A stretch of DNA of 64,000 bases. Source: Bolinopsis microptera. Lineage: Eukaryota > Ctenophora > Tentaculata > Lobata > Bolinopsidae. This document shows, piece by piece, positions 1-64,000 of the stretch; within the stretch, counting starts at the first letter, position 1; every line of letters starts with the position of its first letter. The notes below the pieces were generated by a model. The model was not told the origin of the DNA, did not search any database, and saw only the letters and a program-made list of their open reading frames with translations. The DNA lies in the NCBI RefSeq assembly GCF_026151205.1, contig NC_087084.1, forward strand, positions 7,305,394 through 7,369,393. Reading direction: 5' to 3'. The position numbers were made by a program, and so were the translations under genes.

Positions 1-590
1 GATGTTTTGAATGGGGAAAGAGTTTGAGTAGTTCAACAATCATGCACATCAGTGTTTATGTCACTCAGTGTTTACTCTCTCGATTCTCCGTCTCCCTCAA
101 TGTTTGATGACCGACCCAGTGTTTCCCTCCGTATCCTTGCGTATTGACTGTCCGTCTCACTGTGCAGTGTTTAATATCTGTCTTTCAGTTTTCAATCTCT
201 ATCTCGTGTTAAATAGTTCTCTCTGTATTTAATGTCCGTCCAACTCCTAGTGTTCAATATCTGTCTCATCGTTTATTTTCCGTCTCGCTGTTCAATCTCC
301 GTATCTCAAGGTGCAAGGAGTGTATGATTGTAAACGTTTTGGATTTAGCTACAGATTTTGGAACTTTCCGATGGTAGGTAAATTCTCACCTACTTAACAG
401 ATTTTTCAGCGGAGTTTCATTGCAGTGTTTAAGGGTTCTCGGATAATGCTCTTATAAATTCATTATTTTACATCTGTGTTTCATTTTGTAAAAAAGATTT
501 CAAGTATAAAGATGATGACAATGACATGTCCGTTCTATAATTCGAACCGAAATATTGATTATGCAAACTTAGTCCGAGGAGGTGTTCTAG
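1..590. other. Non-coding, degenerate short repeats
   Basis: No convincing exon or RNA gene. Positions 50-300 hold a loose, roughly 30-base repetition of TGTTT(A)AT followed by TCCGTCTC or similar, too decayed to give a consensus unit. The rest is ordinary AT-rich sequence. Confidence 0.5.
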
Positions 591-692
591 CAAATGTCCA
601 CGCTGTCTTGTTGTTTACGTAAGCCGCTGTGCGTGACATTGTTAAGAAGTAAAAGACGCGCATTGCGCGCGCGATGTTTTGGTCATTTAAAT

Positions 693-1245
693 AAAATGAC
701 CCTCCTCGGCCGAATGACCCTCCTCGGCCACGTGAGTATGGTTTTTATTTTATTTTTAAAAATGACCCTGCTCGGCCATGGCCGAGGAGGGCCATTTTTG
801 TCATATTGTTTGGCCCTGCTCGGCCATGGCCGAGGAGGGCCATTTCTTGTTTGGCCCTGCTCGGCCATGGCCGAGGAGGGCCATTTTTTTCATATTCTTT
901 GGCCCTGCTCGGCCATGGCCGAGGAGGGCCATTTCTTGTTTGGCCCTGCTCGGCCATGGCCGAGGAGGGCCATTTTTGTCATATTGTTTGGCCCTGCTCG
1001 GCCATGGCCGAGGAGGGCCATTTCTTGTTTGGCCCTGCTCGGCCATGGCCGAGGAGGGCCATTTTTTTCATATTGTTTGGCCCTGCTCGGCCGAGGAGGG
1101 CCATTTCTTCGTCATATTGTTTGGCCCTGCTCGGCCATGGCCGAGCAGGGCCATTTTTAAAAAATGACCCTCCTCGGCCGAGTGACCCTCCTCGGCCACG
1201 TGAGTATGGTTTTTATTTTATTTTTAAAAATGACCCTCCTCGGCC
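693..1245. repeat. Palindromic GGCCATGGCC satellite with flanking direct repeats
   Basis: Nine units of a near-perfect 30-base palindrome centred on CGGCCATGGCCG lie between about 766 and 1152. Spacers alternate between a long form (ending CATATTGTTT) and a short form (CTTGTTT), so the true period is a dimer of about 88 bp. The last unit (about 1123-1152) is an exact palindrome and the eighth lacks its centre. An 85-bp direct repeat (693-777 and 1161-1245, two mismatches) flanks the array. The open frames across it are by-products of the repeat and I do not call them genes. Confidence 0.9.
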
Positions 1246-1249
1246 ACCA

Positions 1250-1700
1250 TAATTACAATTTCAGTTTCGTTTTTAAATGTTTTCGATCCATATTTATATC
1301 AAATATATTTCAATTAGTATTTGTCATGATATAAGATGTACAAAATACAAAAAATATTTTTATAAAATTGCACTTTTTTTCCTTCGAAACAATAAATTCA
1401 AACAATATATACACATAATATAACAACATATAAAAATTTAATATAAAAATTTAATAAAAATCTTAGACAATTTTATAAAAACCTTTTGTAGAAGTAGTAA
1501 TATTAGCCAATCCAATTAGTAGGCTCTAAATTAATAGCAAAATCTGTTATCTGATATTTTGACTATATTACCACATTTTTATTCCTCTTTCTTCTTTAAA
1601 AGCAATAATTATCGTTATTGGAGGACTTTGCCGCTTCGACGCGCCGCGCGAACTAGCATTCTTGCTTCGCATCGTCGATCGTTACTTTGCTTCGCAGAGC
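1250..1700. other. AT-rich spacer
   Basis: Very AT-rich sequence to about 1600, then the start of GC-rich hairpin-bearing repeat fragments (TTCGACGCGCC and similar). I see no gene. A long open frame from 1559 to 2113 crosses the MITEs listed here and has no protein-like features. Confidence 0.5.
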
Positions 1701-1703
1701 AAC

Positions 1704-1869
1704 TTGTAGCGCGATGCGCTACTGTGCCGCGCCGAGCTGATATGAATTTTGTCATACGTTGTATGACCCGCCGCGCACGAGTGCGCGGCTCCCCCTGTAT
1801 CGTCGAAACTCTACAGTTTCGACCGTGGGGTCACCACGTGATACAAAATGAATTGACATCGTCAATTAA
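1704..1869 (-). mobile_element. Hairpin MITE family B, with a family A element nested inside
   Basis: Runs from TTGTAGCGCG to GTCAATTAA and is flanked by a perfect 9-bp duplication CAGAGCAAC (1695-1703 and 1870-1878). It matches the reverse complement of the copies at 2928 and 3550 but lacks their middle. It contains GTAGCGC-GAT-GCGCTAC and AATTGAC-ATC-GTCAATT hairpins. The family A element 1749-1846 interrupts it. No coding capacity. Confidence 0.8.
1749..1846 (+). mobile_element. Hairpin MITE family A, copy 1
   Basis: Termini TTGTCATACG and CGTGATACAA. An 8-bp target duplication is visible as TATGAATT (1741-1748) and AATGAATT (1847-1854), 7 of 8 matching. Internal hairpins include GTCATAC-GTT-GTATGAC and a CCGCGCAC/GTGCGCGG stem. 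The third hairpin has a different stem (GTCGAAACT/AGTTTCGAC) from the other copies, so the fold is kept while the sequence differs. Confidence 0.8.
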
Positions 1870-2879
1870 CAGAGCAACGATCTCGATGGGTCGACATCGT
1901 CAATCAATTGTCGTTCTTAATGAGTTTGACGGATGTTACTCGTCTAAATTTCTTCGAAGTAGCGCGCGCCGCTTTCTTCTCAAAATGTTAGCCCGATGGA
2001 AAGTGCTACGAAGTAGCGCGCGTCGGGCCAGATCATTAAAAATGCAACGGTCAATTAATGAGTCAAATCTTATTTTTTTCCTAATAAGAGTAATTGCTTC
2101 GCTGTATCTTTAACCTGATTTTCTAAATAGTTGATCAACTAACTTTTTGAAAAAATTGCACTTTTTTGGATTTTTACAAAAAAATATTTTTGGAGGACTT
2201 CCCCGCCTCGAAAAGTGGCATGCAACGTATGTCAACTTAATCATGCGCCATAGAGCAAGTTTTCAGATACTGCCAATTTTAGGGGGTGCACGATAAAAAT
2301 AAACTTGCTCGGATTTTTAAAATTTTTGTACCATGATTGTTTTCTAGAGACTGTAAGAATTTTCACAGTACCAAATTTGTTTTACCTTTTTGGAAAGATC
2401 AGTGAATTTCGCCTATCGTTGATTTTTGTCGTATTATTCTGTCATATCTTAATTTGGTTCATTGAATGAGATCATTCTGAAAATGGGTACTGAAGACCTT
2501 CCAATAGGGCTTTCACAACTGTCCGAAAAATATGTTGGATATTGGAGTTCTAGTTGATATAGTAATTGTAATGAAAATAGGGCAAAATGGGGCAAAATAC
2601 GCTGTTTTAAGCTGTAACATAATGTTTAATGGTTAGATATGCTTTAAATTTTTCGGACACTTTCCTTGTAAGTTTATGAATAAGCTCTAGCTTACCAAAA
2701 TCGGATCGAGGAAAGGTTACTCAATACGCATTTGTTTCAAGAATTTTGTGCTGGCCGAAATTAGCGCTAAAAAACCATCCTACAGTCGGCACGCGAGGCT
2801 CACTGTCGATGGCGCACTACATACCAATATAAGTATTAAATAGTCTAAACACAATCATCAGAGTATTATTTCACCCTTT
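1870..2879. other. Repeat fragments and unique AT-rich DNA
   Basis: 1870-2060 holds further hairpin fragments, including GCTAC-GAA-GTAGC near 2004 and repeated AAGTAGCGCGCG. From 2060 to 2879 I see no exon with good splice sites, no RNA gene and no tandem repeat. Confidence 0.5.
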
Positions 2880-3220
2880 GGGGTCGTTCACTTTTAAATA
2901 TTACGTAATCAGTCGAGGGGGAGGGGGTTAAGTTAATTGACCATTGACAATTTTAATTGACGATATGATGTCAATTCATCGCAGCTCGGTGCGGCACAGT
3001 AGCGCATCTCGCCGATCTTTGTCGTTGCGAGAAGCATAATTGAGTGCGCGGCGCGGCACAGTAACGCATCGCGCTACAAGGGAGGGGGGTTCCCAAATAA
3101 AATGATTACGCTAGTGTTATTTTAACACAGTAGCATTAGTTTTGTGTAAAACTGATTACGGAGGGGGGAGGGAGGGTTTAAAATTGTCCAAAAAGTGATC
3201 ACGCAATTGTGAACGACCCC
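2880..3220. mobile_element. MITE family C, copy 1 (GGGGTCGTTCAC termini)
   Basis: Perfect 12-bp terminal inverted repeat GGGGTCGTTCAC (2880-2891 and 3209-3220), followed by TTACGTAATC-like subterminal sequence and a G-rich interior. The same element type lies at 13404-13657. A family B element (2928-3079) is inserted in its G-rich part. No transposase. Confidence 0.85.
2928..3079 (+). mobile_element. Hairpin MITE family B, nested in family C
   Basis: Starts TTAAGTTAATTG and ends GCGCTACAA. It is flanked by a perfect 9-bp duplication GGGAGGGGG (2919-2927 and 3080-3088), which lies in the G tract of the host MITE, so the insertion order is clear. It shares about 125 bp with the copy at 3550-3674. 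Confidence 0.8.
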
Positions 3221-3382
3221 TTATAAGCAGAAAAAGGTATTTAAGATAAGTGGAGAGAATTCAGAGTACTGTACGTCCTATATATAGGCCAGGAAACATA
3301 GAAAAAGTTTGTCCCGCTATAATTAAATGTTAACAAATGAGTTAGGCCTATTTATATTATTTTGTAGGTTCAAGGTTGGACT

Positions 3383-3500
3383 TTGTCATACGTTGTATGA
3401 CCCGCCGCGCACGAAGTGCGCGGCTCCCCCTGTAGCGTCGAAGACGCTACAGTAGACGCTACTATAGTGAAGCGACCGTGGGGGTCACCACGTGATACAA
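3383..3500 (+). mobile_element. Hairpin MITE family A, copy 2
   Basis: Best-preserved forward copy. In order: GTCATAC-GTT-GTATGAC, CCGCGCAC-GAA-GTGCGCGG, TGTAGCGTC-GAA-GACGCTACA, then a GACC/GGTC stem and the CACGTGATACAA end. Flanking octamers GTTGGACT and GGAGGACT agree at 6 of 8 positions, consistent with an aged 8-bp target duplication. Confidence 0.75.
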
Positions 3501-3549
3501 GGAGGACTGGGTCTGGTTCAGAATAATGAATATTATGTAGTAGGGGATC

Positions 3550-3674
3550 TTAATTGACGATGTCAATTCATGGCAGCTCGGCGCGGCACAGTAGCGCATC
3601 TCGCCGATCTAGCCAGTCGCTGTGAGAAGCCTTATTGAGTGCGCGGCGCGGCACAGTAACGCATCGCGCTACAA
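3550..3674 (+). mobile_element. Hairpin MITE family B, copy 3
   Basis: TTAATTGACG to GCGCTACAA, flanked by a perfect 9-bp duplication TAGGGGATC (3541-3549 and 3675-3683). It carries AATTGAC-GAT-GTCAATT at one end and a GTAGCGC/GCGTTAC hairpin with loop ATC at the other. Confidence 0.85.
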
Positions 3675-3695
3675 TAGGGGATCCTAGGGGTTAAC

Positions 3696-3778
3696 TTAAC
3701 GGGTGATACTCGTTAAATATTTGTCAACCGTCCACGAGTCCAACTTGGCGCGCGTCTTGGTAGGTTATAAACCTACAA
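3696..3778 (+). mobile_element. Hairpin MITE family D, copy 1
   Basis: TTAACGGGTGATACTCG to AACCTACAA, with the terminal hairpin GTAGGTT-ATA-AACCTAC. The reverse complement of a second copy lies at 38605-38688, where a perfect 8-bp duplication fixes the ends. Here the flanks are other repeats and no duplication is clear. Confidence 0.65.
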
Positions 3779-3783
3779 GGGTT

Positions 3784-3821
3784 TTGTATCACGTGGTGAC
3801 CCCCACGGTCGCTTCACTATA
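3784..3821 (-). mobile_element. Truncated family A MITE end
   Basis: Matches the reverse complement of the CACGTGATACAA end of family A for about 38 bases (TTGTATCACGTGG to CACTATA), then stops. It abuts a second copy of the flanking sequence GGGTCTGGTTCAGAAT (3508-3549 repeated at 3827-3868), so a local duplication or recombination joined the two. Confidence 0.6.
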
Positions 3822-3920
3822 CTCATGGGTCTGGTTCAGAATGATGAATATCATGCAGTAGGGGATCCAACTGTTTGGGTGAAGAGGGTGTTAGGAATGT
3901 GTTTACTTTTAGTATATTAA

Positions 3921-4125
3921 TACGTACGTACCTGGAATTTTAACTGTAAAATATTGTGAACATGTAAAATATAGTGTAAATGCAGGAAATAGCGTAAGCG
4001 AGCGACCGATTTCATTCTCTGTACCCAATATTGGGTTTCGGTGAAAATATTTCAATACTAACGTAGGTAATTACTCAAACTCAAAGTTGGAAATTTGAAT
4101 ACAATAAACAATAAAACATGAAATG
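3921..4125 (+). repeat. Dispersed repeat, copy 1 (second at 5291-5487)
   Basis: About 200 bp beginning ACGTACCTGGAATTTTAAC is repeated at 5291-5487 with high identity, including CCCAATATTGGG and the CGAGCGACCGATTTC block. No terminal repeats or coding capacity. It could be a fragment of an interspersed element or a local duplication. Confidence 0.8.
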
Positions 4126-4222
4126 AGTTTTTTAACTAAACGAAGAGAGACGAGAGTCATTATCGTCAAAAGTTTTTAGAGCAGCTGTTTTTGCAAAAGC
4201 TGATCATCTCTAGAGTTAGAAA

Positions 4223-4262
4223 ATGTTCCTGCTTTTCCTCTTCTTGACAAGTTCCATTAGTG
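4223..4262 (+). CDS. Candidate signal-peptide exon
   Basis: ATG followed by 12 mostly hydrophobic codons (MFLLFLFLTSSIS) and one extra base, then GTAAGT. The phase-1 end joins exactly to the phase-1 acceptor at 6720 to give Gly-Phe-Gln-Asp-Lys. Translation could instead begin at the ATG at 6683, just upstream of that acceptor, which also encodes a hydrophobic leader (MVMFLMLTVCVSG). Which is used cannot be decided here; both end in the same Ser-Gly junction. Confidence 0.55.
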
Positions 4263-4880
4263 GTAAGTTATTAAGTTATATTAATAGGTCAAACTATCTA
4301 ATTGATTCATTTCTTATCCAATTAATTTTATGTTTCTTCAAATTGGCTGAATATGACTGGTTGGAAGCTAAAAAGGATTCGATGAGTAAAAACTATTTTA
4401 GAAGTCATAGGAATTTTAAGGAGAAATTGTTCATTTTTCGTCCATCTAATATGGGTTGGTCTGATACTAATTGCGGGAGAATCCGAGAACGGAAAGCCCA
4501 ATTAAGTGTCCGGGAATTCCACGGAAATATATTCAGTGAAATTCCTTATTTCACCGAATCTCCCGTAATTACTATTAGCGGTTAGCCTCATCAGACGCAA
4601 GTTGAAAAGTTGACTAATTATCGTCTTAGTACAGACAGATCCGTCTGAAAAAATCGATCTACCGACAAAAGAAGCTTTTTAAGGATTTTTGACGTTTTTG
4701 AGTCTCATTAGGTGCCCTTTATGGCTGACCAAATTTTCCAAACTTTTCCACTTTTACCAATTAACTGATTGTCTGACGTAAACATTACTTTTACAAAAGT
4801 AATTTTTCCTCCTGATAAATGAACACCCTCGATTAATCCGCAAGCTTTTACGATGTTCAAAACTAAAGATATTCGACAAA

Positions 4881-4981
4881 AAATTGAACTGTAATGTCTT
4901 TTCATCTCATCATTGTTCAATCATTGTACAGATATCTGTACAATGATCGACCTGAGACGAAGAGACATTACAGTTCAATTT
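4881..4981. repeat. Foldback with 28-bp perfect palindrome
   Basis: Outer arms AAATTGAACTGTAATGTCT (4881-4899) and its exact reverse complement (4963-4981) enclose a perfect 28-bp palindrome centred on GATATC (4920-4947). No coding content and no clear target duplication. It could be a small foldback element or a cruciform-forming site. Confidence 0.8.
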
Positions 4982-5290
4982 CATCGCTACATGTTTCTGT
5001 GGAATTCCACCGTAAGTTTCGCCGTAATTCCAGGAATTACGGAGAAGTTTGGCTTCTCGGTTGCTGCCTACTTCCTTATCTTTTCGATTGAAAGGTTATA
5101 AAATCTAGCTTAAGCATTAAGATGACTAACCTTACAATAAAAACTGTGACCACTACAATTGTTGTAGATAGGGCTCTGATATAAACTGGAGTGAAACTCT
5201 TGTTGGCTACACCGTCACCGTTACCATGGTTACGTGCTACAGTCTCTTGCTGTCTATTCATGTTAGCCACGTGATATCTTATCACAAACA

Positions 5291-5487
5291 ACACGTACCT
5301 GGAATTTGAACTGTAAAATATTGTGAAAATGTAAAATATAGTGTAAATGCAGGAAATAGTGTGAGCGAGCGACCGATTTCATTCTCTGTACCCAATATTG
5401 GGTTTCGGTCAAAATAATTTAATACAGTAATACTAACGTAGGTAACTACTCAAACTCAAAGTTGGAAATTTGAATACATTCCATAAA
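5291..5487 (+). repeat. Dispersed repeat, copy 2
   Basis: Second copy of the 3921-4125 repeat, with small indels in the last third. Confidence 0.8.
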
Positions 5488-5526
5488 ACATGCGATGGTT
5501 TGAAGTATACTTAGTCGAAATATTGT

Positions 5527-5640
5527 GATAAAATTTGAAGTCGAAATTCGAAGTCGAAATTCGAAATCGAAATTCGAAGTCGAAATTTTGCAGTCGAAAT
5601 TTGGAGTCGAAATTTGAAGTCGAAATTTTGCAGTCATAAG
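5527..5640. repeat. GAAGTCGAAATT tandem repeat
   Basis: About nine degenerate copies of a 12-14-base unit based on GAAGTCGAAATT, in the first intron of the receptor gene. The minus-strand open frame across it is a repeat artefact. Confidence 0.75.
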
Positions 5641-6203
5641 CTGAAGAATAAGTAAACGATGGTAGTCATTATTGTCATTACGATGGTTGTCATTATCGTC
5701 GTAGTCACGATACAGGTGAAACTACAATGGTGGTCACGACAATGGGGTCACAACGTGATAGTGATACAAAAAATTCCAAAAATAATCGATTTAAATCCCA
5801 TTTAATTAAAATTAAATTGCGAATCCTAGTCCTTTCTGTTTCCATAGGAATTGCCTGGTCATGGTGATTCTGAAACTTAGCCGGAAGGCACTGTTCATCC
5901 TACCTATCATAACCCTGTGGAATTGCTCTAGCTCAATTGTTTTAGCTTCAGATGATGCACATTTTAAATTAGATAATACATTTTTTGTATATGCCCCATT
6001 TTATTCGCAAAAAATACTACAATATTGATATTATTTCGAGATTTTTTACTTAGGTACACAGCACTCAGAGAAGGATTCATTATAAATAGACATTTCAGGA
6101 TGATGATTAATCAATCTACACTGGCATGGACTGTCACGTAACCTTTTCAACACGTTCTCTAGCTGGCCCTGAACGACTATTCGAAACCCTATATTATAAG
6201 CCT

Positions 6204-6222
6204 CTAACCCTAACCCTAACCC
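6204..6222. repeat. Interstitial telomere-like CCCTAA repeats
   Basis: Three tandem CTAACC units, identical to the TTAGGG telomere repeat of many animals. Too short to say more than that a healed break or chance may have left it. Confidence 0.5.
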
Positions 6223-6407
6223 AATTCCTATAAGTGCCTAAGTGCATAGGCCTAACAAAAGCATATGCAACCCTAACGAGAAATTATACCAATTTCCTTA
6301 TACGGTTATTTCACGTAATCATGAGGGTGATTCGGATTCAGCGTCCGAAAATACATCGATTTAAGTTGGTTTTAGAAAAATCTCGAATCTCGAGTGTAAA
6401 GTGATTT

Positions 6408-6490
6408 AGCACGCTCGGCCGGACATTTCACAGATAAAAGGCTAGTTTAGCACGCTCGGCCGGATATTTCACAGATAAAAGGCTAGTTTA
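6408..6490. repeat. Two-copy 42-bp tandem repeat
   Basis: TTAGCACGCTCGGCCGGA followed by CATTTCACAGATAAAAGGC, then repeated with one substitution. It lies upstream of the pentraxin exon. Confidence 0.8.
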
Positions 6491-6719
6491 GCTCTCCCAA
6501 AAAGGACCCCTCATCGGAATGTAGTATTTACTGAAAAAGAAGGTCCCTTGAACCTGCAATATTGGGATGCAATATTCAACAAATTAATCATATTGGACTA
6601 GCTCCCAGTCGTCTCCTTGTAAATAGAGCTCTGCAACTTCTTATAGGAACGTTTCCAATCGTAAAAAATCGAAATCGTAAAAATGGTTATGTTTTTGATG
6701 TTAACTGTTTGCGTCTCAG

Positions 6720-7193
6720 GTTTTCAAGACAAGCTACTCCGCTTCCCAAACGACCTTTCCAAAGATAACTATGTGATTATGAAGCCTGATTTCAGCGCTG
6801 TACAACGGGAAATCTCCATCTGCTCCTGGCTCAAGATATGCTTTGATTACACACCCTTTTCAAGTAGATTTGCTGTACCATGGTTCAGCTACGCTGTTCA
6901 TGAAGCCGACAACACAATACTTTTGGGGGTTGAGTATTTCTTTATGGTTACCTCCGCGGGAAATTCGTACCTCATGCAATTGCCAATAACTATCATACGA
7001 GATGAGTGGTACCACTTTTGTTTCACCTGGAAATCTGGAAGTGCAGATGTGTATGTTAATGGAGTTTCAGTGCTCTTTGATGAACAACGTGACGTAAGAG
7101 GACACATACCTTTAGGTGGAACTCTTGTTTTGGGACAAGACCAGGATGGCATAGGCTGGTTTGGGGATTATGAACAGGGCGGATCGTTTGCCG
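6720..7193 (+). CDS. Pentraxin domain exon 1
   Basis: Preceded by GCGTCTCAG and followed by GTAATT. It encodes a jelly-roll pentraxin/laminin-G-like domain: FPND strand near the start, the SICSWLK strand, WYHFCFTWKSGS (the family's W-x-H-x-C-x-x-W block), VYVNG, and LVLGQDQDGIGW, which matches the calcium-site signature region of pentraxins. It continues in the next exon with LNVFKKKLTEKEV. Phase 1 at both ends, so it could be shuffled as a unit. Confidence 0.85.
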
Positions 7194-7292
7194 GTAATTA
7201 AAGAACATATTTTTAGCGAGGAGGCTGCTTGTGTCCATCCAAAGTTTTATTGACATGGTAACATTTTTCTGAGACCTAACATTATATTGCAG

Positions 7293-7479
7293 GTGACATG
7301 TACCAATTGAATGTCTTCAAGAAAAAACTGACTGAGAAAGAGGTGATAGAGATGTATGATAACTGTTGGTGGTGGACAGATAGGAGCCGCAAACTTAACT
7401 CTGACGTTGTTTTTAGCTGGAACGAAATATTGAGGAAAGGAGCGATTAAACTTTAAAGGGAACATTACAATGGAGGAAA
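7293..7479 (+). CDS. Pentraxin domain exon 2, copy 1, frameshifted
   Basis: Acceptor ATTGCAG, donor GTAAGT at 7480. It encodes the end of the pentraxin fold (LNVFKKKLTEKEVIEMY, then VVFSWNEIL). Seven extra bases, CTTTAAA (7451-7457), sit between ATTAAA and GGGAAC and create an in-frame TAA. Copy 2 of the exon (8506-9061) has a MITE at exactly this point. Without the extra bases the frame runs to the donor in phase 1 and fits the next exon. Confidence 0.8.
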
Positions 7480-7506
7480 GTAAGTGGTAAACTGTATGTA
7501 AAAGAG

Positions 7507-7617
7507 GTAGGGAGGTAGGGAGGTATGGAGGTAGGGAGGTAGGGAGGTAGGGAGGTAGGGAGGTAGGGAGGTAGGGAGGTAGGGAGGTAGGGAGGTAGGG
7601 AGGTAGGGAGGTAGGGA
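7507..7617. repeat. GGTAGGGA minisatellite, short copy
   Basis: About 14 units of the 8-mer GGTAGGGA with one GGTATGGA variant. It starts about 25 bases after the donor of pentraxin exon 2. The paralogous array at 9086-9592 is more than four times longer. Confidence 0.95.
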
Positions 7618-7675
7618 GTAACCGTACACCGTAGTACATTCTAGTAAGAATTTGATAATCGGACTATTCTTTTAG

Positions 7676-7766
7676 AGGAGTGCCTCAGCAAGACTTGTGA
7701 GAGTATAGATCCAGAATGGAAACAACGTGAGATACCCATATGCAAATTTAATACAACTTATGGCCG
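7676..7766 (+). CDS. Linker exon, copy 1 (copy 2 at 9650-9740)
   Basis: 91 bases between TTCTTTTAG and GTAAGC, phase 1 in and phase 2 out. It encodes a short Cys-containing linker (ECLSKTC, then PICKFNTTYG) joining the pentraxin domain to the 7TM exon. The copy at 9650-9740 has the same length and splice sites. Confidence 0.7.
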
Positions 7767-8001
7767 GTAAGCACATCTTTACAGTTTACATCATGCAAGT
7801 TGGTTCTTTTTTCATCCTCAAGTTGATGTGACTGCCCCGAGATATAATTAATAACGTTAACTCCAACCTTCACAAACTTTAATTATTGGTTTTTTAAATA
7901 TCTCCTTTCTCAGAGAGATGGTGCAAAAGACAAGAGTTGACAGCTTTTTTGTTTTGGAGTCCCTTAGGCTCAGATCAAAGTATGGAATTAAAGATTATGC
8001 T

Positions 8002-8284
8002 CAGTGGCGTAACGAAGGGCCCTGCTGACCCCGCTGTGCAGGGGGGCGCCGTCTTAGGGGGGCGCCAAATCGTCGTTTGAATGTGGGACAATTTCGAAAA
8101 CTTAAAGTACTAGCAAAACTGCGCGTTTTGCTCTAGATACATACTTTTTTAGAGATTTTACCGGCGTATCCTCTAAAATCACCTAATTTGTTCAATTTTA
8201 GGGAGGGGCACCAAAAGGGGAAGGGGCGCCAACAGGGGGGCGCCTTTTCGGCAGGGGGCGCCAACAGGCAACGTTACGCCACTG
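8002..8284. mobile_element. CAGTGGCG MITE, copy in duplication 1
   Basis: 283 bp with inverted termini CAGTGGCGTAACG and CGTTACGCCACTG and a G-rich interior with repeated GGGGGGCGCC. The termini resemble those of hAT-type elements. It sits inside the coding sequence just before helix 1. TTATGCT is present on both sides, two or three bases off the right end, as a duplicated target. Confidence 0.85.
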
Positions 8285-8664
8285 AATTTATGCTGAACGA
8301 TTAATACTGATATCCTGGAGTTTAACCGTTCTTCTAACGTCTTTGATAGAAGACCAGGATGGCATAGGCTGGTTTGGGGATTATGAACAGGGCGGATCGT
8401 TTGCCGGTAATTAAAGAACATATTTTTAGCGAGGAGGCTGCTTGTGTCCATCCAAAGTTTTATTGACATGGTAACATTTTTCTGAGACCTAACATTATAT
8501 TGCAGGTGACATGTACCAATTGAATGTCTTCAAGAAAAAACTGACTGAGAAAGAGGTGATAGAGATGTATGATAACTGTTGGTGGTGGACAGATAGGAGC
8601 CGCAAACTTAACTCTGACGTTGTTTTTAGCTGGAACGAAATATTGAGGAAAGGAGCGATTAAAG

Positions 8665-9032
8665 CATAGTTGTTACGGACGTCCTGGACGAACTTTAAAA
8701 AGGTGCCGAACTGGACGAATTTTTTAACGAAATAGACGAACTTTAACCGAATTTTTAATGACCTCCCAAAATTCAGATCACTGGACAATTGAAATACCAA
8801 TTTTCTAAATTTTGCTCACCACAAATTGTACACGGCGTACACGCTATACAATATTGTATACAGCGCACTTGTTTACAAGTGTAATAGTGATCGCACCTAA
8901 GCCATTCATTATAAAATCAAAACATATGCCAATAAAATTTACGCAACGAATTTTCACGAATTTTCACGAATTTTTAAAAGGTGCCGAACTGGACGAACTT
9001 TTCGCATTTCTTCGACGAACTTAACAACTATG
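8665..9032. mobile_element. CATAGTTGTTA MITE inside pentraxin exon 2, copy 2
   Basis: 368 bp with a perfect 11-bp terminal inverted repeat CATAGTTGTTA and a perfect 8-bp duplication GATTAAAG (8657-8664 and 9033-9040). Subterminal repeats of GGACGAACTT occur at both ends. The 8-bp duplication suggests a hAT-like mobiliser. No transposase. Confidence 0.9.
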
Positions 9033-9085
9033 GATTAAAGGGAACATTACAATGGAGGAAAGTAAGTGGTAAACTGTATGTAAAA

Positions 9086-9592
9086 GAGGTAGGGAGGTAG
9101 GGAGGTAGGGAGGTAGGGAGGTAGGGAGGTAGGGAGGTAGGGAGGTAGGGAGGTAGGGAGGTAGGGAGGTAGGGAGGTAGGGAGGTAGGGAGGTAGGGAG
9201 GTAGGGAGGTAGGGAGGTAGGGAGGTAGGGAGGTAGGGAGGTAGGGAGGTAGGGAGGTAGGGAGGTAGGGAGGTAGGGAGGTAGGGAGGTAGGGAGGTAG
9301 GGAGGTAGGGAGGTAGGGAGGTAGGGAGGTAGGGAGGTAGGGAGGTAGGGAGGTAGGGAGGTAGGGAGGTAGGGAGGTAGGGAGGTAGGGAGGTAGGGAG
9401 GTAGGGAGGTAGGGAGGTAGGGAGGTAGGGAGGTAGGGAGGTAGGGAGGTAGGGAGGTAGGGAGGTAGGGAGGTAGGGAGGTAGGGAGGTAGGGAGGTAG
9501 GGAGGTAGGGAGGTAGGGAGGTAGGGAGGTAGGGAGGTAGGGAGGTAGGGAGGTAGGGAGGTAGGGAGGTAGGGAGGTAGGGAGGTAGGGAG
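9086..9592. repeat. GGTAGGGA minisatellite, long copy
   Basis: About 63 virtually perfect units of GGTAGGGA. The plus strand is G-rich in spaced GGG triplets, so quadruplex formation is possible. The minus-strand Pro-Tyr-Leu-rich open frames are repeat artefacts. Confidence 0.95.
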
Positions 9593-9887
9593 TAACCGTA
9601 CACCGTAGTACATTCTAGTAAGAATTTGATAATCGGACTATTCTTTTAGAGGAGTGCCTCAGCAAGACTTGTGAGAGTATAGATCCAGAATGGAAACAAC
9701 GTGAGATACCCATATGCAAATTTAATACAACTTATGGCCGGTAAGCACATCTTTACAGTTTACATCATGCAAGTTGGTTCTTTTTTCATCCTCAAGTTGA
9801 TGTGACTGCCCCGAGATATAATTAATAACGTTAACTCCAACCTTCACAAACTTTAATTATTGGTTTTTTAAATATCTCCTTTCTCAG

Positions 9888-11291
9888 AGAGATGGTGCAA
9901 AAGACAAGAGTTGACAGCTTTTTTGTTTTGGAGTCCCTTAGGCTCAGATCAAAGTATGGAATTAAAGATTATGCTCAGTGGCGTAACGAAGGGCCCTGCT
10001 GACCCCGCTGTGCAGGGGGGCGCCGTCTTAGGGGGGCGCCAAATCGTCGTTTGAATGTGGGACAATTTCGAAAACTTAAAGTACTAGCAAAACTGCGCGT
10101 TTTGCTCTAGATACATACTTTTTTAGAGATTTTACCGGCGTATCCTCTAAAATCACCTAATTTGTTCAATTTTAGGGAGGGGCACCAAAAGGGGAAGGGG
10201 CGCCAACAGGGGGGCGCCTTTTCGGCAGGGGGCGCCAACAGGCAACGTTACGCCACTGAATTTATGCTGAACGATTAATACTGATATCCTGGAGTTTAAC
10301 CGTTCTTCTAACGTCTTTGATAGGAGACAGTGTCATTCTCATAGCGACTATAAAATATAACGCCATCAAACATCACAAAGTCATAGTAGCCGTAATGCAG
10401 AACATGGCTGTTTGTGATCTCCTACAAAGTGTATTCATCGTGTTACCCCGCACTTTGGTATTGATAACAGATCGTTTGGTAATATGTGCATTTCTCTGCC
10501 ACATAGAGGCGAACTTCAGATGGATAAGTTTTGCATTGAACGTGTTCCTAATATGCAATTTAACTTCACTGAAGCTTCTTACCGTGAAGTACCCTTTGAA
10601 AACAGGTGCCTGGTCCACCAGATTAGGTTACAAAATTTGTGCTGTTCTAGTATGGCTTCTGGCTGTGGGAGTCTATGGCCCGATACTATTGTATAACATA
10701 CTTTATTTAAGACATACTATCCACTTTAGTTACCATGACTATCAGTGTAACTATGATTACAACACAATAAATTTGGTGTGGTACTGGTGGTATTTGTTTG
10801 CCGGTGTAGGTTCCCTTTGTATAATTTGCGCAATCATTATCGTCTTCTCATCAATACTTCTGCTTGTGGAGGCAAAAAGAGTAGCTGCTCGCTTTGGAGA
10901 CACATTGCGGTGGGAGGGTGTCACCACGGTGTTGCTCACTGTTGTAGTAGTGACAATATCGTATCTCCCAAGTTTTGGGATAACTGCTGCGATGCAAATT
11001 TTGAATATGAACTTCAGAAACACAACCGTACGCCCCATAGTTTACTTGCAGTACTTCAGTATCATGTCTAACTTCTTTGTCTATTCGCTAACAGTACGAA
11101 GTTTTAGAGCGTTTTTGAGAATGAATACACTCCAGTTTTTCTCCTTTCTCAGATCACCAATACAACAAAGACAAAGAACCAATCGGAGACTGATATTCAA
11201 TCCAACAACACGATCCATTCCAAGAAGTCCCTCACAAATAGATCTGCAAGGTGAAATGTCCCTTACTCCAGCGATAGAACTACAAGCCTAG
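9888..11291 (+). CDS. Class A-like seven-transmembrane exon, split by a MITE
   Basis: Acceptor CTTTCTCAG at 9887. The frame runs to 9975, is broken by the MITE at 9976-10258, and resumes in frame at 10263. Across the break helix 1 reads LISWSLTVLLTSLIGDSVIL, with GDSV at the usual GN-V site. Helix 2 has AVCDLL, helix 3 follows Cys in LCHIEANFRW, and the usual DRY is replaced by TVKYPL. The helix 4 region is WLLAVGVYGPILL, loop 2 has Cys, helix 6 has TISYLPSFG, and helix 7 has FFVYSLTVRSFRAFL in place of NPxxY. The tail enters a 42-bp repeat and stops at TAG 11289-11291. This is a divergent rhodopsin-family receptor; subfamily not assignable. Confidence 0.85.
9976..10258. mobile_element. CAGTGGCG MITE, copy in duplication 2
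   Basis: Same 283-bp element as at 8002. Deleting it together with one copy of the duplicated target (positions 9976-10268) restores an open frame through helix 1, which shows it entered an intact coding exon. Confidence 0.85.
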
Positions 11292-11850
11292 CTGACTCTT
11301 ACCTTACTCCAGCGATAGAACTTCAAGGTGAAATGTCCCTTACTCTAGTGATAGAACTACAAGCTGACACTTCCCTTACTCCAGCGATAGAACTACAAGC
11401 TGACACTTCCCTTACCCCAGCGATAGAACTGCAAGGTGAAAAGTCCCTTACTCCAGCGATAGAACTACAAGCTGACATTTCCCTTACTCCAGCGATAGAA
11501 CTTCAAGGTGAAATGTCCCTTACTCCAGCGATAGAACTACAAGCTGATACTTCCCTTACTCCAGCGATAGAACTTCGAGGTGAAATATCCCTTACTCTAG
11601 CGATAGAACTACAAGGTAAAACATCCCTTACTCCAGCGATAGAACTACAAGGTAAAACGTCCCTAATCCAGCGATAGAACTGAAAGGTAAAACTAAAACG
11701 TCCCTTGCTCCAGCGATAGAACTACACGGTGAAACCTTCCTTAGTCCAGCGATAGAACTGCAAGGTAAAACTAAAATGTCCCTTGCTTCAGCGATAGAGC
11801 TGCACGGTGAAACGTCCCTTACTCCACTGATAGAACTGCACGGATTACAG
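11241..11850 (+). repeat. 42-bp repeat at the receptor's tail
   Basis: About 14 copies of a 42-bp unit encoding a 14-residue motif around SLTPAIELQ. The receptor frame enters the first copy and stops at TAG 11289. A different frame stays open from 11333 to 11677 because the unit is a multiple of three. This was probably once a longer cytoplasmic tail, now cut by a small indel. Confidence 0.85.
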
Positions 11851-11959
11851 TCTGCAGTCACCGCAACAAATTCCAAAAAAATTGGTCACTTTGATTTGAT
11901 GCGATAGCCCATGTTAAGTGTTTTCCATTTTTCAATTGAACATTTTGTTTACTTTATTC

Positions 11960-11965
11960 AATAAA
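11960..11965 (+). terminator. Poly(A) signal AATAAA
   Basis: AATAAA about 670 bases after the receptor stop codon, followed by T-rich sequence; the best candidate for the 3' end of this gene. Confidence 0.55.
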
Positions 11966-11989
11966 GTTATATTTATTTGTTCCATTGTT

Positions 11990-13400
11990 TTGTAAAACAA
12001 ATAAATTTGATACAGTATAGTTATTTTATTTGTTTTTGTATCTATGATCGAGTAATTTCATCTACAATTAATATCGTTAAACGTAATTGGATTTATTAAT
12101 TGGACAAGTATTAGTAATTAAAATTCTTTCCCACTATTAAATGTTTTAATTGTATTTCCGTTTCGAATACTTAAAAGATGATCATCGCATCAAACCCATT
12201 TTGCTTGTTTCAACTTTAAATCAAGGATCTGAGAATATTCCCGTAGATTTTAGCCCCACTTTTCATTGGCTAAAATCTTGAAGTTTCATATCACAAAAAA
12301 AAGTAAAATCCTAATTTTTGCACAAAAATATACGTGGTACTAGTCGTACTTTTCAATTTACGTATTTAATATATACTTTAAGGGTCCATACTTCTCATTT
12401 AAGAACAATAAATATAAAATAAACAAATGATAAATTTTGAAAGATAAGCGGAAACTGATAGATATGATGGTTAAGAAATAGTAATAAAAAGCGGGAACTC
12501 TTCGTACGTTTTGTAATGGTTTGACGAGGTCGCGTCTTCAGTCACGTGGTCTCTCTCCACTAATATATAATAGGGAGCTCTATGTGGTGTGATTGGGCAA
12601 TACGCTGACGAATAAACTCTCCGGAGTCCGGACAGAGTGTTTCCTGATATGGTCCGTGTGCTTAGTTCTTCTTTATCAGTTTAGTTGACCGTTACTACAT
12701 TACTACAGTAATGATCTCATAATTTTGTCGGAGAGTCTACGGTTATAACTATTAGCTCATATTTTCTGATTCTGCCTATTTCCTAGTATAGGCCTTTACC
12801 GACTCTCAAATTTGCAGAAAATTGACGGGCTGCTTATTATATTTATTATCATGTCGAATTAATATCTAATTTTTTGTTGTATTTTGCATATTAAAATTAT
12901 CAAATTAATTTGACAGTTGCGTCTCGTTATTACCGTCGTGTTTTTGAAGACAATAAAACACATTTTAAATCAGAACAGTCACAGATTATAAATTTTAAAT
13001 TGATGGTACACTCGCAAGACTTTCACAATAACGGCGTTGAAATCGAATATATTAGTTATTCAGACTCAGTAGATCGGTCATAAAATTATAAACTTGAGAA
13101 TTTCCTTAAATCAGGCCTGCCGTCAATACGTAATCTTGATCTTTCCGTGATTCTTTAGAAATCGTTAGCAGGTCTTTAGTTACCTAGTAACTAGCTAGTA
13201 ACCTAGCAAGTCGCTTGTAACCTAGCAAGTCGCTTGGTAACTGGTAACCTAGTAACTAGCTAGTAACCTAGCAAGTCGCCTTCGGTCACAAATCTAATAT
13301 AAGCTGATCTTTAAACGGGTTATATAGTATGTATAAACTTATAAAGTAATAATAATAATTAATAGTATTTATAGTAATAATTAGAGAATAATATGTTAAG
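11990..13400. other. Intergenic, AT-rich
   Basis: No exon recognised. 12540-12640 has CACGTG, a TATATAAT stretch and then AATAAA within about 60 bases, which could be a promoter or an LTR remnant but lacks supporting ends. 13185-13275 is a short run of CTAGTAACC and CTAGCAAGTCG repeats. Confidence 0.45.
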
Positions 13401-13403
13401 TAA

Positions 13404-13657
13404 GGGTCGTTCACATATTACGTAATCAGCCGAGGGGGGGGGGGGGGGGGAGTGTAATTTTGACAGTGTAATTTTGACACAATAGCTATGTGTAAAACTG
13501 ATTACGGGGGGGGGGGGGGGGGGGGGGGGGGGAGTGTAATTTTGACAGTGTAATTTTGACACAATAGCTATGTGTAAAACTGATTACGGGGGGGGGGGGG
13601 GGGGGGGGGTTGGGTAAAGATGTTCCAAAAGTGATCACGTAATATGTGAACGACCCC
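13404..13657. mobile_element. MITE family C, copy 2, with three poly-G tracts
   Basis: GGGTCGTTCACATATTACGT at the left and its near-complement at the right end (to 13657), with TAA on both sides (13401-13403, 13658-13660). Inside, a unit AGTGTAATTTTGACA...ACTGATTACG is duplicated and separated by runs of 17, 27 and 22 G (13434, 13506, 13588). A TAA duplication would fit a PIF/Harbinger-type mobiliser, but a 3-base match is weak evidence. Confidence 0.85.
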
Positions 13658-13660
13658 TAA

Positions 13661-14540
13661 CCCCCCGGTAAACACACGAGTAAAAATAAATGCATATAAT
13701 CAATATCACAAAGCAACAATTAAAAGTGGCTTTTGAATATCAAAAGCAGACGCTGAAATAAATATTGTTTCAAAAACTCGTCAAAATTTGTACGCGACTG
13801 CCTTCCCTGGAGTCAATGAAATCCACAATACTTTTTACTGGTAACATGGCTAATAACCAGTTATTAAACTAATAACCAGTTAGTATTCTAGTTAACCATG
13901 GTAACGGCTGATAAGAATAGACCTACACAACACATCATTGGGAAGGTGGTCGCATATTTAAAAATCTGTCAAAATCTGTGGTATTGGGGTGAACACTGGC
14001 CACACGTGCTCAGTGTTCAGACATGTGACATTTCCTGACCAATAGTTGTCAGGAAAATTTCACGTGCGGCTGAGTTGCTAGGCAAACCAAGTTGAGTTGC
14101 TAGGCAATCCAGTTGATTTGCTAGACAATCAAGCTGCACCTCGTTATTGTTACTCAAGGCAACATTTGTTCATTTTTGTCAAATTCTTGCAGCTAGGTCG
14201 ATTGAAAATTTTATGAGAAAGCAATATTTTGAATTATTTTATATTGATTTATGAATTTATGACAAAAATCTTTCGTTTAGGGTCCGCCCTCAAATCGACC
14301 TAAGCATTTTCAATGTTACCAAATCCTTATCGTCGTAGTTTAGTAGTCATTTTCAAGTCGAAATAATCAGCGAAGTAAAAAGTTACTTCGTTAATCTTGT
14401 AAAATTACATCCCATACAATTACATAAAATAAAATCAAACCGCCTAATAAAATACAAATTTATTTATCAATATCAACCGATAATCTGAAATCTTTGTAAA
14501 ATAGTAACAGCGGATCATATCACACCCATCATGGTTACTG
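13661..14540. other. Downstream flank of the WD40-type gene
   Basis: No coding exon seen. It contains a three-copy 24-bp repeat around GAGTTGCTAGGCAA (about 14066-14135) and GTTAAC/GGTAAC-rich stretches. On the minus strand, AATAAA lies near 14425-14435, about 200 bases past the WD40-type gene's stop, and could be its poly(A) signal. Confidence 0.4.
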
Positions 14541-14544
14541 CAGT

Positions 14545-14652
14545 CAATGTAATCACGCGTTGTCAAGGTAATCACACGTTGCCAAGGTAATCACGCGTTG
14601 CCAAGGTAATCACACGTTGTCAAGGTAATCACACGTTGTCAAGGTAACACCA
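14545..14652. repeat. 19-bp repeat containing the WD40-type gene's stop codon
   Basis: About six copies of a unit whose minus-strand form is CTTGACAACGTGTGATTAC. The gene's terminal frame ends in the first copy at TGA (14629-14631), so the repeat starts from its last codons and extends into the 3' UTR. Confidence 0.7.
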
Positions 14653-17600
14653 CGTGATGTTTATATAAGTTTTCTGGAGATGCAGCTGACTGCGGTACAG
14701 AAGGCTGCGCACATGGAGAATGGAGACTTGTACCGCACACTGTAACTCCCCTTTTGCCACTTTAGTAGTTGGAAGACCTGGGGAGCGGTGATTATTAGAC
14801 AACATAACTAACAGTTGGTAACTAGGTTACTAGCTGGTAACTAGGTTACTAGCTGGTAACTAGGTTACTTGCTGGTCCTTGTGTTTGAAAATATCTCGTT
14901 TTCCTAAAATATATAAATTAATATTAACATATCCTTGCTTTTAATTTTCCTCAGGGAGTCAATTCATATGCTATGATATAAAACATTTCCTTGTGTTTAA
15001 AAATACCTCTATCTCCTGATGTAGGAGCACTACACTGCGAGTGTGGTTGGGATCATCATTCCCCGCCGCAGGTCGGTGTATCAGTCCTGTAGCCTCCACG
15101 TACGGGGCAGTGTCGTTCTCTGTCGGAGAACCAGGGGTCGCGGTTCCTGTTAAAGTGGGCTTGTAAGTTAAATATTTAATTAGTTATATACGGTATTGTT
15201 GTTTTTTATGATCCAATCTATCAATATAAGATACATCCTTGTGTTTGGAAATCTGAAGAATTCACCTGCAGGTATAATAGGTGGACAGTGAGTAGGCTCC
15301 TCTTCTTCAATTATTTAATTAGTTAATTAGTTGATTAGTTAATTAGTTAATTAGTTAAACAAATTTACCTGCAGAGCTGTTGTATAGATGGACAGTGAGT
15401 AGGCTCCTTTTCTCAGAGTAGTGCAGACCGTAGAATAACGTGGACTTGTTTCCCAGGGAACTGACCTGTGTAAACTGGTTAAGAGTCAGATCATGCGTTA
15501 ATTAGGTAATTGATTGGTAATTGATTGGTAATTGATTGGTAATTGATCAATAATTGATCAATAATTGATTGGAAATTAAAATTAACCATGGTAACACAAC
15601 AAACAAGCAAAAAAGCCCACAACTAACCAGGGTAGTGCCTCTGCTGAGTGGTTTATGAGACATCCTGAGAGCCAGCGTAAAGTTATCACTGTACGAACAG
15701 TTCAGCACTCTAGGGGGTGAGTTGCTGTGTCGGTTAATAAGGTTCAGCTGATTTTCATCCGTTCTCATACAGTCGTTTCGTAACATTATCTCGTAGTGTA
15801 CCCCTAGGGACATGAGGGCTGTTTGTTTGATTGCTCTTAGGGCTACAGCTTCTCCTCCTACCTGAGATGTTAATTAGTTAATCAGTTAATTAGTTAATTA
15901 GTTAATTAGTTAATTAATTAGTTAATTAGTTAATTAGTTCATTTGATCGATGATAGTTTAAAGATTGGGTGATTGGGTGATTAATAATAAAAGATTCATT
16001 CAAACCCACCCATACAAGGAACTAAGTTTAGATAATAAAACACGCAGTTACTAAGATTGAACAATTACCTCTGCAACCATGAACTGGGCCTCCTGTAGTG
16101 AACTAACGCCCCGCACCACTCGTAGAGTACACTGACTTGCGCTGTCCGTGTCAGAGAATACGCGCGGCGTGTTTTTCTGAGGGTGTCATGGTTAGTGGTT
16201 ACTGTTGTCATGGTCATTGGTTACTGTTGTCATTGTTATTATTAGTAAAGTGGTAGCTGTTACAATAAACATAAAATGAGACCGTCATGCTAATCTAATG
16301 TTTCTGCAAATAATAATAACACGAATAATCGAACCTAAATTAAGCTACAAACTTACCGGTAAGGTACGCTTAGTATTTTCAAAGTTCATTCTGATATTAA
16401 CAGGTAGTTTTGGAGAAGCTGCTTTCTTTTGAAGGTTCGTTACTGCCTGATAAAATATTATAATTTTGCGAAACGTTATCACAATGGTTATTCCAGTACT
16501 ATTTGTCAAAACCTTCATTTATAAGCAGTTTCAATATTTGTCCTTGGCTGGTATTTTAAAAAAGAATACGTGCTACTAACTGCAATAACACGTGCTACAA
16601 ACTGTAATAACACGTGCTACTAACTGCAATAACACGTGCTACTAACTGCAATAACACGTGCTATAAACTGCAATAACACGTGCTAATAACACGTGACTGT
16701 ACCTGACTGGCGAGGAACTCCAGGGAAGGTATTGACTTGCTGACTGTTATATTGTGGACGTGGTTCTTTGTTGCTACCGACAGCGAGGATCTACCCACCC
16801 AGCAAATAGCTGAGATAGGCTGAAAGGTTGCTTAGTTAATTAGTTGCTAATTGCTTGGTTAATAAGTCGATAATAGCTTTATTAATTGCTTAGTTAATTA
16901 GTTGCTAATTGTTTAATTAATTGCTTGATTAATTGGTTGGTAAAATTTCTTATTTATTAATTGGTAACAGTTTCTGTGAACCTAGAAATTTTATTTTGCT
17001 AATTGCTGTTACGCGTGTCCTTGAATGACAAAATCATTGTCAATAAAGGAAAATAAATAATTTAACTTCATTACAAAAAAGTTAAAAATTAGCCAACAAT
17101 CAACTAATAATTTATAGTAATTTAGTGCTAATTACCTTATCGCAGGGAGTGACGACCCTCTTCATGAGACTCCCTCTATTGTGGTAAATACAGACCATGT
17201 TGGCACCCAAACTGTTTACACTACCCCCTATAGCTATCATACCGTCCGTTACTCGCACCGCCATCTGGATATCAATTAGCTAATTAACAGTTACCAATTA
17301 GTTAATTAACAGTAATCGATTAATTATACTAATTGTGAAGGCAGTTTGGTGATTATATGATATGACTATTGCATTGAACGATTCGTGTTTAATTGTAGCA
17401 AGAACAACTGAACTAGTCTAAATTCTGAAATGTAAATCTTAAAGTAAACAAGTTCCAATTAAAAAAATGTATAATAAATAAATAGTGACCTTGGTAGAGC
17501 CGATAGAGAACGGAGTTAACACATGTTGCTCCTCAATCTTGTGGTACTCCGAGTCCAGGTTCATTATAGTAATAGCAGCAGAGGGGTGGTGGACTATTAG

Positions 17601-20600
17601 CAACTGTCCTCTTTCAGTGCAGTACCATGAGTGTAGCTCCTGTGCATGTGGTTATTACTATTAGAGTATTAGGTAATTGGTGGTAATTAGGTAATTAGGT
17701 AATTAGGTAATTAGATATTTAGAAAATTCAAATGTTATTAGGTAATTAGATATTGAGAAAATTCAAAATTTTGTAATTAATGACGTGGAATTTATTTATT
17801 TACTAAAACAATTGTGATAGCGACACATTTTCAATAAAATAATGCTCAGAAATAAGAATTAATGCTGTCCACTGGAGAGTCAAGAGTGTAACCATGGCAA
17901 TTGGCAACTACCGAGAAACCATGGGTAACCATGGGTAGTTCCCATGGGTACTGACTAAACTGAGAGTTAAAACTTACCTCGACCCTGGTATCTATAGGTA
18001 TTTTGGCGATGATCCTTCTCTCAGCTACACTAGTAACAACAATTTCATTAGTATTCTCCGCAGCACTGTACACTACCTGTAGATGTAACTGATATTAAAA
18101 TATTTTCTTGAATTGTGTTTCTGTTATCAGGTATCCACAGGGCCTTGTTAAGACTTTACTTATTCTATTTTCGGAGTGAAATGTTCCCTTGTAAAGATAT
18201 TTCCTTGTGTTTTACCTCGTCATGATGTTCCCTTGTAAAAATATTTCCCTGTGTTTTACCTCGTCATGATGTTCTTTTGTACAAATATTTCCTTGTGTTT
18301 TACCTCGTCATGGTGTTCCCTTGTAAAAATATTTCCTTGTGTTTTACCTCGTCGTGGTGGGACCAACAGGAGCTCTTCAGTTTAACTCCCACCTCCGGTT
18401 CTATCTCAGCTCCGTTGTAAAGAGCGTTATTGTAATACGCGTCCTGAATAGTTAATTAATTAATTAAATAATAATCCTGAATACTTGTTAGATATGTTAG
18501 CAGTAATTAGTTAATTGGGTAATTAGCATATTGACTTTTTGTAATTAGTACTTAATTGGGTGATATAATTTGTACTGACTGATAAGTTATCAGCTATCAA
18601 ACATTTCCTTTTGTTTTATTTATGGGGAAAGAAATATTGTCCACGCTGATATGATAAAATAATAATATTTCCTTGTGTTTTACTTTCGGAGAAAGAAATA
18701 TTGTCCACGCTGATATGATAAAATAATAATATTTCCTTGTGCTTCACTTTCGGAGAAAGAAATATTATCCAGGCTGATATGAGAAAAATAAGAATGTTTC
18801 CTTGTGTTTTACTTACGGAGAAGGAGATATTATCCACGCTGATATGAGAAAAATAAGAATGTTTCCTTGTGTTTTACTTACGGAGAAGGAGATATTATCC
18901 ACACTGATATGCGAGCTATTAGTCTCACTAGTCACTTTGACAAGTTTCATAATGCCGTCCTCGTAGGTAATTAACAGTGTTGGTTTGGTGTGAGCCCATC
19001 TCACTGTACAGGCTGGCACTATTCTACTAGTATCCTGCGACTCGTCTCTGAGAAGGGGGTCTTGTAGTAACCAGCTAGTTACCTAGTAACCAGCTAGTAA
19101 CTTAGTAACCAGCAAGTAACCTAGTAACCAGCTAGTAACCTAGTAACCAGCTAATAACCTAGTAACCAGCTAGTAATTTAGGTTACCAAGGGTCTTGTTA
19201 TATTTGAAGTCAAACGTGAAAATATTACTTAAAGATCATCAATTCATCGTCGTTGGAACAGTTTTAAGGTGTGTTTTTTTTGCATATTTCTGGCATTCAG
19301 CAAATGGAACCACCTAAATATTTGTAATTTTTGTGGGTATCTTACCTGATAATAACTACAGGTTTGTTTGTGACCCTGTTTCCATGTCTGTCCCAAATGA
19401 GCACGTGGTTGTAACCATGACAACTGGCCAGGAACTGGTACTTTTTACTCCATGACACGTGGGTCACGTCCTTTAGTTGGGGTCGGAGAGGGTGCTGGAT
19501 AGCGCTTAACACCGCTGAAAGAGAATTAGATTTTGGTAAAAACATCATGTGAAAGAGAGGAGAAAGAGAAGAGGCAGGGGAGAAAGGGAAGAGGAAACGA
19601 TTGATAAGCACTCAGTTTTAAAATTTTAAAGTTAAGAGAAATTATTATAACGGTATGTTTCATGAACTGGTTGTTATTTGTATCACGTGGTGACCCCCAC
19701 GGTCGCTTCACTATAGCGTCACTATAGCTTCACTATAGCGTCTGTAGCGTCTTCGACGCTACAGGGGGAGCCGCGCACTTCGTGCGCGGCGGGTCATACA
19801 ACGTATGACAAGTTGTTATTAGGAAGGGGAAATTAAATTATTAATTAATTAATTAAACACCTACGTTTCAGAACACAGACTTTGTAAGAGTTTGAGTTGT
19901 TTAGCTGCTTCTGCTCGTTAACAATAGCTACTGATACGGCTGAACTTGTGTTTCCTGAGGGGGTGATTCAAAAAATATAACCTCATGTTTGAAATGAGAG
20001 ACGGTGAAACTAAATTGAAATAATTTGCGTGATATATTCCTGTACCAAGATGAATTTCTATTAAATATAACATGATTAATAAACAGATACACAACAATAT
20101 GCTAATACATAAAATAACAAGAATTGCGCCCGTTGTTTCGTTTTGGCGGACGCTAGATTTCCGTTCACTATAATTATAAATATAAGCTCCAATCAGCTCA
20201 CTTCATAATAATAATATTGATACACATCAGTACACTATACTACGCATACCACGTACAAATTGGGCTTATAACCTAATACTATACATAGCATAGTATACAT
20301 TTAAATTCACTCGCGCCGCGCATTCATTGACAGGCTAGCTATATACATCAAATCTCCGCAAGCAATACTCGCGCGCTGCACTGCGCGCTAGTTGTCATGG
20401 TAACGGACGGAAGGAATGACACCATATTTTAACCCACCTACTGCTATCTCCAAAATCCACGTTTTTCTGCAAAAACGTCCATTCGTAACCTTTCACTATT
20501 GCCTTTTTACAAAAGGGTGAACGGAAAAAATATTCTTTAAAAAACAATATCCTAAATGCAACCTACCAGTAGCCAGCAGACCGCCGCCATCAGGGTCAGG

Positions 20601-20653
20601 CAGCCACGCCATGCAGTGTATCTTGGCGCAGATAATAGGGGTTGTAAACGGCT
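14629..20653 (-). CDS. WD40/beta-propeller-type protein, 3' part of gene
   Basis: Fifteen minus-strand exons: 20567-20653, 19865-19954, 19346-19514, 18882-19047, 18348-18443, 17978-18076, 17490-17639, 17136-17264, 16703-16819, 16357-16446, 16069-16176, 15628-15861, 15369-15465, 15007-15146, 14629-14739. Most have canonical AG and GT; the donor of 17490-17639 (GTCACT) is weak. Phases match throughout, giving 627 codons including the stop. The N-terminal half looks like propeller blades: IHCMAWLPDPDGGGLLATG, VTHVSWSKKYQFLASCHG with HVLIWD, VRWAHTKPTLLITYEDG, CWSHHDE. A helical segment (AVALRAIKQTALMSLG) and a beta-rich part (NFTLALRMSHKP, STLFYGLHYSEKRSLL) follow. No family could be named with confidence. 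5' exons are missing and the first exon's acceptor is the least certain. No transmembrane segment seen; probably intracellular. Confidence 0.78.
14816..14876. repeat. GGTAACTAGGTTACTAGCT repeats
   Basis: Three to four copies of a 19-20-base unit made of GGTAACTAG and GTTACTAGCTG, in the last intron of the WD40-type gene. The same motif recurs at 19070-19190, 20675-20745 and throughout 31587-34790. Confidence 0.8.
15240..15420 (-). repeat. Duplicated exon end with 5' splice site (two copies)
   Basis: The end of exon 15369-15465 (AGGAGCCTACTCACTGTCCA, then CTGCAG and GTAAAT) is repeated downstream at about 15264-15300 as AGGAGCCTACTCACTGTCCA, CTGCAG, GTGAAT. Between them are TTAATTAG repeats. 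It could act as a decoy or alternative donor. Confidence 0.75.
15300..15945. repeat. TTAATTAG and TTGATTGG simple repeats
   Basis: Three introns of the WD40-type gene carry short arrays: TTAGTTAATTAG (15315-15358), ATTGGTAATTG (15507-15572) and TTAGTTAATTAG again (15868-15940). The 15628-15861 exon lies between the last two. Confidence 0.75.
16560..16695. repeat. Tandem CACGTG-containing repeat
   Basis: Six to seven copies of a 22-23-base unit with ACACGTGCTA and AACTGCAATA, immediately downstream (minus strand) of the donor of exon 16703-16819. Every copy has an E-box palindrome CACGTG. Confidence 0.85.
18180..18350 (-). repeat. Array of exon end plus 5' splice site (four copies)
   Basis: The exon 18348-18443 ends GACGAG and is followed by GTAAAACACAAGG. 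The block GACGAG|GTAAAACACAAGG plus about 40 intron bases is repeated three more times going into the intron, with the GT kept each time. Confidence 0.85.
18605..18905 (-). repeat. Array of exon end plus 5' splice site (five copies)
   Basis: Exon 18882-19047 ends ATATCTCCTTCTCC and is followed by GTAAGT. About 30 exon bases, the donor and about 35 intron bases recur four more times downstream. The nearest copy keeps GTAAGT; farther copies decay (GAAAGT, then loss). Confidence 0.88.
19070..19190. repeat. CTAGTAACCAG repeat
   Basis: About eight copies of an 18-19-base unit CTAGTAACCAG(C)... just upstream of the acceptor of exon 18882-19047 on the minus strand. Confidence 0.8.
19678..19811 (-). 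mobile_element. Hairpin MITE family A, copy 3
   Basis: TTGTATCACG to CGTATGACAA with a perfect 8-bp target duplication GTTGTTAT (19670-19677 and 19812-19819), in an intron of the WD40-type gene. It contains the three exact hairpins seen at 3383-3500 in reverse order, plus extra CACTATAGC repeats. This copy fixes the element's ends. Confidence 0.9.
19960..20560. other. Intron of the WD40-type gene
   Basis: AT-rich sequence with some GC-rich CGCGC blocks near 20310-20390. No further exon recognised. Confidence 0.4.
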
Positions 20654-21409
20654 CTGTACTGGTATACATTATAGTGGGGTGGTTACTAGGTCACTATCTG
20701 GTTACTTGGTTACTAGCTGGTTACTGGCTGGTTACTAGGTTGTGGGGTAGAAGGAGTGTGGTGGAAGGTAGCAGGAGGGAGGAGTGGTTGCAGGATCTAC
20801 GGCTTTTCTCTTATCACACTATCAAGAGGTAGTTTGGTCAGTTTTAATTGGTTACCATGGTCACGTGATATGCTGTTAAGTTCTAGTTTTAATTATTCAG
20901 TATATATTACTGTTCATCTCAAAAACTGATATTGTGTTCATGTGTGCGGAAAAAATGTGTGTGAAAATATCAAGAAACAAATAAAAATCAAGTATACACT
21001 TAAATCTAGAATATGCGGCTCTCAGTCGTGGCTACATCACAAGTTCTAACTAGAAATTAGAAATAAGAGAGATCTTTACAATTTATTTTTTCACAACAAA
21101 ACATTCATTTTTACAAAGAAAATATATTGTTAATTTGTTATTTTGCGTCACAATTACAAAGCAACAACAATTACAAAGCAACAAAGTTTTATATTTGAAA
21201 TATAAAACACAGCGATGGCAGTGGCGTAACGCACAGTGGGGTCAGTCCCCCTTTTGTTCTGGTCCAGAGCATTAGCCAGGCAGCTTCCCGGTAAATCGAG
21301 CGGCTGGGTGGGTCCTGGGCGGGATTGGTGTGGGTTCGTGCTCCTCGTGGTATGGTCTGAGATCTGGGGGTTGACACGGGGTGCGGCGGGGATGGGTGAG
21401 TGGTGCTGG

Positions 21410-21510
21410 CTGGAGGGACGGTTACTATTCATACCGACCAGCTTAAGCAAGTAAAGTTGTTTGCAGTCGGGACGGATGGGAACTTTGAATCGACAGTTAG
21501 CATTGCGATC
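21410..21510 (+). repeat. LINE 5' internal duplication (partner 22280-22396)
   Basis: TGGAGGGACGGTTACTAT through ATTGCGATC is repeated at 22287-22396 with a few substitutions, about 870 bp downstream and inside the ORF1-like frame. The 5' region may therefore be a partial tandem of promoter-like monomers, or two fused copies. Confidence 0.8.
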
Positions 21511-21997
21511 CTGGCTCTTGTCAAACTCTCGGGCCTTGGACCCGTTTCTCGGGGCTAGCACGGGGGGTTTGGGCTCCCGCCTCTCGTCTGGGGCCTCCTG
21601 AACGCTTTAGAATTGCTGGGATTATAAGTACGGCGGCGGAGTCAGTCCTGAGCACCAGAGCATTCGTGAAGACTCCGCCCACTTACTCTGATTTATCTGA
21701 CTGTAATTCCTTTCAACCCACTTCTTGTTCGTGTCTTTCATTCTTGGATTGATTGGAACTGCAGCCTGGAGTCGGTTAAGTGACCTTGACGTGGTAAGGG
21801 GGCTTACTCGGCTTCACTCGACCTGCCGAAACTAAGCCGTACTGTCCAGCCGGGCATCACTGGACATAAGTCGCACGTGCACTTCTTTTGGCTATTTAAC
21901 TCACCTGATCCTTCCTCCCTGAGCACTCACAGCTTTCATTCACATTGAGCTATAGGGTTTTTGAAGTTTAGGGTGTGCGCTTCAGGTCGGGCCCTTA

Positions 21998-22732
21998 ATG
22001 CCGATCATTAGCACCCATTTTCCCTGTTTTATTGGGCGGCATTTCAACACTGTCGTCGTAGTATTTCCCAGCATCTTTCTACGATTCGCAGAAAGTGTTA
22101 AAACTCACGATACACCCTCACTGATCAACCATTTGCTTTATAGATCGTGGATAGAGTGTGCTTCGGCAAACACGAATGTATGTGCACGGACTCTTGGGTC
22201 TGACTCATGCACTTTGTGCACCGTCCACGAACCCTATAAAGTAATATACTGTAACAACACCAAAAACCAACCTTTACTACCAACAGTGGTGCCAACTGGA
22301 GGGACGGTCACTATCCATAACGACCAGCTTAAGCAAGTAAAGTTGTTTGCAGTCGGGCCGGATGGGGAATTTGAATCGACAGTTGGCATTGCGATCAGAC
22401 CAACAACCTACTTTCAACCGACCACTTTTGACTCTCGGCAAGTCTCAATGGTCCAACCGACATACGACATTATTGTGTTAAAAGCTAAAAAAATCATATC
22501 TTCGCGCGGGTGCGCGCACCCACGTGAGAACATATGGTCACAAACAAAAGATAACAACAAACACAATATCACACACAAACGTCTATTGAGCGGACTGTGG
22601 GAGCCATGTTCAGGGAAGGTCTGGCGGGGGCTGTTTGTCTGGAAGGGACCATGCGTACCTTCTGGAGGGCCAGCTGCTGCTACCCGACCCTGTCCAACTC
22701 CTCAGCGCCCCACCGGCAATGATAGGTCATAA
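21998..22732 (+). CDS. LINE ORF1-like protein
   Basis: 244 codons from ATG, ending 98 bases inside the start of ORF2. No coiled coil, RRM or typical CCHC knuckle is clear; CTLCTVHEPY is the only metal-binding-like patch. It contains the duplicated segment GGTVTIHNDQLKQVKLFAVG. I infer ORF1 from position only; it may be truncated or rearranged. Confidence 0.5.
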   Translation: MPIISTHFPCFIGRHFNTVVVVFPSIFLRFAESVKTHDTPSLINHLLYRSWIECASANTNVCARTLGSDSCTLCTVHEPYKVIYCNNTKNQPLLPTVVPTGGTVTIHNDQLKQVKLFAVGPDGEFESTVGIAIRPTTYFQPTTFDSRQVSMVQPTYDIIVLKAKKIISSRGCAHPRENIWSQTKDNNKHNITHKRLLSGLWEPCSGKVWRGLFVWKGPCVPSGGPAAATRPCPTPQRPTGNDRS

Positions 22733-25700
22733 TACCTGTCTAGGGGGAGGGACGGCTTCCACTCCGCTCAATGACGCTCAAACTAGCACAAAAAAGAAAA
22801 GACGCCAAAAAAAGTTAAAAACTACTATTGCAGCACGCAATAAGCAGTCTGAAACTTACTCTGTCACCCAAATTAATCTCAAACGCAAGTTCAATGCATG
22901 GAAAACCCTCCTTATCAACACTCACGGCCGGAGAAATCCAATCATTCTTGCAACAGAACCGTACTCTAATAACAAAATCCTAATACCACCCATCAATAAG
23001 GATCTCACCCAATATTACTACAAGGTCGGGGATAAAAGACCCCGTGCCGCTATTGTACTGCACAAAAACCTGACAGTAAAATGTTGGGAACTTACACAAT
23101 TCACAACACCCGATCAAGTGGCCATTAAAATCCAACTCAGCTCGACAGAACTCATTCTGGCAGCTTCGTACATGGATATAAATGGGCCGGTACCGCCACA
23201 AGAAACATCACCTCTAGCAAAATACGCAAATGATAACAACATCCCGCTCATTATAGGGTCGGACACCAATTCCCACCACACCCTTTGGGGGAACAAGGCA
23301 TGCAATAAAAGGGGAGAGGAGCTTCTTGACTTTCTCTCCTCCCTAGGGCTGTCATGTGCCAACAAAGGATCATCCCCAACCTTCCTCAACTCTCGAGGCC
23401 ACAACTCAATTATCGATCTCACAATAACAAACCAGTTGGGAGGAGATCTCATTAGTAACTGGCATGTTAGTGACCTTTACTCCAACTCTGACCATCGCTA
23501 TATTATGTTCGATATAACTACAGGGCCAAAGAAGGAACCCAAACAGATCCGACTAGTCAAAAACACTGACTGGGACAGATTTGATGAGATCCTATCGAAT
23601 AACCCCAACCTTAACAACACACAAATCAACACTACGACTGAAATTGATCACAAAATAGACATAATCAATACTGCACTAAAGGAAGCCTTCGAGGAGGCAT
23701 GCCCCATTACTTACATCTCAAGTTCCGTCCGCAAACCCCCCTGGCTAACTCAAGAAGTAGAGGAAGCACAGAGGGGAATAAGACAAAAACTGATTACTGC
23801 CCGCAAAAAGAAGACTGATGCCCTGTGGCTCGCTCTTAGAGAGAGCAACAAACAATACAACAGACTTATAACCAACTCCCAGCGTAATGCCTGGAGAACT
23901 TTTTGTCAGGAAACAGAGTCTGTTAAGGAATCCGGAAGGATGAATAAGATTCTGAAATCCTGTAATGACAACAAACATACACTAGAAGCCGTTTACAAAC
24001 CAAACGGAGACATCACCAAAAATGCAGAGGAGACATTGGAGGTCATGACACGAACCCACTTCAAGGATAGTGTCACTGATCCGCCAGTGCCTCCACCTGG
24101 TCCTCTACCAATCACCACCACCTTACTCAATACCATCTACAGCCCAGACAGAATCGAGGAGGCTCTTAAATCCTTCGATCCGTTGAAAGCTGCTGGACCC
24201 GACACCCTCAAACCTATCATCATACAGAAAGCTTGGACACACATCAAAGACATCACCAGAACCATTATGACAAAAAATCATAAAACCCAACACATTCCAA
24301 CTTTGTGGAAAGAATCCCTTGGAATCTTTCTCCCAAAGCCTGGAAAAACTGACTACAACCAACCAAAGTCATTTCGCACTATCACCCTTTCTCCAGTGAT
24401 ATTAAAACTACAGGAGAAGGTGATACTGTGGCATATGCAACACGACCTTAATATCGCTAAAGACATCAACAAACGACAATTTGGCTTTAAGAAAGGATGT
24501 TCAACCGAAGCAGCCCTTCATAAAGTTACTCACACCATCGAGCGCAGGATAGCTAAGAAGGGATATGTCCTAGGCGTCTTTCTAGATATAGAGGGAGCTT
24601 TTGATAATGTCTCTTTCAAGGCTATTTCTGACGCTATCAAGACCACGAAAGTGGATCTGGCCACAGCACAATGGATTATCAACATGGTAACTAACAGATT
24701 CATCACATTAAATCATAAGGATAAGTCGACAAGGTTTCGGATCCGGAGAGGATGCCCTCAAGGTGGCATCCTTTCCCCTTTCCTCTGGAACCTGGTAGTC
24801 GATGATCTCCTGGCCTACACCGCAAGAGACATACCAGGTTATCTGCAAGCTTTTGCAGACGATCTGCTCTCTCTAGCGGAGGGGAATGATTTAGATATCA
24901 TCTGGAATAGAACACGCAAAACCATCAACACAATAGAAAAATGGTGCCAAACCAAAGATCTATCCATAAGCGCACTCAAAACACAAATAGTCATGTTTAC
25001 CTGGAATAAGAAATGGACACTAAGACCTGTGGTGGTGGGTAACACCACTATAGGTCTATCCAAATCTGCCAAATTCCTAGGAGTGACCCTCGACAGCAAG
25101 CTCAATTTCAATGAACATATCACCAATACCACCAAAAAAGCTACGGCATCCCTTATGCAATGTAGAAGAGCTGTCGGCCCCACTTGGGGTATGAGCCCTA
25201 AAACATGCAAATGGATGTACACCGCTGTCATCAGACCTATTCTATCATACTGCTGTAGTATATGGATTAGAGCAACCCAAACAGACACCAACGCGAGGAA
25301 GTTCAAACGAGTTCAGGCATTGGCATTGAGAATGATGTCTGGTGCCATGCCTAGTACTCCCTTCATCGCACTGAACCACCTCACTAACACTCCAGATATC
25401 ATACTTTTCCTGAGAGGTGAAGCAGCAAAGGGCACAGCTAGGCTTCAAGCCTATGGAAGCCTAACCCTCGAAACTATCGCCCCCAGAAAAGGTACCATCA
25501 CAACTCACACCACTATCAACAAACAATTCATGGTAGATCTCAACATACCACCCAAAGCAGAGAGAGACCTATCTATACCAACCATGATGCTTGAACGACG
25601 CTTCACGGTCACCACTCCTGGAGCTGACAACATTGGATATAGAGGCTCACTCCAAAACACCATCGACAACATCCCCAGTGAAACCATCACCTGCTACACA

Positions 25701-26561
25701 GACGGGTCACGCACAGACTCAGGTAGCGGGGCTGGTTATATTATCACCACAGACAACAACAACACTACACTAGATGAAAGATCATTCAAGCTTCCCGATT
25801 ATTGCACCGTTTATCAAACAGAACTCACTGCCATCATCGAAGCTTGTAAATATCTATCAACTTATACAAACACACACATCATCATATGGTCAGACAGTCT
25901 CTCCTCTATTCAAGCCATATCCTCACCTTCAACGAGGAGTAGGACTACTAGAGACTGTTACGACACCCTCAATACACTCGGATCCACTAACACCTTAGAG
26001 ATCAGATGGATAGCTGCACACATTGGATTGTGGGGTAATGAAAAAGCAGACGAGCTGGCCAAAAATGGTACAACCAGTGAATCCACTTTGAATTGCCCAA
26101 TTCCACAATCTTACATCAAACGCCTGATCAACGACAAAGTCACAAAACTTAATCAAGAATCATGGATTACTGATGGTCCCAGACACACTAAACTGACACT
26201 TGGACATAAAAACATCAACATCATCAAAAATCTCAACACTACACTCAGTAACAACAGACAAAATTATAGAACTGCAGTGCACCTCATCACGGGACATTGT
26301 GGCCTCAACAAACACCTACACACCATTCGCAAATCAGACACAAGTGCTTGTCCTAAATGCGGCGACGAAGAGGAGACTGTCTCACACTTTCTCGGACAGT
26401 GCCCGGCTATTGCCCAAATAAGAGGTCAATATTTCCGGGACTACTACCTCTCTGTCAATGACATATTCGACAACCAACACATCTCCACCATTGTCAACTT
26501 TACAAACCACACTAAACGCTTAGTGGTGCCAGAGGAGTTGGACCAGACAGGTGTAACATAG
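22635..26561 (+). CDS. LINE ORF2: endonuclease, reverse transcriptase, RNase H
   Basis: 1308 codons without a stop. Residues about 75-295 are an APE-type endonuclease (QINLKRKFNAWKTLL, ATEPY, GSDTNSHHTLWG, IIDLTIT, NSDHRY). Residues about 500-800 are the RT: VFLDIEGAFDNV (motif A), RRGCPQGGILSPFLWN (motif B), FADD (motif C, about 739) and KFLGVTLDSKLNF. Residues about 1018-1145 are RNase H, with TDGS, ELTAIIEA, SDSLSS and AHIGLWGNEKADELA supplying the D-E-D-D set. A CPKCGDEEETVSHFLGQC zinc knuckle lies near 1238. The protein would nick DNA and copy its own RNA at the nick. The start codon is uncertain; conserved sequence begins near residue 75. Confidence 0.93.
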   Translation: MSGRDHAYLLEGQLLLPDPVQLLSAPPAMIGHNTCLGGGTASTPLNDAQTSTKKKRRQKKLKTTIAARNKQSETYSVTQINLKRKFNAWKTLLINTHGRRNPIILATEPYSNNKILIPPINKDLTQYYYKVGDKRPRAAIVLHKNLTVKCWELTQFTTPDQVAIKIQLSSTELILAASYMDINGPVPPQETSPLAKYANDNNIPLIIGSDTNSHHTLWGNKACNKRGEELLDFLSSLGLSCANKGSSPTFLNSRGHNSIIDLTITNQLGGDLISNWHVSDLYSNSDHRYIMFDITTGPKKEPKQIRLVKNTDWDRFDEILSNNPNLNNTQINTTTEIDHKIDIINTALKEAFEEACPITYISSSVRKPPWLTQEVEEAQRGIRQKLITARKKKTDALWLALRESNKQYNRLITNSQRNAWRTFCQETESVKESGRMNKILKSCNDNKHTLEAVYKPNGDITKNAEETLEVMTRTHFKDSVTDPPVPPPGPLPITTTLLNTIYSPDRIEEALKSFDPLKAAGPDTLKPIIIQKAWTHIKDITRTIMTKNHKTQHIPTLWKESLGIFLPKPGKTDYNQPKSFRTITLSPVILKLQEKVILWHMQHDLNIAKDINKRQFGFKKGCSTEAALHKVTHTIERRIAKKGYVLGVFLDIEGAFDNVSFKAISDAIKTTKVDLATAQWIINMVTNRFITLNHKDKSTRFRIRRGCPQGGILSPFLWNLVVDDLLAYTARDIPGYLQAFADDLLSLAEGNDLDIIWNRTRKTINTIEKWCQTKDLSISALKTQIVMFTWNKKWTLRPVVVGNTTIGLSKSAKFLGVTLDSKLNFNEHITNTTKKATASLMQCRRAVGPTWGMSPKTCKWMYTAVIRPILSYCCSIWIRATQTDTNARKFKRVQALALRMMSGAMPSTPFIALNHLTNTPDIILFLRGEAAKGTARLQAYGSLTLETIAPRKGTITTHTTINKQFMVDLNIPPKAERDLSIPTMMLERRFTVTTPGADNIGYRGSLQNTIDNIPSETITCYTDGSRTDSGSGAGYIITTDNNNTTLDERSFKLPDYCTVYQTELTAIIEACKYLSTYTNTHIIIWSDSLSSIQAISSPSTRSRTTRDCYDTLNTLGSTNTLEIRWIAAHIGLWGNEKADELAKNGTTSESTLNCPIPQSYIKRLINDKVTKLNQESWITDGPRHTKLTLGHKNINIIKNLNTTLSNNRQNYRTAVHLITGHCGLNKHLHTIRKSDTSACPKCGDEEETVSHFLGQCPAIAQIRGQYFRDYYLSVNDIFDNQHISTIVNFTNHTKRLVVPEELDQTGVT

Positions 26562-26786
26562 CGACTACTTTAACGCCGTCTTATTTCGCCTCTCTCTTCC
26601 ACACTCAACCACCACTTAGGCGTTTATCTATGACACACCCCACAACACTTACCATCATCCTTGATTACACATCTTGATTCCACTGGCATCCTCCCACAGG
26701 ACTGCCATACCCCAGAGGTAGGCAAAGCATTCATATGCTATCCTCTCGTGGGCCAACCAGGCCCAGCCTCTCTAAAAAAAAAAAGA
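26562..26786 (+). other. LINE 3' UTR and A-rich tail
   Basis: About 210 bp of C-rich UTR with CATATGCTATCCTC and GGCCAACCAGGCCCAGCC, then 11 A bases interrupted by G before the target duplication. Confidence 0.8.
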
Positions 26787-26870
26787 AGTGGGGTCAGTGC
26801 CCAGTAGGGCCCTTCATTACGCCACTGGACGGTGGTATAAGACCCAACGTATGGGTACTGACTCTTGCCC

Positions 26871-26936
26871 GATATTTCCCATGATATTTCCCACGATATT
26901 TCCCACGATATTTCCCACGATATTTCCCATGTGACA
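26871..26936. repeat. CGATATTTCCCA tandem repeat
   Basis: Five copies of a 12-13-base unit GATATTTCCCA(C/T). Confidence 0.85.
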
Positions 26937-26939
26937 TTA

Positions 26940-28370
26940 TCAGGGTATTATTTGACTTTATCAGAGTTATCATGTGACTAAAGGTGGCTTTTATGTCACC
27001 AAATTAGTTATCATTTAACCTGATGAGGGGAATCAGGGCTATCATATCAGGGTCAATTAGTGACTTTTACCACGTGACCTAATTGACATCTAAGGATCCA
27101 GACAGAAACTGTCATACATTTTAATTAAGTTAGGACTTAGAGTTACATACAATTAAAAGCTTAAAGATTGCAAGAAACAGATTTGTAGTCTAAAAACGTT
27201 TCTGCCGCTTAAAATTAATTCTGGGTAACAACAATAGTATCAGAATATGCCGAGAGTAAATTGATCCATTTAATTCGATCAAAATAACTATAAATTCAAA
27301 ATGCCTGGCCAACTGAAAGGAGGAAGACGGCAGGCAAATTCTACCTAGGTTTATTTATCTTGAGTTTTGGTTATAACTTAAAACAAAAAGTCTGACAAAC
27401 TATAATTAACATTTAAGCGGTAGTCACTACTCCCTGCAAGTGGAAATAATCGGACAGATTTTTAAAGTCCTAGCAAATCATTCTTCTCAACTCATGGTTT
27501 CATAAAAATACATAAAATCGAAATAACGTATAGAATTATTGCAAACTATTCATCTGCGCAGATGTACTTTCAAAATAATCCATTTGGTTGAGGAAGAGAG
27601 GACAATGTCGAGAGTTGTAACCATGAAAACAGCCCATAATAACTCTTAGTAACCCATAGTAACTATGGTAACCACCCTAATAACAATGTCGCTATTGAAC
27701 AGAGGAATTGTTAATATAAAGGGAGATGTTTGAAACATGCCAGTCTTACAATTAATGATATTTGTTTGGTTTGGTACAACGGTAATTTATAACCGCATAT
27801 AACCGCGTTAACAAAATTTATTTCACCAAGTTTCAGAAAGTTGGATTTTAAATAGGGGTTGTAAAAAAGGTTGGATACTGTTCAATGGAACTGTTTACTG
27901 TTCCCTGTTTCAATAGAACTGTTCCCTGTTTCAATGGAACTGTTCCCTGTTTTAATCTAACGGTACAATAAACTGTATTATAACTATACTTAAAGACTTA
28001 CTTTACAAAGATTTACAGCTACTAAAAGCCAATGTGTTCAAAAGAAACTAAGCTGAGCTCCAAGAACTAGAAAAGAGTTGGCAAAACAGTTGCGCAATTC
28101 AAATTCCGGGCAATCACAACTAATATCAAATGATTGAGATGACCTCAACCCATATACTCACACACTACATAAAACTATAAAAGGTACAACATAATTTCAC
28201 AAATACAGTACAAAGGCAGGTAACTATACACAGCGTAGGTATACAAACACCAGGTACTTCCGAGCAAGACCCCTCTGGGGCATATAAATACACCCTAACT
28301 AATTAGACACCTCCACCTACTCACCAATCACAGGTCTCATTACCCGGCCTGCACCAATCAGAGCACGGTA
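26940..28370. other. Intergenic or intronic, no gene seen
   Basis: AT-rich. Small tandem repeats: GAACTGTTCCCTGTTTCAAT, about 24 bp x 3, at 27880-27960. It may contain 5' exons of the WD40-type gene, but I could not identify any. Confidence 0.4.
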
Positions 28371-28374
28371 TCAT

Positions 28375-28502
28375 GTCACGTGACACCGTTAGTAGATAGT
28401 CACGTGACCACGTGGGAAGGGTTTCAGCCAATCAGAGATTAGGGTTAAGTCACGTGGTGCACGTTATCATGGTCACGTGGTGCACGTTACCATGGTCACG
28501 TG
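28375..28502. promoter_or_regulatory. Cluster of six CACGTG E-boxes
   Basis: CACGTG at 28377, 28401, 28409, 28451, 28474 and 28497. The first two sit in the 10-bp palindrome GTCACGTGAC, which equals the CLEAR/M-box site bound by TFEB/MITF-type bHLH-zip factors in vertebrates. Part comes from a short repeat (GGTCACGTGGTGCACGTTA). It lies upstream of the WD40-type gene, with no proven start site nearby. Confidence 0.5.
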
Positions 28503-30780
28503 ATGCGCGTGTCATGTTGCAGTTGGGGACACTGGAGATGGAGGGGGCGAGCAATGATTGAGGTGGTAACTGATAGACCACGTTTGATTAGCTGGCGATT
28601 AGGCGGTAATGAGGTCATGTGATGTCATAGTTGCCTAGTGTGTTCCATGATGAATGGTACTGCAAGCAAGCGGTACAACCGTCAACAACGGGTGCTTGTC
28701 AATTGTGTCCGTTGGTCTGCAGGGTGATGTCTGGTAACATGTAGTAGGTTTAAATACTTCCGGATATTTTATATTCAATATCAAAAGAGTAAGAACAAGC
28801 ACTAACATAGCCAAACTGTAATACTGTTGTGTATGACAAGGGTTTTGAGAGATTCATTATTTTCAAGAGTTTTACCAGCTTTACTTAACCTTTTCTGATG
28901 TGGCCTGGGCCCTGGTGGATTGGAACTTAGATTTATTTACTTGGGGACCTCAGGCTTTAATTGTGTTCATAAACACAATTGAAGATTGAAAATATGGTGG
29001 AATGACAGGCTGAGCGCCGCCCAGTAAAGAATAATTCGCATTCGTTGTTTGACTTTACAGTTTACTGATAAGGTTGATGACAAAAATAGATTTCAAACGT
29101 AACGGTAAATTAGTCAAACAAACATCGATTCAATATAAAGAACTCCTCACTAAATTTAACGAAATAGTAAATAATCAACAAAAGCATCCACAAGGCGGAC
29201 AATGGAAATACTTTAAAAGTTTAAAAGACTTCAAAAATTGACTGATCTCAACTAAACTGCAGTGACAACGTCAACTGCAAGAAATACCGCAACGTTCACA
29301 AGTACAAATACATCATGTTATCCACACAATATATTATCCACACTAAAACTGAATATTAACGACAGTACACAACATGTAGAAGCAGTTTTACAGTTTTACT
29401 GCCAGGCAAACTCTCCGACTTCTGAAGGAGGACTGGCAGATCACTGTACAGACCCCGCCTCATATTCACAAGCCGCAAACTGACGTTATGTTTTGTAGCA
29501 GAGTGCTTGCTTGCATTTTTACGAGCATATATGTGGAGATATATGTGCTGTATAAGATAAGATGCAGGGTATTCACAGGGCGTCATTTTGCGGGGTATTC
29601 ACAGGGCGTCGATATTGTGATCGTCAATTTGCGTCAATAGTGCAGATAGTCATGTTGAAGTACTCATTTTGCGGTTACTTCATCCCATTATATTTATATG
29701 CGTGTCATTTGAATCTCTTTGCGTGTCCTAGCAGTTTCACTTCATCCAGCTGTGATTCCCACTATGCGTGTTTGTTTTCGTACGATATGTGGCTTTTGAA
29801 TTTTGCCCTGAATTTCAGCAAATTCACATCTAACTTATAGAGTTATAGAATATAGACGGTAAACAATTTTTAATTCGAAACTCAATAAATCAACACACAG
29901 ACAATTGCCAAATTTATGCACCAAAAACAAACAGTATTTAACTATCTTAAAATGATTATTCCATCAAGGACACGTTACACTTCAAGTGTAAAAAGTGCTT
30001 CAAAAACTACCAACCAGGCTTTTCTTTGTGAGTTAATGGTCATTCCTGTATGAAAACAAAACCATATCCGCTACTATATCTACAACAAGAAATAAAACCT
30101 TGTGTTTAACAACAGTCTCAGATTGGTAATTACTTTACAACGCACGGAAATTGCTGTATTTTAAGTCCTGCTCTTTCACCAGAGCTAGCTTAACTACTGA
30201 TTGATTGCTTGTAGTGATTAAGTGCCCTGAAGTTACCATGGTTACTAAAGCGTTACTATAGTTACTATAGTAATCTCCTCCGCTACCTAAAGATAAGTTA
30301 GTTGTGTGGTTTTAGGACAGCCTGTAGTGATCACAAAGTCTTGGTGCTCCTTAAGTGTAGAGCAACCCACTTCCTCTCTCCAGCTGTTATCTGAAGTTAC
30401 TATGGTTACTAAAGCGTTACTATAGTTACTGTAGTAATCTCAGCTGTTATCTGAAGTTACCATGGTTTGGTACCAAGTGGTGTCAAAAACGAGAATTAAA
30501 TAGGTAATAATTATTTTATTCTCTCGAGTCTTGACATCACTTTAGGGTAGACGGGTTCCTGCTAGTGGTTACTAAAGCGTTACTCTGGGGATCAGTTGTA
30601 TTGTTTAATTTACTTTAGATTGAAATGTAGGGTTATTAGCTGTTAAATGTAGCTTGATTTAGACTTAATTGAGATTTAATTGAGATTTTAGATTGGAGTT
30701 TATTGGGTTGAACGAGATGGAATTGCGGCATAGCCTATTTTTGGCTGTTATGAATTACATAATGAAGACATAATTAAAGT
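28503..30780. other. No gene supported
   Basis: A 54-codon Lys/Asn-rich frame at 29077-29241 is the only protein-like stretch and has no recognisable fold. A hairpin AATTGTGTT-CAT-AACACAATT lies near 28960-28980. 29560-29620 repeats GGGTATTCACAGGGCGTC twice. 30230-30475 carries three copies of a GAAGTTACCATGGTTACTAA block. Confidence 0.45.
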
Positions 30781-33700
30781 TTAATAACCTTCAATGTAGA
30801 AATCTAGCGCCCTACAAGCGGATGTGTACGCTGACAGGATACCACAAGCAGGGTCGTGCTGACCTCCCCACTTCTTCATCGAACAGAGATCCTCCGTACA
30901 GCTCGTTATGAAGAACTCCGTATCAATCTGTCAGGGTAATAAAGGGGTAACTACAATCTGTCAGGGTAATAAAGGGGTAACTAGGGGTAACAACAATCTG
31001 TCAGGGTAATGAAGGGGTAACTAGGGGTAACAACAATCTGTCAGGGTAATAAAGGGGTAACTACAGTGAGGGTAATAAAGGGGTAACTAGGGGTAACAAC
31101 AATCTGTGGGGGTAATAAAGGGGTAACTACAATCTGTCAGGGTAATAAAGGGGTAACTACAGTGAGGGTAATAAAGGGGTAACTAGGGGTAACAACAATC
31201 TGTGAGGGTAATAAAGGGGTAACTACAATCTGTCAGGGTAATAAAGGGGTAACTAGGGGTAACTACAATCTGTGAGGGTAATAAAGGGGTAACTACGGGT
31301 AACTACAATCTGGCAGGGTAATAAAGGGGTAACTAGGGGTAACTACAATCTGTGAGGGTAATAAAGGGTAACTACAGTAGGGTAAAACCCAATCTGTGCG
31401 GGTAATAAAGGGGTAAAGGGGTAACTACAGTAGGGTAAAACTCGATTTGATTAGACCGAGCTGGTTTTAGTTCCAACCGACTTAAACTTCATCCAACTTT
31501 TAAGTTACACTAATAAGTAATATTACTTCAACTTCAATATAAGCACGCTCTTTTTAACCAACTTCAGAACAAGAAACTAACATCCAATGCTCCTGGTAAC
31601 TAGGTTACTAGCTGGTCACTAGGTTACTAGCTGGATACTAGCTGGTTACTGCAGGTTACTACCGGGTTACTATAATGTTACTCACATCCAATGCCTGACA
31701 CGGGATAATAAGAGGATGACTGAATATAGCCTGGCATCTATCCTTACTCCTGGTAACTAGGTTACTAGCTGGTCACTAGGTTACTAGCTGGTTACTATGT
31801 TACTAGCTGGTACTATAATGTTACTCACATCCAATGCCTGACACGGGATAATAAGAGGATGACTGAATATAGCCTGGCATCTCTCCCCACTCCCGGTAAC
31901 TAGGTTACTAGCTGGTCACTAGGTTACTACCTGGTTACTAGGTTTCTAGCTGGTACTATAATGTTACTCACATCCAATGCCTGACACGGGATAATAAGAG
32001 GATGACTGAATATAGCCTGGCATCTCTCTCTACTCCTGGTAACTAGGTTACTAGCTGGTCACTAGGTTACTAGCTGGTTACTAGGTTACTAGCTGGTACT
32101 ATAATGTTACTCACATCCAATGCTTGACACGGGATGATAAGAGGATGACTGAATATAGCCTGGTATTTCTCCTTACTCCTGGTAACTAGGTTACTAGCGG
32201 GTCACTAGGTTACTAGCTGGTTACTAGGTTACTAGCTGGTACTATAATGTTACTCACATCCAATGCCTGACACGGGATAATAAGAGGATGACTGAATATA
32301 GCCTGGCACCTCTCCCTACTCCTGATAACTAGGTTACTAGCTGGTCACTAGGTTACTAGCTGGTTACTATAATGTTTATACTCACATCCAATGCCTGACA
32401 CGGGATAATAAGAGGATGACTGAATATAGCCTGGCTTCTCTCCCTACTCCTGGTAACTAGGTTACTAGCTGGTCACTAGGTTACTAGCTGGTTACTATAA
32501 TGTTACTCACATCCAATGCCTGACACGGGATAATAAGAGGATGACTGAATAAAGCCTGGCACCTCTCTCTACTCCTGGTAACTAGGTTACTAGCTGGTTA
32601 CTAGGTTACTAGCTGGTACTATAATGTTACTCACATCCAGTGCCTGACACGGGATAATAAGAGGATGACTGAATATAGCCTGGCATCTCTCTCTACTCCT
32701 GGTAACTAGGTTACTAGCTGGTCACTAGGTTACTAGCTGGTACTATAATGTTACTCACATCCAGTGCCTGACACGGGATAATAAGAGGATGACTGAATAT
32801 AGCCTGGCATCTCTCTACTCCTGGTAACTAGGTTACTAGCTGGTCACTAGGTTACTAGCTGGTTACTATGTTACTAGCTGGTACTATAATGTTACTCACA
32901 TCCAATGCCTGACACGGGATAATAAGAGGATGAGTGAATATAGCCTGGCACCTCTCCCTACTCCTGGTAACTAGGTCACTAGCTGGTCACTAGGTTACTA
33001 GCTGGTTACTAGGTTACTAGCTGGTACTATAATGTTACTCACATCCAATAGCCTGGCACCTCTCCCTACTCCTGGTAACTAGGTTACTAGCTGGTCACTA
33101 GGTTACTAGCTGGTTACTAGGTTACTAGCTGATACTATAATGTTACTCACATCCAATGCCTGACACGGGATGATAAGAGGATGACTGAATATAGCCTGGC
33201 ATCTCTCCTTACTCCTGGTAACTAGGTTACTAGCTGGTCACTAGGTTACTAGCTGGTTACTAGGTTACTAGCTGGTACTATAATGTTACTCACATCCAAT
33301 GCCTGACACGGGATAATAAGAGGATGACTGAATATAGTCTGGCATCTCTCCTTACTCCTGGTAACTAGGTTACTAGCTGGTCACTAGGTTACTAGCTGGT
33401 TACTAGGTTACTAGCTGGTACTATAATGTTACTCACATCCAATGACTGACACGGGATAATAAGAGGATGACTGAATATAGCCTGGCATCTCTCCTTACTC
33501 CTGGTAACTAGGTTACTAGCTGGTAACTAGGTTACTAGCTGGTACTATAATGTTACTCACATCCAATGCCTGACACGGGATGATAAGAGGATGACTGAAT
33601 ATAGCCTGGCATCTCTCCTTACTCCTGGCATCTCTCCTTACTCCTGGTAACTAGGTTACTAGCTGGTCACTAGGTTACTAGCTGGTTACTAGGTTACTAG

Positions 33701-36700
33701 CTGGTACTATAATGTTACTCACATCCAATGCCTGACACGGGATAATAAGAGGATGACTGAATATAGCCTGGCATCTCTCCTTACTCCTGGTAACTAGGTT
33801 ACTAGCTGGTCACTAGGTTACTAGCTGGTTACTAGGTTATTAGCTGGTACTATAATGTTACTCACATCCAATGCCTGACACGGGATAATAAGAGGATGAC
33901 TGAATATATCCTGGCATCTCTCCTTACTCCTGGTAACTAGGTTACTAGCTGGTAACTAGGTTACTAGCTGGTACTATAATGTTACTCACATCCAATGCCT
34001 GACACGGGATGATAAGAGGATGACTGAATATAGCCTGGCATCTTTCTTACTCCTGGCATCTCTCCTTACTCCTGGTAACTAGGTTACTAGCTGGTCACTA
34101 GGTTACTAGCTGGTTACTAGGTTACTAGCTGGTACTATAATGTTACTCACATCCAATGCCTGACACGGGATAATAAGAGGATGACTGAATATAGCCTGGC
34201 ATCTCTCCTTACTCCTGGTAACTAGGTTACTAGCTGGTCACTAGGTTACTAGCTGGTTACTAGGTTACTAGCTGGTACTATAATGTTACTCACATCCAAT
34301 GCCTGACACGGGATAATAAGAGGATGACTGAATATAGCCTGGCATCTCTCCTTACTCCTGGTAACTAGGTTACTAGCTGGTCACTAGGTTACTAGCTGGT
34401 TACTAGGTTACTAGCTGGTACTATAATGTTACTCACATCCAATGCCTGACACGGGATAATAAGAGGATGACTGAATATAGCCTGGCATCTCTCCTTACTC
34501 CTGGTAACTAGGTTACTAGCTGGTCACTAGGTTACTAGCTGGTTACTAGGTTACTAGCTGGTACTATAATGTTACCCACATCCAATGCCTGACACGGGAT
34601 AATAAGAGGATGACTGAATATAGCCTGGCATCTCTCCTTACTCCTGGTAACTAGGTTACTAGCTGGTCACTAGGTTACTAGCTGGTACTATAATGTTACT
34701 CACATCCAATGCCTGACACGGGATAATAAGAGGATGACTGAATATAGCCTGGCATCTCTCCTTACTCCTAATAACTTCTTCCTCAGTGCACCTGCTCCGG
34801 GGAGATGACAGGGACCTCCATTCTGGACACACGCTATACCTGTGGAGAATGGAGAATACTATTAGAATTATGAGGAATCGTCATTGATTATTGATGAATG
34901 ATGATGGTCGAGCGGATTGCGACAATCGTCTTAATAAAGTAATAAGTACGATAATTGCAATGAGTCAGATGATTTTGTGATAAAGTCTAAAAGCGCATCT
35001 ACTTTAAACATTCCAGTCCGAACATCACTCACGGGTCTATTTTCCAGCTATCTCCAAAGTCGAATACCCCCAGCTGACTGGGACTATCAGTAGAAGGTAA
35101 CCAGTAGTTCAGTGAGGAGATCATATCATTAGAGCTGTCACCATCAGCATCCCCACACAGACCACAGTACCGAGTCTTATCTTGCTCTGAGAGCTTTATC
35201 TGCGGAGGAAGTGAGGTGTTAGTAGCGAGTCTTATCTTGCTCTGAGAGTTTTATCTGCGGAGGAAGTGAGGTGTTAGTCTTATCTTGCTCTGAGAGCTTT
35301 ATCTGCGGAGGAAGAGAGGTGTTAGTCTTATCTTGCTCTGAGAGCTTTATCTGCAGAGGAAGAGAGATGTTAGTCTTATCTTGCTCTGAGAGCTTTATCT
35401 GCAAAGGAAGTGAGGTGTTAGTAGCGAGTCTTATCTTGCTCTGAGAGCTTTATCTGCAGAGGAAGAGAGATGTTAGTCTTATCTTGCTCTGAGAGCTTTA
35501 TCTGCAGAGGAAGAGAGATGTTAGTCTTATCTTGCTCTGAGAGCTTTATCTGCAGAGGAAGTGAGGTGTTAGTCTTATCTTGCTCTGAGAGCTTTATCTG
35601 CAGAGGCATAGAGATGTTAGTCTTATCTTGCTCTGAGAGCTTTATCTGCAGAGGAAGAGAGATGTTAGTCTTATCTTGCTCTGAGAGCTTTATCTGCAGA
35701 GGAAGTGAGATGTTAGTCTTATCTTGCTCTGAGAGCTTTATCTGCAGAGGCAGAGAGGTGTTAGTAGCGAGTTTTATCTTGCTCTGAGAGCTTTATCTGC
35801 AGAGGCAGAGAGGTGTTAGTCTTATCTTGCTCTGAGAGCTTTATCTGCAGAGGCAGAGAGGTGTTAGTAGCGAGTCTTATCTTGCTCTGAGAGCTTTATC
35901 TGCGGAGGAAGAGAGGTGTTAGTCTTATCTTGCTCTGAAAGCTTTATCTGCGGAGGATGTGAGGTGTTAGTAGCGAGTTTCATCTTGCTCTAATAGCTTT
36001 ATCTGCAGAGGCAGAGAGGTGTTAGTCTTATCTTGCTCTGAGAGCTTTATCTGCAGAGGCAGAGAGGTGTTAATAGCGAGTCTTATCTTGCTCTGAGAGC
36101 TTTATCTGCAGAGGCAGAGATGTGTTAGTCTTATCTTGCTCTGAGAGCTTTATCTGCAGAGGCAGAGAGGTGTTAATAGCGAGTCTTATCTTGCTCTGAG
36201 AGCTTTATCTGCAGAGGCAGAGAGGTGTTAGTAGCGAGTCTTATCTTGCTCTGAGAGCTTTATCTCTGGAGGAAGAGAGATGTTAGTGTTGTGTTTCTAG
36301 CTTTTTGGTTTTGGGAAGTTACAAGTTGCATTCTGCTCTGATAGTTTGATCTCCGCTGTTATGATAATAATATTGCTAAAAGTAAAGACGATCATTTGAA
36401 CGGGTGGAACTCCAAGCTGGAAATACCTGAACTCCGTAGAGACCATCCCAAATAATAGTTGCTCCGTTCTCCATGGTAACGTGAAGGTTTAGGTTCTCGT
36501 CCAAGTCAAAGTGGAAGTAAGGTACCTGTGTGAGTTATCATAGTTACCATAGTTACTAAAGTTATCATAGTTACTAAAGCTTTAGTTACTGTAGGTTTTT
36601 TAAACCTGTTTCCAGTATCATGGTGACTTCTTGTTACATTGCAGATAGCATTGCTCTCAATATTTAACAAATTTGGTTTGTTTGCTCTCTGAGAGCAAGC

Positions 36701-39700
36701 CATGTTTATTCTTTACTGGTCAAAATCCACAGCTCAAATCAACATTAGGAAAGTGGTAAGGTGACCAAAACAATCGAGTTTCACTTTTGTAAGGTAAAAC
36801 CCTGATTTACCGCGGCCATCTCCTTCCCCCAAATAGGGCTGAAAATGCATAATGTCAACTATCAAACCCCGGTTAACTGCGGATGTTTCCTCTCCCCAAA
36901 CGGTAAATAGTGGTTTTACTTTACCTCGTGCTGCTGTAGTAACTATAGTAACGCTGTAGTTTTACTATACCTCGTGCTGCTGTGTTTCAAAGAAGTCTAT
37001 TTTAGTTCCCAGGTGGTTGATAGACCAGCCTCTCTGCAGCTCGATAGCACTGGATTCGTAAACTATAGTCACTGACTCTAGACAACTTCCTAGTGGGTAG
37101 AGAATTAGTAGTAAACATGGTTACTGTAGTTACCTAGTAACCATGGTTACTGTAGTGTTACTATAGTTACTGGTGAGTGGAGATGGTCAGTCTAGTAAGG
37201 TGAAATATAATTTTATTAACAATCTCCATGTCCTGTCTGAGACTACTTTTGGATAATTTGATCCTAAGTTTCATTTGTTGAATAGTCACAACAGATTATA
37301 TTTTAACAGAAGGACTGGACAAATAACTGTAGGAGTATTAATAAGGGCCAATGAAGTATATTAATGCTTTTCAAACAAAGTTACAACGAATGCTTCATGA
37401 AGTGCATCCTGGGTTTCGACAGGATATGCCCGCTTAAAATATTTCCATCACGTTACATTACATAATTCTCAAATTATTTGTTATATAGTAGTGTTGAAAG
37501 TATTAAAAGTATATTTTACCTTGCATGCCGACCCCTGAGCAGTTCTCGAACTTCCCGTAAACACTCCAGGTAGCTAGCTCACAGTCCATGTTGAGAATAT
37601 ACGTGCACTCACCTGCATTAATAGTAGTTACACGATTGTATTGAAGAAAACAAATTGTGGAATAAGAGATATGATGTTTGGTTTTGAAACTGTTTTAAAT
37701 GATGAAACTTAAGTTTATCATATTTTATGTTCATCAGCTCTGGGATGCAAGATGCTTCATTAAAAATCAATTATAACTCTAATTAACTAATTGTGTGTTT
37801 CTTAGGACTAAATAAACAGAGGTCAAATTCAATTCTTATCTAAGATAAGATCGTTCACAAACCGGGGAAATTAAAGTTGTTCCTATCAAAAGTCATGATG
37901 TGTGGGTCCCCGAAGACACGGCAGACTCTGCTCCTTATTTTCTGACTCTTGGTGGACAGGTTGTGCTCCGTCTCTACTTTAGCTACTCTTGACTTGATTG
38001 AGTGCCCTGGAATAGACATGGTTACTAAAGTATTACTATAGTTACTGTAGTTACTACCTGGAGGAGGTCGTGACTCGTGTTCAACTGGATTAAACATTTC
38101 TCGACGAAAAAAGGAGCTGAATAACATTTCTACAAGAGAAAATGGTACTGCATTTCCCAAGGAGAAGTATGAGAAGAAGTACCTCCTTCGCTGGTTGTCG
38201 CTGTAGTAACGGTATAGTAACTATAGTAACGCTGTAGTAACTATAGTAACGCTGTTATAGTAACCACGGTAACTCACCTCCTTCGCAGATAGAAGCGGTA
38301 CAGTAGTACTCTCCAGCATCCTCCAGCACGGACTCCTCTACTTTGTACTGGGTCCCACTTCCCACTAGATCAGCTCCGCCTGTCTTCTGTAAAGTACATT
38401 AAAACATTTATAATCCTACACTAGTGGTAATCTTAACAATATTCGTCATGTTTAACAGCTTAAAAACGTTTAAATTGAAACTCCAAATGACTGATATACG
38501 AATTGTATCCCAACGGGGAGCGATTATACGTTGATTTCTACCAAACAATCTTCAAACTTATCTTAGACTATTGCTCTAAGTCTAAACTAATTTATCGTAT
38601 TAACTTGTAGGTTTATAACGCGCGCCGAGTTGGACTCGTCGACGGTCTTGATATTTGAAACAAATATTTTACGAGTATCACCCGTTAAGTATTAACCAGC
38701 CCTGCAGGTACCTGGTTTAGTTTGAACCACTGGTAGGTGGCTACAGGGAAGGAGAGAGCGTGACACTCCAGGATTAGGTGGTGTCCTTCTTCTATCTCTA
38801 CATCACTTGGCTCCACTGTGAACACCGGCTGAAACGGTATAGTAACTATAGTAACGCTGTAGTAACTATAGTAACGCTGTAGTAACTATAGTAACGCTGT
38901 AGTAACTATAGTAACGCTCCACTGTGAACACTGGCTGAAGTGTCAACTGTTTAGTAACACAAGTATTCTCTGTAGTTAACACTTTTAGGGACATTGCTGG
39001 TCATTGATGAGGGCAGGTAACGTGTATCGACATGGAGTGGTTAGTAACGGTATAGTAACTGTAGTAACTATAGTAACGCTGTAGTAACTATAGTAATGCT
39101 GTAGTAACCACGGTAACTCACCGGCATGACCCGAGGGCAGGGAGCGTGTATCATCATGGAATGGTTAGTTCCCAACTGACAGTTGTCTCGTGCCAACATA
39201 CAATCGTTCTGGTAAGTTTTACAGTTGCTGCCACATACCATTTCTATAGGAGAATTTGTGAGATAACTAAAACAGGCTAAAATTAATATTTAATCAATCA
39301 TCAGTCAAATTTATAGTTTTTATATTTTTATAGTTATTTAGGGTTGGAAGATCAGTGAAACGTGCCCTGACTCTGATTCCAGACCTAAATCATGTTCAGC
39401 CGAACAGCAATTGTAGGATTTGTAAATAAAGAATAACATAGCCTTATAATATGGTAGCGTTACCATCGTAACACTACCATATAAGGTGATATTATCATAG
39501 AGTTAAACAAAATATCGACTAACCGAGATTGTTCTCACACTCAGGACAGGAACAAACTGTTCTTTTAGTGAGGTAATCCGGTAAACATGTCTCGTGACCT
39601 TCACATTCCACCTGGTCATATAAATATATTTTGTTGATTATAATACAGGGTATCAAATAACGGAGTAGTTCGCTGTTTATTAGTCTCATGATTGAAATAC

Positions 39701-42700
39701 TGATATCTGGATATTATCCGGTTGGAAGAGACAAGGACAAGTGAAACAAGGAAGTTAGGAGTAAGGGCAAATTTTCGGCGTCAACGCCATCTTCAGGCTC
39801 AAATTATTTGTTATATAGTAGTGTTGAAAGTATTAATACTTTCAACACTACTATATAACAAATAATTTGAGCCTGAAGATGGCGTTGACGCCGAAAATTT
39901 GCCCTTACTCCTAACTTCCTTGTTTCACTTGTCCTTGTCTCTTCCAACCGGATAATATCCAGATATCAGTATAATACAGGGTGTACCACAGAAAGTGTAT
40001 ATTGTTATGATTGCATGATTTATTGTAAATTTGTTGTATCTCAGTACATTATGTAATGGAATGGAAGTACTTTAACCAGGTCCACACCCTGGCTCCAAAA
40101 TATGGAGGACTCAATTCTAAATCAAAAGCTCGAATACACGTAATACATAATATTAGTAACGATCACTAGAAATAAAATACTTCATCATTCGCGGTTTCGC
40201 ATTTGCTGAATAAGTGATGATAAAATTGGTTGGAACCTACATCTTTGCAAAGGTCTGCGATATCCAGGTACATGAGGCTGCGGGCTCTTCCTCCGCCGTT
40301 AATAGCCATACACACGTACCATCCACCATCCACCTGAACAGCAATAAGTTACTATCATAACTACACTACTACTCTAGTTCTACTACTGCTCAGACACTCT
40401 AAAGTAACTATATAGTAACACTAAAGTAACCATAGTAACGCAAGAGTAACTATAGTAACCCCACCCCCTCGGTATTAACCATACCTGGTCCAAGTGATCT
40501 ATGGTGAGGAAAGCAGTGATAGCGGTCCTGTCTTCCGACACCTTATCTTTATCTGATCTCCCCTTCTTTTCTCTTTGCAGCCAGCTTTTCTTAGGTTCCC
40601 GGGACAATTTGACTGCGAAAGTTCTGTTAGTAACTCTATAGCAACTATAGTAACTCTATAGTAACTTTTAGTAACTATAGTAACTCTATAATAACACTAC
40701 AGTAACTATGGTAACGCATTAGTAACTATGGTAACACATTAATAACTATTGTAACGCATTAGTAACTATAGTAACGCATTAATAACTATGGTAACACATT
40801 AATAACTATAGTAACTCAAAGACTAACATAGTATTACTATTTATACGCTACACCACTTGTGTCCACTTTGTACAATAAATAACTTGGTAATTTTTTATTT
40901 TTATATGAAAACTATGGTAACGCATTAATAACTAATGGTAATACGCTTAATAAAAGTTTGGTAACATTAGTATATTCGCTCGCTTTATATATAGTTAGAT
41001 AGTAACCAACCTACCTATACTGACGCCCATATTCTCAGTTGCTCTCAGCCTCACAAGAGAGAACTGTAGCTTGTCCCACGTAGGCGGATATGTTGTAGAG
41101 GGGTCTTGTGATGACGGGGGGAATTATATCCGGGTTCTGGAGGAGAGAGTTACCAATTAACATTAACAGGATATGACTACTTATTAAATTTCGGTCAATT
41201 TAAATAATTTTATCACCGGACTAAATTATATCATTGGATTAATTAAAACATGAAGTTGTTATTACTGTATTAAAAAATTCGATTGAACAATTCTTTGCTA
41301 AAATTGGGAAAAAACGCCCAAAAAGATGCAAACACGTTTTGGATTTTTAATGGTTTTGAATGCCTTCAATAGTTCGAGCGTTTAATTAAAGGTTCATTCA
41401 CGCAATGTCCCGTCCAATAAGGTCCAATAAAGTACCTGTAGAGTCTGGGTGACAGGGGGCTGGGTGTAGTATAACCCATCTTGTTGGGGACTAGTAGGGT
41501 CTGGTAAGAGGGGACTGGTTGTAGCTACTGGTTCTCCCGAGTAACCCCACTGTACTGCTGAGCGGTACTCCAACTCTGTAAGAGGGAGAGATTAATTAAA
41601 CAAATTAAAAGTAGTTAACTAATTATCAGTATATAAGAACTAATATTGTTATTGAAATTATGATGTTGTCCAACAGCAAATGAAAATTATTAACTTGATC
41701 GCAGAACTTCACAATACAATCGGTTACATTTAACTAACCCTCCAATAGTCGAAGGTCGAAAGCAGGCAGCCCACTGACGAAGTACTCATCTCCCAAACTG
41801 TCCAGGTTGATTAGTGACCGGACACTGTCGTCCGGGTTCTCTCCGGAAAACTGGTCCGAACCTGGGTAACCTGTCCGAGATATTTAGTTATAATTTGTAA
41901 GTTTATAAATCCGGAAATTTCAAATATTAAACTTTTTATCATTAATCTGGTAATTTTGTTTTTTTCTTTTCATTTCACCAATTCAAAATTCAAATGTTTC
42001 AAAATGATTGAACAAACAACCGAGATCAGAAAATAACCTTAAAAACAATTGAAAATAACCCTAAAACACAACTGTTTCAGTTTATGATGTGGTTACTGGT
42101 TAAGAGCCTGTTAGCCTGTTAATTGTCGGTTAAAGGCAATAAAAGCAACTGACCTCCGTCCATCATCCAGGGGTCGTACTCTCCGTCATAAGGCGGAGTA
42201 AAGAACTCGTAACCATGGTAACCACCAGGTTGGTCAGAGTCTCTGGAATGACTGGAGCCTGATCCGGAACCTTCTGCGTACCCCCGGTAGTTAACTGGTA
42301 TCTGAGGAGGTATAAGTTGAAAATTATTTGTATTGGTACAATTAATAATGCCAATAGTTGTGCTATTCGTGCTGAATCCGCGAATTATTTGCATATCGCC
42401 GAATCATGATTTTGCGTATACAGAATGAGGACAATATACTAATATACGTATCGGTGCAATTTTGAGGCGTCAATAGTATGATTAAAACAGAAAAGTAGCT
42501 GCACGACACCTCGTATTAAAAATAAAACATAACCTTCCTTAATCACCTGACAATCGAGAAGAAGGTACATATCCTGTTGGCAGAATTCTAACAACCCTTC
42601 TATTTCAGGGGAGCAAGTTTTAGCGTTCTCACAGCTACCACACCAGAAGTCAGGACCCGCTGAAAGTATAAGGAGTTCGCTATGAGGCTATGGTAATTGG

Positions 42701-43007
42701 TAATTGGTAACGCTATCGCAATGCTATACTATAGACATAGTAATGCTATAGTAACGTTGTACTAGTAACGTTGAAGTGACGCTAAAGTAACGCTTTAATA
42801 ACGCTGTAGTGACGCTATAGTAACTATGTATTAGTAACGTTAAAGTGTTACTCTGGAAAATAATTGGCAGTAAGTGTTGATAAAGATTATTTTAGGCAGA
42901 TACAAATAACAAACTCTTCAAATTTCAATACACCTACCAGTTTGACATAATGTAGAAAGATGAACTTGCACTATCAGGGCTGACAGAACCAGAATTACAC
43001 AAAGCAT
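30781..43007 (-). CDS. Secreted multidomain VWD-C8 protein with Ig and Kazal domains
   Basis: Nineteen exons, high to low: 42938-43007, 42547-42659, 42154-42301, 41739-41870, 41436-41575, 41015-41136, 40485-40623, 40241-40333, 39524-39611, 39122-39243, 38712-38828, 38278-38386, 37863-38006, 37520-37612, 36971-37089, 36427-36525, 35033-35199, 34704-34839, 30781-30927. Phases match at every junction and lengths total 2298 bases (766 codons). Domains in order: signal peptide (MLCVILVLSALIVQVH), a Cys-rich segment, acidic/Gly linkers, an Ig domain (SAYVGQATVLSCEAE to GGWYVCMAINGGG), a Cys-rich EGF-like patch, a Kazal module (CGSNCKTYQNDCMLARDNC), a second Ig domain (LILECHALSFPV to AGEYYCTA), a VWD domain (FGDPHIMTFD to YCGLCGDADGD) and C8 (FITSCTEDLC). 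An extracellular matrix, mucus or adhesive role is inferred. One in-frame TGA lies in exon 41015-41136. Confidence 0.85.
30921..31440 (-). repeat. 3' splice site array before the last C8 exon
   Basis: About 12 copies of a 30-43-base unit. On the coding strand each reads ...TTTATTACCCTGACAG|ATTG, that is, the true acceptor of exon 30781-30927 plus the first four exon bases, repeated upstream into the intron. Confidence 0.88.
31587..34790 (-). repeat. C8 exon satellite, about 23 copies
   Basis: Units of about 125-165 bp. Each carries the 3' part of exon 34704-34839 (about 60 bases, encoding a C8 start with ERCQAIFSHP and IIPCQALD), the GTGAGT donor, and an intron part made of GTTACTAGCTGGT repeats. 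The exon frame is intact in nearly all copies; single changes are scattered and one copy (about 33040) lacks most of the exon piece. The real exon is the one farthest upstream on the minus strand. Confidence 0.92.
35161..36290 (-). repeat. 3' splice site array before the VWD exon, about 23 copies
   Basis: Units of 46-58 bp. On the coding strand each has a pyrimidine-rich run ending CTTCCTCTGCAG, then ATAAAGCTCTCAGAGCAAGA, that is, the true acceptor and first ~27 bases of exon 35033-35199 (encoding IKLSEQDKT). Open frames of repeated IKLSEQDKT are a result. A weak 24th copy lies near 36340. Confidence 0.92.
36915..36990 (-). repeat. Duplicated exon end with donor (two copies)
   Basis: Exon 36971-37089 ends CAGCAGCACGAG|GTATAG. 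About 50 bases into the intron, CAGCAGCACGAG|GTAAAG recurs, separated by GTTACTATAG-type repeats. Confidence 0.75.
38185..38295 (-). repeat. Duplicated exon end with donor (two copies)
   Basis: The end of exon 38278-38386 (GCGAAGGAG|GTGAGT) is repeated near 38182-38195 as GCGAAGGAG|GTACTT, with a GTTACTATAG array between. Confidence 0.7.
38605..38688 (-). mobile_element. Hairpin MITE family D, copy 2
   Basis: 84 bp, TTGTAGGTTTATAACG to CACCCGTTAA, between perfect 8-bp duplications GTATTAAC (38597-38604 and 38689-38696). Reverse complement of the 3696-3778 copy. It lies in an intron of the VWD gene. Confidence 0.85.
38826..39150 (-). repeat. Partial duplications of two exon edges plus GTAACGCTGTA repeats
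   Basis: The start of exon 38712-38828 with its acceptor (CAG|CCGGTGTTCACAGTGGAG) recurs at about 38910-38935, and part of the end of exon 39122-39243 (CATTCCATGATGATACACG) recurs in altered form near 39015-39045. Between them CTATAGTAACGCTGTAGTAA is repeated several times. Confidence 0.7.
39697..39972. repeat. 276-bp perfect palindrome
   Basis: Arms of 138 bp meet with no spacer at TTAA (39833-39836); I checked the whole of both arms and found no mismatch. The 12-mer ATAATACAGGGT flanks the larger unit at 39640-39651 and 39971-39982, as a target duplication would. The central 39 bases match intron sequence at 37467-37505. Confidence 0.9.
40620..40975. repeat. AACTATAGTAAC-type simple repeats
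   Basis: Irregular tandem arrangement of 12-20-base units built from TAGTAACTATAGTAAC and GCATTAATAAC, in the intron between exons 40485-40623 and 41015-41136. Confidence 0.75.
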
Positions 43008-43082
43008 TCTTTAAATCTGGACGACCAGGGAGAATTTAAAAGTCTGATAAATCCTAGATGAATGCACAACTCGATGGAGCTT

Positions 43083-43090
43083 TATTTATA
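43083..43090 (-). promoter_or_regulatory. TATA box of the VWD-C8 gene
   Basis: On the minus strand TATAAATA lies 76 bases before the ATG at 43007, the right distance for a start site with a short leader. Inference from consensus and spacing only. Confidence 0.5.
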
Positions 43091-43094
43091 ATAA

Positions 43095-45590
43095 GTTGAT
43101 AATTAGTTGACTAGATATTGGCAGACGACACTACAGTGAAGTTTTGACTTTTAGTTATTTGTTTTAGGGAAATATTATTAGGCGTTGTTTTTTAACTATC
43201 CCTTGTTTAAAACTTTTAATTAATAAAGTTGATTAGAATTGTCATTAAAAACGAAATTGGAATGTAGTATGGTTTATGGCATGGTTAACATGCATTATTT
43301 CAAAGGGTGTGCACTAGCTATTATAAACGTAGAATTTGAAATTGAAAATCTTGTAAAGATTATGCGTACGAAAACAATTAATGCTTTAAAAAATGGCACA
43401 AAGCTGTCTGTAAATGAATTAATACCGAATAACTCCACAAGTGAAAATAAATTGATACTGAATTACACCACAACTGAAAATTACTTTATTTTAATAAATT
43501 ACTCCAGACCATCGAGTTGGACAAAACTTCAATACCCAATGAACAGCTTGTAATAACAAAATCTGCACAGAGCCTGCACAACTGTCTGCATCTTAATCTA
43601 ATTAGCTTCATTTGCACTTCTCGCTTGTTAGTGTTAATCAGCCAATTTTACAGGTGTTTTTCCACAGAATATGAAGCAAGAAATTGTCTTGATAAACTTT
43701 GTCTCGTGACAGTAGTAGCAGTGAGCACGTACGTGGAAAGAGTTGGCCGCGCATCTGGTAACTATGGTAACTATGGTCACTATCATGGTAACAAACATAT
43801 TTATTGTGCGCGGCAAGCTTGCAGCATTAAAGCATTAAGGCACTAGCAGCGTAAGGCAAAATTTGATTTTCTTTAATTGATTCCAAATACCAATTCCAAG
43901 ATATCAGCTATAACATGGTTCACATATTGTGTAAACGTAGTGTGTAGTGGCTATAAATTGGTGAACGACATGGTTCCTCAAATGTTTATCGTAGAATCGT
44001 TGCGGTAAAAGTTGTGCAGTTTACTCATACTGTAATTGACGATAGTTTGTACTTAATTGGGGATAACTTTCCCAATTAAATCAGTTGCATGTGGCCCTCC
44101 CGAGTCCCGATTTCACCCCTCCCCGATTTCTTTGTTTTTAGATTCCCTTTTTGTAACTTTGATACTGCTCGTATCGGTGGTAACGTTTTATAAGTATAGT
44201 TACCATGGTATTAACGAATAATTAGTCCCGAATAATTATATAGTCCCTGGTAAATGGTACTTAGTCCCGAATAATTATAGTCCCTGGTAAATGGTAATTA
44301 GTCCCGAATAATTATAGTCCCTGGTAAATGGTACTTAGTCCCGAATAATTATAGTCCTTGGTAACCGTAAATGGTACTTAGTCCCGAATAATTATAGTCC
44401 CTAGTAAATGGTACTTAGTCCCGAATAATTATAGTCCCTGGTAAATGGTACTTAGCCCCGAATAATTATAGTCCCTGGTAAATGGTACTTAGTCCCGAAT
44501 AATTATAGTCCCTGGTAAATGGTAATTAGTCCCGAATAATTATAGTCCCTGGTAAATGATAATTAGTCCCGGTTCCCCCTGGAATGTACGCCACGTTGTT
44601 TTTATATAGTACTCAGAGCAACACTAACAGTCTTTATCAGACAGTGGCTCACACTCTGTTGATATCTCTTTAGGGAGTTTTCAGGTTTCTCAACCTTTCC
44701 TAGTTGAGTGTGTCCCACAACCAAGCACACTACCTAGAAGTCCGGCGTTATGTTTTATAATGATCCTGCACCTATAATAAGTTGCAAGCTGATCTATATA
44801 TATTTTTTTAACAAAAAAAAACAGTCCTTCTGTGATGAGTTCCCCCACTTTCCTTTTAGAAACTGTGACACTCTTTAGAACTAGCTAGCTATTATAGAGT
44901 ATCACTTTTTTACAAATTAAAAAAAAACCTTGCAATACTTTGCTACGGCTTATCGGATTTTATTTGAATGGAAATTATTATAATTGGACGCTGGAGGCCC
45001 TAGCGTTCATTAATTATTTTAATTTTCGTTCAAAATTATGTCAAAACGTCCGATAGGGTAGTTTGATAACTAAATCAGAGCAATGGCTCAATGGTGCGAA
45101 GATTTCAAATATTCTATTACAATAATTATTATTTAGAATCTTTTAATTTTAGTATCCCTGCACTACATTCACGTGTAATAAGTATAAACGTTACTTAGTA
45201 ATGGTTACTTAGTAACGGTTACTTTACAGTAACAGTTACTTAGCACCTCTAGCAAGCCCGCCAGCCGGTCAGGTTCTCTGGATCTCTTGCCAATTTACAG
45301 CCTGCCTAGAACGAAAATATAAATATTTGTATTACGTTTAAAAGATTGTTGGTATAAAATTACAATGTTTCATTTTTAACATTATCATAGAGTAACCTAT
45401 AAATAAAGTAAAAAATTGAATAAAGTCACGTCCGAAATGTAACCAAATTACATTAATATAGTCCATAAATGTAATAAAATAAAGTTTACATAACTGATGA
45501 AATAATCTGTTGAGTTGATTAAACATTTCTCTTTCAGTTTTTAACATAGCAATTCCCCAATAAGATAAAAACATTCTCGTTCGGATCTAA
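43095..45590. other. Intergenic region
   Basis: Lies between the 5' end of the VWD gene and the 3' end of the metalloproteinase gene. No exon supported. 43700-43850 has CATGGTAAC/GTAACTATGG repeats. 45240-45300 shows a weak exon-like stretch on the minus strand that I could not connect to anything. Confidence 0.45.
44215..44575. repeat. CCCGAATAATTATAGTCC tandem repeat
   Basis: About nine copies of a 37-38-bp unit (one about 45 bp) with CCCGAATAATTATAGTCCCT and GGTAAATGGTACTTAGT. Confidence 0.9.
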
Positions 45591-45595
45591 TAATA

Positions 45596-45860
45596 TTTAT
45601 TATTTATTAATTATTTATTAATTATTTATTTATTATTTATTTATTATTTATTTATTATTTATTTATTATTTATTTATTATTTATTTATTATTTATTTATT
45701 ATTTATTTATTATTTATTTATTATTTATTTATTATTTATTTATTATTTATTTATTATTTATTCATTATTTATTTATTATTTATTTATTATTTATTTATTA
45801 TTTATTTATTATTTATTTATTATTTATTTATTATTTATTTATTATTATATTATTATTTAT
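45596..45860 (-). repeat. AATAAA array after the metalloproteinase stop
   Basis: About 24 copies of an 11-base unit. On the coding strand it reads AATAAATAATAAAT..., so each unit contains at least one AATAAA hexamer. It begins 55-70 bases downstream of the TAG at 45914-45916, where the poly(A) signal is expected. No other signal is seen. Confidence 0.85.
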
Positions 45861-45913
45861 CATTATTATATAATCAGAGGTGAGCCTCTGAAATAATAAA
45901 GAAAGTTGTATAT

Positions 45914-48900
45914 CTAGTAGCACATTTCAAGGTTCATGTCTTCGTCAAACCGACGGTAGGAATATTTATCTACCCGTCCTCCGTCACCTTCGATAAGCTC
46001 TCTTGATCTGAACAGCACGTATTTCTGAAAAAAAGGTGTGTATACATGAACAATGTTTGCGATAGCGGGGATAAATGTGAGAGCAGGACCGCTGAAGTAT
46101 CATAATTTCCTTTTTAAAGCATTATATAATTAGAATTTAATAGGGTCAGACCGTTCATTTTTTATTAAGTAAAACAAAATTTAAGTAAAACAAAATTTTT
46201 TATTGTGCTCTGTTACTTATACAGGGTGCAGCTCAAAAGTAATTCTGACCACCCGCAACCCTTTAATAACTGTTGTACACTGTTATTAATATGATAACAA
46301 GCTAAACAAGGATTTTATCGAGAGCTTTACCTCAGGTGCTTGTTCGCTACCGGTGTAGAAATATCCTCGTAGGAATGCGTCAAAAGCTCCACTCACATGG
46401 ACTGATTTTTCTCCTGGAAATAAAAAAAAATTGAATAGTGTACGATTTAATAACTTTACAATGTTGAAAAACAATTCATAATGTTCAATGTTCACTAGAA
46501 GGTTCTGACTGTCTTACTAAAAGGTTCTGACTGTCTTACTAGAAGGTTCTGACTGTCTTACTAGAAGGTTCTGACTGTCTTACTAGAAGGTTCTGACTGT
46601 CTTACTAGAAGGTTCTGACTGTCTTACTAGAAGGTTCTGACTGTCTTACTAGAAGGTTCTGACTGTCTTACTAGAAGGTTCTGACTGTCTTACTAGAAGG
46701 TTCTGACTGTCTTACTAGAAGGTTCTGACTGTCTTACTAGAAGGTTCTGACTGTCTTACTAGAAGGTTCTGACTGTCTTACTAGAAGGTTCTGACTGTCT
46801 TACTAGAAGGTTCTGACTGTCTTACTAGAAGGTTCTGACTGTCTTACTAGAAGGTTCTGACTGTCTTACTAGAAGGTTCTGACTGTCTTACTAGAAGGTT
46901 CTGACTGTCTTACTAGAAGGTTCTGACTGTCTTACTAGAAGGTTCTGACTGTCTTACTAGAAGGTTCTGACTGTCTTACTAGAAGGTTCTGACTGTCTTA
47001 CTAGAAGGTTCTGACTGTCTTACTAGAAGGTTCTGACTGTCTTACTAGAAGGTTCTGACTGTCTTACTAGAAGGTTCTGACTGTCTTACTAGAAGGTTCT
47101 GACTGTCTTACTAGAAGGTTCTGACTGTCTTACTAGAAGGTTCTGACTGTCTTACTAGAAGGTTCTGACTGTCTTACTAGAAGGTTCTGACTGTCTTACT
47201 AGAAGGTTCTGACTGTCTTACTAGAAGGTTCTGACTGTCTTACTAGAAGGTTCTGACTGTCTTACTAGAAGGTTCTGACTGTCTTACTAGAAGGTTCTGA
47301 CTGTCTTACTAGAAGGTTCTGACTGTCTTACTAGAAGGTTCTGACTGTCTTACTAGAAGGTTCTGACTGTCTTACTAGAAGGTTCTGACTGTCTTACTAG
47401 AAGGTTCTGACTGTCTTACTAGAAGGTTCTGACTGTCTTACTAGAAGGTTCTGACTGTCTTACTAGAAGGTTCTGACTGTCTTACTAGAAGGTTCTGACT
47501 GTCTTACTAGAAGGTTCTGACTGTCTTACTAGAAGGTTCTGACTGTCTTACTAGAAGGTTCTGACTGTCTTACTAGAAGGTTCTGACTGTCTTACTAGAA
47601 GGTTCTGACTGTCTTACTAGAAGGTTCTGACTGTCTTACTAGAAGGTTCTGACTGTCTTACTAGAAGGTTCTGACTGTCTTACTAGAAGGTTCTGACTGT
47701 CTTACTAGAAGGTTCTGACTGTCTTACTAGAAGGTTCTGACTGTCTTACTAGAAGGTTCTGACTGTCTTACTAGAAGGTTCTGACTGTCTTACTAGAAGG
47801 TTCTGACTGTCTTACTAGAAGGTTCTGACTGTCTTACTAGAAGGTTCTGACTGTCTTACTAGAAGGTTCTGACTGTCTTACTAGAAGGTTCTGACTGTCT
47901 TACTAGAAGGTTCTGACTGTCTTACTAGAAGGTTCTGACTGTCTTACTAGAAGGTTCTGACTGTCTTACTAGAAGGTTCTGACTGTCTTACTAGAAGGTT
48001 CTGACTGTCTTACTAGAAGGTTCTGACTGTCTTACTAGAAGGTTCTGACTGTCTTACTAGAAGGTTCTGACTGTCTTACTAGAAGGTTCTGACTGTCTTA
48101 CTAGAAGGTTCTGACTGTCTTACTAGAAGGTTCTGACTGTCTTACTAGAAGGTTCTGACTGTCTTACTAGAAGGTTCTGACTGTCTTACTAGAAGGTTCT
48201 GACTGTCTTACTAGAAGGTTCTGACTGTCTTACTAGAAGGTTCTGACTGTCTTACTAGAAGGTTCTGACTGTCTTACTAGAAGGTTCTGACTGTCTTACT
48301 AGAAGGTTCTGACTGTCTTACTAGAAGGTTCTGACTGTCTTACTAGAAGGTTCTGACTGTCTTACTAGAAGGTTCTGACTGTCTTACTAGAAGGTTCTGA
48401 CTGTCTTACTAGAAGGTTCTGACTGTCTTACTAGAAGGTTCTGACTGTCTTACTAGAAGGTTCTGACTGTCTTACTAGAAGGTTCTGACTGTCTTACTAG
48501 AAGGTTCTGACTGTCTTACTAGAAGGTTCTGACTGTCTTACTAGAAGGTTCTGACTGTCTTACTAGAAGGTTCTGACTGTCTTACTAGAAGGTTCTGACT
48601 GTCTTACTAGAAGGTTCTGACTGTCTTACTAGAAGGTTCTGACTGTCTTACTAGAAGGTTCTGACTGTCTTACTAGAAGGTTCTGACTGTCTTACTAGAA
48701 GGTTCTGACTGTCTTACTAGAAGGTTCTGACTGTCTTACTAGAAGGTTCTGACTGTCTTACTAGAAGGTTCTGACTGTCTTACTAGAAGGTTCTGACTGT
48801 CTTACTAGAAGGTTCTGACTGTCTTACTAGAAGGTTCTGACTGTCTTACTAGAAGGTTCTGACTGTCTTACTAGAAGGTTCTGACTGTCTTACTAGAAGG

Positions 48901-51900
48901 TTCTGACTGTCTTACTAGAAGGTTCTGACTGTCTTACTAGAAGGTTCTGACTGTCTTACTAGAAGGTTCTGACTGTCTTACTAGAAGGTTCTGACTGTCT
49001 TACTAGAAGGTTCTGACTGTCTTACTAGAAGGTTCTGACTGTCTTACTAGAAGGTTCTGACTGTCTTACTAGAAGGTTCTGACTGTCTTACTAGAAGGTT
49101 CTGACTGTCTTACTAGAAGGTTCTGACTGTCTTACTAGAAGGTTCTGACTGTCTTACTAGAAGGTTCTGACTGTCTTACTAGAAGGTTCTGACTGTCTTA
49201 CTAGAAGGTTCTGACTGTCTTACTAGAAGGTTCTGACTGTCTTACTAGAAGGTTCTGACTGTCTTACTAGAAGGTTCTGACTGTCTTACTAGAAGGTTCT
49301 GACTGTCTTACTAGAAGGTTCTGACTGTCTTACTAGAAGGTTCTGACTGTCTTACTAGAAGGTTCTGACTGTCTTACTAGAAGGTTCTGACTGTCTTACT
49401 AGAAGGTTCTGACTGTCTTACTAGAAGGTTCTGACTGTCTTACTAGAAGGTTCTGACTGTCTTACTAGAAGGTTCTGACTGTCTTACTAGAAGGTTCTGA
49501 CTGTCTTACTAGAAGGTTCTGACTGTCTTACTAGAAGGTTCTGACTGTCTTACTAGAAGGTTCTGACTGTCTTACTAGAAGGTTCTGACTGTCTTACTAG
49601 AAGGTTCTGACTGTCTTACTAGAAGGTTCTGACTGTCTTACTAGAAGGTTCTGACTGTCTTACTAGAAGGTTCTGACTGTCTTACTAGAAGGTTCTGACT
49701 GTCTTACTAGAAGGTTCTGACTGTCTTACTAGAAGGTTCTGACTGTCTTACTAGAAGGTTCTGACTGTCTTACTAGAAGGTTCTGACTGTCTTACTAGAA
49801 GGTTCTGACTGTCTTACTAGAAGGTTCTGACTGTCTTACTAGAAGGTTCTGACTGTCTTACTAGAAGGTTCTGACTGTCTTACTAGAAGGTTCTGACTGT
49901 CTTACTAGAAGGTTCTGACTGTCTTACTAGAAGGTTCTGACTGTCTTACTAGAAGGTTCTGACTGTCTTACTAGAAGGTTCTGACTGTCTTACTAGAAGG
50001 TTCTGACTGTCTTACTAGAAGGTTCTGACTGTCTTACTAGAAGGTTCTGACTGTCTTACTAGAAGGTTCTGACTGTCTTACTAGAAGGTTCTGACTGTCT
50101 TACTAGAAGGTTCTGACTGTCTTACTAGAAGGTTCTGACTGTCTTACTAGAAGGTTCTGACTGTCTTACTAGAAGGTTCTGACTGTCTTACTAGAAGGTT
50201 CTGACTGTCTTACTAGAAGGTTCTGACTGTCTTACTAGAAGGTTCTGACTGTCTTACTAGAAGGTTCTGACTGTCTTACTAGAAGGTTCTGACTGTCTTA
50301 CTAGAAGGTTCTGACTGTCTTACTAGAAGGTTCTGACTGTCTTACTAGAAGGTTCTGACTGTCTTACTAGAAGGTTCTGACTGTCTTACTAGAAGGTTCT
50401 GACTGTCTTACTAGAAGGTTCTGACTGTCTTACTAGAAGGTTCTGACTGTCTTACTAGAAGGTTCTGACTGTCTTACTAGAAGGTTCTGACTGTCTTACT
50501 AGAAGGTTCTGACTGTCTTACTAGAAGGTTCTGACTGTCTTACTAGAAGGTTCTGACTGTCTTACTAGAAGGTTCTGACTGTCTTACTAGAAGGTTCTGA
50601 CTGTCTTACTAGAAGGTTCTGACTGTCTTACTAGAAGGTTCTGACTGTCTTACTAGAAGGTCTGACTGTCTTACTAGAAGGTTCTGACTGTCTTACTAGA
50701 AGGTTCTGACTGTCTTACTAGAAGGTTCTGACTGTCTTACTAGAAGGTTCTGACTGTCTTACTAGAAGGTTCTGACTGTCTTACTAGAAGGTTCTGACTG
50801 TCTTACTAGAAGGTTCTGACTGTCTTACTAGAAGGTTCTGACTGTCTTACTAGAAGGTTCTGACTGTCTTACTAGAAGGTTCTGACTGTCTTACTAGAAG
50901 GTTCTGACTGTCTTACTAGAAGGTTCTGACTGTCTTACTAGAAGGTTCTGACTGTCTTACTAGAAGGTTCTGACTGTCTTACTAGAAGGTTCTGACTGTC
51001 TTACTAGAAGGTTCTGACTGTCTTACTAGAAGGTTCTGACTGTCTTACTAGAAGGTTCTGACTGTCTTACTAGAAGGTTCTGACTGTCTTACTAGAAGGT
51101 TCTGACTGTCTTACTAGAAGGTTCTGACTGTCTTACTAGAAGGTTCTGACTGTCTTACTAGAAGGTTCTGACTGTCTTACTAGAAGGTTCTGACTGTCTT
51201 ACTAGAAGGTTCTGACTGTCTTACTAGAAGGTTCTGACTGTCTTACTAGAAGGTTCTGACTGTCTTACTAGAAGGTTCTGACTGTCTTACTAGAAGGTTC
51301 TGACTGTCTTACTAGAAGGTTCTGACTGTCTTACTAGAAGGTTCTGACTGTCTTACTAGAAGGTTCTGACTGTCTTACTAGAAGGTTCTGACTGTCTTAC
51401 TAGAAGGTTCTGACTGTCTTACTAGAAGGTTCTGACTGTCTTACTAGAAGGTTCTGACTGTCTTACTAGAAGGTTTGACTGTCTTCTAGAAGGTTCTGAC
51501 TGTCTTACTAGAAGGTTCTGACTGTCTTACTAGAAGGTTCTGACTGTCTTACTAGAAGGTTCTGACTGTCTTACTAGAAGGTTCTGACTGTCTTACTAGA
51601 AGGTTCTGACTGTCTTACTAGAAGGTTCTGACTGTCTTACTAGAAGGTTCTGACTGTCTTACTAGAAGGTCTGACTGTCTTACTAGAAGGTTCTGAATGT
51701 CTTACTAGAAGGTTTCAGACTGTCTTACTAGAAGGTTCTGACTGTCTTTCTAGAAGGTTCTGACTGTCTTACGAGAAGGGTTCTGACTGTCTTACTAGAA
51801 GGTTTCTGACTGTCTTACTAGAAGTCTGACTGTCTTACCAAAGTTCTGACTGTCTTACCTAGAAGGTTCTGACTGTCTTACTAGAAGGTTCTGACTGTCT

Positions 51901-54900
51901 TACTAGAAGGTTCTGACTGTCTTACTAGAAGGTTCTGACTGTCTTACTAAAAGGTTCTGACTGTCTTACTAGAAGGTTCTGACTGTCTTACTAGAAGGTT
52001 CTGACTGTCTTACTAGAAGGTTCTGACTGTCTTACTAGAAGGTTCTGACTGTCTTACTAGAAGGTTCTCGACGGTCTTACTATAAGGTTCTGACGTCTTA
52101 CTAGAAGGTTCTGACTGTCTTACTAGAAGGTTCTGACTGTCTTACAGAAGGTTCTGACTGTCTTACTAGAAGGTTCTGACTGTCTTACTAGAAGTTCTTG
52201 ACTGTCGTTACTAGAAGGTTCTGACTGTCTTACTAAAGGTTTCTGACTGTCTTACTAGAAGGTTCTGACTGTCTTACTAGAAGGTTCTGACTGTCTTACT
52301 AGAAGGTTCTGACTGTCTTACTAGAAGGTTTCTGACTGTCCTTACTAGAAGGTTCTGACTGTCTTACTAGAAGGTCTGACTGTCTTACTAGAAGGTTCTG
52401 ACTGTCTTACTAGAAGGTTCTGACTGTCTTACAGAAGGTTCTGACTGTCTTACTAGAAGGTTCTGACTGTCTTACTAGAAGGTTCTGACTGTCTTACTTA
52501 GAAGGTTCTGACTGTCTTACTAGAAGGTTCTGACTGTCTTACTAGAAGGTTCTGACTGTCTTACTAGAAGGTTCTGACTGTCTTACTAGAAGGTTCTGAC
52601 TGTCTTACTAGAAGGTTCTGACTGTCTTACTAGAAGGTTCTGACTGTCTTACTAGAAGGTTCTGACTGTCTTACTAGAAGGTTCTGACTGTCTTACTAGA
52701 AGGTTCTGACTGTCTTACTAGAAGGTTCTGACTGTCTTACTAGAAGGTTCTGACTGTCTTACTAAAAGGTTCTGACTGTCTTACTAGAAGGTTTCTGACT
52801 GTCTTCTAGAAGGTCCTGACTGTCTTACTAGAAGGTTCTGACTGTCTTACTAGAAGGTTCTGACTGTCTTACTAGAAGGTTCTGACTGTCTTACTAGAAG
52901 GTTCTGACTGTCTTACTAGAAGGTTCTGACTGTCTTACTAGAAGGTCTGACTGTCTTACTAGAAGGTTCTGACTGTCTTACTAGAAGGTTCTGACTGTCT
53001 TACTAGAAGGTTCTGACTGTCTTACTAAAAGGTTCTGACTGTCTTACTAGAAGGTTCTGACTGTCTTACTAGAAGGTTCTGACTGTCTTACTAGAAGGTT
53101 CTGACTGTCTTACTAGAAGGTTCTGACTGTCTTACTAGAAGGTTCTGACTGTCTTACTAGAAGGTTCTGACTGTCTTACTAGAAGGTTCTGACTGTCTTA
53201 CTAGAAGGTTCTGACTGTCTTACTAGAAAGTTCTGACTGTCTTACTAGAAGGTTCTGACTGTCTTACTAGAAGGTTCTGACTGTCTTACTAGAAGGTTCT
53301 GACTGTCTTACTAGAAGGTTCTGACTGTCTTACTAGAAGGTTCTGACTGTCTTACTAGAAGGTTCTGACTGTCTTACTAGAAGGTTCGGTCTTACTAGAA
53401 GGTCCTGACTGTCTTACTAGAAGGTTCTGACTGTCTTACTAGAAGGTTCTGACTGTCTTACTAGAAGGTTCTGACTGTCTTACTAGAAGGTTCTGACTGT
53501 CTTACTAGAAGGTTCTGACTGTCTTACTAGAAGGTTCTGACTGTCTTACTAGAAGGTTCTGACTGTCTTACTAGAAGGTTCTGACTGTCTTACTAGAAGG
53601 TCCTGACTGTCTTACTAGAAGGTTCTGACTGTCTTACTAGAAGGTTCTGACTGTCTTACTAGAAGGTTCTGACTGTCTTACTAGAAGGTTCTGACTGTCT
53701 TACTAGAAGGTTCTGACTGTCTTACTAGAAGGTTCTGACTGTCTTACTAGAAGGTTCTGACTGTCTTACTAGAAGGTTCTGACTGTCTTACTAGAAGGTT
53801 CTGACTGTCTTACTAGAAGGTTCTGACTGTCTTACTAGAAGGTTCTGACTGTCTTACTAGAAGGTTCTGACTGTCTTACTAGAAGGTTCTGACTGTCTTA
53901 CTAGAAGGTTCTGACTGTCTTACTAGAAGGTTCTGACTGTCTTACTAGAAGGTTCTGACTGTCTTACTAGAAGGTTCTGACTGTCTTACTAGAAGGTTCT
54001 GACTGTCTTACTAGAAGGTTCTGACTGTCTTACTAGAAGGTTCTGACTGTCTTACTAGAAGGTTCTGACTGTCTTACTAGAAGGTTCTGACTGTCTTACT
54101 AGAAGGTTCTGACTGTCTTACTAGAAGGTTCTGACTGTCTTACTAGAAGGTTCTGACTGTCTTACTAGAAGGTTCTGACTGTCTTACTAGAAGGTTCTGA
54201 CTGTCTTACTAGAAGGTTCTGACTGTCTTACTAGAAGGTTCTGACTGTCTTACTAGAAGGTTCTGACTGTCTTACTAGAAGGTTCTGACTGTCTTACTAG
54301 AAGGTCTGACTGTCTTACTAGAAGGTTCTGACTGTCTTACTAGAAGGTTCTGACTGTCTTACTAGAAGGTTCTGACTGTCTTACTAGAAGGTTCTGACTG
54401 TCTTACTAGAAGGTTCTGACTGTCTTACTAGAAGGTTCTGACTGTCTTACTAGAAGGTTCTGACTGTCTTACTAGAAGGTTCTGACTGTCTTACTAGAAG
54501 GTTCTGACTGTCTTACTAGAAGGTTCTGACTGTCTTACTAGAAGGTTCTGACTGTCTTACTAGAAGGTTCTGACTGTCTTACTAGAAGGTTCTGACTGTC
54601 TTACTAGAAGGTTCTGACTGTCTTACTAGAAGGTTCTGACTGTCTTACTAGAAGGTTCTGACTGTCTTACTAGAAGGTTCTGACTGTCTTACTAGAAGGT
54701 TCTGACTGTCTTACTAGAAGGTTCTGACTGTCTTACTAGAAGGTTCTGACTGTCTTACTAGAAGGTTCTGACTGTCTTACTAGAAGGTTCTGACTGTCTT
54801 ACTAGAAGGTTCTGACTGTCTTACTAGAAGGTTCTGACTGTCTTACTAGAAGGTTCTGACTGTCTTACTAGAAGGTTCTGACTGTCTTACTAGAAGGTTC

Positions 54901-57900
54901 TGACTGTCTTACTAGAAGGTTCTGACTGTCTTACTAGAAGGTTCTGACTGTCTTACTAGAAGGTTCTGACTGTCTTACTAGAAGGTTCTGACTGTCTTAC
55001 TAGAAGGTTCTGACTGTCTTACTAGAAGGTCCTGACTGTCTACTAGAAGGTTCTGACTGTCTTACTAGAAGGTTCTGACTGTCTTACTAGAAGGTTCTGA
55101 CAGTCTTACTAGAAGGTTCTGACTGTCTTACTAGAAGGTCTGACTGTCTTACTAGAAGGTTCTGACTGTCTTACTAGAAGGTTCTGACTGTCTTACTAGA
55201 AGGTTCTGACTGTCTTACTAGAAGGTTCTGACTGTCTTACTAGAAGGGTTCTGACTGTCTTACTAGAAGGTTCTGACTGTCTTACTAGAAGGTCTGACTG
55301 TCTACTAGAAGGTTCTGACTGTCTTACTTAGAAGGTTCTGACTGTCCTTACTAGAAGGTTCTGACTGTCTTACTAGAAGTTCTGACTGTCTTACTAGAAG
55401 GTTTGACTGATACTAGAAGGTTCTGACTGTCTTACTAGAAGGTTCTGAACTGTCTTACTAGAAGGTTCTGACTGTCTTACTAGAAGGTTCTGACTGTCTT
55501 ACTAGAAGGTTCTGACTGTCTTACTAGAAGGTTCTGACTGTCTTACTAGAAGGTTCTGACTGTCTTACTAGAAGGTTCTGACTGTCTTACTAGAAGGTTC
55601 TGACTGTCTTACTAGAAGGTTCCTGACTGTCTTACTAGAAGGTTCTGACTGTCTACTAGAAGGTTCTGACTGGTCTTACTAGAAGGTTCTGACTGTCTTA
55701 CTAGAAGGTTCTGACTGTCTTACTAGAAGGTTCTGACTGTCTTACTAGAAGGTTCTGACTGTCTTACTAGAAGGTTCTGACTGTCTTACTAGAAGGTTCT
55801 GACTGTCTTACTAGAAGGTTCTGACTGTCTTACTAGAAGGTTCTGACTGTCTTACTAGAAGGTTCTGACTGTCTTACTAGAAGGTTCTGACTGTCTTACT
55901 AGAAGGTTCTGACTGTCTTACTAGAAGGTTCTGACTGTCTTACTAGAAGGTTCTGACTGTCTTACTAGAAGGTTCTGACTGTCTTACTAGAAGGTTCTGA
56001 CTGTCTTACTAGAAGGTTCTGACTGTCTTACTAGAAGGTTCTGACTGTCTTACTAGAAGGTTCTGACTGTCTTACTAGAAGGTTCTGACTGTCTTACTAG
56101 AAGGTTCTGACTGTCTTACTAGAAGGTTCTGACTGTCTTACTAGAAGGTTCTGACTGTCTTACTAGAAGGTTCTGACTGTCTTACTAGAAGGTTCTGACT
56201 GTCTTACTAGAAGGTTCTGACTGTCTTACTAGAAGGTTCTGACTGTCTTACTAGAAGGTTCTGACTGTCTTACTAGAAGGTTCTGACTGTCTTACTAGAA
56301 GGTTCTGACTGTCTTACTAGAAGGTTCTGACTGTCTTACTAGAAGGTTCTGACTGTCTTACTAGAAGGTTCTGACTGTCTTACTAGAAGGTTCTGACTGT
56401 CTTACTAGAAGGTTCTGACTGTCTTACTAGAAGGTTCTGACTGTCTTACTAGAAGGTTCTGACTGTCTTACTAGAAGGTTCTGACTGTCTTACTAGAAGG
56501 TTCTGACTGTCTTACTAGAAGGTTCTGACTGTCTTACTAGAAGGTTCTGACTGTCTTACTAGAAGGTTCTGACTGTCTTACTAGAAGGTTCTGACTGTCT
56601 TACTAGAAGGTTCTGACTGTCTTACTAGAAGGTTCTGACTGTCTTACTAGAAGGTTCTGACTGTCTTACTAGAAGGTTCTGACTGTCTTACTAGAAGGTT
56701 CTGACTGTCTTACTAGAAGGTTCTGACTGTCTTACTAGAAGGTTCTGACTGTCTTACTAGAAGGTTCTGACTGCTACTAGTTCTCTTACTAGAAGGTTCT
56801 GACTGTCTTACTAGAAGGTTCTGACTGTCTTACTAGAAGGTTCTGACTGTCTTACTAGAAGGTTCTGACTGTCTTACTAGAAGGTTCTGACTGTCTTACT
56901 AGAAGGTTCTGACTGTCTTACTAGAAGGTTCTGACTGTCTTACTAGAAGGTTCTGACTGTCTTACTAGAAGGTTCTGACTGTCTTACTAGAAGGTTCTGA
57001 CTGTCTTACTAGAAGGTTCTGACTGTCTTACTAGAAGGTTCTGACTGTCTTACTAGAAGGTTCTGACTGTCTTACTAGAAGGTTCTGACTGTCTTACTAG
57101 AAGGTTCTGACTGTCTTACTAGAAGGTTCTGACTGTCTTACTAGAAGGTTCTGACTGTCTTACTAGAAGGTTCTGACTGTCTTACTAGAAGGTTCTGACT
57201 GTCTTACTAGAAGGTTCTGACTGTCTTACTAGAAGGTTCTGACTGTCTTACTAGAAGGTTCTGACTGTCTTACTAGAAGGTTCTGACTGTCTTACTAGAA
57301 GGTTCTGACTGTCTTACTAGAAGGTTCTGACTGTCTTACTAGAAGGTTCTGACTGTCTTACTAGAAGGTTCTGACTGTCTTACTAGAAGGTTCTGACTGT
57401 CTTACTAGAAGGTTCTGACTGTCTTACTAGAAGGTTCTGACTGTCTTACTAGAAGGTTCTGTCTTACTAGAAGGTTCTGACTGTCTTACTAGAAGGTTCT
57501 GACTGTCTTACTAGAAGGTTCTGACTGTCTTACTAGAAGGTTCTGACTGTCTTACTAGAAGGTTCTGACTGTCTTACTAGAAGGTTCTGACTGTCTTACT
57601 AGAAGGTTCTGACTGTCTTACTAGAAGGTTCTGACTGTCTTACTAGAAGGTTCTGACTGTCTTACTAGAAGGTTCTGACTGTCTTACTAGAAGGTTCTGA
57701 CTGTCTTACTAGAAGGTTCTGACTGTCTTACTAGAAGGTTCTGACTGTCTTACTAGAAGGTTCTGACTGTCTTACTAGAAGGTTCTGACTGTCTTACTAG
57801 AAGGTTCTGACTGTCTTACTAGAAGGTTCTGACTGTCTTACTAGAAGGTTCTGACTGTCTTACTAGAAGGTTCTGACTGTCTTACTAGAAGGTTCTGACT

Positions 57901-60900
57901 GTCTTACTAGAAGGTTCTGACTGTCTTACTAGAAGGTTCTGACTGTCTTACTAGAAGGTTCTGACTGTCTTACTAGAAGGTTCTGACTGTCTTACTAGAA
58001 GGTTCTGACTGTCTTACTAGAAGGTTCTGACTGTCTTACTAGAAGGTTCTGACTGTCTTACTAGAAGGTTCTGACTGTCTTACTAGAAGGTTCTGACTGT
58101 CTTACTAGAAGGTTCTGACTGTCTTACTAGAAGGTTCTGACTGTCTTACTAGAAGGTTCTGACTGTCTTACTAGAAGGTCTGACTGTCTTACTAGAAGGT
58201 TCTGACTGTCTTACTAGAAGGTTCTGACTGTCTTACTAGAAGGTTCTGACTGTCTTACTAGAAGGTTCTGACTGTCTTACTAGAAGGTTCTGACTGTCTT
58301 ACTAGAAGGTTCTGACTGTCTTACTAGAAGGTTCTGACTGTCTTACTAGAAGGTTCTGACTGTCTTACTAGAAGGTTCTGACTGTCTTACTAGAAGGTTC
58401 TGACTGTCTTACTAGAAGGTTCTGACTGTCTTACTAGAAGGTCCTGACTGTCTTACTAGAAGGTTCTGACTGTCTTACTAGAAGGTTCTGACTGTCTTAC
58501 TAGAAGGTTCTGACTGTCTTACTAGAAGGTTCTGACTGTCTTACTAGAAGGTTCTGACTGTCTTACTAGAAGGTTCTGACTGTCTTACTAGAAGGTTCTG
58601 ACTGTCTTACTAGAAGGTTCTGACTGTCTTACTAGAAGGTTCTGACTGTCTTACTAGAAGGTTCTGACTGTCTTACTAGAAGGTTCTGACTGTCTTACTA
58701 GAAGGTTCTGACTGTCTTACTAGAAGGTTCTGACTGTCTTACTAGAAGGTTCTGACTGTCTTACTAGAAGGTTCTGACTGTCTTACTAGAAGGTTCTGAC
58801 TGTCTTACTAGAAGGTTCTGACTGTCTTACTAGAAGGTTCTGACTGTCTTACTAGAAGGTTCTGACTGTCTTACTAGAAGGTTCTGACTGTCTTACTAGA
58901 AGGTTCTGACTGTCTTACTAGAAGGTTCTGACTGTCTTACTAGAAGGTTCTGACTGTCTTACTAGAAGGTTCTGACTGTCTTACTAGAAGGTCCTGACTG
59001 TCTTACTAGAAGGTTCTGACTGTCTTACTAGAAGGTTCTGACTGTCTTACTAGAAGGTTCTGACTGTCTTACTAGAAGGTTCTGACTGTCTTACTAGAAG
59101 GTTCTTACTGTCTTACTAGAAGGTTCTGACTGTCTTACTAGAAGGTTCTGACTGTCTTACTAGAAGGTCCTGACTGTCTTACTAGAAGGTTCTGACTGTC
59201 TTACTAGAAGGTTCTGACTGTCTTACTAGAAGGTTCTGACTGTCTTACTAGAAGGTTCTGACTGTCTTACTAGAAGGTTCTGACTGTCTTACTAGAAGGT
59301 TCTGACTGTCTTACTAGAAGGTTCTGACTGTCTTACTAGAAGGTTCTGACTGTCTTACTAGAAGGTTCTGACAGTCTTACTAGAAGGTTCTGACTGTCTT
59401 ACTAGAAGGTTCTGACTGTCTTACTAGAAGGTTCTGACTGTCTTACTAGGTACGATGACTAGAGTTCTGACTGTCTTACTAGAAGGTTCTGACTGTCTTA
59501 CTAGAAGGTTCTGACTGTCTTACTAGAAGGTTATGACTGTCTTACTAGAAGGTTCTGACTGTCTTACTAGAAGGTTCTGACTGTCTTACTAGAAGGTTCT
59601 GACTGTCTTACTAGAAGGTTCTGACTGTCTTACTAGAAGGTTCTGACTGTCTTACTAGAAGGTTCTGACTGTCTTACTAGAAGGTTCTGACTGTCTTACT
59701 AGAAGGTTCTGACTGTCTTACTAGAAGGTTCTGACTGTCTTACTAGAAGGTTCTGACTGTCTTACTAGAAGGTTCTAATTATATTACCTGACTGATAAGG
59801 CCATGACTGTGGCTCTGCGTACACACCAGTACTTGGAGTCCACAAGTAGTACTCGCTCTCGAACAGAAACAAAACGTAGTCACGGTAACTGTGGGAATAG
59901 TGTGAGTTGAATGTATCTATTATGTGTATATATATGTTATATGTAACTATTATGTGACCATTATCTCGGAATGACTTTTTTCAGACAGTTCAATAGATAC
60001 ATTTTATGCCAAGACGTTTTGATGTTAATATGAGTTAAAAAACACAGCTCAAATGCGAACGCGCGGCTCAAACGAACCTAGCAATCCCCTTGATTTCCGT
60101 CTGAGGAAGAGGAGCAAAGACAGTGTTTTCCTCATCTTCTCCGTCCATCTCCATCCTAGACTCGTTCCAGTTCCAGCAGTACACTTTCCTTCTTCTGAGG
60201 TAATATGTTGTTTTAAAATGTTATTACTTGCATTTATTAGCATTGATTAGCATTATTTAGCATAAATTAACATTAATTCTTAGTATTAAAATATCTTAAC
60301 TGATTAGTTAGAAACTATAACAAGTTTGCTTTTTCAAATACGTCAGCTTAAAATAATTAAATCCCTCCAACTTGAAAACGACCCTTTTGAAAAGTGTATT
60401 CAAACTCACGGGTAGCTGTTAACAAAGAAGAAGGTCCTGCCATTGTCGTAGTCTGTGAAGGCTGCGTCTACTTCACCCTCCACTCCCGGCCATTGTTCAG
60501 CTACATTCTGGGGGTACCCTTCTGATACAACCGGCATGTTCCTGGTTAGTTTGGTTAGTGTAGTTAGTGGGTTAGTGTGGTTAGTGTGGTTAGTGTGGTT
60601 AGTGTGGTTAGTAGGGTTAGTGTGGTTAGTGTGGTTAGTGTGGTTAGTGTGGTTAGTAGGGTTAGTGTGGTTAGTAGGGTTAGTGTGGTTAGTGTGGTTA
60701 GTGTGTTTAGTGTGTTTAGTGTGGTTAGGGTGGTTAGGGTGGTTAGTGTGGTTAGTGTGTTTAGTGTGGTTAGTGTGTTTAGTGTGGTTAGGGTGGTTAG
60801 TGTGGTTAGTGTGGTTAGTGTGGTTAGTAGGGTTAGTGTGGTTAGTGTGGTTAGTGTGTTTAGTGTGTTTAGTGTGGTTAGGGTGGTTAGGGTGGTTAGT

Positions 60901-63566
60901 GTGGTTAGTGTGGTTAGTGTGGTTACTGCATGGTTTCTATGGTTACTGCATGGTTTCTGTGGTTACTGTGTTCAGGTTCACATTACTTTTTAAGTCAGCA
61001 ACGTTTTGTCTATTTTTGACCTCTCTGCCACCCCTTATCATTAAACAATAAACCCTGCTAAAACTGTGACCCACCTTTCATCAGCCTCCAGTCTGACGTA
61101 ATAAACCCTGCTAAAACTGTGACCCACCTTTCATCAGCCTCAAGTCTGACGTAATAAACCCTGCTAAAACTGTGACCCACCTTTCATCAGCTTCAAGTCT
61201 GGCGTAATAAACCCTGCTAAAACTGTGACCCACCTTTCATCAGCCTCCAGTCTGGCGTAATAAACCCTGCTAAAACTGTGACCCACCTTTCATCAGCCTC
61301 CAGTCTGACGTAATAAACCCTGCTAAAACTGTGACCCACCTTTCATCAGCCTCCAGTCTGACGTAATAAACCCTGCTAAAACTGTGACCCACCTTTCATC
61401 AGCCTCCAGTCTGACGTAATAAACCCTGCTAAAACTGTGACCCACCTTTCATCAGCCTCCAGTCTGACGTAATAAACCCTGCTAAAACTGTGACCCACCT
61501 TTCATCAGCCTCCAGTCTGACGTAATAAACCCTGCTAAAACTGTGACCCACCTTTCATCAGCCTCCAGTCTGACGTAATAAACCCTGCTAAAACTGTGAC
61601 CCACCTTTCATCAGCCTCCAGTCTGACGTAATAAACCCTGCTAAAACTGTGACCCACCTTTCATCAGCCTCCAGTCTGACGTAATAAACCCTGCTAAAAC
61701 TGTGACCCACCTTTCATCAGCCTCCAGTCTGACGTAATAAACCCTGCTAAAACTGTGACCCACCTTTCATCAGCCTCCAGTCTGACGTAATAAACCCTGC
61801 TAAAACTGTGACCCACCTTTCATCAGCCTCCAGTCTGACGTAATAAACCCTGCTAAAACTGTGACCCACCTTTCATCAGCCTCCAGTCTGACGTAATAAA
61901 CCCTGCTAAAACTGTGACCCACCTTTCATCAGCCTCCAGTCTGACGTAATAAACCCTGCTAAAACTGTGACCCACCTTTCATCAGCCTCCAGTCTGACGT
62001 AATAAACCCTGCTAAAACTGTGACCCACCTTTCATCAGCCTCCAGTCTGACGTAATAAACCCTGCTAAAACTGTGACCCACCTTTCATCAGCCTCCAGTC
62101 TGACGTAATAAACCCTGCTAAAACTGTGACCCACCTTTCATCAGCCTCAAGTCTGACGTAATAAACCCTGCTAAAACTGTGACCCACCTTTCATCAGCCT
62201 CCAGTCTGACGTAATAAACCCTGCTAAAACTGTGACCCACCTTTCATCAGCCTCAAGTCTGACGTAATAAACCCTGCTAAAACTGTGACCCACCTTTCAT
62301 CAGCTTCAAGTCTGACGTAATAAACCCTGCTAAAACTCACTAAAACTGTGACCCACCTTTCATCAGCCTCAAGTCTGACGTATGTACCACCTGAGATGAC
62401 GTAGGCATACTTTTCCGTGGGGTGGTTGAAGGCTGCGTGGATCTCAGATAGGCAACCTCTTCCATCTTCTGAAATGTAGTGATGTTAGTAATCTGCACTC
62501 TAGGGGATGCTTGCCTAATAAAACAATTCAGTAGATTATCACGATAGTTTAAAGTTTTGGCGTGATTCTGTATAACGCTTGAATATCACTTATATGAATG
62601 TACTGATAACAAATTGATATCAATAAAACTTTTACCAGATTCTGGAAAGTCTCCAATTTCAATGTTGTCAGGTCCAATTCCTTCAGTGGCTCCTTCTTCA
62701 GAGTCACTGTCCTCTCCCTCAGAATCATCACCACTGGATCCACCGAGTGGCCTTACCGCACCGTTTCCTTCCCCTAATATAATCCCACATTATTAACGTT
62801 ATAACATATGTTAAGCGTTATAAAATTTCAATATTTCAACTATGTTCAAATTAAAAGTTATTGCAATTATCATATGCCAGATATTCGGTGCAAAATGAAT
62901 AACGTTTGCACGTAATCTACTGATCAGCTTCTAAATTTTCGTACTTAATTTTACCACTCTAGAAAATTAACTGTCCACTAATCTAATAAAACACGAAGCG
63001 TTAAATAATCGTCAATCGTACAAATAAACGTTTATTTTACTGCAGCATGACTTACCGAAAAGAGCTCTGGCTGCTGTAATGTCATCATCAGTTAAATCAA
63101 TCTCTGTCTTGTACCCTGAAATCAAATAGGTTTTAAAACTAGATTCATGACACATATCAAATCACACATTTGTCATTTTCACAGCAATTTAAAGCCAATT
63201 CAGAGTTTTTCAAATCAATTGTTGTTGTTTTTGTTGGCCATAACTTGGACCATATATAAACTTAGAAGTTTCACATATTTTGATAAACTGAACAGTAAAG
63301 AACTGCTATTATCAGAAGTCAACGACTAAACAGGGTTATTGTAATGAAAATGAAATGATGGCGTCTGGACTTGAAAGTTTCACTTTCATTTTCAGCTCGC
63401 AGTATATTACATTATATATACCAGGATAGTAAGGTCCCATCACAGCTTTCTTCACGTCAGTGTGTCTGATACCTAACACGTGACCAAACTCATGTGTAGC
63501 TACGTAGTAGAGATTGGTTCCGGAATACTGGTCAGCAGTGAACTTCTCATCATCATCAAAATGCAT
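45914..63566 (-). CDS. Matrix metalloproteinase (M10A) with hemopexin domain, 3' part
   Basis: Eight exons, high to low: 63422-63566, 63056-63115, 62636-62773, 62357-62468, 60410-60541, 59788-59888, 46331-46413, 45914-46024. Phases match and lengths total 882 bases (293 residues plus stop). Exon 1 has HFDDDEKF and the zinc site [11 protein letters not shown] with Met-turn AVMGPYYPG; exon 2 has the closing helix ([14 protein letters not shown]). Exon 3 is an acidic Ser/Gly hinge. The rest is hemopexin-like: it opens at the Cys in [12 protein letters not shown] and closes at EMCY, the usual disulfide-paired ends, with EVDAAF and HVSGAFDAF blade starts. I count about three blades where four are usual. 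The signal peptide, propeptide switch and start of the catalytic domain lie outside the window. The product would be a secreted zinc endopeptidase of the matrix. One intron (46414-59787) is 13.4 kb, nearly all satellite. Confidence 0.92.
46493..59776. repeat. 22-bp satellite, about 600 copies
   Basis: 13.3 kb of TTCTGACTGTCTTACTAG + AAGG in head-to-tail order, wholly within one metalloproteinase intron, ending 12 bases from the donor of exon 59788-59888. Most kilobases are perfectly homogeneous. Variants and indels cluster at 51.4-52.5 kb, 52.8-53.4 kb and 55.0-55.7 kb. On the coding strand each unit has CTAGTAAGACAG, a donor-like GTAAGA, and CAGTCAG, which equals the last seven bases of the adjacent exon. 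Confidence 0.97.
59889..60405. other. Metalloproteinase intron
   Basis: AT-rich with no exon seen. Open frames on both strands around 60050-60250 lack splice signals and protein features. Confidence 0.45.
60544..60932 (-). repeat. CTAAC branch-point-like array before a hemopexin acceptor
   Basis: About 380 bases of (GTGGTTAGT)n. On the coding strand this is ACTAACCACACTAACC..., ending directly in the acceptor CTAACCAG of exon 60410-60541. CTAAC matches the metazoan branch-point consensus, so some 40 potential branch points precede one splice site. The long Val/Trp/Leu open frames are repeat artefacts. Confidence 0.9.
61046..62385 (-). repeat. Hemopexin exon end plus 5' splice site, about 25 copies
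   Basis: 53-bp unit. On the coding strand each has TACGTCAGACT(T/G)GAGGCTG, then ATGAAAG|GTGGGTCACAG and TTTTAGCAGGGTTTAT, that is, the last ~28 bases of exon 62357-62468, its donor and 25 intron bases. Nearly all copies are identical. Because each also contains TTTTAG, a 36-base, frame-keeping mini-exon could in principle be spliced from every unit. Confidence 0.93.
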
Positions 63567-64000
63567 CTGGGTTGTTATTGTATTGGTTACTGTGGTAACT
63601 GTATCTGGGTTGTTATTGCATTGGTTACTGTGGTAACTGTATCTGGGTTGTTATTGCATTGGTTACTGTGGTTACTGTTGTTACTGTGGTTACTGTGGTT
63701 ACTGTGGTTACTGTGGTTAATGTATATGGGTTGTTATTGCATTGGTTACTGTGGTTACTGTGGTTACTGTGGTTAATGTATATGGGTTGTTATTGCATTG
63801 GTTACTGTGGTTACGGTGGTTACTGTGGTTACTGTGGTTAATGTATATGGGTTTTATTGCATTGGTTACTGTGGTTACTGTGGTTACTGTGGTTACTATG
63901 GTTACTGCATATGAATTGTTATTGGATTGGTTATTGTGGTTAATGTGGTTATTGTGGTTATTGTGATTACTGTTGGGTTGTTATTGCATTGGTTAACAAT
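63564..64000 (-). repeat. 3' splice site array before the MMP catalytic exon
   Basis: Irregular units of about 30-90 bases. On the coding strand each has GTAACCAATGCAATAACAAC then CCAG or CCAT, followed by AT. This corresponds to the acceptor CAACCCAG|AT of exon 63422-63566, with GGTTACTGT repeats between. The array runs off the window end. Confidence 0.8.

Follow-up and report, generated by a model that had tools for sequence, protein, structure and literature searches.

Tandem arrays across exon-intron junctions in the ctenophore Bolinopsis microptera resemble the mirage minisatellites of amphioxus

Introns of the ctenophore Bolinopsis microptera harbor tandem arrays whose units span exon-intron boundaries, carrying part of an exon together with its donor or acceptor. 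These arrays were followed in one 64,000-nt stretch of DNA (positions 7,305,394-7,369,393 of NC_087084.1; hereafter the window, with coordinates counted from its first letter) and in independent genes of the same assembly. With a probability of about 0.8, they are mirage-type minisatellites, the outcome of short tandem duplications that arise often in short introns, grow into minisatellites, and are tolerated across one junction. They provide a dense example of mirages in a new animal group far from amphioxus, and their frequency is close to what equal tolerance of junction and intronic duplications would give.

Gene Models and Intron Samples

Exon models were obtained with a small gene finder trained on exons with homology support, all splice sites being predicted, and genome-wide searches covered 264.65 Mb. 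The minus strand of the window carries all three array-bearing genes (predicted models), and on consensus inspection 33 of 33 window introns are GT..AG after hand correction of three junction coordinates. The 3' part of a matrixin (M10) and hemopexin gene occupies 45914..63566 (gene model, splice consensus, Pfam PF00413 and, weakly, PF00045). Its first five exons are 63566-63422, 63115-63056, 62773-62636 (added by hand), 62468-62357, and 60541-60410, and the gene model places the last four at 60194-60078, 59888-59788, 46413-46331, and 46024-45914, where it reaches a stop. When the translated predicted exons are compared with Pfam, M10 is matched over 88-159/159, while hemopexin is matched weakly over 1-43/45 across 62357/60541, with a whole-protein E of 2.1e-5 and no single stretch passing alone. 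The VWD and C8 gene occupies 30790..42659 (Pfam PF00094 and PF08742), with exons from 42659-42547 to 30927-30790 and a doubtful VWD donor at 41055. Its VWD match (1-153/156) spans the array-bearing junctions 36971 and 35199, its C8 match (2-56/68) spans 34704/30927, and the Kazal- and Ig-like labels of its other exons were assigned by eye. The third gene had been described as WD40-type when the window was read from its sequence only, a label that finds no backing, as the gene matches no Pfam family at E<=0.01 and no PDB sequence at E<=1. An Rfam scan of the window at gathering scores and a tRNA scan each returned 0 matches. On the plus strand, 22590-26561 holds a 1323-aa open frame that by eye resembles a non-LTR retrotransposon reverse transcriptase, and near-perfect GAGGTAGG 8-mer arrays lie at 7504-7618 and 9086-9592 (14 and 63 copies).

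The independent introns (n=242) comprise 125 bounded by homology, 95 from the gene finder, and 22 from other VWD genes. Homology introns lie between neighboring Pfam matches in kinesin, TCP1, myosin, ABC, adaptin, and kinase genes, for which 105/109, 25/35, 72/73, 21/36, 23/29, and 8/136 matches were entered, respectively. The matches left out are mainly intronless or lack a neighboring exon match, and also include possible qualifiers, namely two kinesin rows and one of two near-identical kinase pairs. Pairs were accepted when <6 kb apart with near-continuous domain positions, a score >=2, and a residue gap <=5, and the 125 introns passing this filter include 117 with distinct junction context; for kinesin, TCP1, and myosin, 111 of 116 neighboring pairs were used. 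The kinase and sugar-transporter families give mostly single-exon matches, and loci L002-L008, six of the seven of which were run, offered too few genes. Gene-finder introns were taken from the surroundings of the first four families with coding-score and splice thresholds applied; the gene finder recovered 94/111 homology introns exactly, but its models were trained on most of those exons. The median intron length is 214 bp in the sample and 282 bp in the window.

Junction Arrays in the Window

Each of the 68 window junctions was aligned with its own intron at a score cut of 24, with at least 4 exon nt required. A copy including at least 4 exon nt was found at 10 junctions, or at 11 if one gapped match at 59788 is counted, and the C8-exon donor is one further positive, from a separate collection of copies. 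The sequence-only reading had listed places where arrays contain or abut a splice site, stop codon, or poly(A) signal, and extra junction copies with an exon part are clear at 10/14 of them: exon end and donor near 15240, 18180, 18605, 31587, 36915, and 61046, and acceptor with exon bases near 30921, 35161, 38910, and 63564. The exon end and donor proposed at 38185 are weak, with an alignment score of 22 falling under the cut.

The VWD-C8 gene holds the longest of these units. An array of ~143 bp in 23 copies (31636..34776, minus strand) repeats ~64 of the 78 nt of the C8 exon 34781-34704 with its donor GTGAGT, kept in 22/23 copies, and a GTAAC-type intron start. At the other end of the intron, a ~30-40 bp array (30924..31429, minus strand) carries the acceptor CAG and the 4 nt ATTG of the C8 exon starting at 30927 in 12 near copies. 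The 48/55-bp array at 35166..36287 (minus strand, 22 copies) contains the acceptor CTGCAG and ~34 nt of the VWD exon starting at 35199, and two copies 46 bp apart at 36910..36983 (minus strand) share 13 nt of exon end and the donor of exon 37089-36971. At 38810..38958 (minus strand), the acceptor and 19 nt of exon 38828-38712 are duplicated, with one copy lying upstream and a 20-bp TAGTAAC array separating the copies. The last 48-11 nt of exon 39243-39122 likewise recur within the intron, beyond a TAGTAAC array (39009..39169, minus strand). In the same gene, the introns that follow the unrelated exons ending at 39122 and 38278 (minus strand) share their first 20 bases, the donor among them (GTGAGTTACCGTGGTTACTA), as though donor and array start had been copied between introns.

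In the third gene, a 65-bp array of ~5 copies (18603..18914, minus strand) spans 33 nt of exon end and the donor GTAAGT, with GT at the donor place in 2/5 copies, and a 44-bp array of 4 copies (18181..18359, minus strand) spans 12 nt of exon end and the donor GTAAAA. The final 45 nt of exon 15465-15369 and its donor recur, diverged and gapped, at 15259-15306, beyond an 8-bp array (feature 15259..15413, minus strand); older, diverged junction copies thus sit past small arrays at 39122, 38828, and 15369. A 19-bp array at 14543..14647 (minus strand) had been thought to include the stop codon. It lies beyond the last open frame, which ends at 14663-14661, outside the array, in a last exon without homology support.

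The matrixin gene contains a 53-bp tandem array of 25 copies detected by TRF (61047..62382, minus strand), in which ~25 nt of exon end, the donor GTGGGT, and the intron start are repeated, including an exact 43-bp copy across the donor. GTGGGT is present in 25/25 copies, and the exon-proximal copy stands 63 bp from the next, compared with 53 inside the array. At the 5' end of the model, seven near copies of the acceptor CCCAG and ~8 nt of the exon starting at 63566 form an array at 63559..63881 (minus strand), with AG kept in 3/7. The 9-bp array (TAACCACAC) at 60543..60968 (minus strand) stops 1 bp short of the exon 60541 acceptor, and the branch-point label given to it at 60544 is unspecific. 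The AATAAA reported at 45596 is present on the minus strand in an 11-bp array past the matrixin stop (45594..45860), yet it is unspecific, and trivial because the array is AT-only. One matrixin intron is occupied by a 13.3-kb satellite of 22-bp units (ACTAGAAGGTTCTGACTGTCTT), 98% uniform, at 46494-59776, 11 bp from the donor.

Junction Arrays in Other Genes

Comparable arrays exist in kinesin genes. One kinesin intron carries a 33-bp unit 52 times, each spanning 26 nt of exon and GTAAGT, and others carry two-copy donor duplications of 38 bp and 53 bp and a 21-bp acceptor array with CAG in 37/39 copies. Other VWD genes, tried as a repeat-rich comparison, proved repeat-poor (22 introns, 6 stretches, 3 arrays) and were set aside as such; 0/3 of their arrays lie over a junction. 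In another VWD gene, at ~6422-6840 of locus L094, an array is perhaps coding (DTARDTARDT... in a predicted exon), and some repeats may thus enter exons. Two kinesin paralogues (L040 and L014, C13) have introns of 122 bp and 1062 bp, the difference being a 940-bp insert that by eye shows inverted ends, minisatellite-like repeats close to its termini, and what is likely a 9-bp target duplication.

Splice Signals and Predicted Splice Choice

Many copies, though not all, keep their AG or GT. No copy lacks GT in four donor arrays (23/23 in the C8, 25/25 in the matrixin, 52/52 in the kinesin, and 4/4 in the 44-bp array), and CAG is present in 37/39, 21/22, and 12/12 copies of three acceptor arrays. 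Signals are lost in other arrays, as GT is missing from 3/5 copies at 18603 and AG from 4/7 at 63566. Inner copies are nearly identical to one another, and copies differ within the 65-bp array. Because whole units are homogenized, conservation of the GT column is uninformative on selection.

The consequence of using the second donor was read through for eight donors, five in the window and three in kinesin genes. A stop comes beforehand in 5/8. Reading on from 18882 and 18348 meets no stop before the second donor, and the additions of 65 and 44 nt change the frame. From 62357, an open, in-frame stretch of 63 nt leads to the second donor and could add 21 residues. Coding sense therefore rules out distal use in 7/8 cases, the exception being 62357. 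The Pfam matches agree with use of the exon-proximal copy, as the VWD and C8 domains are unbroken across the arrays, and hemopexin, weakly, likewise. The second matrixin donor could nevertheless be used: with its copy in frame and no stop in 62294-62357 (minus strand), a matrixin isoform longer by 21 residues is a predicted possibility.

Frequency of Junction Overlap

Repeats of single junctions exceed chance. The first or last 40 exon nt are copied in the adjoining intron 6 times in the 33 window introns and 3 times in 220 others. In a control that matched exon ends with foreign introns, the homology and window sets yielded 0 at each of the three cut-offs, and the gene-finder set 0.2 at the lowest one. 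Junctions are not favored over the interior of introns, except by self-BLAST in the window. Under a null of random placement of tolerated duplications, the share overlapping a junction is ~2(u-k)/(I0+u-1), where u is the unit, I0 the collapsed intron, and k the required exon overlap. At a TRF score >=50 and k=4, 6/77 arrays in the 242 independent introns lie over a junction against 6.81 expected, with a 95% null range of 3-12 and hence little power, and 4/24 do so in the window against 3.47. With larger units, the expectations are 7.83 (independent) and 4.69 (window). TRF does not register the matrixin 53-bp array as overlapping because its first unit is a variant; with this array included, the window count is 5. 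At a TRF score >=80, the independent introns give 6/38 against 4.39 (P 0.26), a slight lean toward excess. The sequence-only reading had expected minisatellites to be mostly intron-internal, and this holds for 20/24 arrays in the window and 71/77 elsewhere. Its suggestion of a mechanism or selection aimed at junctions runs against the agreement of count and expectation in the independent introns, whereas its alternative, tolerance of redundant splice sites, is supported.

Duplicated 20-mers number 0-1 in exons 30-60 nt away and rise through the junction to an intron plateau. No junction peak appears in the 111 introns profiled, where donors score 3/111 and acceptors 2/111 against 5-8 of 107-111 at +30 to +60, or in the window, where the values are 4/33 and 1/33 against 6-10/33. 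On the placement null and this profile, a preference for junctions is rejected. Stricter self-BLAST clusters give the exception, with 8/14 over a junction in the window against 3.69 (P 0.009), or 8 against 3.28 when 8 exon nt are required (P 0.003); here intron 34699-30926 is off by 5 and 1 nt and its unit was set at 27 bp, which slightly lowers the expectation. Outside the window, the same method finds 3/19 against 3.09 and 2/7 against 1.34 (together 5/26 against 4.4; 220 introns, the 22 VWD introns excluded). Junction arrays per intron are likewise more frequent in the window by TRF (4/33 vs 6/242, Fisher P 0.02). Tandem repeats make up 72% of intron DNA in the window and 11% elsewhere, with over half of the window's share being the 13-kb satellite. 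Since the window was picked for this feature and is so rich in repeats, its excess is read, with some doubt, as ascertainment together with array load. Donor arrays outnumber acceptor arrays 5:1 in the independent set and 3:1 in the window TRF set, both small numbers. A donor bias would follow if acceptor copies upstream of an exon were less easily ignored than donor copies downstream of it, for which the cases are too few to judge.

Origin of the Arrays

In the favored explanation, tandem duplications of ~10-145 bp would straddle one exon-intron junction by chance and then grow, presumably by slippage or unequal exchange. Where a donor is covered, the exon-proximal copy would retain its full original context, with the exon before it and intron after it, and the extra copies would fall in the intron; for an acceptor, the mirror image would apply. 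As the exon-proximal copy keeps its context, it would remain the authentic site and the mRNA would be unchanged. With the original site left in place, a junction duplication may do no more harm than an intronic one. Exon-internal duplications would be purged, thus confining arrays to introns and single junctions, with frequencies set by the ratio of unit to intron length, and the combination of short introns and frequent arrays would make junction arrays common. We infer the growth mechanism, the absence of a fitness cost, and the actual splice choice. Against this neutral mirage model stand the self-BLAST excess in the window, the slight lean toward excess at a TRF score >=80, the open second matrixin donor, and the donor bias, which departs from the symmetry that a neutral model would give.

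The self-BLAST excess and the donor bias would fit a process aimed at junctions, such as breaks at transcription- or splicing-linked structures that are repaired with short tandem duplications. The 8/14 self-BLAST clusters, the exon-end copies in adjoining introns (6 in 33 against 3 in 220), the 5:1 and 3:1 donor ratios, and the exon-end copies flanking another array at 39122, 38828, and 15369, as if these junctions had been struck repeatedly, all speak for it. However, the count in independent introns (6 vs 6.81), the window TRF count (4 vs 3.47), and the 20-mer profile show no such aim, and the excess comes from the discovery set with its 72% repeat content, which leaves a targeted process unlikely. 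Selection for redundant splice sites, kept as back-ups or for regulated splicing, would account for the GT kept throughout four donor arrays, for the CAG of nearly all copies in three acceptor arrays, and for the open, in-frame second matrixin donor. Yet the rest of each unit is mostly as invariant, as recent homogenization would leave it, GT and AG are missing from several copies at 18603 and 63566, second-donor use brings a stop or frameshift in 7/8, and junction arrays show no excess; such selection is very improbable.

Equally improbable is that introner-like mobile introns or one spreading repeat family brought splice signals to many genes. A GTTAC/GTAAC core does recur in 8/24 window intron arrays and 13/77 elsewhere, and a query holding the 60543 array returns 62 match rows genome-wide, including itself and three to a neighboring exon part. 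These arrays, being widespread, are taken as part of a repeat load that shares a common motif. The kinesin intron that exceeds its paralogue's by 940 bp, and whose extra element has inverted ends and termini resembling arrays, also lends itself to this explanation, but that insertion is intron-internal and away from the host splice sites. The C8 unit, the sole one searched genome-wide, has 22/22 of the matches found at its own locus, which points to local duplication; the same intron sequence in many unrelated genes, the hallmark of introners, was not found for it genome-wide. The other junction units contain the exon of their own gene. A recurring local process, as the sequence-only reading proposed, is thus upheld, and its statement that the units are not one spreading repeat stands for the private C8 unit but has to be qualified for the 8/24 window arrays with the shared core.

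Relation to Known Systems

The sequence-only reading was aware of no account of this pattern at such density. Minisatellite-like duplications of intron-exon boundaries have already been described in amphioxus as 'mirages', in Adh3 and also in the globins BflGb6 and BflGb9, troponin C, and PGBD5 (PMC3087553, PMC3902484). According to these reports, amphioxus mirages involve 5' or 3' boundaries, have units of 10-160 bp with AG/GT in many copies, reportedly leave splicing undisturbed, and form clusters that vary in length in Adh3 and a globin (PMC3087553, PMC3902484). The B. microptera arrays are alike in that tandem units span exon-intron boundaries (10/68 window junctions and the C8-exon donor; 6/77 arrays elsewhere), with donor and acceptor cases and units of ~21-143 bp. 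They differ in their host, a ctenophore rather than a cephalochordate, and in copy number, which reaches 52 compared with the 3 and 6 units given for BflGb6 (PMC3087553, PMC3902484). Here, moreover, many junctions in neighboring genes are involved and their frequency is set against a placement null, with splicing predicted from one assembly. Among the papers listed for one open-access literature collection, no report of mirages in ctenophores was seen, which is not proof of absence.

Other systems share parts of this pattern. In human segmental duplications, too, exon-intron boundaries are crossed by variable tandem repeats, which can alter introns or give rise to them (De Grassi and Ciccarelli, 2009; PMC2812944), though what is described there is paralogue variation with transcripts, whereas the copies in B. 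microptera are predicted to be silent intron sequence. Intron gain by tandem duplication is similar in that splice signals are handed on when the duplicated stretch crosses an intron-exon boundary, but there a new intron arose, while here existing introns grew. Introners likewise link repetitive sequence to introns (PMC9860276), in contrast to the units considered here, which are local copies of one junction and not dispersed.

Biological Meaning

A bolder proposal is that tandem duplication in some repeat-rich genes strikes preferentially at junctions, most of all at donors, by way of transcription- or splicing-linked break and repair, which would make mirages a junction-driven class and a source of new exons and introns; this is slightly less probable still than the targeted process weighed above. 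Under the mirage-type reading favored here, a curiosity of lancelets is extended to a ctenophore, together with a count against neutral expectation. A duplication that crosses a single splice junction seems to meet about the same tolerance as one lying wholly inside an intron. An intron that carries its own donor 23-52 times in nearly identical form offers a natural experiment on how the spliceosome chooses the exon-proximal site, and junction arrays are possible raw material for new exons and introns.
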